From assembly GCA_030549335.1 (NCBI GenBank), contig CM060187.1, positions 8,618,001 through 8,682,000 of the forward strand: 64,000 nt of DNA, read 5' to 3'. Below the pieces are notes generated by a model. That model searched no databases, was not told where the DNA came from, and saw only the letters and a list, made by a program, of their open reading frames with translations. The first letter of the stretch is position 1, and each line of letters starts with the position of its first letter. Both the position numbers and the translations under genes were made by a program. This DNA is from Pontederia crassipes. Lineage: Eukaryota > Streptophyta > Magnoliopsida > Commelinales > Pontederiaceae. Below are positions 1 to 64,000 of this stretch, piece after piece.

Positions 1-229
1 GTGAAATTTTCATCAGAACTAAGTCAAGCTGACGACTATAAATCAGAACTATTTTTATCTTTTTTATTTATTTTGTGATAATAGTTTTATTTTGTTGAGT
101 CATCTGCGGAAGGAGAAACCTCGGACAATCGGCCAAGATCTTACGACATGACCCTTCACGTTGGAAAGGTAAGTTTACGCCCGAAGTTTCATCTATAAAT
201 TTTGACCCCTTCCACGTCTTTACAGATCT

Positions 230-765
230 AAATCTTCGGCCGAGCTTTACTTCTTACGGCCGAGGTTCTTCATCGACTTACGGACGAACGAAAAACCATT
301 ACGGCCGAAACTCTGTTCCTTACGGCCGAAGTCTCAACGCCAACCGCCGATCCTTACGCCCAAAGTTCCACGCCACCTGTATTCGTTACGGCCAAAGTTG
401 CAACCTCTGTGCATTACGGCCATTTCTTACGGCCGGAGACGACCCATTACGCCCCGGGTTCGTTACGGCCGGTCTTCCACCGCACCGACATTTATTACGG
501 CCGAACACCAGCAATATCGCCCTTCCTTCATTTTACGGCCGAAGTTACACCGCCCCTCTCACATTACGCCCAGTGCGTTACGGCCAAGAAAACGAAGGCG
601 GCGTGGAAAGGTTATTCATCGACATCTACTCCTTACGGCTGAGATTGCACGGCTGAGATCTTCATCAACAAAATTTTGCGGCCAAGCTTTTACGGCCGAG
701 ATCTCCTATCACCGAGACCAATTGCGGCCGACACCTTCATCGTGCCGAGCATCTCTCCGCCGACA
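230..765 (+). repeat. ACGGCCGA motif array, internal region
   Basis: About 15 copies of ACGGCCGA or one-base variants (ACGGCCAA, ACGGCTGA, ACGGCCGG) occur at irregular spacing of roughly 20-50 bp. The core CGGCCG is palindromic and has two CpG sites. Several variants are what CpG deamination would give. The same motif recurs in the LTR of this element. The spacer sequences are not alike, so this is a motif array and not a tandem duplication. Open frames over it on the plus strand are not taken as genes. Confidence 0.85.
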
Positions 766-852
766 ATAAATCCGGTTGTATCTTTTCCCTTTTCTTTATT
801 TTTATTTTAGCTTTTCTATATTATCTTTTCACTTTCCCTTGCTGACTTAACA

Positions 853-885
853 CTGAGGACAGTGTCTAGTTCAAGCTTGGGGGAG
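853..885 (+). other. Conserved post-pol block with first G-rich tract
   Basis: CTGAGGACAGTG followed after a short spacer by AAGCTTGGGGGAG. The same pair of blocks occurs in the unrelated copy at 60212-60246. In Athila/Tat elements this block lies between pol and the 3' LTR; it may act as a second (central-type) polypurine tract, which is inference. Confidence 0.6.
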
Positions 886-1339
886 TTTGCATTTCACGCA
901 TTGCATTTTTTTATGTTTATTTGCTTATGTTTGCATTTTTTTATAAAAAATCTAAACAATTGAAAATTTTGAAAATTTTCTAAAAATACCATTGCATGCA
1001 TTTATTTTTGCTACCATCTTACAAACTCTTGTCTTATTGTTTTAATTATCTTTTAGTAGAAGTTCAAAGACATGTCGTTAATTGATGAAATTTGAATACT
1101 TTTCTTTCTTATCACTTGCTATTTTAGTATCAAACTTATGGACTATGTGCCTATGCTAAGTAGAATTATGAATGACTAGACGACAAAATCATATTCATGC
1201 CTTTTTATTTCTTTTAAGTCTTGATAATAGTAGCCTTCTTATTGACCATATCAAGTACTTTTTGAGCTTATAAAAAAAAGAAGGGTTAGTTAAACCCCAA
1301 ATTATGTTAAAAAAAATGAAATGAATAAAGTTATGTGTA

Positions 1340-1640
1340 GGTACAAAAGTGTTATCCGGAACCAAGGTGTGTTCGGGTAATTAGATCCGTAGGGGTTCAT
1401 GCCTGGCGACCTAAGGGCAACTGCTCTGGGATCCGTCGATCGAAAACCTGCTACATGGACCATCTTGTGGAATATGGAGAAGCACAGGAGTACTGAATCA
1501 TGGCTAAGTTCGAACTCTTCATTCAGAACCTTGGTTGTTCGGGCAAGTAAACTCGAGGGGTGCTTTATCACCTGTTGCCCTAAGGCCATCTGGTCTGGGA
1601 GTCATCAGTCCAAAGCCCGCTACATGGACTTCCTTGTGCA
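1340..1640 (+). repeat. Diverged tandem duplication, unit about 150-165 bp
   Basis: Two units share an ordered series of words: ACCAAGGT/ACCTTGGT, GTTCGGG, CCTAAGG, CTGGGA, CGTCGATC/CATCAGTC, GCTACATGGAC and CTTGTG. The units are strongly diverged. No protein is recognised in either strand. It lies between the two G-rich tracts of the element. Confidence 0.6.
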
Positions 1641-1978
1641 ATCCTGCTTGAAGATTAGAACTTTTAAATGATTGAAAATAAAGCTGAAAAATGAAAAGAA
1701 AAAGAAAAAATTTTAAGCTCAATTAGTATTTATGTGTTCAATATCAATGCTATTATTTGATAGACAATTCATTTTTTCAAGGCTGAATTTGAGATTGTTT
1801 AAATTTGTGTAGCATTCAGAACTTCTATGAAGCTAAGTGCATGGAAAATGATAAGATACTAAGTAGTAGGTGTGCAGAAGAATTGTATGAGAAAATTAAT
1901 CAGTTGACAATGTGGCGGCTATGATGGAACTTTCTTGAGCTTTGCTTTGAATTTTTGCTTGAGGACAAGCAAGACTTT

Positions 1979-1991
1979 AAGCTTGGGGGAG
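1979..1991 (+). other. Polypurine tract of the 3' LTR
   Basis: AAGCTTGGGGGAG lies two bases before the LTR start TGATGC. Its place directly upstream of a TG...CA bounded repeat is what plus-strand priming requires, and it fixes the orientation of the element as plus. Confidence 0.85.
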
Positions 1992-2189
1992 TTTGATGCA
2001 TGCAAAATACAACATATTTTAGTTAATTATTTTAATTAAATTTTCTATAATTTGATCATGACATGCATCATTTTTAGTCACTTTTAATCATAATTCCGGA
2101 TTTATCAATTTTAATTATTAAAATCGCTGAATATTTTAATTGTGGATGGATTAACTATATTTTGATAATTATTTGCAGGAAAATTCGAA

Positions 2190-2670
2190 TCTCGGCCGAA
2201 ATTCAAAGAAATTCCTTACGGCCGAGATTTGGCTTTACACCCAAGTTGTTACGGCCGAGATTCAAAAGGAGTAACGAGATTTAATTCTTTGTTACGGCTA
2301 ACATTTGAAGGCGTAAAGATAAAATGTTTTTATCTTTTGGGCGTAACAGGAGAAGTCCTTCCTTACGGCCGAAGTCTCGTCCTTCCTTACGGCCGAAATT
2401 TGGAGGGCGTAATGGCATGAAGATGAAGGGCGTAACAAGATAAAAAATGAGTTTATCTTTGGGCGTAACAAGATATATGAAGGCGTAAGATAAAAGGATT
2501 TTTTATCTTTTGGGAGTAATGGAAAGGAGTAAAGAAAAATAATTTCGTTACGGCCGAGACTCTAAGGGAGTAAAAGATAAATGATTTTATCTTTGGGCGT
2601 AATGATAAAAGGGATTTATCTTTGGCCGAGTTTATCTTATAAATTTAAAGTTAACCGTACGATGTTACGG
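2190..2670 (+). repeat. ACGGCCGA motif array in LTR U3
   Basis: About nine copies of ACGGCCGA or near variants, ending some 20 bp before the TATA box. They alternate with short words such as GGCGTAA and GATAAAA, many of the latter repeated (TTTTATCTTTGGGCGTAA). Position upstream of the TATA box suggests promoter-proximal elements; function is inference. Confidence 0.85.
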
Positions 2671-2699
2671 CCGAGATCAAATTGAAGTCGTCCGCACCC

Positions 2700-2707
2700 T
2701 ATAAATA
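2700..2707 (+). promoter_or_regulatory. LTR TATA box
   Basis: TATAAATA preceded by GCACCC, a good plant TATA context. It would place transcription start near 2730 and split the LTR into about 730 bp of U3 and about 1 kb of R-U5. Confidence 0.65.
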
Positions 2708-3099
2708 CGTGAAGAATCCATCGTTTCAAGGGTGCTCTGAAGTTCAGGTTTCTTCCACGGCGAGTCGTGAGCTCTGCAGGCTACGACCAAGAGGAGAGAG
2801 GTGCGACGGCTGGAGGTTGATCGCGACCCTGATCAAGTCCGAGAGGCTGCCCGACTGTCTGCCCAATTCGAGAGCTCTACTTCTATTTTGGGTGTAATTC
2901 TTTCGATTATTATTGTTATTTTGTTATTATCTCTCCAGAATTTCTAGGATGAACTCCATGTTTTTAAGATTATTATTTTAGGAGATTATTAATTGAAGGA
3001 AAATGTTTGGATCCTACTTTATTTATTTTAATCTTTTCTGATCAATTATTAATTATGCTTAATGCTTTTATATTAGTTAATTAAATTTCTGAATTAGGC

Positions 3100-3440
3100 T
3101 ATACCAGTTTGTGGAGTGTTTAATTTCAGAATTCATTTTACTAATTATAATTGATTTTATTTGGAATTAATAATTGACATAAATTTGATAACTAGTGTGT
3201 GGAGAATCAAGTTTGTGTGGTCTATTAATCTATACCAGTTTGTGGAGTGATTAATAGTCTAGAGAATCCAATTTAATGCATCTTAATTTTAATATGATTT
3301 TGGGGGTACCAGTCGTGGAGACTTCAATTCTTATTAAATTAAGATAGTTCTATATGATTAAATTGAGGGATGCCAGTCGTGGAGACCACAAGTTAATCAT
3401 GGTAGATTACTTTAGGGAGACTCTAATCCATCTTTAAAGA
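3100..3440 (+). repeat. Degenerate tandem repeats in LTR R-U5
   Basis: Five to six units, about 60-90 bp apart, share a core like TACCAGT-GTGGAG followed by an A/T-rich arm (near 3102, 3190, 3230, 3305, 3369, 3412). They lie downstream of the TATA box and so within the predicted transcript. Similar GAGA-core series occur in the other Athila/Tat-type LTRs of this window. Confidence 0.6.
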
Positions 3441-3974
3441 TTAAATTTATCTTTTATGGTTCAAATATTTATCCTGATCTATTTTCATCCTAAGGCCTAA
3501 CTTCAACACCACTATCTTATCTTTATTTTATTTTATTTATTTTATTTTCATAAAACATCTTTCCAAAAATCCATGTTTTTCCTCTCTTATTAATTTATAA
3601 ATCCAGATATTGAATTAATAATATTCCTCGTGGGTTCGACACTCTTACTCCTTTTTACTATATTACTTGAGCGACTAGTGCACTTGCTAGCAAATTTTAT
3701 TGTTACAATTACAACGCATCACATACGCAGCCTCATGAAGCCTAGCGAGCATCACTTGTGTCTGAGTGTATGTGTAACTGAGTTCATTTTTTTTTTTTTT
3801 ACCAAAATGGTACTTCATGGAGAACTCATAATCTTTCAAACTTCATGTTATCTTCATTATCACATATTAGCATACTACTAAAAGGAAATATACCTAGGAC
3901 TTTTTTTTTAACGATGAACACTTCAATTTTTTTTTTCCTACGTAAATGTGGGCATAGTTTGAACACAATGTTCG

Positions 3975-4345
3975 TAAGGGCCTAGAAGTTTGAGGGGTAT
4001 TCTTAGTCCAATGGCATCGCTCAATTTATAGTGATCATTCATTGTCAGGAAAAATTATCTTCATTACTTCCTCTTCAGCAACTCGAACTACTGGTACTCA
4101 CTCCCTAGATCGATCTTGAGAGCACTTAGCCTTAAATATGTCATCTTTGCATGGTAATAGACACTTATGTCTTGATAGTTGTTTTATTTAACAACTTGTT
4201 AATATAGCTCTAGATTCATAGAGTCATCATTCTTCGTTACAAAAGAAATGGAACATGTAGAAATGAGCCCTGGGTCTTATGAATCTCTTGTCTTAAAGTA
4301 ATTTCCATAGGGTCATCGTCCTTATCAAGTGACCTATGCCATGTA
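3975..4345 (-). pseudogene. Decayed Tekay-type reverse transcriptase
   Basis: No open frame survives. Base-level comparison with the better-preserved RT on the same strand at about 21480-21850 shows matching blocks in the same order: the region of the conserved [11 protein letters not shown] and MPFGLTNAP segments, then the words CTCTTCAGC, GATCGATCTTG (for GTCGATCTTGG), and the stretch that in the other copy precedes and encodes the KKDGS and SAPV segments. Many single-base changes and small indels separate the copies, so this insertion is much older. Protease and gag should follow to the right, up to the PBS, but I cannot identify them with confidence. Confidence 0.6.
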
Positions 4346-6660
4346 AGAATCAATAGGATCACTAAGAACATTGTCCATTATCGTAGATAATGGCATCATC
4401 ATATGATTCGATAAAATTGGTGATGGAATCATGCCAATAATCATCTTTATAAGGTCAATTTAGATCAATAACTTTCACGATGACCTATGTTTGATGTGAC
4501 CCTACTCTAAACATCATCATAATCATTTAACTTTTTGAGTGGAAGGAATAACTTATTTGACTACATTGATTTGGTTCTTGCAATGTCATTTCATATAATT
4601 CCATAGGAGGCTAGTGATTATATATTATCACAATAAGTTCTTTCCTTGAGTATCTTGAAGCACTTGAATTAATGTTAAGGTCGAACGATATTTACGATGA
4701 GGGGTTGATCATATAGTACAATCTAGTTTTTAATGAACAAAACCATTTATGTACATTCTCTAACATAAGTCCTTAGTAAAACATCATGAATGCAAGTGAA
4801 CACATGAAATGAATTCAAACAATAAGATAAGAAAACAAAACAATCAATCAAACAGAATACAAGCAAGCATTCTTCTTCTTTGCGTAACATTTCATGATCC
4901 TTTTGCATTAACGATATCTTGTAGCACATGGGAGAGGGTCGGGATAACTTTAAAGTTGAAAAGGAGAACTAATTCCTTTATAAGACTTATGATCAAACCA
5001 TAAGTGGTCCACTTGATCAAGACAAAATCTTGAACATTTTTCATCATACTGACCTAGAGGCATCTTAGAGAACATTCTATATATCATCTTATATCTTGCA
5101 TCTTAGAGGACATTCTATGTATCATCCAATGACTTAACCCATTATCTAAACATATATATGATTTATTTTTCCTCTTGAACCATCAACTATGATTATATAA
5201 TTAAATACTCTATACGTTTTGACATTATTATGAAAACTATAATTATATCAATAATCAAGATAAATCAATTAAAACTTGCATAATCATCCCTCTCGGGTGC
5301 ATAACTTGCTTTTCCAGAAATCTTGTAGGGGACTTATAAAATTCCTCATACTTTACCTTAACCCCTCATACTTTCTAAAGTTTTCCTCACTTGATGTTTT
5401 GATCATTTAATACTTAATGGCTGGAGGCTCATATCCTCCTCAAGCATATCTCAATTAAGAGACCTTAAATCTTTTTTAAAATTTCTCACATTCATTTGTA
5501 ACCCTTTCATGTCTTACTTGTTCTTATATAATTCTTGTATTAATCATATTAGTCTATTTTGAAAATATATATACATTGCGATGATAGAGAATTTATTCTT
5601 TAATAATGGCTATTTAAAAATATACTTCATATTAATAAAATTTCAAATATACTATATACTAAACTAAGTTAATTAAATCTGTTTACTTATTTATTTATCC
5701 TTATATATTTATAAGTATATTATGTTATATGTACATATGTGTGTGAGTATGCTAGGTCTAAAAGTTCGGTTAACTTAAATAATCACTTACTTATTGAAAA
5801 TTTCTCCTAATATTTATTCAAGCTAATGTGACTTCTAAACCCTTTAAGCTTCTATATTTGTCCATCCATACCTTATACATGATTCTTGGACAGCTTACTA
5901 ATTCTTTAAACTCTTGTGTACGGATATTACATAACTTGAACATAATTAATAATTTGATTATTATTTTTCCACATAAAGTAGTCCAACTAAGAATTTCGTA
6001 TAACTAGTTTAGATTTGCTTAGGGCCATTATCCACATAATAAAGGGATCATATGAAGTCTAAGACGCAAGAAGCATTATGGGTCCATACTTATCAACATA
6101 AACATATAAGATAATTTATTGAACCCTTATATTGGTAGACCAATGGAACCACCTAAGTCATCACCATAAACCATAACTTATGCATGCTTGGTTTCACCTC
6201 TACTATTTGAATTCATCTCACACCTACGTGTTGTGTGAGTCGAATTCTTTAATTACTCTTATAATTCCTTCGTTTCTTTCTTAAATCTACATCTCTTTGC
6301 AACTGATATACTTATTCATTTTCCTCTTCATACTGCTGCAGTCAGCAGAAGAAGTCCGTGAATAGAGCAATCCTGAAAGAGATGAAAAAAAACATGGATT
6401 ATAAGAAACATAATCATTTCTTATATTTTATTCTTTAAATATCTGTAAGACCTTTTTTTTTCACGTAGGTATATTTATCCACATGCATGTTGTTTATTCT
6501 TTTCCAATTTGTTCGTAACCTTTATGATCCTTTTTGTTTAATCACTAATCACATTTAAGTTGATTCCTACCATACAGAGTGACCTTCCTAGGAATCAATC
6601 CCTCATGTGAAATACATATCAATACATCAATAAAGAATAACTTAAATGCAAGAAAATCTT
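4346..6660. other. A/T-rich stretch with no recognisable gene
   Basis: By position this should be the gag and protease region of the old Tekay-type relic. I see scattered words but no open frame longer than about 60 codons, no zinc knuckle and no protease motif. Small local duplications are present, for example CATCTTAGAGGACATTCTAT-like words near 5060 and 5105. Confidence 0.5.
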
Positions 6661-6764
6661 ACTTGTACTTTACGGTGGAGGGTGTGGCGACTGCTCGGCG
6701 ATAGCACATGAACCAATACCATACATATTCTATACACTAGGACGTCAAGAGAGTCCTAACTTTA

Positions 6765-6777
6765 GGCTCTGATACCA
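6765..6777 (-). other. Primer-binding site, initiator Met tRNA
   Basis: The minus strand reads TGGTATCAGAGCC, complementary to the 3' end of plant initiator Met tRNA. It lies four bases inside the LTR end. The leader beyond it (about 6672-6764) matches the leader of the complete Tekay element at 23711-23819. Confidence 0.9.
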
Positions 6778-7344
6778 TAAATGTAACGCCCCCAAATCGA
6801 CACCCGCCACGTGGCGAAGATCAACTTGGAGACGCTACGTCATGCTATAACTTGACCATAATATTGACTATATCTCAGTCAAGAACTGAGACACGTCAGC
6901 GGAAGAAAAGAAATAAAGATAAATTATAACTTTAATTGCGGAAGTCTAAAAGTGACTATGTCATTACTAAGAAATAAACTGAGTTCTACATCATGAATTT
7001 AAATTGCGGAAGGTAAATGAAAACTAAATAACACTCTAAAAGCCCTATGGTTCATGTGCTGTCCTATCGCCAGAGCCTCATCACCACACGCCTACTCCAC
7101 CACGTTACTGACCTGGTCCTGTGGAAATCAGACACAGGGGAGGAGGTCATCCCGTAAGCTTTACAGCCTAGTGGGGAACCACATGATATACAATGCATAA
7201 CATGAATATAATAATCAGCGATAATTAATCAGGCTTAACTTGAACATGAAAGATAACATATAAGTATCATAGATCATAATAAGGATAAGATCAGCGATAT
7301 CATGAATCATGAGGATCAATAGTACATAGTAAACTTGGAATCAT

Positions 7345-7402
7345 GAAATACTTGACTTGACTTGAACTTAAACTTGAACTTGAACTTGAACTTGAACATG
7401 CT
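7345..7402. repeat. CTTGAA hexamer repeat
   Basis: Eight or so copies of CTTGA(A/C) in a row. The other two LTRs of this family have only two or three, so the tract has expanded here. Confidence 0.8.
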
Positions 7403-7461
7403 TGTCGATCTTGGTTATTAATTAACAATCAGGGTGACTTTGAGGTGCCTTTAATTCTTGG

Positions 7462-7572
7462 GGTGTGCCCAGCAAACGATACGGCCTTGTGCGGGTCAAT
7501 GGGTGATCAAACCATGACCAAGGGAGCGACCCTTATCTTGATGCACTTGGCTTGGACTGGCAACCCATCATT
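7462..7572 (-). promoter_or_regulatory. Conserved GC-rich block in Tekay LTRs, possible RNA hairpin
   Basis: This block is nearly identical in all three Tekay LTRs (also about 17728-17832 and 24500-24604), although sequence on either side varies. It contains AAGGGAGCGACCCTT, able to form a 5-bp stem with a 5-base loop, and a competing CCAAG/CTTGG pairing. It lies in the transcribed U5 part of the LTR. Role unknown. Confidence 0.4.
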
Positions 7573-7774
7573 AATCTTTCATCTGAACTTATTAATCACT
7601 TTTATTATCTTGTCATTCTTTGTATCATGTGATGAAGGAGATATGATCGGTATGAGATAAATCAAGACAAAGAGTTCATGTTGGAATTATAAGGAAATCA
7701 ATAATATTCATATAAAAATAAAGAGAGGTTAATAGGTGAATTTTGCTGGATTTTATGCCCAAAGAATCTCCTCC

Positions 7775-8650
7775 TCCTTACGGCCGTAAAACCCTAATTC
7801 TTTAGATTTTACGCCCGAGAGTCCTTTCATTTTTCGGCCGTAAAAATTTAACCTTTGTTACGTTACGGCCGTAAAAACCCTATTTTCTTTTCTACTTCGG
7901 CGGTAATAATTCAACTCTTATTTCGTTACGGCCATCACCTGTTACGCTCATCCGTTACGGCCTATTTCGTTACGCCCATCCGTTACGGCCTATCCTGTTA
8001 CGGCCGAAATCTAACTCTTCGGCCGTAACAACCTATTTCCCTTATCTCTCTCTTCTTTTCTCTCTCTTCTTTTCTCTCTATTCTTTTTACGGCCGAAATT
8101 ATATTCTCTCTCAACTTCTCGGTCGTAAAACTCATCTCCATTATTTTTTTTTTCTCCTTTACGGCCGAAATCCTCTACCTCTTTACGGCCAAACCATTTT
8201 TACGGCCAAACATTTTCTTCTCTCTCTTCTTTTACGGCTGAAACTCTATTCTCTCTATTCCTTTTACGGCCAAACTTCTCTTCTCTCTCTTCTTTTACGG
8301 CCGAAACTCTATTCTCTCTCTATTCCTTTTACGGCCGAAATTCTTTTCTCTCTCTTCTTTTACGGCCGAAACTCTATTCTCTCTATTCCTTTTACGGCCG
8401 AACTTCTCTTCTCTCTCTTCTTTTACGGCCGAAACTCTATTCTCTCTCTATTCCTTTTACGGCCGAAATTCTCTTCTCTCTCTTCTTTTACGGCCGAAAC
8501 TCTATTCTCTCTATTCCTTTTTCGGCCGAAATTCTCTTCTCTCTCTTCTTTTACGGCCGAAACTCTATTCTCTCTATTCCTTTTTCGGCCGAAATTCTCT
8601 TCTCTCTATCCCTTTTCTCGACCGTAAGAAAATTACGGCCAACAATTTTT
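7775..8650 (-). repeat. CGGCCG motif array in Tekay LTR
   Basis: About 30 copies of TTACGGCCGAAA and variants, many embedded in a 31-34 bp unit with CTCTATTCTCTCTATTCC. The unit length is close to three helical turns. Variants ACGGCCAAA and ACGGCTGAA fit CpG decay. The array sits where the other two LTRs of this family carry GGTCGACCGG copies. Relative to the TATA box it lies in the transcribed R-U5 part. Confidence 0.9.
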
Positions 8651-9092
8651 ACGGCTGTAATACTTCTACTTTTAAAAATTAAATTGCGTTATAAGACCGA
8701 AAATGAAATCCCCTCTAAATCTTACACCCTAACAATCAATAATACAGAAATATAACAAACAAAAATAACTATGCATGCTACAATCAACCAATCAAAGAAT
8801 TCAAGAAATCAAACAATTAAAAACAATAACTTGAATCATATTCATATTCTTTTCATAACGATTCGGGCATGAATTGAGATAATTCAGAGGCCATGCAAGG
8901 TGATTTCGATTTCACCCACCTTTGTTCGCGATTGATTCGTTCCTCGGTTCATCGAAAAATCGATCAATGGCTCCCTCCCCTGACTCTCCCTTGTTTTTCC
9001 CTCTGTTCTTCGCCTCTGGACGTTTGCAAAGTGGCCGCACGAAATCAAGACCAACAAAAGGCTTTCGTGGGGGTTAGGAGGGTGAGGTGTTC

Positions 9093-9100
9093 TTATATAA
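9093..9100 (-). promoter_or_regulatory. LTR TATA box
   Basis: TTATATAA, about 160 bp from the outer LTR end, at the same place as the TATATATA box of the other Tekay LTRs. Confidence 0.5.
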
Positions 9101-9295
9101 GGTTTTGTTTAAATCTAATCTTCCTTTCCTAATTAATTATGAAGAGATCAGATTTGATTCCCTTTCTTTCCTAACTTTGATTAGGATATGATTTGTTTAC
9201 TGCGTGTTTAAATTCTGATTTATTTTCTCTTTTTTTTTTATCTTTTTGTTGGTTGTTACAGTTATATCCATGAGGTCCACGTATTAAATCAAGGG

Positions 9296-9440
9296 TTATA
9301 TATATATATATATATATATCTCCCTCTTTTGTTTCATTAAAAAGTAGTTTGCACATAAATCATATAAGAATATATATATATATTTCTCCTTCTTTTATTT
9401 CATTAAAAAGTAGTTTGCACATAAATCATATAAGAAACAA
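9296..9440. repeat. TA microsatellites and a local duplication of about 60 bp
   Basis: Two copies of a segment containing TTTCATTAAAAAGTAGTTTG and CACATAAATCATATAAGAA, each flanked by a TATATA run (near 9299 and 9371). Confidence 0.85.
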
Positions 9441-11567
9441 TATGTAACTCCCCTTAATCATGTCTTCTTCCTAAATTTTTCATTCTCCCCCTTTTTGTCA
9501 TATAAGATACAATATGTAAAGTGTCATAAGAGAGATAATTTTATTCTTTTATCACATATATAAGAACTATTTCAAGTATAATATATGCGATAGGCAAAAA
9601 TAACTCACCTAAGTTCATGACTAATTCATAAGAGGAAAACAGGAAATCAAATTTATCTAGAGGTTATGAATAACACTTTGAAACAAAATTATATAATGAA
9701 TCAATTTGAGACAAAATATGTCAAATTTAAACTGAATTATATAAAATAATCAAATATTTGACAATAAGGGTAACAAAATCATACTGAAGGTGAATGGAGA
9801 AAATAATCTTTTAAACTTTTGAATTTTCTCACTCTTTCTATCTTTTTTAGTCCTTTATATATTTTTCTTTTCTTCCAAAGAAACAATAACAATATACCAT
9901 TGAGAATGAGGGGTTAAAACTTAATTTTCATGACATGAAGATTTTAAGCTTGAAAGATTTGTGATAAGATATGATAATAAAATGATTTTTTAAATCATGA
10001 AAATGTAAATCCATGCTCATATAAGACATTTAATTAATATATTTCATGGTATGACATAAATATTTCAAATATAAATACATTATTACACAAGTCAAAAGGT
10101 CTTATATATATTTTCATTTGTGCAAGAGATATATTATTTAAACATCATTTCAAATTTAATGGTCATGTGTCAATGATATATGGATACTCAAATGATAACA
10201 AATCATGACCATAAATGCTATATGAATACTCAAATGATAACAAATTATGATCATATAAATTAATCCACATTAATCTTATAGCAAAAATTTCATTTATCAA
10301 GACAAATACAAGTGAGGTATATGATATTTTAAAAGTTTTCCAAATTTTAAGTAAAGTTTCAAAACCTACAAAGCATCAAGAACTAGTAGATTACTAAATA
10401 AATATACATACTCATAAATTTTAAGGGATAAGCATGATAAATAGAATAGGCATTTTCAAAGTCAAACATACACCCAAAAGTTAAATTTTCAATAAGCATA
10501 GGTTTGTGCAGAAATTATGATAACTAGTAGACAAGTCTAAAGCACAAATAATTGTGACACAAAAATATATCCAAGTTTAAAACAATACTTTTACCATAAA
10601 ATTTGTGCATTCACTCCTTCAAATTCAATGTTCTTTTTCTTTCTTTGTTGTATCATTATAATCAAGATTAGTGACAACAAATGAAACCAAAAAGATATTC
10701 AAAGTTTAATCTTTTACATGCTCCCTCTTTCTTAAAATGACAATAGCTATTTCAAATTCGGGATGAGGAATATAACTTTTATTACATGACATGATAATTT
10801 GAAATATGAAAAAATAAGATTCATGTCAAGGTATTTCACAAAGATGAGCATACAAATCAACTTTGATAGAATATGTATATAACAAGTTGAAAATGATCTC
10901 TTTAGTAATATGCTTCATTTCAAATTTCAAATATGTGCATAAGAATAAAGTTTAGCAATTAGATGTCTTATGTAATAATTTTCAAATGGATATGATCAAT
11001 CATCTGATTCCAAATCATAATGTCATTGTATAGATGATAAAGTGCAACAAGTCAAAATTCATAATAAGTTCATGCACATAAGGCTCATAACACAAGAGTC
11101 ATATAAAAATTATGCCAAACATATTTATTATAAATATGAAGTCTTCTTTATAAACAAAAAAAATATTCAAGTTTAGAAGACTTAGCATTCATATTTTTAT
11201 GTCTTTTCCTTTGCCAAATTCAAAAAATAGTCATGATAATAAACATGGCGAGTTTAAAAATAGACATATAATTCCTTTCCTTTTGACATGTGAATAACAT
11301 AAATTTTGCAAGCATATATTATATATTAATTTCAATAAGAATATATTATGTATTAATTTCAAAATTTTTCATAAGTTTGCATTTCTAAATATTAAATTTT
11401 TAATTCAATATCTTAAAAAATCAAGTGTCATCAACAAAACGTATGTGATAATCAAATTTCAACCACACTATCATTTATTATTTTTCACTCATAAAAATAT
11501 AATTCTTTTATCAATATCGTAGGCATCATATAAATATATTGAATCACAAATATTAAGATGCAAAATG
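9441..11567 (-). other. Non-coding 3' part of the old copia relic
   Basis: A/T-rich, without a frame that I can assign. A segment near 10575-10690 resembles, in diverged form, segments near 15900-16050 and 25845-25985 (word order: TTTTACCA, GTGCATTCACT or GTGCCTTCACT, a run of TTCTT, then TAGTGACA or the GGTACCCAAA words). The relic thus holds diverged direct repeats. Confidence 0.45.
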
Positions 11568-11584
11568 GTCACTACAAGAAACAT

Positions 11585-11945
11585 GTCAATTACTACGCGA
11601 TGCTAATAGTGTCACAATAGTGCCGTCATTGGACCGACAAATGCAGATGCTAATTGCCTCTCTATAGCGTCAATTTAGTGTTGCATTAGCGTAAAAGGAT
11701 GTCGATGCTAAATAAGGCGCCATCCCCGATGTTATTTCGGTGCTATTATCACACGCGAAAATTAGAAAACACGCGAGAGATGATAGCGCTGTATTGGCGT
11801 GGTTAGAGTCACCACGATGGCGACGCTAAGTTGACGCTAAAATAAGATGAGATATTAGCACCGACTTGTATTGGCGTCGATAGTTGCGATGCTATATTAG
11901 TTCGGAGGGTGGCGATACTAAATTGACGCTAGTTTGTGCTCTTTT
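11585..11945. repeat. CACTA sub-terminal repeats, left
   Basis: At least eight copies of a GATGCTAA / GACGCTAA core in both orientations, spaced about 20-40 bp. Confidence 0.8.
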
Positions 11946-12041
11946 GGCAATATATGTTATTTATTATATAGTATATTATAAAATACTATACTATACTATA
12001 CTATGCTATGCTATATTATATAATACATTATACTATATTAT

Positions 12042-13136
12042 TGATGTGAACTTTAGAAGTTGTGATCTCTCACACCAACTAAGTATAGTTCGAATCGTAG
12101 TTAAGAATACTCTAGAGTCCACACTATTGCAATTATATAGGTCGAGTAGAAACCACGAATGTCATAACCCCATTGACTTAGATTGAAAAGCTACCATATT
12201 TATATCTTAGGAATTGTCACAAGGTTAAGAGATAAGAACAAAGTAAAGGAACAAATAACTAAAGGACTAGAATTCAAAAAGAAAAGCTCCTTTGTGATGA
12301 ATTGGTTAATGCTATGGTTTCTAATTTCTCTTATGAGGTAAATGATCTCTCGATACTTATATTGAAAACCAACCACTCCTTCCCTTCACCCATTGATCTC
12401 TCTTCAAGTATCAAGGGGCAAGCCGTTAATAAATGGATTGGAATTAACTGATTAGTTGATCTCTCATCCTAAATAGACCAAAGATTGAACTCTCGATCAA
12501 TTGAATATTAATTTATGATTCTAATCAGGATAATTAAAATGAATCCAAGAAAATCGAGATTACTATTATGGACTCGCCTTGTAATAATATTATGATGGAC
12601 TTATCAGCTGCTTAGAATTAATAAGAAATATGTTGATAGGAAATACAAGAGATTATGTGATCTGTCCCTTCTCTCGAACGAGACAAGATATAAGCAAGAA
12701 AATAGATCTTTTGATCAAATGAAATTTTAAACATAGGTAAAACACTTGCAGTCAATTAAAACCACATTATTCACACAATTACACCACAAAAGGAGTTGAA
12801 GTTTAGACAAACATAGGCTTTGATGAAATCAAAATGTTTCTCGGCATTTTCTTCATTATCCTCCTAGTCTTTTCTTTCCGGATGATTCCTTGTTCTTCTT
12901 CCTCCTCCCTTTCTCCTCTGTCCTCTACCGCCTCCCCACTCTGGTCCAAAACTCGAGTCTCTTATCTCCTCTTCTTTTCCTATTAGAATTTGAAATTCAA
13001 AAAGTAGTTAGTTCCCGGAGACTAGTTCAGAAAGGTCGTATAATAGTTCCTTTTTATAAATTTAAACAAAGTTTTAGTGCAAAGGTGGCAATTTTGGTAT
13101 GAAGATTATCAATATGAGTAAAATAGGAGATTATCA
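12042..13136 (-). mobile_element. Solo LTR (1095 bp), Athila/Tat-like
   Basis: TGAT at the left and ATCA at the right, flanked on both sides by ATTAT (12037-12041 and 13137-13141), a perfect 5-bp duplication. No internal region, PBS or PPT lies between, so it is a solo LTR left by LTR-LTR recombination. Orientation is taken as minus from a TATAAAAAG box near 13049-13057 on that strand and from a downstream series of GAGAGATC words (GATCTCTC on the plus strand, near 12062, 12340, 12390, 12455, 12490 and 12655). This series mirrors the GAGA-core repeats in R-U5 of the other Athila/Tat-type LTRs. Confidence 0.8.
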
Positions 13137-13141
13137 ATTAT

Positions 13142-14015
13142 ACACCATACTATACTATATTATTCTATTATATAAATTACAAAAATTAATACCCCATACT
13201 ATACAGACATTATACTCCAATTCCCAAATTCCAAAATTAGGGGGAATAGTGTTTCTTCATTTTTCATGGGATTCAAATGGCGATTGCTGCAAATCCGACT
13301 ATCAAATAATTGTGAAATGTGTACCTCTCGTAGATAACGGCAAGATAGATTTTTTTATTATTTTTGGTGGTTTTAGGAGATCGGACGATAGACTTAAGAA
13401 CCTAGAAAAAAAGGCTTCCGACGGTAGTCGACATGAGAATGGAGGGAATCGGTCGAAACAAAAATTACAGACTCATAGAGATCGAGGTGAGTTGTCAATC
13501 CAAATAAGAATCGCAGTGATCGGAGGTCGAAAGAAATTCAATAAAATGGGAAAAGTTTAATAATAGAAATGGTCGGTTCTCTGTAGTCCTAGCTCGGATT
13601 GCCATTAAAAAATAGATGTTTTGAAGGGCTCGGGAAGGTGGGGCGGTTCAAACCTATTTCATGTCTTTTTTGTTTCCTCCGATTATCAAAAGACCTATTT
13701 TTTATAATTATAACAATTCCTCAAAACTTCGACCCCTTAAGAAATCTAAAAATGTGCGTTCTCGAAAATCAACCTTTAGAAAGCACTAGAACAGTCCTGT
13801 TTAGTCGACATAGAGTTTTCAAATTTTTCCAATAAGTGTTTATTTTCTTAGTTATCCAAACTTAAAAAGAGTATTCAAAATGGTCTATTTTGCTTCACGC
13901 GCTTAAAAAATATTACAAATTAATTTTCAAAAAAATCGGACATCTCGAGACTTCTTAGAATGACCTCATTTGATCAACATATGATTCTCAAATTTTTCGG
14001 ATGACGTCGATAAAC
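13142..14015. other. CACTA interior, no gene recognised
   Basis: An open frame of 153 codons overlaps the solo LTR end and runs to 13560; its composition is unremarkable, it crosses the transposon insertion boundary, and no domain is seen. I do not call it a gene. Confidence 0.5.
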
Positions 14016-14180
14016 ATATATATATATACATATACACATACATATACAGATATACATATATATACAATACACATATATACATACATATACACATACATAT
14101 GTATATATATACATATACACATATACTCATGGACATACACATACACATATACATATATATATTACATATATACATAGTTA
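14016..14180. repeat. TA/CATA microsatellite
   Basis: Alternating TATATA, CATACA and CACATA units for about 165 bp. Confidence 0.9.
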
Positions 14181-14219
14181 ATAAATCTACTTTAATGCCA
14201 CCTTGTGACACATTAGAGC

Positions 14220-14480
14220 CACATATGTTTAGCAACACAATGGCTTCACAATAGCGTCGACAACTCCGTCGCTACTCCATTTTACTATCAAAATAGCATC
14301 GTCGTTTCGTGACGCTAGGTTAGATCTCGATATGTCGACGCCAATGCGACGCTATATTCTAGTTTAGCATCGCAATTTTTGAGTCGCTAATTTGCGATGT
14401 TATTTGACATATTTTTGAATTAATTATCTATCGAAATTGAATTAACGTGGCGCCACATTAGCCACGCAATAGCGTTGCCA
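14220..14480. repeat. CACTA sub-terminal-type repeats, inner right
   Basis: Several TAGCGTC / GACGCTA cores within 260 bp, continuing the motif set seen at the element ends and separated from the outer right set by the trinucleotide tract. Confidence 0.7.
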
Positions 14481-14606
14481 AATTTGTATAGCTAAGTAAC
14501 GATCCGTGTGCTCGTCGAAGAACGAATCTGAACCATCCTTTTGTTTAATCTGATGGTTCGTAGCATGCTTATGATGTGTGGACACCACTTTTCCCCATTT
14601 TATCCA

Positions 14607-14875
14607 CTCTCCTCCTCCTCCTGTTGCTGCCTGCTTGGACAACGCTGCGGCCTCCTCCTCCTCCTCCTCCTGTTGCTGCTGCCCCAATGCCACCCGGATG
14701 CGTTCTCCTCCTCCTATTGTTGTTGTTGCCCTCCTCCTCCTCCTCCTACTGTTGCAGCTGCTTCGACATTGCCCGGACGCTGCTACCTCCTCCTCCTCCT
14801 CCTCCTCCTCCTTTTGTTGCTACTGCCCCAACATCGCTCGAACGCCTCCTCCTCCTACTACTATTGTTGTTGCCC
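14607..14875. repeat. Triplet repeat tract (CTC/CTG-rich)
   Basis: Blocks of CTC, TGC and TTG triplets repeated in an imperfect higher-order pattern. Every frame stays open and would encode runs of Leu, Ser/Cys or Pro on the plus strand and Glu/Gln on the minus strand. The open frames here reflect the triplets and are not called genes. Confidence 0.9.
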
Positions 14876-15099
14876 ATTCTCTTTGGACATCTCGTAGACG
14901 AACGACCAGCTGGGGGACATCTCCTTGTAGTTATGCAAATACATTTAATGCAAATTCATTTGAGGTAATGAAAATGTGAACTTCGATGTAATCTTTTGAT
15001 GTAGTGAATGCCAAATAATCCATCCTCTCTGTTGTATTTGATCTCCATTGTATTTGATCCTCTCCGTACATTTGTTCATTAGATGAACATATCGTATAT

Positions 15100-15515
15100 A
15101 TCGCCACATTAGCTTCACATTGGCGTTGCCAGCTTAGTGCCACAGTAGAGATGCATTGGCATCAAAGTAGGCCCCCTTGACGGCAAGGTAGTGATTATTT
15201 TAGTGTCCTATTGGCATCTGAGTAGCGTCACAATATAGCATCAAATCAAGGTCGACTATTTCAGCGCCTCTTTATCACGCGATTAGCGGCGCACTTGAGC
15301 CCTTTGCAACGACACTTTTTGGGTCATCATATCATCATGATAGCATCGACATTTGATGCTAGTAGCGTCGTCGAGTCTCTTGGTTCCATTGAGACGCTAA
15401 TGGTTACCGAATCTAGCCGTCCCATTTTTATGACGCTAATGCGTGACTAACTCTTTTAGACACAGTTTGGCGTCTCTTTAGCGACACTGCACCTATGTCG
15501 TTAATCAACAAATTT
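15100..15515. repeat. CACTA sub-terminal repeats, right
   Basis: About ten TTAGCGTC / TAGCGTC / GACGCTAA cores up to the right terminal inverted repeat. Confidence 0.8.
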
Positions 15516-15524
15516 CCTGTAGTG

Positions 15525-17066
15525 AGTACATAAGATTCATATAAATTAATTATACATGCTTAATGCTAAAATCAACATATTTTGAGTGTGAAGAATCATG
15601 TATGCAAAGTTTAGTATTGATATAAGTACTCTTATTTCGTCAAATATGATTTCCACATTGAATTAGCATGATAGTCCAAAAATGTCAACTTAGCAATGAT
15701 CATAATATTTAAGCATGTTTAATCAAAATGAGTAATATAGGAATTTTCAAGATTACATAAACAAGATAATCTTGGTATGCACAAAGATCATAATCTTTTG
15801 CCAATGTTTATCTTTATGCACATATTATGATAATAAATAGGTAAATCCAAGGCATAAATATGTATCACATCAAAATGAGTTCAATTTTTCATTTCCATAC
15901 ACCAAAATAGTTTTACCACAAACTTTTATTCCTCCACCTCATTTCAACTTCATTTTTCTTTTTCTTTTCATGTGACACAAACCTACAAGTAAAAAATCAT
16001 TTGAATTTTGATACCCAAATTATCTTGGGTCCAAGATTGTTAGTGACATCTCTTTTTGGAAATCATTTCATTTCACCATGATTAGATTCTTCAACTTTGC
16101 ATAAAAGAAAATAATGATAATTACATTCTATATGTATAACAAATAGAATGATATTTAAACATTATCATGGACATATCTAGATTTTTAAAAGTAAGCATAA
16201 TGATGTCCAAAATATTTCTTAACCTGTATTCAACTTAACTTTGCATAAATGATTGTCAAGTATTAATAGATAAAATATTCATCAAAGATGATCACATATA
16301 TCATTTTCTTTTGCCAAATCAAGATGACAACTATAATAGATATGACAAATGATTAAGATATGCATGTACTTCATTTAACATGTGAAGAAAGATATTTTGA
16401 AAATACATTATCACAAGTCAAAAGAAGTTATGATATCAAAATTTAAAACTTTTACCAACTTTGTTTTTAAAAGAAATTGTCAATTCTTATATCTAAATTC
16501 CAAAATATAAGTTCTTTAAATTTCAAAATTATGATGCACAAAATGCTTAAATAAGAACTAATAAGAGCATAATTACATATACATACTCTCATTTCCAACA
16601 GTTAAGCATATGTATGCATAATCATTTTCAAAGCAAAATGATCCTATTATGCACAAAAAATATCTTTAAAAAAATCAATCTTTGTGTAGAAATTATGATA
16701 ACTAGTGAATACATTTAAAGTTCAAGAAATTGTAACGAAATATCATCATTATGTATCACTTACAAATATTTGAAAATATCAAGATAAACTCAAACATTTA
16801 ATTTTTTGTGAGTCGAAGTAAGATCATTGCAATGTCTCAAATTCATATGCAAGTCTTATCATCAAAATAAATATTAAAATGGAATTTGCATGAGAAAGAT
16901 ATTTAATATATTAAATTTACTTTAAATTTAATATAGCAAATAAAAAATGCACATCCATACTTAATCATAGGAAGTATCATTATTTTTGTCAAAGTGAAGA
17001 TTTCAAGGCTTTTATGCATTTGATGCGAATAATCAGGATTAAGAATGGACACATCAATTGCACATT
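15525..17066 (-). other. Middle block of the old copia relic
   Basis: Non-coding, A/T-rich. Near 15990-16040 the minus strand carries the gag-tail type words around ACCCAAGATAATTTGGGTA followed by CAAATGATTTTT, a diverged copy of what follows the zinc knuckle at 25930-25985. Confidence 0.5.
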
Positions 17067-17071
17067 TTAAA
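17067..17071. repeat. TSD (TTAAA), left
   Basis: TTAAA directly before the left LTR; identical to 25770-25774. Confidence 0.9.
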
Positions 17072-18065
17072 TGTAACGCCCCCAAATCGACCCCCGCCGT
17101 GTGGCGAAGACCAACCTGGAGACGTACGCCATGCTATGACTTTGACCATGATATTGACCATATCTCAGTCAAGAACCGAGACACGTCAGCGGAAAATAAT
17201 AAAATAAAAGAAAATAACATGAATATGCGGAAGTCTAAAAAGTGGCTACATCATTGCTAAGAAATAAAATAAGTTCTACATCATAGTCTAAAATGCGGAA
17301 GGTAAATGAAAACTAATAAACACTCTAAAAGCCCCGTGGTTCATGTGTTGTCCTATCGCTAGAGCTTCAACACCACACGCGTACTCCTACGTCACTGACC
17401 TGGTCCTGTGGAAATCAGACACAGGGGAGGAGGTCCTCCCATAAGCTTTACAGCCTAGTAGGGAACCACATAATATACAATGTATAACATGAATATAATA
17501 ATCATGCTTGACTTGAACGTGAAACATAACATGTTAGTATCATGGATCATAATAAGAATAAGATTAACGATATCATGAATCAGGAGGGTAACATGATGAT
17601 TAATAAACATGAACTTATAACATACTTGTAATTCATGACAGTAACTTGACTTGACTTGAACATGCTTCTTGGTCTTGATTATTAATTAACAATCAGGGTG
17701 ACTTTGAGTGCCTTTAATTCTTTGGGTATGCCCAGCAAATGATACGGCCTTGTGCGGGTCAATGGATGATCAAACCATGACCAAGGGAGCGACCCTTATC
17801 TTGATGCACTTGGCTTGGACTGGCAACCCATAGTTAATCTTTCATCTGAACTTATTAATCGCTTTTACAACATGTGGCTCTTTGTTCTTGATTCAATAGA
17901 TACAATAGGATCAATGAGAAATAAATCAATAAGAGAGTAGATCACGTAAATCAGTGAGGGAACTCTGTGGGGTCAGACAACAGGATCAATTATATACATA
18001 TGAAAATAATATCTGGATAGAAGAAAAATAATTAATAAATATAACCCAAGGTTTTCTAGGAAATT

Positions 18066-18325
18066 GGTCGACCGGTTCAGGGGAACGGTCGACCGGTTGC
18101 TTGTGGGTCGGTCGACCGGTCTACTCAGATCGGTCGACCGGTTGGTTGAATCTGGCTAATCGGGTCGGTTGATCCGTTCAGTTGAACGATCAACCGATGG
18201 GTGAGGATCGGTCGACCGGTGATAGGGATCGGTCAACCGATCGACATGTGCAGAAAGCGACTGCACGCAAGTTATCGGTCGATCAGTTGCCGCAATGCAT
18301 ATGGGCCGGTCGTCCGGTCGGTGTC
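18066..18325 (-). repeat. GGTCGACCGG motif array in Tekay LTR
   Basis: Four exact GGTCGACCGG copies start at 18066, 18087, 18110 and 18132 (steps of 21, 23 and 22 bp, about two helical turns). At least six further variants follow (GGTTGATCCG, GATCAACCG, GGTCGACCGG, GGTCAACCGATCG, GGTCGATCAG, GGTCGTCCGG). The core GGTCGACC is palindromic. CG to CA/TG changes explain most variants. The array occupies the position held by the CGGCCG array in the related LTR at 6782-9260. Confidence 0.9.
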
Positions 18326-18884
18326 CAGAAAGTTGCAGAACTTTCGGATTTCAACAATTATCCAATGCATTTTCCACCTAAACTACTTCCTACCACCTAA
18401 CAAATCAATCAAACAACAATAGAACAACAAAAAATGAATTATGCATGCAATTTATCAATCAATCAATCAATTCAAGAAATCAAACAATTAAAATGATAAC
18501 TTGAACCCTATCTTTAATCTTTTCTGTTCATAACGATTAGGGCATGAATTGGGACAATTCAGAGGTCATGCAAGGTGATTTCGATTCACCCAACTCGGCT
18601 CGCGGTTAATTCGTCCTTCGGTTTGTCGAAAAACAATCAATCACGCCCCCCTTGTTTCCGACGCTTCCTGTCCCCTATTCTTTTTCTCTGTCTGCAAAGT
18701 GCAGAGGCAATGTAAGGAGAAGCAAATAGATTTGATTAGGAGAAGAGAGAGAGTCTGCCAATCCTAGCGCCAAGAACGACGCGTTCCTGCTTCTGCTCAC
18801 GCACGAGAGGGGACGAAGAACCAAAACAGGGGAAGGGAGGTTGTGAGGTTTGAGGGAGAGTGTTTAATGAATCATGTTTTATCT

Positions 18885-18895
18885 TATATATATAT
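18885..18895 (-). promoter_or_regulatory. LTR TATA box
   Basis: TATATATATAA on the minus strand, about 155 bp from the outer LTR end; the counterpart in the 5' LTR is at 25606-25616. Confidence 0.55.
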
Positions 18896-19051
18896 CCCTC
18901 CCCTAAATAAATCTGACGAGATCAGATTTCTTTCCTCTCAAACTTTGAGTGGGAGTTGAACTCTTTTTATCCTTGTTTTTTTTGTGCTCTGCCAGGCACC
19001 CTTACAATTTCTTCTTCTTTTTTTTTATCTTTTTTTTCTTTGGTTGTTACA

Positions 19052-19070
19052 TTCTTACCCCCCTTAAAAG
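19052..19070 (-). other. Polypurine tract
   Basis: Minus strand CTTTTAAGGGGGGTAAGAA abuts the 3' LTR and lies just after the stop of the chromodomain frame. Confidence 0.9.
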
Positions 19071-19093
19071 AAAATTCGTCCTCAAATTTTGTA

Positions 19094-19780
19094 CTAAGTA
19101 GAGGGCTTACCGAAAAGGTGAGGGAATTCTTGACGCATTTCTGACTCAAGCTCCCAAGTTACATCATCGCCATGATGGTGACGCCAAGCTACCCTGACCA
19201 TGGGAACATCCTTGTTCTTCTGACGTTGTACTTTGCGATCTACTATGTGCATTGGATACTCAGCGAAGGTCAAGTTTGCAGCGATATCTGGCTCCTCTAT
19301 CCTTAGAACATTTGCAGCATCATGCTTGTACTTCTTGAGCATGGACACATGAAACACGTTATGCACTCTCCCATAAGATGGGGGTAGAGCCAGTCTGCAT
19401 GCTGCCTCGCCTACCAGCTCGAGTATCTCGAAGGGGCCTACATAGTGAGGACTAAGCTTTCCTCGCTTGCTGAATCTCATGACTCCTTTCATAGGGGATA
19501 CTTTCAGAAGAACTTGATCACCAGCTTGGAAGATCTGCACTCGTCTGCCTTTATCTGCATAACTCTTTTGCCTTCCTTGAGCAGTCTTCATCCTTTGTTT
19601 AATCAATTCTATCTTTTCAGCATACTCTACTGCTTCCTTAACTTCTTCCTTACTCAGGATTTTTTTCTCGCCTACTTCACTCCAGTGGGCAGGTGAACGG
19701 CAAGGTCGTCCATACAGGGCCTCAAAGGGTGCCATAACGATACTAGAATGGTAGCTGTTGTTATAAGCGAACTCAATCAT
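19094..19780 (-). pseudogene. Integrase C-terminal part and chromodomain
   Basis: Open frame of 228 codons, continuing the integrase after an in-frame stop. Residues 1-30 ([22 protein letters not shown]) are the end of the catalytic core. The GPF/Y-type module follows around residue 110 ([15 protein letters not shown]), then [13 protein letters not shown] chromodomain occupies about the last 55 residues, with [13 protein letters not shown] and [10 protein letters not shown]. In chromoviruses this domain guides integration toward marked chromatin. The stop lies about 20 bp before the PPT, as usual for the family. Confidence 0.9.
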
Positions 19781-19795
19781 ATGAATGTGCTCATC

Positions 19796-20413
19796 CTAGC
19801 TACCCTGCCAATCCAGTGCACAAGCCCTCAACATGTCCTCTAATGTCTGGATGGTCCTCTTAGACTGCCCATCTGTCTGAGGGTGGAAAGCTGTGCTGAA
19901 ATTGAGCCTCGTGCCAAAGGCTTCCTGCATGCTCCTCCAAAATCTGGCAGTGAATCTGGGGTCTCGGTCAGACACTATAGATGCTGGAATATCATGAAGT
20001 CTGACAACTTCTCTCACATACAAATCCAACACGCTCTCCACTGACTGTTTCCATCTGATGGGGATAAAATGTGCAGCCTTAGTGAAACGATCCACGACTA
20101 CCCATATGGCATCATGACCCTTCTTAGTCCTAGGCAAGTTGGATACAAAGTCCATAGTGATTTTATCCCACTTCCATTGTGGAATTTCCAAAGACTTCAA
20201 CTTGCCATATGGTTGCTGATGCTCAATCTTGACTTGTTGGCACACCAGGCATCGAGATACATATTCTGCTCTCTCTCTTTTCATGTCCGGCCACCAGTAG
20301 ATGCGTTGTACATCCTTATACATCTTGGTGCTACCGGGGTGGATAGAGAACTCCGACTTGTGGCACTCGTCCAGTACCTCTCGTCGGACATTAGCGTCGG
20401 TGGGAATCCACAA
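19796..20413 (-). pseudogene. Integrase core, catalytic Glu changed to Lys
   Basis: Zinc-binding HHCC module at the N-terminal side (HKSEFSIH ... CLVCQQVK), then the DDE core: first Asp in ITMDFV, second Asp in IVSDRDPRF. The third residue, normally Glu in a QSERT context, is Lys (codon 19859-19861), consistent with a GAG to AAG change. The frame ends at a TAG (19796-19798) where the family has Trp in DWQGSWDEH. Integrase from this copy would be inactive on both counts. Confidence 0.92.
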
Positions 20414-20563
20414 CCTGTCTCGATATCTAATCCCTCCATCTGCAGATATCTGAAAATTCGCTGGTTCATTCTGGCACCTCTTCAGAACCTTCTAATATTC
20501 TGGATCTACTTTTTGAGCTACTATGATCCTGTCAATTAAGCTGGGCTTCATCTGATGCATCAT
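20414..20563 (-). pseudogene. RNase H-integrase linker with two stops
   Basis: The frame of the flanking domains continues through here (LIDRIIVAQ, VLKRCQNEPANF) but is cut by TGA at 20564-20566 and TAG at 20492-20494; the latter falls where a Gln codon is expected. Confidence 0.75.
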
Positions 20564-21202
20564 TCATAAAGCTCCATTTGTACCCAGCTTGGGACACCAT
20601 TGCTCAATTTCTTCCAGCATCTCGTACTCACGTTGTCTCATATAAGCTAGCGAGCCTTCCCACTTCATGCTTAATGCATCGGCGACTGAATTTGCTTTAC
20701 CCGGATGGTAATTGATAGCAAATTCATAATCCTTGAGAAACTCAAGCCATCGTCGTTGCCTCATGTTAAGATCCCTCTGATCGAAGATGTACTTGAGACT
20801 CTTGTGGTTAGTGAAGATCTCGAACGTCTCTCCGAACAAATAATGCCTCCAGATCTTCAAGACAAAGACCACTGCCGCCAATTCTAAGTCATGGGTGGGG
20901 TAATTGACCTCATGCTTCTTCAGCTGCCGAGAAGCATAGGTCACTACCTTGCCGTGTTGCATCAGTACACATCCCAATCCGGTTCCACATGCATCACTGT
21001 AGACCACAAAACCTCCACAGAATCGGTCCGAAGTCAGACGGTCCTTCAGTGTCTGAAAGCTTTGCTCACATTTATCTGTCCAGATAAATTTTTCCGCCTT
21101 CTTTGTGAGATTCGTGAGGGGTGCAACAATCTTGGAAAAGTCCCTGATAAACCTCCTGTAATAACCCGCTAGACCTAAGGAAGCTGTGAATCTCAGAAGC
21201 AT
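20564..21202 (-). pseudogene. RNase H domain
   Basis: Begins with the tail of the RT connection ([14 protein letters not shown]) in a shifted frame. RNase H signatures follow: [15 protein letters not shown] with the first Asp, [10 protein letters not shown] with Glu, FTNHKSLKY where Asp is usual (FTDHKSL), and NSVADALS with the last Asp. The Asp to Asn change would affect activity. The stretch before GGFVVYSDA is shorter than usual, pointing to a small deletion near 21010. Confidence 0.85.
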
Positions 21203-21707
21203 TCTTCGGTCTAGTCCAATTCGTCACCACCTCCACTTTTGCGGGGTCTACTGCAATGCCCTTCTTGGAGACTATGTGTCCCAAGAACATGATCTCCTTC
21301 AGCCAGAATTCAAACTTTGAAAGCTTTCCATAAAGCTTGTGTTGTTTCAGGGTGTCCAATACTATCCTGAGGTGTTCTCGGTGTTGCTCCGGACTGGAAG
21401 AATAGATCAGAATGTCATCCACAAACACAATGACAAACTGATCTAAATAAGGTCGAAAGACCCTCTTCATTAAGTCCATGAACGCGGCAGGAGCGTTCGT
21501 CAGTCCAAATGGCATGACCAGAAACTCGTAGTGGCCATATCTTGACCGAAAGGCAGTTTTCGGTATGTCCTCTTCAGCCACTCTCAATTGGTGGTAGCCA
21601 CTACGCAGGTCGATCTTGGAGAACACCGATGCTTTTGACAGCTGATCAAAAAGGTCATCTATCCATGGAAGGGGGTACTTATTCTTCACCGTCACTTTAT
21701 TGAGCAT
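21072..21707 (-). pseudogene. Reverse transcriptase, palm region
   Basis: Contains [30 protein letters not shown] and the catalytic [10 protein letters not shown] (VDD codons at 21414-21422), so the active-site Asp pair is intact. The frame is lost at the C-terminal end, where AGYYRRF moves to the next frame (overlap 21072-21202). The N-terminal finger segment is separated by frame changes near 21709 and near 21780. Confidence 0.92.
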
Positions 21708-21708
21708 C

Positions 21709-22146
21709 CTATATCGATGTAGAGCTGCATGGAGCCATCCTTTTTCTTGACAAACAAGACCGGTGCGCTCCAGGGTGAGATGCTCGGTCCTGTATCTGCT
21801 TCTTCAATTCCTGCATTTCAGCAGGTGCCATGCGGTAGGGTGCTTTAGAGATGGGTGCAGTCCCAGGGAGGAGCTCTATTTTAAAGTCGATTTCCCCTTT
21901 CGGTGGTAATCCGGATGTGTCCTCAGGAAACACATCTAGAAACTCCCGCACCACATCTATCTGTTGGAGCTCAGTGACAGGTGCATCCGTCTTAACCACA
22001 CTAGTCAAGTACCCACAGCATCCTTTCTGCAACAACTTTTGTGCCTTGATCGCTAAGACAATGACCTTGTTCTTTGTTGATGGAGTGCCTCTGATCACTG
22101 CCTTAGGCTTGCCTTGCGTCTTATAACGATCCTCTTCTGTTTGCAT
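21709..22146 (-). pseudogene. Protease-RT linker and RT fingers, with deletion
   Basis: EFLDVFPED, LPPKGEIDFKIEL and [18 protein letters not shown] are standard Tekay residues leading into RT. Directly after QIQD the frame changes and the usual dozen residues (with a GFIRPS-type segment) are missing, so a short deletion removed part of the fingers; the SPWSAPV and KKDGS codons follow in another frame. Confidence 0.88.
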
Positions 22147-22502
22147 TGCAAGGGTACATCGTGATACGAAAGCCAGTCCATCCCCAAAATGACGTCGTAA
22201 TCCACCATGGGGATGACTATGAGGTCTGCCGAAAAATTTTTCTTGTTTACATTGACAGGTACATTCGGAATGTACCTGGCAGCATGGAGAGTACCCATAG
22301 GTGTACTCACACGCATAGCATGGGACATCTGTTTTAACGGTAAACTAAGAGTTTGGGCACACGTCTCCGAAATAAACGAGTGTGTAGCCCCAAAATCAAA
22401 TAAAATAGTAGCAGACAAGTTAGCGATTGGGAGAGTACCTTTAATGACATCATTGTCATTTTGGGCTGCATCAGCTTCCAGGTTGTGCACGCGACCTTGC
22501 AC
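22095..22502 (-). pseudogene. Aspartic protease, active site changed
   Basis: ATILFDFGATHSFIS marks the retropepsin active site; the family has DSG or DTG, here it is DFG (22389-22397). AARYIPNVPVNV, DYDVILGMDWL and DVPLQCKQKRI complete the domain. A Phe at this place should abolish activity; this follows from retropepsin knowledge, not from any test. Confidence 0.9.
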
Positions 22503-22522
22503 AACGGGATTTGCACCTCCTG

Positions 22523-23638
22523 CTACCCGGTTGTCTCGGCCTCCCCTTGCGGCCTGTGGGCAATTTCGGATGAAATGTCCGAACTGTCCACACTGAATGC
22601 ATGCGCCGCTGAGCTTGTGGGCAATTTCGGTGGTGGTGGCAGTTGTCTCAGTGGCTGTGCTTGTAGTGGCGTAGGGCGTGGCTGAGCTTGAACCTGTCTT
22701 GGAGCTTCCCTCTGCTGGTATGGCCTGAAACGGCGATCACGGCGGTCGTTCCTCCTAAATGGTCGTTGATCATCCGTCCGAGGCCTAGGCTGCTCTATTA
22801 CTTTGGCTGGAGCTTTGGCCTTACGTTCAGCTTGATCCTTCTCCATGCGCGTGGCCAACCTCACAGTCTTCTCCAGATCCTCACAGTCCCCAGACAGGAC
22901 TTCAGTCTTCAGTGCTTGCTGCAACCCATTGATGAATCTGTTAGTTCTAATACGCCCTTCAAATGGCATCGGGCAGTATTGCTCCAGTTGGATGAACTGA
23001 GTGTGGTAATCCGCCACAGACATAGTTCCCTGCTGCAGTTGCAGGAACTCCTCTTGTTTGTTAATGCGGTTATGTTCAAGAGTGTAGCGCGCCATGAAGG
23101 CCTTCTTAAACGCATCCCATGCAATATCCTCTTCTTCCATCCCTCTAAACCTGGTGGCCTTTGTAGTCTTCCACCAGCCCATTGCAGTACTTGTAAGCAT
23201 GTGTGTGGCATACAGAACCTTGCGTTCATCAGTGCATCTCATCAGCTTAAAAATTTGATCCATGGTCTCAATCCACTCTTCAGTCTTGAAAAAGTCCGCC
23301 TTCCCAGCATACTGAGGCGGATGAAGTTTCAGGAAGGCTTGAATAGTGTCCTCAGATGCCTCATGGCGTACTCCCTGATTGCGGCGTCTAGACGCGGGCG
23401 GACTGTCTCCAGCCTGACTGCCTTCAGGTGGAGCAAACTCATCAACGTGCTCCTTTAATGATGCTCTGGCTGCGCGGCCTCTACCTCGTCTGCAGCCTAG
23501 CTCACGACCTCGGCCACGACCACGTCCGCGACCTGGCTGGGCGGCCCCCATCTCAGGAAGTGCGCCTTCCGATGCCTCATAAAGATTCTGGTCCGCTCTG
23601 GCCATCTGCTCCTGAATCCGTTCTGACTGTCATGACAT
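22523..23638 (-). pseudogene. Gag polyprotein, with early stop and late frameshift
   Basis: The natural start seems to be ATG at 23636-23638, but the third codon is TGA (23630-23632), a likely CGA to TGA change. A second Met at 23605 (MARADQNLYEAS) opens 360 codons. An Arg/Gly-rich stretch (residues 25-50) precedes the retrotransposon gag domain (roughly 90-235: FFKTEEWIETMDQIF, RWW-type GWWKTT, FMARYTLEHN, YHTQFIQLEQYC, RFINGL). The zinc knuckle is in another frame. Confidence 0.9.
22560..22601 (-). other. Gag zinc knuckle, out of frame with gag
   Basis: CIQCGQFGHFIRNC fits CX2CX4HX4C. It is in frame with protease but not with the gag frame, so a frameshift lies just upstream (about 22601-22660). 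Confidence 0.9.
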
Positions 23639-23710
23639 GCTTATCCTCTATTCATACAACAAAATCATGCATCAATAATCCATAACTTATCTTAAACATA
23701 AACTTGACTT

Positions 23711-23819
23711 ACATTGCTTTTCGGTGGAGGGTGTGGCGACTGCTCGGTGATAGCACATGAACCTTTTTACCATACTATACTATTCTATACACTAGGACAT
23801 CAAGAGAGTCCTGACTTTA
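23711..23819 (-). other. Leader between PBS and gag
   Basis: Matches 6672-6764 of the older relic, including GGTGGAGGGTGTGGCGACTG; contains no gene. Confidence 0.7.
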
Positions 23820-23832
23820 GGCTCTGATACCA
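23820..23832 (-). other. Primer-binding site, initiator Met tRNA
   Basis: Minus strand TGGTATCAGAGCC, four bases inside the 5' LTR. Confidence 0.95.
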
Positions 23833-23836
23833 TAAA

Positions 23837-25769
23837 TGTAACGCCCCCAAATCGACCCCCGCTACGTGGCGAAGACCAACCTGGAGACACTACGACATGC
23901 TATGACTTTGACCATGATGTTGACCATATCTCAGTCAAGAATCGAGACACGTCAGCGGAAAATAATAAAATAAAAGAAAATAATATGAATACGCGAAAGT
24001 CTAAAAAGTGGCTACATCATTGCTAAGAAATAAAATAAGTTCTACATCATGAATCTAAAATGCGGAAGGTAAATGAAAACACTCTAAAAGCCCTATGATT
24101 CATGTGTTGTCCTATCGCTAGAGCTTCATCACCACATGCCTACTCCACCACGTCACTGGCCTGATCTTGTGAAAATTAGACACCGGGGAGGAGGTCCTCC
24201 CGTAAGCTTTACAGCTTAGTGGGGAACCACATAATATACAATGTATAACATGAATATAATAATCAATAGTAAATAATCATGCTTGACTTGAACGTGAAAG
24301 ATAACATGTCAGTATCATGGATCATAATAAGAATAAGATCAACGATATCATGAATCAGGAGGGTAACATGATGATTAATAAACATGAACTTATAACATAC
24401 TTGTAATTCATGACAGTAACTTGACTTGACTTGAACATGCTTCTTAATCTTGGTTATTAATTAACAATCAGGGTGACTTTGAGTGCCTTTAATTCTTGGG
24501 GTATGCCCAGCAAACGATACGGCCTTGTGCGGGTCAATGGATGATCAAACCATGACCAAGGGAGCGACCCTTATCTTGATGCACTTGGCTTGGACTGGCA
24601 ACCCATAGTTAATCTTTCATCTGAACTTATTAATCGCTTTTACAACATGTGGCTCTTTGTTCTTGATTCAATAGATACGATAGGATCAATGAGAAATAAA
24701 TCAATAAGAGAATAGATCATGTAAATCAGTGAGGGAACTCTGTGGGGTCAGACAACAGGATCAATTATATATATATGAAAATAATATATGGATAGAAGGA
24801 AAATAATTAATAAATATAACCCAAGGTTTTCTAGGGAATCGGTCGACCGGTTGGTTGAATCCGGTTAATCGGGTCGGTTGATCCGTTCAGTTGAACGATC
24901 AACCGATGGGTGAGGAACGGTCGACCGGTGATAGGGATCGGTCAACCGATCGACATGTGCAGAAAGCGGTTGCACGCAAGTTATCGGTCGACCGGTTGCC
25001 GCAATGCATACGGGCCGGTCGATCGGTCGGTGTCCAGAAAGTTGCAGAACTTTTGGATTTCATCAATTATCCAATGCAATTTCCACCTAAACTACTTCCT
25101 ACCACCTAACAAATCAATCAAACAATAATAGAACAACAGAAAATGAATTATGCATGCAATTTATCAATCAATCAATCAATTCAAGAAATCAAATAATTAA
25201 AATGATAACTTGAACCCTATCTTTAATCTTTTCTGTTCATAACGATTAGGGCATGAATTGGGACAATTCAAAGGTCATGTAAGGTGATTTCGATTCACCC
25301 ACCTCGGCTCGCGGTTAATTCGTCCTTCGGTTTGTCGGAAAATAATCAATCACGCCCTCCTTGTTTCCTACGCTTCATGTCCCCTGTTCTCTTTCTCTGT
25401 CTGCAAAGTGCAGAGGCAATGTAAGGAGAAGCAAATAGATTTGATTAGGAGAAGAGAGAGAGTCTGCCAATCCTAGCGCCAAGAACGACGTGTTCCTGCT
25501 TCTGCTCACGCACGAGAGGGGACGAAGAACCAAAACAGGGGAAGGGAGGTTGTGAGGTTTGAGGGAGATGGAGAGGGAGAGGGTTTAATGAATCATGTTT
25601 TATCTTATATATATATCCCTCCCCTAAATAAATCTGACGAGATCAGATTTCTTTCCTCTCAAACTTTGAGTGGGAGTTGAACTCTTTTTATCCTTTTTTT
25701 TTTGTGCTCTGCCAGGCGCCCTTATGATTTCTTCTTCTTTTTTTATCTTTTTTTTCTTTGGTTGTTACA
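23837..25769 (-). repeat. 5' LTR (1933 bp) of the Tekay element
   Basis: TGTAAC...GTTACA, followed by the TSD. Compared with the 3' LTR it has one instead of four leading GGTCGACCGG copies (24841 onward) and a few small indels. Confidence 0.95.
24839..25035 (-). repeat. GGTCGACCGG motif array, short version
   Basis: About seven motif copies or variants; lacks the three-copy block found at 18066-18131. Confidence 0.88.
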
Positions 25770-25774
25770 TTAAA
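25770..25774. repeat. TSD (TTAAA), right
   Basis: Identical to 17067-17071. Confidence 0.9.
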
Positions 25775-26760
25775 TATATACGTCATAATTAAAATCGCAT
25801 TTGCATAAAATAAATTTAAAGTTTTGCTTCAATGATATTTTTACCAAAAAGTGTGTGCCTTCACTTTACTTGAATCATTCTTCTCATTCCTTATGAAGCA
25901 CACCTACAAACAAAAATCATTTGCATTTTGGTACCCAAACTTGTTTGGGTCCAACATGATTAATTTCGGTTCCTTTAGGAACCCATATCAATTTTATGTC
26001 CACTTAATATTTTTTTAATTTGGCATTCAATTGAATAATGCACATGAGCATTACAATAATGACATTTAATAGATGATTGAACAAAATGATTATGATCATA
26101 ATTCATCTTTGAATAATTATGATGAGAAGCATGAGAATGTTTTAAAAGAGTGATCATAAGAATATTTATTCTTCAAATAATAATCATTAGCATGCTTTGG
26201 TTTTGATGAATAAGAATATTTCAAATAATATCCTTTTCTATTTTTGACATTTTCCCTCAAGTTCATTTACTTTTTATAATCATTAGATTTTTGCAAACAT
26301 TTTAATAGGCTTTTGAACATTACTAGTATATATGTTTCTAAGGCTTAATATTTTAATCATTTAAAGCATTTTGCAAAGAAGTTATTTTCTTTTTTCACTC
26401 ATTTCGTAATATAATCAAATTTGAGTTCTCGTTCTCCAAAATTTTATAATTTTTAATTGCCAAGGAGAGTGAATCAATTTCCTTTATAAAAATTTTATTT
26501 TCAATTAAACATGCATTCTTTTCATTTTTAAATTTTCAAAATCATTTTCATAATATGAAGATCATTCATCAAAGTTTCATTTTAAACTAGATAAGCATCT
26601 CTTTCTTTTTTTCACAATTTCAAGCTCATTTTTCAAGGCAATATACTCATTCATTAATGATCCATTTTTTTAGAGAAACATGCTTTTGAATGAGAGATGA
26701 AAATTATTTATGAACATCAAAAGTAGAAATCACAATAAATAAAACTATTCTAATCACAAA
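25775..26760 (-). pseudogene. Copia gag relic with zinc knuckle
   Basis: A 60-codon frame (25975-26157) holds CHYCNAHVHYSIEC, a complete CX2CX4HX4C knuckle, after KMNYDHNHF. It is followed by the gag tail words (ATATGGGTTCC, ACCCAAACAAGTTTGGGTACC) seen in SIRE-like gag just before pol. Further right, in the 5' direction, the sequence is A/T-rich with broken frames, fitting the coiled-coil part of such gags. Protease and integrase should follow to the left and do not. Confidence 0.7.
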
Positions 26761-28560
26761 AGTAGACAAGGATGTATGTAGATAAACACTGGGCTAAGGG
26801 AAGTTTTCACTTAGGATTTACATTTTCTGAATTTCAGTTTAAAGTGAAGAAGGTAGACTTCCCTTCAACATGTGCATTGGGTTGACATCATGATGAGAAT
26901 CACTTAACTTGTTCGCGACACTCTCGTGCTCACAGACAATTCAGTTCGCTATGTTGACAGGTTTGTGTATTCAGCTCAAGCAACACTCTCGTGTGCATTA
27001 AACAAATAGACAAGTCAAATCTCCTCTACAAGGATTGAGCTTGGTTCTACACTATCTCAGCCTATCAAGTCCTCTAAGAGATAACTGAAAGCTCAAGATG
27101 ACCTCTTGGCCTAAACAGAGCTCCAGCATGTGAAGATAACCCTATCGGGCAAGGATCTCTGAGATCGAGCACCGCCACGAAATGAATAAGTTGTGGCTCT
27201 TAAGATCCAATTTTGAAATGAAGATTATGACTCCATTGACCTCTCTAAAGATGACTTTGCGAATGCGTGCCCTCTCAAATCTTCCACAATCATAAAGGAT
27301 GAAAGTTCTCTCTTGGGTAGGAGGTCATGAAATCAAAGAAAGCAGGATCAAAATGAAAGGAAGATAATGATGCAAATCAAAGAGCGAAACAAATTCAGGA
27401 GAAAAATAAGTTTAGCTCCAAAACACGCAGCTCTTGATTCCATCTTTGACGATTGAAGTCACGTCCCACCTCTCGGCATGCATACAAGACTTTAATGGAA
27501 AACATCCCTTTCGGTCTGGGAATCGAAGAACAAGCATTGTCTGAATGAAGGAATCGAGTTTGACTCTAGTACACGCAATTCATGTTTCCTTTTTTTATGA
27601 CTGAGCTCCTATCCCACCTCTCGGCATGCATACAGAGCTCAGCGGATAACATCCCTCTTAGGCGAGGAACCAATGAACATGCGTGGCATAGATTAAAAGA
27701 ACAAGGAAAAATCGAAGATGTAGAGCAGGGAGCGAATCGAGTTCAGCTCCGAACTATGCGGTTCATAAGTCCATCTTTGATGATTGAAGTTTTGTTCCAC
27801 TTCTCGATGCACATATAGAGCATTAATGTGAAGATATCTCTCTCGGACTAGGACTCGGTGAACACATGATGCCAGAACTAAAACTAGGCAAACACCATTA
27901 ATCATACAAAAAACATACAATCAGAATTGCTTGCACTACAAATAGGATGACTGTCCAGTTTCGATCTCTTTCGGTGTTCAGCTGGACAAAGGATGAAGAT
28001 AGCCCTATCGGGTTGCAGACAAGACAGATTCCAAAAGTCCAATCCAAATGTGAAACCATCACACAACATCAACACAGAACATAACATGGGATGATTTCAA
28101 TGGAACAATAGACAAGTTCGACAATAATTAAAATAGAGTAATAATACAAAAAAGGATAAGAACAAAAAATATAAAGTCCTCGGCATTACAACCCCCAGCC
28201 ACTAGTTGGCTAGTTAGTTACACATTACGAAAACTCAAAAAAGAAGAAAAGAAGAAAGGGAAAAAGAAAAGAAAAGAAGAAAGGAGGCTGTTGGCCACAG
28301 CCTCCTCTCCAGCCCCCTTCAGCACAATGTCGAAATGGATTGGAAGATTGGGAACCCCTGATTTGTTGCTTTAAGCCCGTTTTTATAGCCTCTTTGCCTT
28401 CTACCAGCTTCCAATTAATTTTCGTCATTTAGTGCCTCCAAATACTTCAGAGGAAGCTTCCTTCCTACTGTGGATGAAATAGTTGTCAACTGGTCCCCTC
28501 CTAGCCTATGTTATTTGCTGGTTTGGATCAATACACTCAACAGGACTGAAGCTCCTTGTT
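26761..28560 (-). other. Unassigned block, probably a solo LTR or LTR-like unit
   Basis: No coding domain. On the minus strand a good TATAAAAA box lies at 28382-28389. Downstream of it, at about 27250-27870, are three to four diverged repeats of about 140-180 bp with shared words CCGAGAGGTGGGA, TGCATGCCGAGAG, GGGATGTT and GGAGCT. This order (TATA, then GAGA-core repeats) is that of the Athila/Tat-type LTRs here. I could not find paired ends or a TSD, so the borders are approximate. Confidence 0.4.
27401..27870 (-). repeat. Three diverged tandem units of about 140-180 bp
   Basis: Units at about 27401-27540, 27550-27683 and 27731-27870 share CCCACCTCTCGGCATGCATA (third: CCACTTCTCGATGCACATA), an AACATCCCT/GATATCTCT word and a CGAATCGAGTT lead. 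Confidence 0.75.
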
Positions 28561-28897
28561 GGAAATTAAAGGATAAACTAGGAAAATAATTTTAGCACAT
28601 AACAAAGTAATCAAGAAACATTTTTCTGAGAAAAGGAAATATCATATATTCTACTTTATTAAAATTCAAAATGAGATGACCTATAAATTGGCATACAACC
28701 TCAGAAGATGCAAGATAACAATATGGAGATAACGCCTAAAAAAGTGAGAGATCATGCACACACTTCACCACTAACACACTACTACCACTAATTAGATTAC
28801 CCCATAACCATAACTACCACATCACCACAACTATCCACTAACTCCATAATTAATTTTCTTTTTTCAACTAGAAAATGATGTGGATATATTTTAAATC
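28561..28897. other. No feature seen
   Basis: A/T-rich, with a run of CACAACTA-type words near 28760-28840. No frame, repeat or LTR end that I can support. Confidence 0.5.
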
Positions 28898-30072
28898 TAT
28901 AGGATCCCAAAGGGCACCAAGAGGGGGTGAATTGGTGTCTATCAAAAATATCAATTTCACAAAAACCATTGCAGAAGCAGAAAACCGATTCAATAATTCT
29001 TTTAAATCAAAGCATTTCAGATAATAAACATAATATGAGAGGGAGTGAGAGAGAGAGAAAATCAAATACAAACACACAGTGGTTGTTGACGAGGTTCGGC
29101 CACACCTTAGCCTCCGTCCCCGCTCTGACTTCTCGACCTCGAGACCACCGGAGATTCCACTAAGCACTTTCTTTATTCCAAATGGGGCAAGGAAGAAGCC
29201 CTTTACATCAACCACATTTTCTCCGCTTCGAGAGGCAAGACAACCTCTCCTCCTATGAAGCTAATCTTTTCTCTCGCTCAAGAGGTAAGATTTGGAACCT
29301 CTTTTACACAAGAGCTCTCACAATCTTTCTGAAAAATAGTTTCTCTCTTTTACAATAGAACACTCACATGAAGAGAAGAGAGAAAGAAAGAAACCTCTCA
29401 ATGATAACTTCAAGAGAAATTATCTTGTTTTGATTTCTTGAAATTTTGCTTCAATGCTTGGATGGATGCCATTGCTTCTGGCTTTGACACTCCTTTTATA
29501 GGCTCTATTATGTGGAAAATTCGTCCACAATTTATTCCACATTTTTCTCCTTGAAATATAGCCGTTACTGTTCATTTGAGTAATGGACCGGTCAACCGCA
29601 TTAATGGATCGCTCGATCGGTCTATATTATCGTTGTGCCATTTTCTCAGCTTTAGCACTTGGTCGATCGATCGGACTGTCAACCGGTATTGTCTTGGCAT
29701 CAATCGGTTTGGGATCGATCGATCGGCATCTTCATTTGGTCTACCGGTATTGTCGATCGGCCTTCTTTTTGTCGATCGGCAGGTTGACCGACCTGCACTC
29801 TTTTGAGCATAACTTTTTGCACAATTATCCAAATTAGATAATCTTGGATTCTATGGATAGCTAAAAAGATTATCTACAATTTGATATTAATGTGTCATTG
29901 AGAATCTAATAAGGTCAGTGTCAATTATTTAATCAAAGTCTAGTGCATAAAGTTATCTCTTTTTCTTCAAATTTTTTTAAGAATTTTAAATTTAATCATT
30001 TGAGGTTTGTATCATCAAAATATAATTTTATATGTCATTAAAACTTAGATCCAATAGAATCAAATTTCAACA
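28898..30072 (-). repeat. 3' LTR (about 1175 bp) of a minus-strand SIRE-like copia
   Basis: On the minus strand it starts TGTTGA and runs through TAAAATTATATTTTGATGA, as do the copia LTRs at 34852 and 38309, and ends in CACCCCCTCTTGGTGCCCTTT before GGATCCTATA (usual end GGATCCTACA; the terminal base pair has changed). A TATAAAAG box lies at 29493-29500. GGTCGACC-type motifs cluster at 29578-29810. The pol end to the right shows it is a 3' LTR. Confidence 0.82.
29578..29810 (-). repeat. GGTCGACC-type motif array in copia LTR
   Basis: About ten motifs such as CCGGTCAACCG, GGTCGATCGATCGG, CAACCGGTA, GATCGATCGATCGG and GGTTGACCGACC within 230 bp, upstream of the TATA box (U3). Confidence 0.85.
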
Positions 30073-30077
30073 CTCCG

Positions 30078-30325
30078 CCTTGATTCAAGCAAACTTCAAG
30101 CAATTTTCTGAAAAATGTATATTTGTGAATTGGAAGAGCTTTGGTGAACAAATCTGCCATTTGTTCATTTGTGCCACAGAATTCTTTCTTCATCCTCCAC
30201 TAAGTCACGAATAAAATCATGATGCATCTCAATATGCTTTGTTCATCCATGCATAATAGGATTCTTGGTCATTTCCATTATTGATTTGTTATCAGAAAAA
30301 ATAATTATTATCCAAATAATTATTG
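30078..30325 (-). pseudogene. Copia pol C-terminus (RNase H tail)
   Basis: Minus-strand segments read SDNKSIMEMTKNPIMHG, TKHIEMHHDFIRD and QMADLFTK, the end of copia RNase H, with stops between. The sequence breaks off near 30325 where a plus-strand gypsy relic starts. Confidence 0.75.
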
Positions 30326-30329
30326 TTGA

Positions 30330-32716
30330 AGACAACAGTTCAATTGCGCCATGGCCACTATGAATTCATGGTCATGCCCTTCTGACTAATAACTGCTCTT
30401 GTGGAATATATGGACCTGATGAACAAAGTCTTCCAACAGCATTTGGATTAGCTTATGATCTTCTTTGGGGATGACAAACTGATCTACTCCTCTTGTCGAT
30501 AGTAGCACCGAAAGCATTTATGGATGATCTTGGGCACTTTGTGCTAGCACCAACTCTTCACAAAGTTCTCTAAGTGTAAGTTTTGGATGGAGGGGATGAT
30601 GTTTTTAGGACACATCGTGTTTAAGTGCGGGATCATGATGGACTTAGCGAAGGTGGAAGTAGTGAAGGTAGACCGATGAATGCAATGGAGATTCACATAT
30701 TCCACGGTATGGCGAGCCACTATCGGTGTCTCATCTACAACTTCTAAAAAATTGCAAACCGTTCACCAATTTGACAATGAAGAATGAGAGTTTCATATGA
30801 ATGGACAAGTGCAAAAGCAGGTTCCAAGAGTTGAAGAGCCATCTAACGTTTGTTCCAATCCTTAGCATTTCATCAGGGAGTGGAGGGTGCATGGTACATC
30901 GAAGCTTGTGGCACCGGCATAGGATGTGTCCTGATGCAACACAAGAAGATAGTGGCCTACACCTCGAGATAGCTGAAGAAGCACGAGATGAATTATTCTA
31001 CTCATGGTCAGGAGTTAGTACCTATTGTGTTCACATTGAAGATCTAGAACCACTACCTATATGGTTAAGAATTTTAGGTGTTTACTGATCATAAAAGCCT
31101 TAAATATGTCTTCACCTAGAAGGAGTTGAACATGTGACATAGGAGATGGATGGAGATTCTCAAGGACTGTGAGTTCGCAATCAACTATCCACCCGAGAAG
31201 GCAAACGTTGTAGCCAACGCTCTCAATTAAAATGGGAGGCTTCTCTAGCCTTCTTAGAACTTTAGAGATATGAGATTATCAAGGAGATCAACTAGTGGAA
31301 CCCGAGCTAAAGACAAAAGGTCATGATGCACCGGTTATAGCTGAGCATGATTGATAGAACCTTTATCACAAAGATGGCAATAGTGAGTACCAAAGATGCT
31401 CAAGATATGTCTGCATGAGCCAAAATACTTCAAGGTCTGCATAGATAGAGAGATTTGGTATCGAAACTTCCTCTGGATTCAGAATGATGCTATGGTCAGA
31501 AAGGTGCTCGATGAAGGCTACAAGTTAGAGTTTGTGATACAACCGGGCAGCACAAAGATGTACAAGGATGTCAAATGCAACTTCTAGTGGCACCACATGA
31601 AGAGGGAGATTGTTGATTATATCTCTAAATGCCTTATTTGTCAATAGGTCAACGTAGAGCACCACCGACCATAATTGAAGTGGGAGAATATCATGATGGA
31701 ATATTTCATCTCTGATTTGTCTCGGAGGCAGAAGGGACACAATGCCATAAGGGTCATGGTCGATAGTTTGACAAAGGCAGCCCCTGATCAAGTTGAAGCA
31801 ATCAATGAAGAGTCTACTAGAGCTATATATATGAGATATCATCTTGATTCACGCCATTCTAGTCTCGATATTGTCGGACTTGACCCTAGATTCACGTTGA
31901 GGTTCTAGAAGAGTCTGTAGAAGACATTCAGTACCAGACTGAATTACAATATGGCCTTTCACCCATAGATGGGTGGACAATCCAAGAGGACAATTCGAGC
32001 TTTGGAGGACATGCTTCGAGCTTGCTCCTTGGATTGGCATGATAGTTGGGATGTGCATCTATCGTTGATTGAGTTTTCGTACAATAATGATTTTCAGTCC
32101 ACCATTGGCATGGCACCTTTTGAGGCGATGAAAGACCTTGCCAATCTCTTGTACATTGGGGCAAAGTCAGTGACCGAGCAGCTATGAGCGAGGAATTGGC
32201 AGTCCCAGAATGAAGGCAGCATAGACTATATAGAAGAACTACGACGATAGGAAGAAAAGAGAATAGGTATTCGTGACCGGAGATCTAGTGCTACTGAAGG
32301 TGTCTCTAATGAAGGGTGTTATTCAGTTCAGCAAATGAGAGAAGCTCAATTCTCGGTTTGTTGGCCCTTTCAAGGTTCTAAAGTTAGCCAAAGAAGGAGA
32401 TGTTGACTTGCCCCCTTCCTACGACAGAGTACATAATGTTTTCTTCATTTCCAAGCTTTGGAAGTACAAGCACGACACCGCCAATGTAGCCAGAATTGAG
32501 TAACCAAATCTAAAAGAAGACCTAACTTATGCAAAGTACTCCCATGAATATATTGGAGCACAAAGTGCAGCACCGAAAGGTCAAGGATGCTCCATCACGA
32601 AAAAGAGGCTACATGCGAACTCGAGTCGGAGATGTGAAAGGAGTTTTTACATTTATTCGGTAAGCCACACTTTATACAAGATTCAAGGAGGAATCTTTTT
32701 TCTATAGGTATTATAA
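30330..32716 (+). pseudogene. Tekay-type pol relic (RT end to chromodomain region)
   Basis: Plus-strand pieces in family order: RT (YEFMVMPF near 30358, then a broken catalytic region), RNase H (EACGTGIGCVLMQH near 30910, KYVFT near 31100, ANVVANALN near 31205), integrase zinc module (YKLEFVIQPGSTKMYKDV at 31520; CLICQ near 31635), integrase core (MMEYFISDL at 31690, GLDPRF at 31880, GGQSKRTIRALEDML at 31970) and GPF/chromodomain side (SLIEFSYNNDFQS at 32070; later HNVFFISKLWKYKHD). Stops and frame changes are frequent. As in the other Tekay copy, Lys occupies the third catalytic position. Confidence 0.85.
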
Positions 32717-33587
32717 TGTAACATACCACAAATTTTCATACAAATTTTAACTTTTTAATATTGCTGACTTTGGATATCGAACGTTCGATCCACAAAATGG
32801 ACGCCTAGTTTCATGACAATTGTAAAAAACAGGCCGATGCCCTACTGGTCGACCGCTCCACAGAGCTGATGCCCAGTAGAGCAGCTGACATATTTGAAAT
32901 GAGAATCAGTTACAATCTTTTTGGCCATTATAACCCAGATTTGATGGGAGGATTTTGAGTAACTACCTCCATACATAAATCTTGAAGGTAAATAGAATGA
33001 CAATCTTGTCCTAAGATCCTTTCTTCAATTTTAGTGATTCATGGTGAAGTAAATGAGGAAAGGCAAACAGGGTCAAAGAGTTCAAAGAATGAGACAATTA
33101 TGTCTTTTTAGTAGGGCATATCGTCGGGTTGGGTTGTTTTCCCATTATATTCGTACGCGAGTTTATTTATGGGATGAAATCCTCATATGATGACCATAAA
33201 AACACCATTGATTCTATTCTACCCTTATTTTCTTATTCTCTTGTCCTCTCTCTCTCTCTCTCTCATTCTATCTTCTTCACCTTTGTTGTTCTTTCCCTTG
33301 TTGTCTAGGCCAAAGGCTTCTACTGGAGCTGAAGATGTGAGGATCACAAGACGAGAGAGGAGGAATGGCTAGGGCTTCATCCATAGACATCATCCAAAAA
33401 TGTGTTTTCAGGATCTACGCCATGGGGTAGCTTCCAGACAAATTTTTCATGTTTCAAGGATCATATTAGGGTTATGATCTATGATAGATTTGGTAGAAAT
33501 CATGTTTTAGATTTCTGCTAGGTGATCTTGATCTATATGATTATAAAAATGATCTGTTTTGGAGGCCCATTTTTGTGATTTGTATGC
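32717..33587 (+). repeat. 3' LTR of the Tekay-type relic, cut by CACTA
   Basis: Begins TGTAACATACC about 80 bp after the chromodomain remains, with a purine-rich tract (CAAGGAGGAA) before it. A TTTATTTATG box near 33161 and a CT microsatellite at 33247-33264 follow. No GTTACA end is seen before the CACTA insertion at 33588. Confidence 0.65.
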
Positions 33588-34851
33588 CACTACAAGAAAT
33601 AGGACAATTAGTGACACAACCAGGGCGCCTCGAGTAGCGACACATTAGCATCAGTGCCATGTTAGCATCATAGTAGCACCACATTAGCATCACAGTAGCA
33701 CCATACTGCCTACGATGCAACCTATTTGTCACCAATAGCGTCGCCGTTGCTCCATGTAAACTCTTGCTATTACCATCAACATGTGGCATCAAAGTGATGC
33801 AATGGTGTCACTATTAACTGGTTTCAGGAAATGAATGTAGCGTCATAAATATCGGTGCTAAAACAACGCTAAATATTGCGACACCATAGTGGCGCTACGC
33901 TAGCGCTAAATCCCATTACAATCGCGACGCTAATACGATGTGAAAGCGGTGCCACCATGTGACGCGAAGGCGACGCTAACTTGAGACGCTGAGGTGACAC
34001 TAATAATACGCTATTAACTGGTTGTGAGAACGATTGTAGCATCGCCTACTGTGACACTAACATGGTGCTAATGTTTGTGATGCCATCATGATGCTAATAG
34101 GATGTCAATATTTCTCCTTGTCGACAATAATGTGACATTATGATGCGTTGAATTTCTAACAAATAAATTTTAGCAAGTGCACTAGTCGTATCAAGTAATA
34201 AAGTAGAGAGTAGAGTGTTGAACCCACAAGGAACGAATTAATCTAATCTATCTCAATAATCCACTAAGAGAAGAAAATGGTTTTGTGGTAAAAACAAAAA
34301 AATTAAAGGTGCAGAAAATAAATGATATACAAATAAAATAAATTGGTGTTGAGTCTTGAGAATTATGGATGGTTAATGTAAAGATAAACGTATATGAACT
34401 TCTATAATAGTTGAGTTATAATAGAAAATAATAGATTCGATTCTTAAACGAGATGAGTAAACCAAACTATCTTTACTCCTAATAAAATTAATAACCGCAA
34501 ATGATGAGTCAATTAATAATTTTACAAATAATTAAGATGCATGAGTATGTATCTCCCACAATATTATTCACCCACAAATTTGAACAGAAAAATTGACCGC
34601 ACGTAATTCGACACAAACAACGAGTTACCAAACACGCGTTATGTATGCTTCAACTTAAAAGTAAAAGATCAATTATCAAAATACTAATAATTTCTGAAAC
34701 TAATCACTCATCTTACAGGTTTGTAATCTAATCTCAAAAATAAAATCACTTATCAAAAGGCAATGAACTCAACATTCATAATCAAAAGAAACCGAAAAGT
34801 TTAATTAACTCAACTAATAACAATGTTCAAATAGTTTTCCTTCTTGAAAAG

Positions 34852-36099
34852 TGTCGGAGCAAAGTTTTAATGCCATATAAAATTATATTTTGATGATACA
34901 AACCTCGAAAGATTAAAGATAAATGCTGAAAAAGTTTAAGTAAAAATGAATAACTTTATGCACTAATGTTGATTAAATAATTGACTATGATATTATTAGA
35001 TTCTGGATGAATGATAAATATTAAAGTTATAGAGAATCATGTTAGCTATGCATAGAATCCAAGATTATCTATTTTGGATAACTGTGCAAAAGATTATAAT
35101 CAAAATAGTGCAAGTCGGTCAACCAGTAGATCGAAGCAAAGAAGGCCGGTCGAGACAATACTAGTCGAAAGAATGGAGATGACGGTCGACCGATCAAAAC
35201 TGAGCCTGACCCGGTTGACGCAGAGATAATACCGGTCGACTAATCAGTTGATGGTCCCGTCGATCGATCAAGCGCAAAAGCTGAAGAAATGAGCGCAGCA
35301 GTCATATAGACAGGTCGACCAGTCCATTAATGCGGTCAACCAGTCCCTTGGTCAAATGAATAATAACGGCCAATTTTGAAGGAGAAATTTGTGAAATAAT
35401 TTTTGAATGAATTTTTCACATACTAGAGCCTATAAAAGAAGTGCCAAAGCCAAAAACAAAGGCATCCATCCACTCATTGAAAAATTTGTGGAACAATTTC
35501 TTGATGAATTTTCCACATACTAGAGCCTATAGAAGGAGTGTCAAAGCTAGAAACAAAGACATCCATCCACTCATTGAAGAAAAACTTCAAGTTATCAAAA
35601 GAAGACATTTTCCTTGAAGTTTTCATTTTATAGTTTTGTCTTCTTTCTCTCTTCTCTTCTTGTGAGCATAGAATTGTAAAAGAGAAACATTTTTGTTCAA
35701 AAAAACTAAGAAAGCTCTTGTGTAAAAGAGGTTCGAAATCTTGCCTCTTGAGCAAGAGAAAAGATTAACTTCTTTGGAGGAGAGGTGTGTCTTACCTCTT
35801 GAAGCGGAGAAAAGGGGGTGGTGTAAAGGGTTTTTCTTCCTTGTCCCATTTGGTATAAAGGAAGAGTTCTAGTGAAATTTCCGACGGTCTCAAGGTCGAA
35901 AAGTTGGAGCGGGGACGTGGGTCGAAGTGTGGCCGAACCTCGTCACCAACTACCACGTGCATTGTAATTGATTTGATTTGTGATGATTTAAAGATTATTG
36001 AATCGGTTTTATGTTTCCGCGATGATTTTTGTGAAATCGATACTTTTTAAAACATCAATTCACCCCCTCCCCCCTCTTGGTGCCCTTGGGGATCCTACA
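34852..36099 (+). repeat. 5' LTR (1248 bp) of the gag-only copia
   Basis: TGTCGGAGC...GGATCCTACA. GGTCGACC-type motifs at 35105-35350, TATAAAAG box near 35432, then the leader that ends in CACCCCC...TCTTGGTGCCC. Confidence 0.92.
35105..35350 (+). repeat. GGTCGACC-type motif array in copia U3
   Basis: About ten copies (GGTCAACCAG, CCGGTCGAG, CGGTCGACCGATC, CCGGTTGACG, CCGGTCGACTAATC, GTCGATCGATC, AGGTCGACCAG, GGTCAACCAG) with unrelated spacers. Confidence 0.88.
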
Positions 36100-36100
36100 A

Positions 36101-36113
36101 TTGGTATCGGAGC
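36101..36113 (+). other. Primer-binding site, initiator Met tRNA
   Basis: TTGGTATCGGAGC directly after the 5' LTR; one change from TGGTATCAGAGC. Confidence 0.85.
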
Positions 36114-36194
36114 AGGATGCTCTTGTTTTGATTTTTAATCATCTTGTTTCAAGATTTAATCATCTTATTTTAAGATTTAACCATCTTAAAAGCT

Positions 36195-37680
36195 ATGGCA
36201 TCAAGTGGATTTAGTTTTACCGAAGGACAATTAGTTAGTCGTCCTCCCCTATTAAATGCATCAAATTTTACATATTGGAAAATTAGAATTAAAGCATATT
36301 GATTAGGACAATTAATTAGTTTTACCGAAGGACAATTAATTAGTTTTACCGAAGGATTTAGTTTTATTGATTAGGACATCGTTGAAAATGGTTGAAAATT
36401 ACCTATAGATTCTAACGAAAGAGAAAAGATTTTTGCAAAACTTGATTGGAAAGCCAAAAATATTTTTTTATTATGCTTTGGATTCAACGGAGTTTAATAG
36501 GAGTTCAAGTTGTGAAACTGCAATCGAGATTAGGGAGAAGCTTATTGTTACTTATGAAGGAACTAATAAAGTTAAGGAATCAAGACTAAATATTTTAAAT
36601 CACCAATATGATTCTTTCAAAATGCATGATAATGAATTCATAAATGATATGGTTGCATGATTTAACGATATCTTGAATGACTTAGCCTCCTTGGGTGAGC
36701 CAAGAATTAACCCTCAAAAGGAGAAAAAGTTTCTCAAGTCTCTCTCCTCCAAATGGCACAAAGAGGACTGTGATTGAAGAAAAAGAGCCCTAAGAAGAAA
36801 ACATTGGCACTGAAAGCAAGTTCAAAAGAAGAAGACTCAAGAGAAGAGAAAGTGAGACTCAAGAGAAGAGAAAGTGGACAAAAAAAAAACTCCCAAGCTA
36901 CACAAGAAAATTAGATAAGTATCTCAAGTTAGTAAAGATGAAAGAAAAGAATGAGAAGCCAATAAGAAGATCATACAAACAACACAAAGAAGAAACATCT
37001 CAGAATGGGAAAAAGAAAAAATATGAAGAGTCAGGTGACTCATCAAGTTCTTCTAATGACGAAGCATACTATGCCTAATGGCACACAACAATGAGGTAAG
37101 TTCTAGTCCTTCAAACTCAAATAATGATTCGTCGAGCTTTTCCGAAGAAAATCTTTCTTTACATGTGAATAAAGAACTTTCCTCCCTTATAGAAAGATAT
37201 TTTTCAATTAAAAAGGAAAATGAAAAATTATTACATGAGCTTGAAAAATTAAAATAAGAAAAGTATATATGTTTTATGGAAAGTGAAAACCTGAAAAATG
37301 AAATTGAAACTTTGGAAATTACACATGCATGTGAAATTGTAAAATTAGTGCGTTAGAAAAATAAAATAGGAAAATACTATTTTGAAAAATATACAAAATA
37401 ACGATAAGACTATTTCTCATATAACAAAAAATCATCTTAGGAATCATTTTTGACATAAAATCTATTATTGTAAATCTATTCATTCCTATGATAGAAAATC
37501 ACATTTTAAATGTTTTACATGTGAATCTTATGATCATTACGCATATCAACGCAAAATAAGAAAATTATCACAATATGGAATAATATGGGTTCCAAAAGGA
37601 ACCATTACTAACCCAAAGAAGTTTGGGTACCAAAGGTTAAATGATTATTTTTCAGGTGTGCCTCACATGTAAAGCAAAGG
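36195..37680 (+). pseudogene. Copia gag, decayed
   Basis: Starts MASSGFSFTEGQ, LLNASNFTYWKIRIKAY, the N-terminus of SIRE-like gag, then a stop and a local duplication of a TTAATTAGTTTTACCGAAGG word (36300-36365). The gag core is readable at 36433-36660 (FNRSSSCE, EIREKLIVTYEGTNKVKESRLNIL). A Lys/Glu-rich coiled-coil-like part follows, then CFTCESYDHYAYQ near 37510, a zinc knuckle whose last Cys is lost, and VPKGTITNPKKFGYQR. There pol would begin but does not. Confidence 0.8.
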
Positions 37681-38293
37681 ACAAATGGAAAGGTGAAGGC
37701 ACAAAAGTTATGATAAAAGTATCATTAAGTATACTCTTGCAATCTTTTTCTTGAATGTTAAGCCTCTTTTCTAAAAAAAAATCAAATTCATCATTTCTTT
37801 GAAAGAAAATTGGTCATAATGATAGGAGAGCGTGTTAAAATCTTTCAACATTATTTTGACATATCATTATTGTATCAAAGTTTTATGCAATATTTTGATT
37901 CTTACTACATCTTTCTGAAACATGTGGCTTTCATAACCTATAGATCAATTTGATATCAATTTTAAAATAACCATAAATTTAGGGGGAGCTATATTTTAAC
38001 ACTTTATGATGTAATACTTTTTATGAAAAAAGGGAAGATAAAATTTTCTAAATGACAAAAGGGGGATTTTATGTGGTTTCATATGTCCTTCATTTACAAA
38101 CTACTTTTTTATGTAACCAGAGGGAGAAATATGATATGAATATGAAGAGTACCTTACAATTAGTACTTATGTGAATACCTATCATTGTAAGGAAAGCTAA
38201 GTCTTAGGGGGAGTAAAATTTTTTTTACAAGATTTTTACAACTTTTTCTTTTCACAACTTATATATTCTTCATATTTCTTGATTTTTCTTCAT
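37681..38293 (+). other. Non-coding 3' region of the gag-only copia
   Basis: A/T-rich, with several AGGGGGAG words (near 37980, 38063, 38110, 38210), each like a weaker polypurine tract. No frame recognised. Confidence 0.6.
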
Positions 38294-38308
38294 AAAAAAG
38301 GGGGAGAT
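38294..38308 (+). other. Polypurine tract
   Basis: AAAAAAGGGGGAGAT abuts the 3' LTR. Confidence 0.9.
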
Positions 38309-39467
38309 TGTTGGAGCAAAGTTTTAACGTCATATAAAATTATATTTTGATAATACAAACCTTGAAAGATTAAAGATAAATGCCAAAAATGTTTAAGTAA
38401 AAAATAGAAAACTTTATTCACTAACTTTGATTAAATAATTGACTATGATTTTATTAGATTATGTAATGATAATATCAAAGTTGTAGAGAATCATGTTATC
38501 TATCCATAGAATCCAAGATTATCTAATTTGGATAACTGTGCAAAAACTTATGCTGGTTGGTCAACCTGTCGGTCGAAGCAAAGAAGGCCGGTCGACACAA
38601 TACCGGTCGTCCGAATGAAGATGCCGGTCGACCGATCAAAACTGAGCCTGCCCCGGTTGACATCGAGACAATACTGGTTGATGATCCAGACGACCGATCA
38701 AGCGTTGAAGCTTAAGAAATGGGCGCAACGGTCATATAGACCAGTCGACCGGTCCATTAATGTAGTTGACCGGTCCCCTAGTCAAGTGGATAGTAACGAT
38801 CAATTTTGAAGGAAAAATTTGTGGAAAAATTTCTTGATGAATATTCCACATACCAGAGCCTATAGAAGGAGTGTCAAAGCTAGAAACAAAGGCATCCATC
38901 CACTCATTGAAGAAAAACTTCAAGTTATCAAAAAAGACATTTTCCTTGAAGTTTTCATTTTATAGTTTTCCCTTCTTTCTCTCTTCTCTTCTTGTGAGCA
39001 TAGAATTGTAAAAGAGAAACATTTTGGTTCAGAAAAATTGAGAGAGCTCTTGTGTAAAAGAGGTTCGAAATATTGCCTCTTGAGCGAGAGAAAAGATTAG
39101 CTTCTTTGGAGGAGAGGTGTGTCTTACCTCTCGAAGCGGAGAAAAGGCAGTGGTGTAAGGGGCTTTTCTTCCTTGCTTCATTTGGAACAAAAAAAGAGCT
39201 CTAGTGGAATCTCCGGCAGTCTCGCATTCGAGAAGTCGGAGCGGGGACGTAGGCCAAGGTGTGATCGAACCTCGTCAACAACCACCATGTGCATTGTGAT
39301 TGAATTCTCTCTCTCTCCCTCTCATATTGTGTGATATGATTTGATTTGTGATGATTTAAAGATTTTTGAATTAGTTTTATGTTTTCGTGAAGATTTTCGT
39401 GAAATTGATACTTTTATTTTAAACACCAATTCACACCCCCCCTCTTGGTGCCCCTTGGGATCCTACA
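38309..39467 (+). repeat. 3' LTR (1159 bp) of the gag-only copia
   Basis: TGTTGGAGC...GGATCCTACA; same order as the 5' LTR, shorter by about 90 bp, with its own GGTCGACC-type array at 38553-38785. Confidence 0.92.
38553..38785 (+). repeat. GGTCGACC-type motif array in copia U3
   Basis: About ten motifs; one is CCAGTCGACCGGTCC and one GTAGTTGACCGGTCC. It differs at several sites from the array of the 5' LTR. Confidence 0.88.
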
Positions 39468-40445
39468 AAAAGAATATAAAACCTCTATTACATAACTAAT
39501 AAACTATAAGAACCAGGTAAAAGAGCATCCAACCATATAATAAAAGAATAATTTGCAGCCTTCAGAACCTCCGAACGATTGTGCAGCCCAATCGATGAGT
39601 TGTTGAACGATCTTTCTCCTTCGGGTGATCTTCAGGCTTCAAAACTTCTTCTCTGCAATAAGTTATGAATTCCCAGGTCTCAAGTACCCAAACACCACCA
39701 AGCGCATGTTTTTCTATCTCCTAGGGCAAGGGTTTCGATAAAGTTTTCGTTCAATTGAGAGTCTTTTTATTTCAAAATAATAAAAATTTGAAAGACTTTG
39801 ATCGGACTTTGAAATCATCAAAAACTTCTTCAAATCTAAGTAAATATGTTTTCCAATGATCCCTGAGACTTAGGTTAAAGTTTGGAATTGATCTGCAATT
39901 AAAATCCCCAAGAAAAGTAGAAGAAATCTCAAAATCAACCTTCATAATGCCCCATGAGAGCTCTTTAACAGTCCGTAATATGGTTTTCACGGCCCGTAAC
40001 ACTGATTTCATAGTCCTTACAGTATTCAAATCGGAGTAAAGTTGTCTGCCCGAGTAATGGCTGGTAAGATAGCTTTCACGGCCCATTACTTGGGCAGATT
40101 TCTAACATGAAAAATGCATTTTAACGGTCGATCAAGTGGTTTCATGACCCTGTTTCATGGCCCATTATGATTCCATTATTGCCCGTTATATTCATTTCAA
40201 CCTTGACAGCCTCAACTAATTTTCACTTTCTGGCTCCGTTTGAACTTCGATTTGAGCATGGTTTTCTCCAATGGCTTCGTAATTCAATTTTCTTCCTTTT
40301 TCTACAGTAAAACTTAAAATTTGTGTAGATTTTAATGTTTATAAAATTAAAGAAAATAAGACCAAGAATTGATTCATGCTATATGAAAATGAATCAAAAT
40401 GTGATTAAATGCATGATAATTATATGTTGTATTTTGCATGCATCA

Positions 40446-40725
40446 TGTTATATGTGATACGTCGACGCTAATTAGATGCTAAGGAGACATTATTTTAAAT
40501 ATATTTACAATCAGGCTGCCGCATTTCTTCTCTTCCCCTCCCATGCAATTTATAATGCATATGTATATCATGCATTCAACACATCCATTCATAACAATAT
40601 AATTTAAAATACAATGCTTGAAAGTAAATACGCAAGACCATCACAAAAATAATAATATAAAATAAGTATTATATCATATAGAGTTACAAAATTAATTAAT
40701 ATTCAAAGTTACAAAAATACCTAAC
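40446..40725. other. CACTA interior resuming after the solo LTR
   Basis: Sub-terminal-type motifs for about 50 bp, then A/T-rich sequence without a frame. Confidence 0.5.
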
Positions 40726-40728
40726 ACC

Positions 40729-40965
40729 CTACATCACGATCGTCATCCACTTCATCCTTGACATTGATGATTGACCTGAGTAGTCTGCATATGAATAGGA
40801 AGCTGCTCCGAAATAGGTCATTTGTGCAGCAGATAAATTCGGAGCAGATGAGCCGCCTACACATCCTCTACTCTTCCTAGGAACCTGAGCTGTTGTTCTC
40901 AGGCCCCTCAGGTATCCTCCTCGTGTTGTGCTAGCCACCTCCTTCCAAATAGCAACGTCCCTGCA
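40729..40965 (-). pseudogene. Possible exon fragment within CACTA
   Basis: A 69-codon frame, extendable upstream to a good splice acceptor (TTTGCAG at about 40958-40964 on this strand), reads DVAIWKEVASTTRGGYLRGLRTT and then a Ser/Ala/Tyr-rich tail to a stop. The W-V-x-GGYLRGL-like part recalls the short C-terminal motif of plant Ptta/En/Spm CACTA proteins, but the match is weak. It could equally be a captured host exon. Confidence 0.35.
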
Positions 40966-41505
40966 AAGTAAATAAATTATACAAAATCATATAAAGTATT
41001 ATATAACATTACAAATATAATCATTTTCGAGTACTAAGATCATCTACGTACTTCTCAACCATTTTCTCATTGTATGCATCCTAAAAAAATTAAATATTGC
41101 AAATTCGAGAAATCATTTACACTAATGTGAACAGACAAATAAATATGCGATAAGACTTATCAAAACGTGATGGGTAATGGGCAAAAATATTTCATTGGTC
41201 TTCCCATGATTGTTTATTATCATATATAACAAAAATGTATACTTGTTTTCACATCTCAACTTATAAAACCTAAATCATTTGAGAAATTGTCCTATACATT
41301 CTTCCACATTAAAGCCAAATAAAATCAAAATAAAAAAGTGGAGGGAGAGTTTTTGTGATTACTCAAATTTAATTAATGGCCCAAATAATATGAATCAATA
41401 ATCATAGAAAAAAATTAAGTTTATAAAAGAATAGTATGTGTGTGTCTCAAATATTTACTAGTAATCAATTAATTCATTTTTTTCTTCGCATGCTGATGTG
41501 TTTCT
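40966..41505. other. CACTA interior, no gene seen
   Basis: A/T-rich; no frame or repeat that I can support. Confidence 0.45.
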
Positions 41506-42492
41506 TGTTGAATCCCATGTTTTGATGATAACAAATTAAATTGGACATAAAAGTTATTAATCTATGCTCAAGTGATGTTAATACATGTGTAGGATTGATA
41601 TGACCTCATTCGCAGATGAAATCGCCAAATTAAAATGATAAAAACAAAATTTCACCACATGATCGGTCGACCCACCGGTCGATTGGCCATGGAGATCGGT
41701 CGATCGATAACAGCGGTAGAAATGGCGAGACAATACCAGTCGACGTTGAGATGTATCGGTCGACATCGAGACATTACCGGTCGATGTATCGATCAAAGGA
41801 CCGATTGACTGGACAACGTCAAATCGCAGAAATGCAACAACGGTCATATTGAGCGGTCGACCGGCCCATCACAGCGATCGACTATCCACATAGTCAAATG
41901 AACAATAATGGCTATTATTTTGAGGAGAAAATTGTAGAAGACTTTTTGAACGAATTTTCACCTATAGAAGCCTATACAAGGAGTGCCAAAGCTGAAGAAA
42001 AATCATCCAAGCAAGTAAGAACATCCTAGAGCTCATTTCAAGTTCTGCAGCCCAAAGTTGCAATTTCTTTCCTTTTCTTTTCTAAGTTTTGAGTGTGAGA
42101 AAAATTTTGTAAAAGAAGAGAATTAGAGGGATCATTTCTTTCTGATCTAGTGAGATTGAGAGCACATTATAAAAGAGGTGTGCCTTGCCTCTTGAATGAA
42201 GAAGAAAGTGTGTGGTGTAAAGAGGGTTATTCTCTCCCTACAAGAAAAGAGAAAGATAGTGCATCTCCGGTGGTCTCGAGGTCGAGAAGACGGAGTAGGG
42301 ACATAGGCCAAAGAGTTCAGGCCGAACCTCGTCAACATATCGTGTCTCTCAGTGTTTGTTCTTTATCTTTCACTTACGCCTTATCATTATTTGCTTGTGA
42401 TCGATTTTATTGATTTTTCGAAAGTGATTTTGTGAAAAGATTTTTATACACCAATTCACCCCTTCCCTGCTCTTGGTGCTTTTGATCCTACA
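41506..42492 (+). repeat. 5' LTR (987 bp) of the SIRE-like copia
   Basis: TGTTGAATCC...GATCCTACA. Related in structure but not close in sequence to the LTRs at 34852 and 38309. A TATA-like CCTATACAAGG lies near 41971. Confidence 0.85.
41660..41885 (+). repeat. GGTCGACC-type motif array in SIRE-like U3
   Basis: About twelve motifs, including CGGTCGACC, CCGGTCGATTGG, GGTCGATCGATA, CAGTCGACG, ATCGGTCGACATC, ACCGGTCGATG and GCGGTCGACCGGCC. Confidence 0.88.
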
Positions 42493-42493
42493 A

Positions 42494-42505
42494 TTGGTAT
42501 TAGAT
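42494..42505 (+). other. Primer-binding site, decayed
   Basis: TTGGTATTAGAT directly after the LTR; TGGTATCAGAGC expected, with a C to T and further changes. Confidence 0.65.
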
Positions 42506-42506
42506 T

Positions 42507-43237
42507 ATGGTATCAAGTGGTTTTAGTTTTTCCGAAGGTCAATCTCTTAATCGTCCTCCATTTTTTAATGCATCAAATTCTGCATATTGAAAAATTAGGA
42601 TGCAAGCCTATGTTTGTTCTATTGATATTGATATGTGGGATATTGTTCAAAAAAATTTTTATTTACATGGAAAAAATCCTTTAGAATATACCAAAGGAGA
42701 AAGACTTTTAGTAAAACTAGATTGGAAAGCTAAAAATATTTTTTATAGTACTTTGGATCGAATGGAGTTTAATAGGATTTCTAGTTGTCAAAGTGCTAAT
42801 GAGATTTGGAAGAAACTTATTATTACTCATGAAGGAATGGATAAAGTTAAAGAGTCTAGATTAAATATTTTAAATATTTGTCAAAGTGCTAATGCTTCAT
42901 CAAGATAAGATCGTCATTAAGCAAGAGACAAATAACTTGCTTTGAATGCAAAACAATTGGACACTACAAAAATGAATGTCCAAATTTGATCAAAAAGGTG
43001 AAAGATGGAGAAAGCTCAAGAAGGAAGAAAAAGGCTCTTCAAGACACGTGGGATGAAAGTGAAGATGAAGAGAATGACTCCAACACCTCCTCTTGTAATG
43101 ACGAAGAAGTCTACATATGTCTAACGGCCAATAGCCATGATGTATCATCTAACTCATCTACTGATAGTGAATCCTTTAATGTGCATAAGGATTTTAGAAT
43201 GCGTATTAATAAATATGGATGCCTAAAAAAGAAACAT
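42507..43237 (+). pseudogene. Copia gag, N-terminal and middle part
   Basis: MVSSGFSFSEGQ and FFNASNSAY match the gag start at 36195. A TGA at 42588-42590 stands where Trp is usual (YW to Y-stop). The core is open at 42600-42908 (MQAYVCSIDIDMWDIV, DWKAKNIFYSTLDRMEFNRIS, ANEIWKKLIITHEGMDKVKES). After a deletion that skips most of the C-terminal half, CFECKTIGHYKNEC (about 42938-42980) gives a complete CX2CX4HX4C knuckle, and an acidic Ser/Asn-rich stretch follows up to the gypsy insertion. Confidence 0.88.
43233..43237. repeat. TSD (AACAT), left
   Basis: Partner at 48289-48293 is AATAT; one C/T difference. Confidence 0.7.
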
Positions 43238-43907
43238 TGATACGATGCTCAAGAACAATGCCTTGAGTGACCGGAACAATATATGATAATCAAATAAATG
43301 AGATCAAACGAATTTTCAAGGAAGCGAAATATCAACCTCAAGATTACAATGAACCAAGCAATCGATATTATAAATAGATGGATTTAATAACAAGATAGCC
43401 AACCTTGTAATTAACGGCGAAAGTTTCCGAAGAACGGATTGTAGGAGTTCCCTCACAGCAAAAGCAATTAAGCCAAAATATTCATAGATTCAAAGATGTC
43501 TGAAATAACAATAAACACCATTATTTATAGGCCCTACAAATAGAATTTGGGCTGGAAGAAAAGACCCTAACTTAGCCTACAAGAAAGGTAACTAGTTTCT
43601 TGAAATAAGCAAATCAATTTTCTCTTGCAAATCTCAGCAGAATTTCCATGTATAATTAATTTCAAAAATTTCAAATAAATATGGTACAACCATGATTTAT
43701 TTGGTCCAAGTTATGTTGACTCTTCATGCGGCCCAATTCGTAAAACATTGACAAGTTGGATCTGATCTACTCGGTCCAAGTTATGTTGCAAACATTCTTG
43801 ATTATCTTCAATTTTCTTATGCTTGAGATCAAACACCATTATCTTGATCATCCAAGTTTTCTAGAACATTATTCTATCACATTATAGGCATTTCCCGGTT
43901 CATATCA
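43238..43907 (-). repeat. 3' LTR of the non-autonomous gypsy
   Basis: TGATACGATGCTCAAG...GGTTCATATCA; nearly the same as 47607-48288, which holds about 12 extra bases (near AATTGGATAAGTTGTAAATT). Confidence 0.93.
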
Positions 43908-44050
43908 TTCCCCTCCTCTTCAAAAGGATTCGTCCTCGAATCTACATTTCTTATAAGGAGAATATATCTAGCTTCATATCATTTCCCTTCTCTTGAAAAG
44001 GATTCGTCCTCGAACCTACATTCACAATAAGGAGAATATAAACATGTCAT
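43901..44050 (-). repeat. Duplicated LTR-end/PPT junction (74-bp period)
   Basis: Two units start CATATCATT and contain AAAAGGATTCGTCCTCGAA, CTACATT and ATAAGGAGAATATA. Each includes the last bases of the LTR (CATATCA) and the tract, so the second unit looks like a copy of the junction placed inside the element. Confidence 0.85.
43908..43926 (-). other. Polypurine tract
   Basis: Minus strand TTTTGAAGAGGAGGGGAA directly before the 3' LTR, preceded by CGAGGACGAATCC. Confidence 0.88.
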
Positions 44051-44399
44051 ATGTCTGAAGTTATTAAATAATTTAAGACACGAATAATGAAGATATTGAT
44101 ACTTTCCTTTCATGTGTCTGATGACCAGCATGATGTATCTCAATGATAACTATAAGTATAATTTCTCTTCGATATCACCAAGTTAAGATCCTGCAAGTGT
44201 AGAGAAAGAAGAACATAAGTAATATAAAAATAATGTGACTCTCATACTCACCCGGATGAAATATCTTATGCCCATGAGACGATGGTATTTTAAAAAACAA
44301 ATTGCAAAACTTTGGAGACCTTCCTTTGCGCATAAGGACCCTGTCAAATAAAGTGTGCAATATATTCCAAAGAGCTAGGAGTTCAATATGCAGGTTGTC

Positions 44400-45661
44400 A
44401 AGTGGTTCCAAGATAAAAATATCAGTTCCCACGAAATAAAATGAATCATTAACATCTGACTGTCATACATTGTAAGAGTCATATCCAAGCAAATAACTCA
44501 GCCCATCAAAGGAATCATGCCAGTCCCCGCTACAACTCAAGACATCACCAAAATATTTACGCAAATTATTGCTATAAATAAAAACATCACCAAAGAAAAT
44601 AATGCCATATCTTCTATGACAAACATAGAGCCAACTAATGCACATGCTAATGATTTTTTAAAATGACATGGAAGACTATAACAATCATCATAATAAATGA
44701 TTTTAGTTGAGCACAAGGTTTGATTTAAGGAAATGAATAATATTTTAGGCTCATAAAAAAATATTGAAATTATAATCAACCAATCAAAAGTGTTCAGTTC
44801 TAGAAAATATTCATTACAAAATTTCAACATATAGCTCAAATAAAGTGTTTCAACATTCAATGAAGAACAAAGTGGAATAGAAAATTCAGATTTAATGTTT
44901 GCATGCCATTCAATTCTTTTCTCAATTAAAACCTCAGACACATCCAGCAAATATAAACTTTGAAAAGTAAGAACTAGACTTTTCAAACTAGTTGTCATAA
45001 ACTCAATACATCTTTCAAATCCTTGCAAGAAGGAATTTATAACTTCATGTACTCCACTCAAATAATCATGTAAATGATTACTATAAATCAAAATACCTCC
45101 TAAGAAAATAATCACAAATCTTATGTGGAAAACACACAAAAGTTCAATTGATGTCAATTTCTCATTTGTAATGTAAAAATCATATGACCAACAGCAATAA
45201 TTATCTGAAGAAATGTTCTTAGTAAGACACAAGGGTTAGTTCAAGGAAATGAATAAGATTATACCCTTATCAAAAAATCTGAAAATCAATATAAGCCAAT
45301 CAAAGATGCTCAATATTACAAAATATTCATTCCAGAAATTCAATGTAAAGCATAAATAAAATGAACCATCACCCAACAAATATGAAAATGAAAAGGACGG
45401 ATGGCATTGAACACCTCTCTCAATTAAACCTTGCAAACTAGTCACATCAAACAAATATAAAGTTTCAAAGCAAGGAGATGGACCTTTCAAACATCCTGTC
45501 ATACACTCACTACAACCTCTTTTAGATCCTTGAATGATAGGAATTATAACTTCATGTAATTCATCTCCTACATATCTGCAAGGAAAAATTAGAATCAAAA
45601 GATAAAAGATGGTTAGTGTTAGGAGAAAAATTACTGAACTTTCTTTCTTTTGCCTCAACAC
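44400..45661 (-). pseudogene. Coding-like tandem repeats of unknown protein
   Basis: On the minus strand 45661-44537 stays in one frame with a single stop (45236-45238). It contains two diverged units: HEVI...QG...C...M...LK......F..LYL.DV, then FWNEYFVILSIFDWLILI / FCNEYFLELNTFDWLIII, each ending ILFISLN. Between units lies RFVIIFLGGILIYSNHLHDYL, and a third, frame-shifted partial unit has YGIIFFGDVFIYSNNL. The F-x-x-x-ILIYS pattern resembles the RT motif around the catalytic Asp pair, here GG or GD. Whether this is a duplicated RT remnant or another protein is open. Confidence 0.45.
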
Positions 45662-46337
45662 TCAAGTTTTTTTGCTCATATCTCTCTAGAGGTGGCCTTT
45701 CTAAACACTCAAGATCTAATCTTCTCTTATTCTCACAACTCTCATAATATTCAGCATCTAAATGTTGCATCTCAATGCTTTTAGAAGGTGGTCTTTCTAA
45801 GCACTCAAAAGTTGTGTAGCTATCATTTTCATCACTCAAGTTGTTACACTCATATTTTTCATCTTTGTCTTTCTCACAACTTTTAGAATTGTTTGGAGTT
45901 GCTGTACAATCAGCTTCCTCTTTCTTCAAGTGATGTTGTGCAACCAAGTTTTTCCTCTCTATGTTGTAGGCTTCTACACGCCCTTTAAGTTGCACCTGCT
46001 CTTCGTATGCTTCTTGAGGTGGCAATGGTGCTAAAGTTTTTCTTTCATCTTTGTGACATTTATAATGGTTGGTAACACCATCACGTGTCACACATCGATC
46101 ATATTGCCATGGTTGCCCCAAAAAAATATGACAAGCATGCATTGATACAACATCAAATAATACTTCATCAGTAAATCTTCCAATTTTAAATGACACAAGC
46201 ACCTGTTTAGTCACTTTGACTTCTCCTTCATCGTTTATCCACTGAAGTTTGTATGGTTTTAGGTGCTTTAAGGTTTGGTAGTCCAAACTTCTCCACCATG
46301 CAATGGCTAGCAAGATTGACACCGCTTTCACTATCAA
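45561..46337 (-). pseudogene. Gypsy protease C-terminal part with tail
   Basis: PYKLQWINDEGEVKVTKQ, FDVVSMHACHIFLGQPW and YDRCVTRDGVTNHY are the second half of the aspartic protease of gypsy elements of this kind (LLGRPW-type motif: here FLGQPW). A charged tail follows with two ECLERPP boxes 40-50 residues apart. The reading frame joins the upstream protease half only through a frameshift near 46265. Confidence 0.8.
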
Positions 46338-46722
46338 TAATCAGTCCACAAGTTCTGTCCAAAATACAACAACACGCATAGAAAACATTTTCTCGTTCAT
46401 GTGTTCTCCCTCCAATCTGAACATGTCTATGCCTTCTCCAACTTATAATAGAGGCTTCAACATCTTCCTCTTCCATCTCTTCGTGTATATCATCATCAGG
46501 AGCTCGCTGTCTTTGACAATCTCTTCTTTGATTTGGTTGTATAACTTGTTGTAATTGTGTAATTTGCACATCTACCTGATCATGAAGTTCAGTAATCATA
46601 TGTTCAAGATGTTGAAAATGTTGTGCCATGACTTCTATCATTCTTCTTTGATCAATTGCTTCTTTTCTAGGATTATGTTCTTTGTCATTTCCTGTTGACA
46701 TTGTGATAAATTTCTGCAGCAA
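46228..46722 (-). pseudogene. Gag N-terminus fused to protease N-terminal half
   Basis: MSTGNDKEHN, QRRMIEVMAQHFQHLEHMI, a coiled-coil-like stretch, then an acidic region and ISWRRHRHV; directly after comes CGLIIDSESGVNLASHCMVEKFGLP, the protease start. The gag core and zinc knuckle are missing. The active site reads DSE where DSG is needed. Start chosen at the Met at about 46701, which has a family-type MSTGN start; an upstream Met is also in frame. Confidence 0.8.
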
Positions 46723-47588
46723 AGGTTAATGATAAAAGAAATTTCAATACCTCAACTCTATTTGGCTTTTTCCTGAATTGTACTCACCACTCAGTCTTTT
46801 TTTTTTCTCTCTTGAACCCTCTAACGTTCTAAGAGAACTAATGCAAGTCAACACAAGGAAATGAGCAATTAAATCAATCTATTTATCAATATGATTACAA
46901 GATCAAAAGAAATCTTGAAGCTGAAATTAGAATAGAGCTCAGAAAAAAAAAAGAATGTCAAATAAGGATAGATATGTAATGTAATCAAAGATCACTGATT
47001 AATTGTATTAAATCATTCAAAATCTCATAAATTTCTTGTGCACCTTTCTCTCCAGAGATAAGCTTTCCTTTTTTTTTTCTTCTCCTTTTGAATCTTTCCT
47101 TTCAGTTTATTTTTCTCCTTTATCACCAGAATAAACTTTCGTTTTCTTTTCTTTCCTTCCTCTTCCTTTTGAATCTTTTCTTTCAGTTTTTTTTACAGAT
47201 TTTCTTTTCGAATTTTTTTTCTAGAAATTTTTTCCTTGTTCTTCTCTTTCCTCCTTTCTTACACTTTCCTTTTTAGTCCTTTTTTTTATTTTCGGAATTC
47301 ATTTCAATTTTTTTCGAAACTGCAGCAAACTTGAGAACAAATAAGGATGACGACTAGGGTTTCAACAACAAATAAGCATATTTTTGTGGTTTTCTTTTTT
47401 TAAAACTGCAATAGAATTTGAAGAACGCAAGGATGACGGCTAGGGCTTGAAGAACAAACAAAACCAAATAAGGAAGACGGCTAGGGTTTGAATAACAAAT
47501 AGACCAGAATTTTTTTTTCTTTTTTTTCTAGAAACTGAAATAGGGGACAATTGAATAATGAAAGATATCTAAAAAACCGAATCGAAAA
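46723..47588 (-). other. Leader of the non-autonomous gypsy
   Basis: Pyrimidine-rich on the plus strand (runs of TTTTCTTTCC), so purine-rich in the element's own sense. A GACGACTAGGGTTTCAACAACAAATA-like unit recurs three times near 47346, 47433 and 47471. No gene seen. Confidence 0.6.
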
Positions 47589-47604
47589 TGCGATTCTGAT
47601 ACCA
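47589..47604 (-). other. Primer-binding site, partial initiator Met match
   Basis: Minus strand TGGTATCAGAATCGCA; the first ten bases fit initiator Met tRNA, the rest do not, which may mean another tRNA. Confidence 0.7.
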
Positions 47605-47606
47605 AC

Positions 47607-48288
47607 TGATACGATGTTCAAGAACAATGCCTTGAGTGACGAAAATAATATATGATAATCAAATAAACGAGATCAAACGAATTTTTAAGGTAGCAGAATA
47701 TCAACCTCAAGATTACAATGAATCAAGCAATCGATATTACAAATAGATGAATTTAATAACAAGATAGCCAACCTTATAATTAACAGCGAAAGTTCTCGAA
47801 GAACGGGTTGTAGGAGTTCCCTCAAAGCAAAAGCAATTAAGCCAAGATATTCATAGATTCAAAGATGTCTGAAATAACAATAAACACCAGTATTTATAGG
47901 CCCTAAAAATAGAATTTGGGCTAGAAGAAAAGACCCTAACTTAGCCTACAAGAAAGGTAACTAGTTTCTTGAAATATGCAAATCAATTTCCTCTTGCAAA
48001 TCTCAGCAGAATTTGCATGTATAATTAATTCCGAAAATTCCAAATAAATATGGTAAGACCATGATTTATTTGGTCCAAGTTATGTTGACTCTTCATGCGG
48101 CCCAATTTGTAAAACATTGACAAGTTGGATCTGGTCCACTCGATCATGTAATTGGATAAGTTGTAAATTGCAAACATTCTTGATTATCTTCAATTTCCTT
48201 ACGTTTGAGATCCACAACATTATTCTTATCATCCAACTTTGCTAGAACATTATTCTATTAAATTATAGGCATTTCCCGGTTCATATCA
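47607..48288 (-). repeat. 5' LTR of the non-autonomous gypsy
   Basis: TGATACGATG...CATATCA, 682 bp, followed by the AATAT duplication. Confidence 0.93.
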
Positions 48289-48293
48289 AATAT

Positions 48294-48785
48294 GATGATA
48301 TAAAAATAGAGCTTAAAAGCAAAAGAAAAATAAGAATGTTAAAGTATGTGAAAAGTGTGATGTATTAAATGAAGAAAACTCTAGCTTGAAATTCTCAATT
48401 GAAAATGGAAAATAGTACACTAAAATCATTATGTGAAAAACAAAACGTAGAAAGTGCATGCTTGAACAAAGAAATTATAACTTAAAATTTAAAGTTGAAA
48501 AATTCTCAAATGTAAGTAAGATGTTAGATGCCATGCTTAGCAGATCTAGAATATCTTCAAATAAAAAGGGACTTGGTTTCAATTATTTTGAAAAGAAAAA
48601 TGACAAAAGAATTTTATTTGTTAAAGCATCGCATGATTACACAAAATCACATATTCTTGTTTTAATTGTGGATATGAAGGGCATTATTCTTATAATTGCA
48701 TAATTAGAAAATGAATAAGGGGATGAAGAAAATTTGGATTTCGAAAAGAACCATTACTAACCAAAATGCACCCAAACAAGTTTGG
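48294..48785 (+). pseudogene. Copia gag C-terminal part with second zinc knuckle
   Basis: Continues gag after the gypsy insertion. A coiled-coil-like Lys/Glu/Leu region (48300-48520) leads to KGLGFNYFEKKNDKRILFVKA, usual near the end of SIRE-like gag. CFNCGYEGHYSYNC (about 48660-48701, a different frame) is a complete CX2CX4HX4C knuckle. Confidence 0.82.
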
Positions 48786-49090
48786 ATACCAGAAAGATGA
48801 GACTCTTAATTTCTTCCTTGTAGAAAGCTTCTAAGTACAATAAACGTAAATGGTATTTTGGACAGTGGATGCTCATGACATATGATCGACGATGCATCAA
48901 ATTTCATCAATTTGGAAAAGAAAAATGGAGGAAAAAGTACCTTTGGAGACAATATCAAATGAAGAGTAATTAGTATGAGTAACGTTGGTAAGAATGACAA
49001 AGTGTATTTGGAAAATGTTTGGCTAGTTGAAAACTTAAAACATAGCTTAATTTGCATAAGTCAATTAATTATGTGATAAAAACTATTTAG
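48786..49090 (+). pseudogene. Copia aspartic protease
   Basis: ILDSGCS with the DSG active site near 48855, then a TGA where Arg is usual before HM, then DDASNFINLEKKNGG, STFGDN, VYLENVWLVENLKHSLICISQL. The frame holds apart from stops. Confidence 0.82.
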
Positions 49091-49129
49091 TCAATTTTGA
49101 AAAGACAAATGTTTGATACTAGATGAAAA

Positions 49130-50131
49130 CAATGGAGTTTACACATGGGCTTTAGGTACAATAATGTATACAAAATTGATTTTGATAACTTGAAAAATGA
49201 AAAATGTCTTAGTGCTATGCATAATGTCATAAACTTGTGACATAGAAGATAAGGACATGCAAACTATAAATTACTAAATAAACTTTGAAATCATGAATTA
49301 GTTAGAGGCTTGCACATATAGGTCAAATTTGAGAAAAACAATATCTGTGACTCATGTCTAAAAGGTAAACAAACCAGAAGTTCATTTAAATTAAAGGGAA
49401 TTATTAGTACATATAGGACTTTAGAACTTTTACATCTTGACTTATTTGGACCTATTGATGTGATAAACTTAGGAGGAAAAGATATGTATTTTTTATTGTT
49501 GATGATTTCTCTCATTCTACTTGAACTATTTTTCTTGCCAGTAAAGACGAAATGTTAAATATGTTTTCTAAATTTACAAAAAGAATTTAAAATAAATTTG
49601 AACAAAAGATTTCAAAAATTAGAAGTGACCATGGAGGAGAAAATGAAAATCATAAATTTGAGTTATTTGTGAAGAAAATAGAATTACTCATAATTTTTCC
49701 ACTCCAAGGACACCTCAACAAAATGGAATAGTAGAAAGAAAAAATAAGACTATACAAGAAATGGCTAAAAAAATTTTAAATGAAAGCAAATTACAAAAGT
49801 ATTTTTGGTTGGAAGCCCTAAACACGTCATGCTATGTTCATAATAGGATTTTACTTAGGCCTCTTGAGAACAAAATATGTTTTGAAGTGTTATATGATAA
49901 GAAACCAAATATCTCTTATTTCAAAGTTTTTTGTTGTAAATGCTATATTTTGAATGTCAAAGATAAACTAGGCAAATTTGATGACAAATGTGATGATAGT
50001 ATTTTTCTTGATTATTCTAGTACAAGTAAAGCGAATAGAGTGTTTAACAAAAGAACATTAGTTGTTGAAGAGTCTATTAATATTAAATTCAATGAAACTA
50101 ATGATTTTTTTTATGAGCAAGCAAGTACATG
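49130..50131 (+). pseudogene. Copia integrase
   Basis: Pre-integrase module with RRxGHANYKLL-type words near 49245 and CDSCLKGKQTRSSF (49350), then HLDLFGPI (first Asp, 49436), KIRSDHGGEN (second Asp, 49620) and NGIVERKN (Glu, 49725), all catalytic residues present in three frames. The C-terminal part is open at 49761-50132 (MAKKILNESKLQKYFWLEAL, CYVHNRILLRPL). Several stops and a short deletion near 49665 break it. Confidence 0.88.
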
Positions 50132-51197
50132 ATGATGATGAAGAAATAGTTAAAGTGCAAAGACAACTTAATGTTGTGGACATAGAGGAAGCAAAAGTTT
50201 ACACTCTAAAGGTGGAAGAAATGGAAGAATCTCAAAGAAAGAATAATCAAATCATCCCAAGAAATAGGAGACATGCCTCATCACACCCACTTATCAATAA
50301 CTAATATAAATGAAGGTATAGAAACTCTTTAAAAAAATCTATGTGCTTTTTTGGCTTTTCTTGCGAATTTTGAGCCCATCAATATAGATGAAGCACTTGA
50401 AGATTCAAATTGGATAAATTCAATGCGTGAGGAATTAAATAATTTTGAAAGAAATCAAGTGTGGAAACTTGTGGAAAGACCCAAGGACCATCCCATCATT
50501 GGAACCAAATGGGTCTTTCGAAATAAGTTAGATGAAAATGATGTCATTGTGAGGAACAAGGCTAGATTAGTGGCAAAGGGTTACAAATTGAAGGGATTTA
50601 TATTGAAGAAACTTTTGCACCTGTCACTATACTTGAGGCAATTCGAATGCTTTTCGCTTTTGCATGTAGGTTTTAAACTTTTTTCAAATGGATGTTAAAT
50701 CGGCCTTTTTATATGGTTTTATAAATGAGTAAGTTTATGTTGAACAACCTCAAGGTTTTGAAAATCCAAATTTCCCTCATCATGTTTTCAAACTTTCAAA
50801 AGCTCTTTATGGATTGAAGCAAGCTCCTCGAGCTTGGTACGAACGATTGAGTTCATTTTTATTAGAAAATAGTTTTCAAAAGGGAAAAGTTGACACTGCA
50901 CTATTTTTAAAATATTTTAAAAATGACATTTTAATAGTTCACATTTATGTTGATGATATTGTTTATGGTGCTACTAATGAATGCCTATGTAAAAAGTTTG
51001 AAATTCTTATTCAACAAGAATTTGAGATGAGTCTTGTAGGAGAGCTCACCTTTTTTCTAGGCCTACAAGTGAAACAATCAAGTGTGGCATCTTTCTCAAT
51101 CAATAAAAGTATACAAGAGAGTTGCTTAAAAGATTCGGAATGAATGAATACAAGCCGAGCACAACCCCTATGAGCACCACTACAAAATTGGACAAAT
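50132..51197 (+). pseudogene. Copia reverse transcriptase
   Basis: DEALEDSNWINSMREELNNF, NQVWKLVERP, IGTKWVFRNKLDE and NKARLVAKGY are classic copia RT starts (50380-50590). A frameshift near 50595 moves the frame. MDVKSAFLYGF (about 50688) carries the first Asp, LSKALYGLKQAPRAWYERL follows, and YVDDIVYGAT (50947) has the intact catalytic Asp pair. GELTFFLGLQV ends the domain. Confidence 0.92.
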
Positions 51198-51857
51198 ATG
51201 AAAAAGGCAAGTCCATTGATAAAAAAAAGGTATAGAGGCATGATTGGTAGCCTACTCTATTTAATGGCATCTAGACCAGATATAATGTTTAATGTATGCT
51301 TGTGTGCTAAGTTTCAATCCGCTCCCAAAGAATCACATTTAATTGTTGTTAAGAGGGTAATGCGCTATTTAAAGCATACATGTGAATTAGGTATTTGGTA
51401 TGATCGAAATTCTCCATTTGAATTACATACCTACACCGATGTGGATTTTTTCGGATGTAAAGCTTATAGGAAAAGCACTAGTGGGATGTGTTGCTTTCTT
51501 GTTAGGTCTCTCATTTCATGAGCTACCAAGAAACAAAACTTCATCCCACTTTTTACCGCCGAGGTCGAATATATAGTCGCCGGTAGTTGTTGTGCACAAA
51601 TATTATGGGTAAAATAATAATTGCTTGATTATGGAATGAATTGTTCCAATGTACCCATGAAGTGCGATAACACTAGTGCTATAGAAATGACCAAAAATCC
51701 AATTCAACACTCTAGGACTAAACACATTGACTTCTGATATCATTTCATTAGAGAGCATGTGATTCTTAAGGAATTACTATTGAACATATTTACAAAATTC
51801 TTGAGTGAGGAACGGTTTTGCATGCTTAGAAGGGAATTAGAAATGATCAAATATTGA
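51198..51857 (+). pseudogene. Copia RNase H and pol end
   Basis: RGMIGSLLYLMASRPDIMF, KRVMRYLKHTCELGIWY, YTDVDFFGCKAYRKSTSG (first Asp), FTAEVEYI (Glu), KCDNTSAIEMTKNPI (Asp) and RTKHIDF. Ends EERFCMLRRELEMIKY-stop. A few stops interrupt it (for example at 51520). Confidence 0.92.
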
Positions 51858-52270
51858 TTGCATATCAATTCTAAGTAAAAGTGACTTGGTTATGCAATAT
51901 CACTTTTGACATAAATTGAACATTAAAATCATTGCACAACACTTACATTTATGTGAAATAAATCCTTGGAACTAAATCTTAATGATTAAAATTTCAAAAA
52001 TTAGTGAAAAAATGGCTGTCAAACTAGGATCGGTCGACCGATATGATTCATCGATCGACCGATATATGGCTACGTCCGGCTGACATCCATCGACCGATGG
52101 ATTGTTTATTGCAAACAAATTATCTGATCGACCGCTAAATATATGGCTCCTTCCTTTCCGGCCGCTCTCTCCGTCTCCCTCTCGATTGCCCAGTCTCTGT
52201 CACTAGCGTTTGCTTCCTTCCAGCCCCTCTTCCGATCACCAAACCCCTTCCATTCCTTTCGGCCACCATT
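51858..52270 (+). promoter_or_regulatory. Spacer before the 3' ORF with GGTCGACCGAT motifs and TATA-like box
   Basis: Between 52029 and 52133 lie CGGTCGACCGATAT, ATCGATCGACCGATAT, CATCGACCGATGG and GATCGACCGC, the same motif family as in the LTR U3. They end shortly before TAAATATATGG (52135-52145) and a CT-rich stretch that leads into the ORF. A second, internal promoter for the 3' ORF is an inference. Confidence 0.5.
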
Positions 52271-53210
52271 GTGGAATCCATGGCCGACGACGACGAAGGG
52301 TATTCACGTATTCGACTAGTCTTTCAGTGTCGTCGTCATTTCTATGGCCCAAGTGGTAGCGTTCATGTCATCCCAAATAAGCCTGAACCTGATCCAGAAC
52401 CGGAATCCGAACTCGCACCTATCCAACGTGGACGAGGACGATCCCGTGGACGTGCTCGTCAGCCACCTTCCACTGACCCTACTGATTTTGATAGTTATCT
52501 CTCTGTCACTAGGACCATTTCTACTTCTTTTGATGCCTTGTACGCCTCTCGTGATGTCCAGCGTGCTTACACCGTTGATTGGGACACTTTGAACATTCTA
52601 GATGTTTAGGAGATGTTCGAAAACATCGATTGATTGCCACTTCTCTCGCTCACAGAGCGTGTGTCCCCATCTTGTTCATCATTTTTATGCGAAAATGACG
52701 ATCACTCGGGAAGTTATCATTACCTATGTTCTTGGCATGCCCATTTGTTTTGAAAGTGACTGTCTTTGTCATATCTTTGTTGTCCCATGCCCTTTACCCG
52801 GTCTCTACTCATTTGTCACTCATGTTTGGCCTTCCGATTATCTAACGATGGTTGATGGAATTAGTACGGTGTTTGGTGGACGAGATATCCACTATACTGT
52901 TGAATCGTCCCATAGGAATCTTCATCCATCCATGAAAATGGCTCACCACATTCTTAGTCGTATCATCACCTCTTGAGTCAGGCACTATACAAAGTTTACC
53001 CATTTTGATTTGTTCTTTCTCCATTGTTTGTATCCAATATGCTTCCTTTCTCCATTTTGGTCATTTCGTTTTCTATCACATGAATTCCACCTTCCAAAAG
53101 ATTTCCACTGGTCGACACCCCCTCTATTTTGGAGCCTAGATCACTAGGATTTTACTTTATTTTGGTGTCAGCATTCCTGTGGACGAGGAGTACATCAGAC
53201 CCTGCCCCAC
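52271..53210 (+). pseudogene. Additional 3' ORF of SIRE-like copia, N-terminal part
   Basis: Opens MESMADDDEGYSRIRLV; residues 35-70 are Pro/Glu and then Arg/Gly-rich (RGRGRSRGRARQPP). From residue 90 on: DALYASRDVQRAYTVDWDTLNI, and, after an in-frame TAG (52607-52609), PHLVHHFYAKMTITREVII and IYFESDCLCHIF-type residues. This matches the plant transposon protein domain often found after pol in SIRE and Athila elements; its role is unknown (an envelope role was once proposed for SIRE1). It is split at 53210 by the Athila-like element. Confidence 0.72.
53206..53210. repeat. TSD (CCCAC), left
   Basis: Identical to 63488-63492. Confidence 0.9.
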
Positions 53211-53324
53211 TGATCACTTGCTGATCACTATATGTTTCTAACCCATTTTAGATTAAATTCATACATATCGAGTCCCACTTTTGCCTATTTTTGGGCCAAT
53301 TATACTTGGAATGCAAACATTGTG

Positions 53325-53960
53325 ATAACTAGTTGATATTCCTCATTTCATACTTAATTTCATGTGCATAGAGGTTCTGAAATGCCAAAATTCATTAATA
53401 TTTAAATTATATGCCAAGTTATCATTTTGAGGACAAGTTATCATTATTATATGTCAACTTATCATTATTTTGAATGAACTGATTTTCACTGGTTTTCTTG
53501 CCCTAAATCCATCATTATCATGCATAAATCATATTTGGATAGTCACATCTCAACTTGTGCAAAGTTTTAAGTCCATTTGAACAAGTTATCATTTTTCAAG
53601 TGCCAAGTTATCGTTAAAGGGAAATTCTGTCATTTCGACATGCAAAACCATTAATTTTGCATAGGGACCTTAAGCAATCATCTTTTTATTGTTCTAACTC
53701 ATTGATGATCAAATTTCATCACATTTGGATAACCACAACTCAAGTTATCACAAGTTATCATTTTTAAGTCATATAAGTTATCGTTTTTGGCACCCAAGTT
53801 ATCACTCCTTTGAAATCTTATTCATATTTGATTTCTGCTGCACTCACTTGTTACCCTAGTCCATTTGATGCTTCTAATGCTTTGAATAACTTGCATTTGG
53901 ATAATTTCCAAGATTTTGACAAGTTATCATTTCCGGGTTCAAAACCATAAAGTTTTCATA
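53325..53960 (+). repeat. AAGTTATCA motif array
   Basis: About ten copies of (C/A)AAGTTATC(A/G) on the plus strand, with more near 54591, 55779 and 56349 and inverted TGATAACTTG at 55843 and 55979. Spacers are unrelated. Same array in the 3' LTR at about 60450-61090. Confidence 0.85.
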
Positions 53961-54251
53961 TAGATTTTCATTCCTGCATAACACATAATCCCATTTCATA
54001 TTTGAACTAGTTACCAGCAATATTCTAATCTCTATTTGTCAAAACACCATTCAAGCGCTTTGATGCTTGCTATTTTGGGGGTTGTAGCAGGGAGAAAAGG
54101 TGGCCAAAAAGTAGAAAAAAATGGGGGGACCACTGAATTCCTGCACCAAAAGTTGTCTGCAGCAGTGCAGATTCTTCCAGGCAGTAGACAGGTGGCTTAA
54201 TTAGGAGGATTAGAACATTCTGATGCTGATCAAAGGGTGGAAATGAGTGAT

Positions 54252-54260
54252 ATAAAAGGT
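54252..54260 (+). promoter_or_regulatory. LTR TATA box
   Basis: TATAAAAGG after GAGTGA, some 25-30 bp before a G-rich stretch; counterpart at 61356-61364. Confidence 0.6.
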
Positions 54261-54579
54261 GGAATTTCTGGAGGAGAGAGGGGGGCTGGACATTGAGGGT
54301 TTGGAGGAGGTTTCCTGCTGGAGCTATTGCTGCTGGAGGAGCTGCTGCCGAGGGCCTTGAAGCAATTATGATTTGTATCTGTTTCCCATTCCATTTTATG
54401 TCAGGTTCTATAAATATGAGGAGCTAAACTCCATTTCTTCTAGGATGGGGTAGTAGTTTAGATTAGTTTTGGATGGATATGGATAGAATTTGTAATCCTG
54501 CACTTTAATCAAATCTATTTTCAGATTTCAGAACCATTTTGCATTGATTCATGCCATTGATAGGTCTTATTTATAATCT

Positions 54580-55710
54580 ATAATTGAGAAGTTATCTTTA
54601 GATCTAACTCTTGTTCAGAGATGAATTAGGAATCAATGGCATGTTACTGGATTTCATTTTATTGCAATCTGATTTCTGAATTCTAGTTTTCTGATTTTCT
54701 GAATCTGATTCTGATTTGTATGGTTCTGAATTTGATTCCTGTGACTATTAAATATGTTCTTCATTTCTAACCTGATTAATTGAGTTCTTGGGAAGTTTCT
54801 ATTGTCCCTATCTTGTTCAGAAATGAATCAAGATTGTTTGGGCAATCATTTGACTCAAATCAGATTTTTCCACTGATTTCTGAATGAAAATCAGAATTCT
54901 GATTTTTTCTAATTTCCTATTGGAATCTGTTTTACCAATTGAGTCCCCTGAATTCTTCCAATCACTGATAAGTGAACTTTAGGGATGTCTTGTAGTCCAG
55001 AGATGGGTCAAGAATCAGTTGGTAAATTAGATTTCCATTGATTTAAAATTCTGATTTCTAAAATACTAATTTCTTGGTTTCTGGTTTTCTGAATTTCCTG
55101 AACCTGATTTTTCTGAACTTTTGGATCTGATTGTCATTAAGGATTGGATTAATTGAACAGCTGAGAAGCTAATATATGTCCTAATCTTATTCAGAAATTA
55201 ATCAAGATGTTTGACAATTCAGGATTCAGAAATCTGTTTCTTTCAAAAATCTGATTTTTGAATTTATTTCTGAAATCTATCCTGATTTTTCTGATTTTGT
55301 TTGGAATTTGATTTGCCAATTGTTAATCCATATTTCATTCAAATCACTGAGAGGTGTACTCTAGGAATCTCTTGCAGTCCAGAGATGGGTCAAGAGGCAT
55401 TTGGCAAATCTTAATTCCATCAATCTACATTGCTGATTTTCCTGAAATGTTGATTCTTGTTTTCTTATTTTAATTAAATTCTGATTTTCATTGTCAACCC
55501 TCATTTTAATTCACTACTGAGAGGTAGTCTTAAGGGCTTCCTTGAGATCCAGAGATGGGCCAAGGAGCAATGAAAATTGTGAATTCCTGTGGTCATATGT
55601 TTTGCATTTTCAACTGAATTGTGTTTGTGTGGATTTCAATTTACTTTGCAACCGAGAGGTTGATTTTAAATCCTCCTGGAATTCAGAGATGAATCAAGGA
55701 TCACAAGCAC
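54580..55710 (+). repeat. Seven degenerate tandem repeats in R-U5
   Basis: Cores like GAGAGGT...TCCAGAGATGGGTCAAGA lie near 54590, 54785, 54968, 55160, 55350, 55525 and 55660; between them are T-rich arms with CTGATTTCTGAATT words. Same set in the 3' LTR at 61690-62810. Confidence 0.85.
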
Positions 55711-56391
55711 CATTATTGAGTATATTTTATCCTGGTTTGGTTGATTGGAATGATTCCATCTTTTTATGATTGCAATTGCAAGTTATCATTCCAAACTTCC
55801 TTGAATTGCAAAAATCAGCATTGAACTTTCTTTTGAGCCCAATGATAACTTGATTTTCAGTGAGGACCCTCTTTTGATTCAACCTAGCTAACAACTATAT
55901 AATCATATATTGCTTAGTTAGAAGCTAATTGAGCCGTGGGAATAGCCATTTTCAAGTTGAATCAAAAGTTGGACATTTAATGATAACTTGTTCCATTCCA
56001 TCCTTAATGAATTTAGATGAACCTCAAATCCTAGAAAAACCTTCCTCATAGATAGTTAAACCTTTTTAGACTTCAATTTAGCATTTATAATTCTATTTTG
56101 CAAGAATTTCCAAAACCTAAAAACCAATTATCATTTCACTTTCCATTAAAAATCTGTTTTCACTATTCATAAAAAAATCTGTTTTTAGCCACTTAAGTAG
56201 AACTATTCTAGATTGTTTTAGGGTGTCTTAGACTTCAAATTCTTGTGGATACGACGATCTGAGTCTACTATAACTTACCTGTGCACTTGCAGCTAGTGAG
56301 TTGGGAGACAAAAAAAAATGAAAAATTGACCTTTTCTTTAATTTCAGCAAGTTATCACTAGAAAACCCAAATATCACTATCAAGTTTTTGG

Positions 56392-59300
56392 ATGAAGATG
56401 GTGAACACCCACATTCTCCTTGGGAGGCCTTTTCTAGCCACTGCAGGAGCTGTAATTAATGTTAAGGAAGGGAGATTGACCTTCCAAATTGGAGAGGAGA
56501 AGATTGAATTCAATTTGGCCCAAGTTATCAGTAGGCCAAGTTTTCTAGAAAATGATTTTGAAGATGGGCAATTGGATCAAGTGGTGGAGCAAGTTTCAGC
56601 TATAATCCCTATTGAAGATCCATTGCAAAGGTGTCTAATTTTTTACCATTTGAGAGAATTGGAAGATCCAGAAGCTGTGGCATATAAATCAGTACTGAAC
56701 TCTTCAATATCAGTGGAAAATGCAGGAATTCAAGGTGAGGTACAACAGGTTATCATTGCTAAATGTCAAGGCAATCCAGTTCAAGCTAATTCCAAGTTGG
56801 AACTCAAGCCTCTTCCTAGCAATCTGAAGTATGAATTCTTGGGGGAGAATTCAACTTTTCCTGATATCATTAATGCTAATTTGCCTCAGGATCAGGTGGA
56901 AGAGCTGCTGAAGAGGTTGAAATTGTATAGGGAGGTGATAGGCTACTCAATTGAAGACATCAAGGGTATTAATCCCTCCATTTGCATGCATAGGATCCCT
57001 ATGGAGGACAGCTACAAGCCCTCCATTGAATGTCAAAGGAGACTCAACCCAACCATGAAAGAAGTGGTAAAGAAAGAAGTATTGAAGTTGCTGAATGCAG
57101 GAATCATATACTCCATTTCAGATAGTGAATGGGTCAGTCCAGTGCAGGTGGTGCCAAAGAAGGGAGGAATTACAGTGGTGAAGTCAGATTCTGATGAATT
57201 GATATCCACAAGAACCATTACAGGTTGGAGGATGTGCATTGAGTTCAGAAAGTTAAACAAGGCCACAAGAAAGGACCATTTCCCATTGCCATTCATTGAT
57301 CAGATGTTGGAAAGGTTGGCTAGGCATTCCCATTTCTTTTATCTTGATGGGTACTCAGGTTTCTTGCAAATTCCAATTCACCCCCAAGATCAACACAAGA
57401 CTGCATTCACTTGTCCATATGGGACTTTTGCCTATAGGAGAATGCCCTTTGGCTTATGCAATGCCCCTGCAACCTTCCAAAGGTGTATGATGTCTATATT
57501 TTCAGACTTCATTGAAGAAATTATGGAGGTCTTCATGGATGACTTTTCAGTATATGGAGACTCATTTGATGCTTGCCTAGACAATTTGACAAAGGTGCTA
57601 CAAAGATGTAGAGAATCCAACTTGATACTCAATTGGGAGAAATGCCATTTTATGGTCCAAGAAGGAGTTGTCTTAGGACATGTGGTCTCAAGCAAAGGCA
57701 TTGAAGTGGACAAGGCAAAAATTGAAGTGATTGAGAAGCTACCACCACCCACAAGTGTTAAGGCAGTTAGGAGTTTTTTGGGGCATGCAGGCTTCTACAG
57801 GAGGTTTATTAAAGGTTTCTCCATGATAACTAGACCCCTCACCAAGTTGCTGGACAAAGATGATGAGTTTCATTTTAATGAAGAGTGTATGAAGGCATTC
57901 AAGAAGTTAAAGGAAGCCCTCACCTCAGCCCCTATAGTGCAGTCACCTGATTGGACTCTTCCTTTTGAAATCATGTGTGATGCTTCAGACCAGGCTGTAC
58001 GGGCAGTCTTGGGACAAACCAGGGAGAAGAAGCACTATGTCATATGCTATGCAAGCAAGACTCTAGATGAAGCACAAATCAATTATGCAACTACTGAGAA
58101 AGAACTTCTTGCTGTGGTGTATGCATTTGACAAATTCAAGCCATACCTGGTGGGATCCAAAGTCATTGTATTCACAGACCACCAAGTTGTGAGGCACTTA
58201 ATCAACAAGAAGGAATCCAAGCCAAGGCTAATCAGGTGGATCTTATTGCTTCAAGAAATTGATGTTGAAATCAAAGACAAAAGGAGTAGTGAAAATCTTG
58301 TGGCTGACCACTTATCAAGAATGGAAGGGATACAAGAATCATCTACACTTCCTATCAATGATGCATTTCCTTATGATAGTTTGATGGCTGTGGCAATTAA
58401 TCAAGTTCCCTGGTATGCTGACTTGGTCAATTACCTTGCATGTGGAATTACCCCTCCTGACTACACATATCAGCAAAGAAAGAAATTCTTTCATGACTTG
58501 AAAGATTATTATTGGGATGACCCCTTTCTATTCAGAAAATCTCTTGATGGCATATATAGAAGATGTGTACCCCAGTCTGAATTTCAGGAAATCTTGGAGG
58601 CATGTCATTCATCCCCTTATGGAGGCCATGGAGCCACACACAAGACTGCTGCTAAAGTCCTTCAATCTGGTTTTTATTGGCCAAGTTTATTTAAGGATGC
58701 ACATATCTTTGTGAAGGACTGTGATCAATGCCAAAGAGCTGGTTCCATCTCAAGAAGGAATGAAATGCCACAACAAGAAATTCTAGAAGTGGAAATATTT
58801 GATGTTTGGGGCATTGACTACATGGGGCCTTTCCCTAGTTCATGTGGTTACAAGTTTATTCTTCTAGCTGTGGACTATGTGTCCAAATGGATTGAGGCCA
58901 TTCCCACCATTGCAGTTGATTCCAGGGCAGTAATCAAGTTGTTCAAGGAAGTTATCTTTCCAAGGTTTGAAATTTCTAGAGTGGTCATAAGTGATGGGGG
59001 TAGCCACTTTATTGAAAGGTGTTTTGAAAACCTCCTAATTAAATATGGAGTGAGGCATAAAGTTTCCACTTCATATCACCCCCAAACAAATGGCCAAGCA
59101 GAAGTGTCAAATAGGGAGGTAAATGCCATATTGGAGAAAACAGTTTCTTTGACAAGAAAAGATTGGAGTTTGAAGTTGAATGAAGCTCTTTGGGTATATA
59201 GGACAGCATACAAGACTCCAATTGGTACTTCTCCCTACAAGCTTGTCTATGAAAAAAACTGCCATTTGCCAATTGAGTTGAAGCATAAGGCATATTGGGC

Positions 59301-59706
59301 AGTCAAGGCACTCAATTATGATATGCATGCATGTGGGCAAAAGAGGCTTCTCCAAATTGATGAACTTGATGAAATTAGGCTAAATGCCTACCATAATTCA
59401 GAATTCTACAAGGAAAGGACTAAAAGATGGCATGATGGAAGGATTCTGAAAAGGGATTTCAAGGTTGGAGACCTTGTATTATTCTTCAACTCAAGATTAA
59501 AGATTTTTCCAGGAAAGTTGAAGTCAAGGTGGAGTGGACCATTCAAAATTCATAAAGTATATCCATTTAGTGCTGTGGACCTTCTGAATGACAAAGATGA
59601 CATATTTAAGGTAAATGGACAGAGGTTAAAGCTTTACAATCCCACAGCTATGGATTCTGCAAAGGAGGAGCTGACTCTAGCTGATTTGCCACTACTACCT
59701 AGCTGA
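56392..59706 (+). CDS. Pol polyprotein: partial protease, RT, RNase H, integrase
   Basis: One open frame of 1104 residues. Residues 9-20 ([12 protein letters not shown]) are the end of protease; its active site is missing. [29 protein letters not shown] fingers, [24 protein letters not shown], and FMDD at 381-384. RNase H: MCDASD (Asp530), [23 protein letters not shown]. Integrase: zinc module from His739 to CDQCQ, then Asp809, Asp868 and Glu904 (35 residues between the last two, a D,D35E core), and a GPF-type [10 protein letters not shown] end; no chromodomain. The unusual [10 protein letters not shown] (family mostly DASDYAVGAV) is a possible mutation. Start is the first Met after the LTR; the original start was in gag. 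Confidence 0.95.
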
Positions 59707-60335
59707 TTTCACCTTGTATCAATGTCTAGCCAAAGACATTAAAGAAAGGCACTTCTTGGGAGGTAACCCAAGCCATTATCAACCTAATCCTTCTGTTTTT
59801 GCAGGAATAAGGGATGAGGAACAAGTTCAAACCACAATTCCAAAATTTAGGGAGTACCCATACCCTTTACTTTTGATTTTTCCACTGAAAACTCAATGAT
59901 AACTTATAATATCTTTTTCATTAAGATACAATGATCTTATCATCATCTGAATTAACATTCATTTCAGTTATCCAAATCTGTTTTAGATTAATTTCAGTGA
60001 ACTTCAGAAATTTCCAATACATTGTTGAAATTGTGCACTCAAAATTCTAATTTCACTATTTCACTGATATCTTTTGGTTCTCTGCAGGATCAATTGCTAC
60101 TAATGAAGATTAGATCACCCAAAGCTTCTGGATGAAGTGCCAAGAGCATTCAAATGCCCAATTTAATGCATTTCAATCCCACCCACCCCTCTCCCTTGCC
60201 TTTATTTCAACCCTGAGGACAGTGTTGAGAATAAGCTTGGGGGAGGAAACCTGGTGCTTTTTTAACCTTTACACCATATTTTCAATTGATTTTAATGTTC
60301 ATATCATAATTCATACCAGGTTATCATTTCCCCAC
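59707..60335 (+). other. 3' non-coding region of the Athila-like element
   Basis: Directly after the stop comes a block AAGAAAGGCACTTCTTGGGA / GGTAACCCAAG (about 59741-59772) that is widespread after pol in Athila/Tat elements, then CTGAGGACAGTG and AAGCTTGGGGGAGGAAACC at 60212-60248. From there about 87 bp lead to the 3' LTR, and no purine tract abuts it; the bases before the LTR are TTATCATTTCCCCAC. Confidence 0.75.
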
Positions 60336-63300
60336 TGATCACTTGCTGATCACTATATGTTTCTAACCCATTTTAGATGAAATTCATACATATCGAGTCT
60401 CACTTTTGCCTATTTTTGGGCCAATTATACTTGGAATGCAAACATTATGATAACTAGTTGATATTCCTCATTTCATACTTAATTCCATGTGCATAGAGGT
60501 TCTGAAATGCCAAAATCCATTAATATTTAAATTATATGCCAAGTTATCATTTTGAGGACAAGTTATCATTATTTTGAATGAACTAATTTTCAATGGTTTT
60601 CTTGCCCTAAATCCATCATTATCATGCATAAATCATATTTGGATAGTCACATCTCAACTTGTGCAAAATTTTAAGTCCATTTGAACAAGTTATCATTTTT
60701 CAAGTGCCAAGTTATCGTTAAAGGGAAATTTTGTCATTTCGACATGCAAAATCATTAATTTTGCACAGGGACCTTAAGCAATCATCTTTTTATTGTTCTA
60801 ACTCATTGATGATCAAATTTCATCACATTTGGATAACCACAACTCAAGTTATCACAAGTTATCGTTTTTAAGTCATATAAGTTATCGTTTTTGGCACCCA
60901 AGTTATCACTCCTTTGAAATCTTATTCATATTTGATTTCTGCTGCACTCACTTGTTACCCTAGTCCATTTGATGCTTCTAATGCTTTGAATAACTTGCAT
61001 TTGGATAATTTCCAAGATTTGTGACAAGTTATCATTTTCGGGTTCAAAACCATAAAGTTTTCATATAGATTTTCATTCCTGCATAACACATAATCCCATT
61101 TCATATTTGAACTAGTTACCAGCAATATTCTAATCTCTATTTGTCAAAACACCATTCAAGGGCTTTGATACTTGCTATTTTGGGGTTTGTAGCAGGGAGA
61201 AAAGGTGGCCAAAAAGTAGAAAAAAATGGGGGGACCACTGAATTCCTGCACCAAAAGTTGTCTGCAGCAGTGCAGATTCTTCCAGGCAGTGGACAGGTGG
61301 CTTAAACAGGAGGATTAGAACATTACGATGCTGATCAAAGGGTGGAAATGAGTGATATAAAAGGTGGAATTTCTGGAGGAGAGAGGGGGGCTGGACATTG
61401 AGGGTTTGGAGGAGGTTTCCTGCTGGAGCTATTGCTGCTGGAGGAGCTGCTGCCGAGGGCCTTGAAGCAATTATGATTTATATCTGTTTCCCATTCCATT
61501 TTATGTCAGGTTCTGTAAATATGAGGAGCTAAACTCCATTTCTTCTAGGATGGGGTAGTAGTTTAGATTAGTTTTGGATGGATATGGATAGAATTTGTAA
61601 TCCTGCACTTTAATCAAATCTATTTTCAGATTTCAGAACCATTTTGCATTGATTCATGCCATTGATAGGTCTTATTTATAATCTATAATTGAGAAGTTAT
61701 CTTTAGATCTAACTCTTGTTCAGAGATGAATTAGGAATCAATGGCATGTTACTGGATTTCATTTTATTGCAATTTGATTTCTGAATTCTAGTTTTCTGAT
61801 TTTCTGAATCTGATTCTGATTTGTATGGTTCTGAATTTGATTCTTGTGACTATTAAATATGTTCTTCATTTCTAACCTGATTAATTGAGTCCTTGGGAAG
61901 TTTCTATTGTCCCTATCTTGTTCAGAAATGAATCAAGATTGTTTGGGCAATCATTTGACTCAAATCAGATTTTTCCACTGATTTCTGAATGAAAACCAGA
62001 ATTCTGATTTTTTCTAATTTCCTATTGGAATCTGTTTTACCAATTGAGTCCCCTGAATTCTTCCAATCACTGATAAGTGAACTTTAGGGATGTCTTGTAG
62101 TCCAGAGATGGGTCAAGAATCAGTTGGTAAATTAGATTTCCATTGATTTAAAATTCTGATTTCTAAAATACTAATTTCCTGGTTTCTGGTTTTCTGAATT
62201 TCCTGAACTTGATTTTTCTGAACTTTTGGATCTGATTGTCATTAAGGATTGGATTAATTGAACAATTGAGAAGCTAATATATGTCCTAATCTTATTCAGA
62301 AATGAATCAAGATGTTTGACAATTCAGGATTCAGAAATTTGTTTCTTTCAAAAATTTGATTTCTGAATTTATTTCTGAAATCTATCCTGATTTTTCTGAT
62401 TTTGTTTGGAATTTGATTTGCCAATTGTTAATCCCTATTTCATTCAAATCACTGAGAGGTGTACTCTAGGAATCTCTTGCAGTCCAGAGATGGGTCAAGA
62501 AGCATTTGGCAAACCTTAATTCCATCAATCTACATTGCTGATTTTCCTGAAATGCTGATTCTTGTTATCTTATTTTAATTAAATTCTGATTTTCATTGTC
62601 AATCCTCATTTTAATTCACTACTGAGAGGTAGTCTTAAGGGCTTCCTTGAGATCCAGAGATGAGCCAAGGAGCAATGGAAATTGTGAATTCCTGTGGTCA
62701 TATGTTTTGCATTTTCAATTGAATTGTGTTTGTGTGGATTTCAATTTACTTTGCAACCGAGAGGTTGATTTTAAATCCTCCTGGAATTCAGAGATGAATC
62801 AAGGATCACAAGCACCATTATTGAGTATATTTTATCCTGGTTTGATTGATTGGAATGATTCCATCTTTTTATGATTGCAATTGCAAGTTATCATTCCAAA
62901 CTTCCTTGAATTGCAAAAATCAGCATTGAACTTTCTTTTGAGCCCAATGATAACTTGATTTTCAGTGAGGACCCTCTTTTGATTCAACCTAGCTAACAAC
63001 TATATAATCATATACTGCTTAGTTAGAAGCCAATTGAGCTGTGGGAACAGTCATTTTCAAGTTGAATCAAAAGTTGGACATTTAATGATAACTTGTTCCA
63101 TTCTATCCTTGATTAATTTAGATGAACCCCAAATCCTAGAAGAACCTTCCTCATAGATAGTTAAACCTTTTTAGACTTCAATTTAGCATTTATAATTCTA
63201 TTTTGCAAGAATTTCCAAAACCCAAAAACTAATTATCATTTCACTTTCCATTAAAAATCTGTTTTCACTATTCATAAAAAAAATCTATTTTTAGCCACTT

Positions 63301-63487
63301 AAGTAGAACTATTCTAGATTGTTTTAGGGTGTCTTAGACTTCAAATTCTTGTGGATACGATAACCTGAGTCTACTATAACTTACCTGTGCACTTGCAGCT
63401 AGTGAGTTGGGAGACAAAAAAAATGAAAAATTGGTCTTTTCTTTAATTTCAGCAAGTTATCACTAGAAAACTCAAATATCACTATCA
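60336..63487 (+). repeat. 3' LTR (3152 bp) of the Athila-like element
   Basis: TGATCACTTG...ATATCACTATCA; differs from the 5' LTR by a modest number of point changes and a 21-bp unit near 60560. Followed by the CCCAC duplication. Confidence 0.93.
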
Positions 63488-63492
63488 CCCAC
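63488..63492. repeat. TSD (CCCAC), right
   Basis: Identical to 53206-53210. Confidence 0.9.
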
Positions 63493-63893
63493 TAACGTCA
63501 TTGGTTCATCGACCTTGCACCGAAAACATCTTAGGATTGACGAGCCGGCACCGATAGATTATGACGATGGAGATGATGCCACCGATGGAGAGCCAGTGCC
63601 GATGGACACTCAGGCTGCACTAGAAGCTAGCCTAGCTTCCCTCCACCTTTGGCACCCGTTGAGCATATTGGATCTTTCCACTTGGCTCCCTATGGCGCCT
63701 ATGATTTCACGGCCCTGTCCAGCAGGTGGGTGCCATAGACCATCGCATGACCAAGATGGATCGTCGTCTTCGACGAATGGAGCGTGACTCCCGATACCTT
63801 GTTAGCTCGCTACAGGCCTACTATGCATCGCAGGGATTTATTCCTCCCGTAGCTCGTGATGATGATAGTCCCGATGAGATGGTAGATGACTGA
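63493..63893 (+). pseudogene. Additional 3' ORF of SIRE-like copia, C-terminal part
   Basis: Resumes the reading frame left at 53210. An acidic stretch with Asp/Asp-Gly and Pro (EPAPIDYDDGDDATDGEP) is followed, after a frameshift near 63640-63720, by HRMTKMDRRLRRMERDSRYL, a coiled-coil-like segment, and SLQAYYASQGF; the stop is TGA at 63891-63893. The same kind of tail ends the extra ORF of SIRE-like elements. Function unknown. Confidence 0.65.
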
Positions 63894-64000
63894 CCTCCCT
63901 CTTTGATGATGTCAAAAGGGGGAGAAGTTTGGTTAGGATGGGACGATGTTATATGTTTTTTTATGTGTTTTTAGTTTGATGTACCTCAGTTAGTTGTTAT
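63894..64000 (+). other. Start of the copia 3' non-coding region
   Basis: AAAAGGGGGAGAAGTTTGG at 63914-63932 is like the purine-rich words before copia 3' LTRs, but no LTR start is seen before the window ends. Confidence 0.5.

Follow-up and report, generated by a model that had tools for sequence, protein, structure and literature searches.

Arrays of one palindromic, CpG-rich box, GGTCGACC, are shared by the long terminal repeats (LTRs) of Sirevirus-type copia and Tekay/Del-type gypsy retrotransposons of Pontederia crassipes, and by a further unclassified family. The Sirevirus part of this observation has already been described (PMC2829016). New here are the findings that Tekay/Del-type gypsy LTRs and the further family also carry the box, that one Tekay LTR family has alternative GGTCGACC or CGGCCG cassettes, and that the step between GGTCGACC boxes is mostly 20-23 bp. 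No description of such boxes in gypsy LTRs was found in the open-licence literature searched. The window referred to below is the whole stretch of DNA analysed, 64,000 nucleotides of contig CM060187.1.

Enrichment of the boxes

Motif arrays were present at every position named in a preliminary description of this DNA, and all stood above dinucleotide shuffles. The window held 15 exact copies of GGTCGACC. With up to one mismatch allowed, 43 copies were counted, whereas 100 shuffles averaged 5.6 and never gave more than 12. For ACGGCCGA the corresponding count was 70 (shuffle mean 8.5, maximum 19). When each of the 10 arrays was shuffled separately (300 dinucleotide shuffles), the count with up to one mismatch exceeded that of every shuffle, the weakest enriched arrays being 29578-29810 and 52029-52133. 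Chance from base composition was ruled out as the origin of the arrays by the window and per-array shuffles. Motif density equal to the dinucleotide background, which the preliminary description had named as evidence against its claim, was not observed; the density was far higher. In the host genome, GGTCGACC pairs at distances of up to 38 bp numbered 11,995 versus 3 for the reversed control, and TTACGGCC pairs numbered 8,672/8,787 versus 4/10 for the control.

The ratio of observed to expected CpG was 1.2-1.9 within the arrays and 0.62 across the window (1290 versus 2067 expected), which agrees with the earlier view of CpG-rich arrays inside CpG-poor DNA. The suggestion that the variants reflect CpG decay, with renewal of intact copies, was borne out modestly as regards decay: 15 of the 20 single-mismatch sites were transitions, 7 of those at the central CpG. 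Several of these sites were common by descent, and the case for renewal was weak and did not support that part of the suggestion. The G box of GGTCGACC type is longer than this, roughly ATCGGTCGACCGAT; TTACGGCCGAA is a better form of the second motif, which is oriented and not a full palindrome. A third box, CACGGCCGTG, was also seen, and locus L024 carried a fourth palindrome-like box.

Tekay/Del-type gypsy LTRs

17072..19051, minus strand: LTR of a Tekay/Del-type gypsy chromovirus, its ends read from the sequence; GGTCGACC array at 18066-18325 with 5 exact boxes
23837..25769, minus strand: the other LTR of this element, with a GGTCGACC array (24839-25035) of 3 exact boxes
6782..8978, minus strand: Tekay-type LTR with a TTACGGCC/CGGCCG cassette (7775-8650) replacing GGTCGACC between homologous flanks

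An alignment of the two LTRs of the element at 17072-25769 over 1901 sites showed 73 differences (3.8%). Between them, gag, RT, RNaseH and integrase exceeded their Pfam cut-offs in gypsy domain order, and a weak chromodomain (E 0.00038, under its Pfam cut-off) was found; this combination fits a Tekay/Del chromovirus. The LTR end, GGGGGCGTTACA, has GGG at -8 to -10, as in U5 att type A.

The cassette at 7775-8650 contained 17 copies of CGGCCG and none of GGTCGACC. Its flanks (6782-7604 and 8720-8968) showed 86% and 79-80% identity, respectively, to both GGTCGACC Tekay LTRs, and the two motif classes thus occur within one LTR family, between homologous flanks; one copy mixes both. The preliminary description had presented this array as belonging to another Tekay LTR, and had missed that one LTR family holds both motif classes; the homologous flanks show that the LTR is not unrelated to those with GGTCGACC. 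An ORF across the array (7875-8627) was rejected as a real gene, as it had no Pfam match and follows from the repeat.

Sirevirus-type LTRs and other arrays

34852..36099, plus strand: copia LTR of Sirevirus type, with a GGTCGACC array (35105-35350), a TATA-like CTATAAAAG (35431) and the junction CA/ATTGG/TATCGGAGC
38309..39468, plus strand: related LTR sequence of Sirevirus type with an array at 38553-38785; 5 boxes with at most one mismatch
28900..30054, minus strand: related LTR sequence of Sirevirus type, oppositely oriented, with its array at 29578-29810 and a TATA-like site at 29500
41660..41885, plus strand: GGTCGACC array of a more distant Sirevirus-type LTR relative; flank matches of 67-77%, 4 boxes with at most one mismatch
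52029..52133, plus strand: small array of GGTCGACC boxes, with copia integrase/RT fragments (49662-51140) on its 5' side and ORF 52139-52606 after it; 1 exact box, 3 in total
230..765, plus strand: TTACGGCC array of an unclassified element; 11 exact TTACGGCC, counted in region 150-800
2190..2675, plus strand: second TTACGGCC array of the same unclassified region; 6 exact boxes, followed by CTATAAATA at 2700

In the LTR at 34852-36099, 15 of the 16 letters of the junction CAATTGGTATCGGAGC fitted the Sirevirus pattern CA-ATTGG-TATCAGAGC of PMC2829016. The C-rich CACCCCCTCCCCCCTCTTGG ended about 19 bp before 36099, as expected of the Sirevirus integrase signal (about 21 bp), and the array lay 253-498 bp into the 1248-bp LTR and before CTATAAAAG, which is the location of RM boxes (upper half, upstream of the TATA box). 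By these LTR features it is classed as Sirevirus-type, with no intact pol linked to the LTR. The sequence at 38309..39468 was about 82-84% identical to 34852-36100, and the array at 29578-29810 had no exact GGTCGACC and four copies with one mismatch.

ORF 52139-52606, 3' of the copia pol fragments, had neither a Pfam match nor a protein match. For the region 150-2750, labelled Athila/Tat-type in the preliminary description, no Pfam match was obtained with the one ORF scanned, and no tblastn match with the window's own pol ORFs as queries. Besides the Tekay- and Sirevirus-type LTRs, the GGTCGACC box was found in the further unclassified family, where, on the plus strand, TATATAAG precedes the array by about 460 bp, so that this array may be downstream of the promoter.

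Spacing of the boxes and position of TATA-like sites

Among the pairs listed, which were the first places on contig 1 at loci chosen by exact box pairs, 41 of 50 GGTCGACC pairs were at 20-23 bp; when similar spacers were collapsed, this step was seen in 29 of 38 distinct spacers. With the locus-selecting exact pairs excluded and one mismatch allowed, 19 of 29 neighbours were at 19-24 bp (7 of 11 in the window arrays alone). In a control of 23 viral contigs (IMG/VR pattern matches with 2-3 CGGTCGACCG copies each, 53-74% G+C), 3 of 24 spacings were at 20-23 bp. The TTACGGCC pairs did not have this step and were mostly 28-38 bp apart among the matches listed. Larger gaps of 44-50 bp were common; these are not whole helical turns, and they rule out general helical phasing over longer distances. 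The preferred step could also stem from a tandem-repeat origin.

A TATA-like site followed the array by 25-81 bp in five of the nine arrays examined; by the pattern used, three had no such site, and one had a site about 280 bp off. Those found close to the Tekay arrays are AT-rich and could have arisen by chance.

Spacer homology between families

None of the 15 pairs formed by a Tekay and a Sirevirus-type array showed spacer homology (z from -1.3 to 1.2), and the same test detected 11 of 14 within-family pairs at z of at least 3.3. As the remaining 3 were undetected, old homology could escape the test. An unexplained exception was a pair between Tekay and the further family, Tek18-L059, with z 4.5. 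Tek18 and L058 are known relatives.

On the basis of this test, a recent movement of whole segments between the Tekay and the Sirevirus-type LTRs was rejected. The earlier claim that unrelated families have these arrays in common is supported for the same box in Tekay- and Sirevirus-type LTRs, with no detectable spacer homology between the two; spacers aligning across families, which would have contradicted it, were not seen in this comparison. Its wider form, that spacers are not homologous between families, is supported for these two types, with Tek18-L059 as the exception noted above.

Interpretation of the arrays

The most parsimonious reading of arrays that combine sharing between families, enrichment, a preferred step, undetectable spacer homology and alternative cassettes is a binding factor common to the families. 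With moderate confidence, the arrays are interpreted as clustered putative protein-binding sites, most likely read by one or more dimeric host factors, with the box reached convergently and the cassettes exchanged. They would be RM-type sites in LTR regulatory regions; of the nine arrays examined, five have a TATA-like sequence no more than 100 bp downstream. The CGG...CCG half-sites would be recognised by a host protein that binds DNA as a dimer, or by a few related proteins of this kind; LOB-domain proteins may be candidates for this role. A distance of 20-23 bp between GGTCGACC boxes is close to two helix turns, so neighbouring dimers could bind one face of the DNA and cooperate. Because each box has several CpGs, binding would probably be methylation-sensitive, and an occupied array might act as an enhancer promoting transcription, with the methylated array staying silent. 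Unrelated families may have arrived at the same box by convergent accumulation, and within one family the cassettes may turn over or be exchanged, perhaps via template switching in reverse transcription.

To our knowledge, no reader protein of the RM boxes is known, and RM boxes have been regarded as a feature of Sireviruses. Now that a common box with a narrow step is seen in gypsy LTRs, and one LTR family is seen to carry alternative boxes, the question of the reader protein becomes testable. Clusters of shared palindromic words, located in control regions of unrelated retrotransposons or close to them, suggest that different genomic parasites may rely on one kind of DNA-binding factor. If it is true that the unrelated elements of each plant species share its box, competing parasites would rely on one host control point. 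A bolder version, which we regard as unlikely, is that a single host factor family, or the anti-silencing factor of one element exploited by others, decides which copia and gypsy elements are transcribed; this would account for the common CGG-CCG boxes, and the cassettes would swap as the factor or the silencing changes, with unrelated elements in step.

It is rather improbable that the arrays are bound by an element-encoded or shared methylation-removing protein, VANC-like, that unrelated families exploit. Dense short-motif arrays in non-coding DNA that differ between related elements are indeed found in VANDALs, according to the accessible text of PMC5735166, and the arrays are CpG-rich in CpG-poor surroundings. 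However, VANC targets are family-specific and the boxes here are common to families, and the window ORFs scanned against Pfam gave standard retrotransposon domains or none, with no candidate motif-binding protein.

Less probable still is that an array segment passed once from one family to another, through recombination or a nested insertion, and that its spacers later diverged past recognition. The alternation of cassettes within the Tekay LTR family, the Tek18-L059 pair and the three undetected within-family pairs are consistent with such an event, but all 15 Tekay x Sirevirus-type pairs were without spacer homology, and after an old event selection would still have been required for the boxes to persist while the spacers decayed. 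There is a slim chance that adjacent palindromes fold the transcript into hairpins feeding small RNAs, an idea put forward for maize Sireviruses, whose palindromes attract small RNAs according to the text accessible in PMC10760457 and PMC5311732. Folding of the Tekay G array was much stronger than that of its shuffles (z -8.0), but the other three arrays folded were weak (z -2.8, -0.8 and -2.4), so RNA hairpins were rejected as a common feature of the arrays; folding also requires neither a common box in unrelated families nor a 20-23 bp step. The least probable explanation is a neutral minisatellite, the boxes being functionless leftovers of short-repeat slippage: the stretch 8198-8607 is partly a true tandem repeat and cassette length differs among copies of the Tekay LTR family, but most arrays have unrelated internal spacers with the box alone kept, and the box is found again in unrelated families as well as in an independent report on Vitis (PMC2829016).

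Comparison with known systems

The binding-site arrays proposed here resemble those of VANDAL VANC proteins (Hosaka et al. 2017, PMC5735166, accessible part) in having a dense short motif in non-coding DNA that changes fast between relatives. The VANDAL motif, YAGTATTAY, belongs to a DNA transposon with an element-encoded binder, whereas here CpG boxes are common to copia and gypsy elements. Retand elements (PMC11963269), which are plant gypsy elements, likewise have arrays of repeats in non-coding DNA, between pol and the 3' LTR; unlike the boxes here, these are true tandem repeats described as family-specific, and the available portion of that paper yielded no description of a shared CpG box. 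Variable CpG islands in Del/Tekay LTRs, and a eudicot Del group without a CpG island, were described by Cruz et al. 2014 (PMC4029996), in whose accessible text no palindrome was found named for these islands.

Maize Sirevirus LTRs (Bousios et al. 2016, via the accessible text of PMC10760457 and PMC5311732) likewise carry palindrome clusters in the LTR cis-region. Their palindrome, CACCGGAC...GTCCGGTG, differs from the present box and recurs in maize Helitrons; it has been read via secondary structure and small RNAs, whereas strong folding was seen here in one of four arrays. There is also a close likeness to the RM boxes of Bousios et al. 2010 (PMC2829016). As far as the accessible text goes, these are CGG-CCG palindromes, in at least 8 copies in the upper half of Sirevirus LTRs, that form CpG islands upstream of the TATA box; additional copies precede the envelope gene, and the boxes are reportedly absent from the other Ty1/copia elements compared. 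No discussion of box spacing was found in that text, and the 20-23 bp step is a feature added to its description. The Vitis Sirevirus RM consensus, CGGTCGACCG, is the core of the present box, but the box is not confined to Sireviruses: arrays of it also occur in Tekay-type gypsy chromovirus LTRs and in a further family, and one LTR family carries alternative boxes.

Enrichment and shape of the boxes

The preliminary description had claimed arrays of short palindromic motifs, and these are real: each of the ten arrays, shuffled alone and with at most one mismatch allowed, exceeded all 300 shuffles, and counts in the window and the genome were far over controls. The whole window holds 15 exact copies of the first box, GGTCGACC; with up to one mismatch there were 43, against a mean of 5.6 and a highest value of 12 in 100 shuffles. 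The second-box word ACGGCCGA occurred 70 times (shuffle mean 8.5, highest 19). In the 1.13-Gb host genome, exact GGTCGACC pairs with no more than 30 bp between them numbered 11,995, compared with 3 for a reversed-pattern control, and pairs of a further second-box word, TTACGGCC, numbered 8,672 on one strand and 8,787 on the other, compared with 4 and 10; among the matches listed, all pair positions were on contig 1. The first box lengthened to approximately ATCGGTCGACCGAT in a stack of 34 sites, and the second, from 53 sites, was TTACGGCCGAA, which is oriented and incomplete as a palindrome.

When the window was scanned for 8-mers of any kind that cluster within 600 bp, TTACGGCC-type words ranked at the top and GGTCGACC-type words at about 26 to 30, behind AG-rich tandem-repeat words and a few others. 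The scan also recovered clusters of AT-rich words from the LTRs of a young Athila-like element, so short-word arrays extend beyond the CpG boxes. This element (53205-63487, pol ORF 56362-59703) has LTRs 2.0% apart, with AT-rich repeats and without CpG boxes.

Elements carrying the boxes

The first box was assigned to the following elements.

17072-25769, minus strand: chromovirus with gag, RT, RNaseH and integrase, the chromodomain being under its Pfam cut-off
34852-36099: Sirevirus-type LTR with a Sirevirus junction (15/16 letters), C-rich signal and TATA-like box
28900-30054, 38309-39468 and region 41660-41885: relatives of the 34852-36099 LTR by sequence matches
52029-52133: small array 3' of fragments of copia integrase and RT, ahead of an ORF
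Loci L058 and L027, outside the window: Tekay-type LTRs
Locus L025, outside the window: Sirevirus-type LTR
Loci L026, L059 and L060, outside the window: one further family, its arrays without a match in the window

The LTRs of the 17072-25769 chromovirus diverge by 3.8%, and the LTR end matches Del U5 att type A. No retrotransposon domain turned up in nine ORFs close to L059 and L060. The element at 150-2750, with second-box arrays, is likewise unclassified. On these assignments GGTCGACC is common to two unrelated families, Tekay-type and Sirevirus-type, and to a third, unclassified one, which upholds the sharing proposed earlier.

Other features were recorded nearby. A few kilobases from the L059 array, a DUF716 ORF (L064:1266-2213; contig 1, ~1562266-1563213) is probably a host gene. 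At 30332-32667, plus strand, the decayed RT, RNaseH, integrase and chromodomain of a chromovirus lie between Sirevirus-type LTR copies, which suggests nested insertions. ORFs of 232 and 259 aa in a repeated region at 44540-46340, minus strand, had no Pfam match.

Spacer homology

Spacers were compared by z per array pair, with the boxes neutralised and the spacers shuffled. Within families, 11 of 14 pairs were detected (z 3.3 to 43); the undetected three were all Sirevirus-type (S38-S41, 1.5; S38-L025, -1.2; S29-L025, -0.2). All 15 Tekay by Sirevirus-type pairs lacked a homology signal (z -1.3 to 1.2), in agreement with the claim that spacers are not homologous between families, and three TTACGGCC array pairs gave -0.7 to 1.0. 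The exception lies outside that set: among six Tekay by further-family pairs, only that of L059 with the 17072-19051 LTR array was high (z 4.5), without explanation, the other five giving -0.5 to 0.4. The S35-L059 pair gave 2.0.

Box spacing

Among the matches listed, on contig 1, first-box centres were 20-23 bp apart in 41 of 50 pairs; with similar spacers collapsed this was 29 of 38, compared with about 5 expected if distances were spread uniformly over 8-38 bp. Allowing one mismatch and neighbour gaps of up to 38 bp, 28 of 39 gaps in ten arrays were 19-24 bp (Tekay 8/11, Sirevirus-type 5/8, the 52029 array 1/1, further family 14/19); L026 (7/8) was excluded as a relative of L060. The proportion was 19/29 after removal of the exact pairs used to choose outside loci, and 7/11 for arrays of the window only. 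Control viral contigs picked with a similar pattern had 3/24 gaps at 20-23 bp. Larger gaps were often 44-50 bp, which are not whole turns. In L059, L060 and L026, GGTCGACC pairs 20-22 bp apart often alternate with gaps of ~44-50 bp, a step of ~67 bp.

Pairs of TTACGGCC were mostly 28-38 bp apart among the matches listed; four second-box neighbours in one window array (280, 301, 322, 343) were 21 bp apart. Gaps of a third box, GCACGGCCGTGC, in L027 (22, 43, 21, 83, 22 and 115) are only suggestive of the narrow step.

Alternative cassettes in one Tekay LTR family

The 6782-8978 LTR carries CGGCCG boxes and shares homologous flanks with the GGTCGACC Tekay LTRs. Two CGGCCG copies hold 17 and 15 CGGCCG per cassette and no GGTCGACC; the L058, 17072 and 23837 cassettes hold 3 to 7 GGTCGACC and no CGGCCG; that of L027 holds both, interleaved (2 plus 6). 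In a left-flank tree of six copies both CGGCCG copies join L027 (support 0.985), away from the other three, and in the right-flank tree L027 is far from all others. Homologous flanks with different cassettes indicate that box identity can change inside one LTR family.

The L027 cassette (1380-1740; contig 1, ~1197100-1197460) also combines GCACGGCCGTGC with GGTCGACC, with several 21-22 bp gaps. An unclassified element (L024:1331-1655) has two GGTCGACC amid several copies of a different near-palindrome, CTC[A/G]GC[C/T]CG[A/G]G or CCCGGCCCGGG.

Possible function

Within LTR regulatory regions, the arrays are probably sites where a dimeric factor binds. CpG content, narrow spacing, convergence and, in five of the nine arrays, a TATA-like site 25-81 bp downstream favour this reading of the sequence. 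Against it, the pattern used picked up no TATA-like site in three of nine arrays and placed it ~280 bp off in another, and the further family has TATATAAG ~460 bp before the array. We infer the factor itself, methylation sensitivity and a route of cassette exchange. CpG decay of box variants, also proposed earlier, is compatible with the data, but they argue for it weakly. RNA folding relative to shuffles was strong for the Tekay first-box array alone (z -8.0), three others giving -2.8, -0.8 and -2.4.

Comparison with known systems

The observation is confirmed, and part of it was known before. In the accessible text of Bousios 2010 (PMC2829016), CGG-CCG boxes are described for Sireviruses, with CGGTCGACCG as a Vitis form, and reported missing from the classic Ty1/copia elements compared; extra boxes are reported to precede the envelope gene. 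The ORF that follows the 52029-52133 array has no Pfam or protein match. Del LTRs have variable CpG islands, the eudicot group being without one, and no palindrome is named there in the searched text (Cruz 2014, PMC4029996). No report of boxes in gypsy LTRs was found in the open-licence literature searched, most subscription papers lying outside it. In maize, according to the text available, one palindrome is common to Sireviruses and Helitrons, being the most frequent motif in structured regions of the latter (PMC10760457, PMC5311732), a precedent for one box in different element types. The most interesting parts are the cross-superfamily sharing, the 20-23 bp step and the box change within one LTR family; relative to the Sirevirus boxes as described in the accessible text of Bousios 2010, GGTCGACC is here also found in Tekay-type gypsy LTRs.
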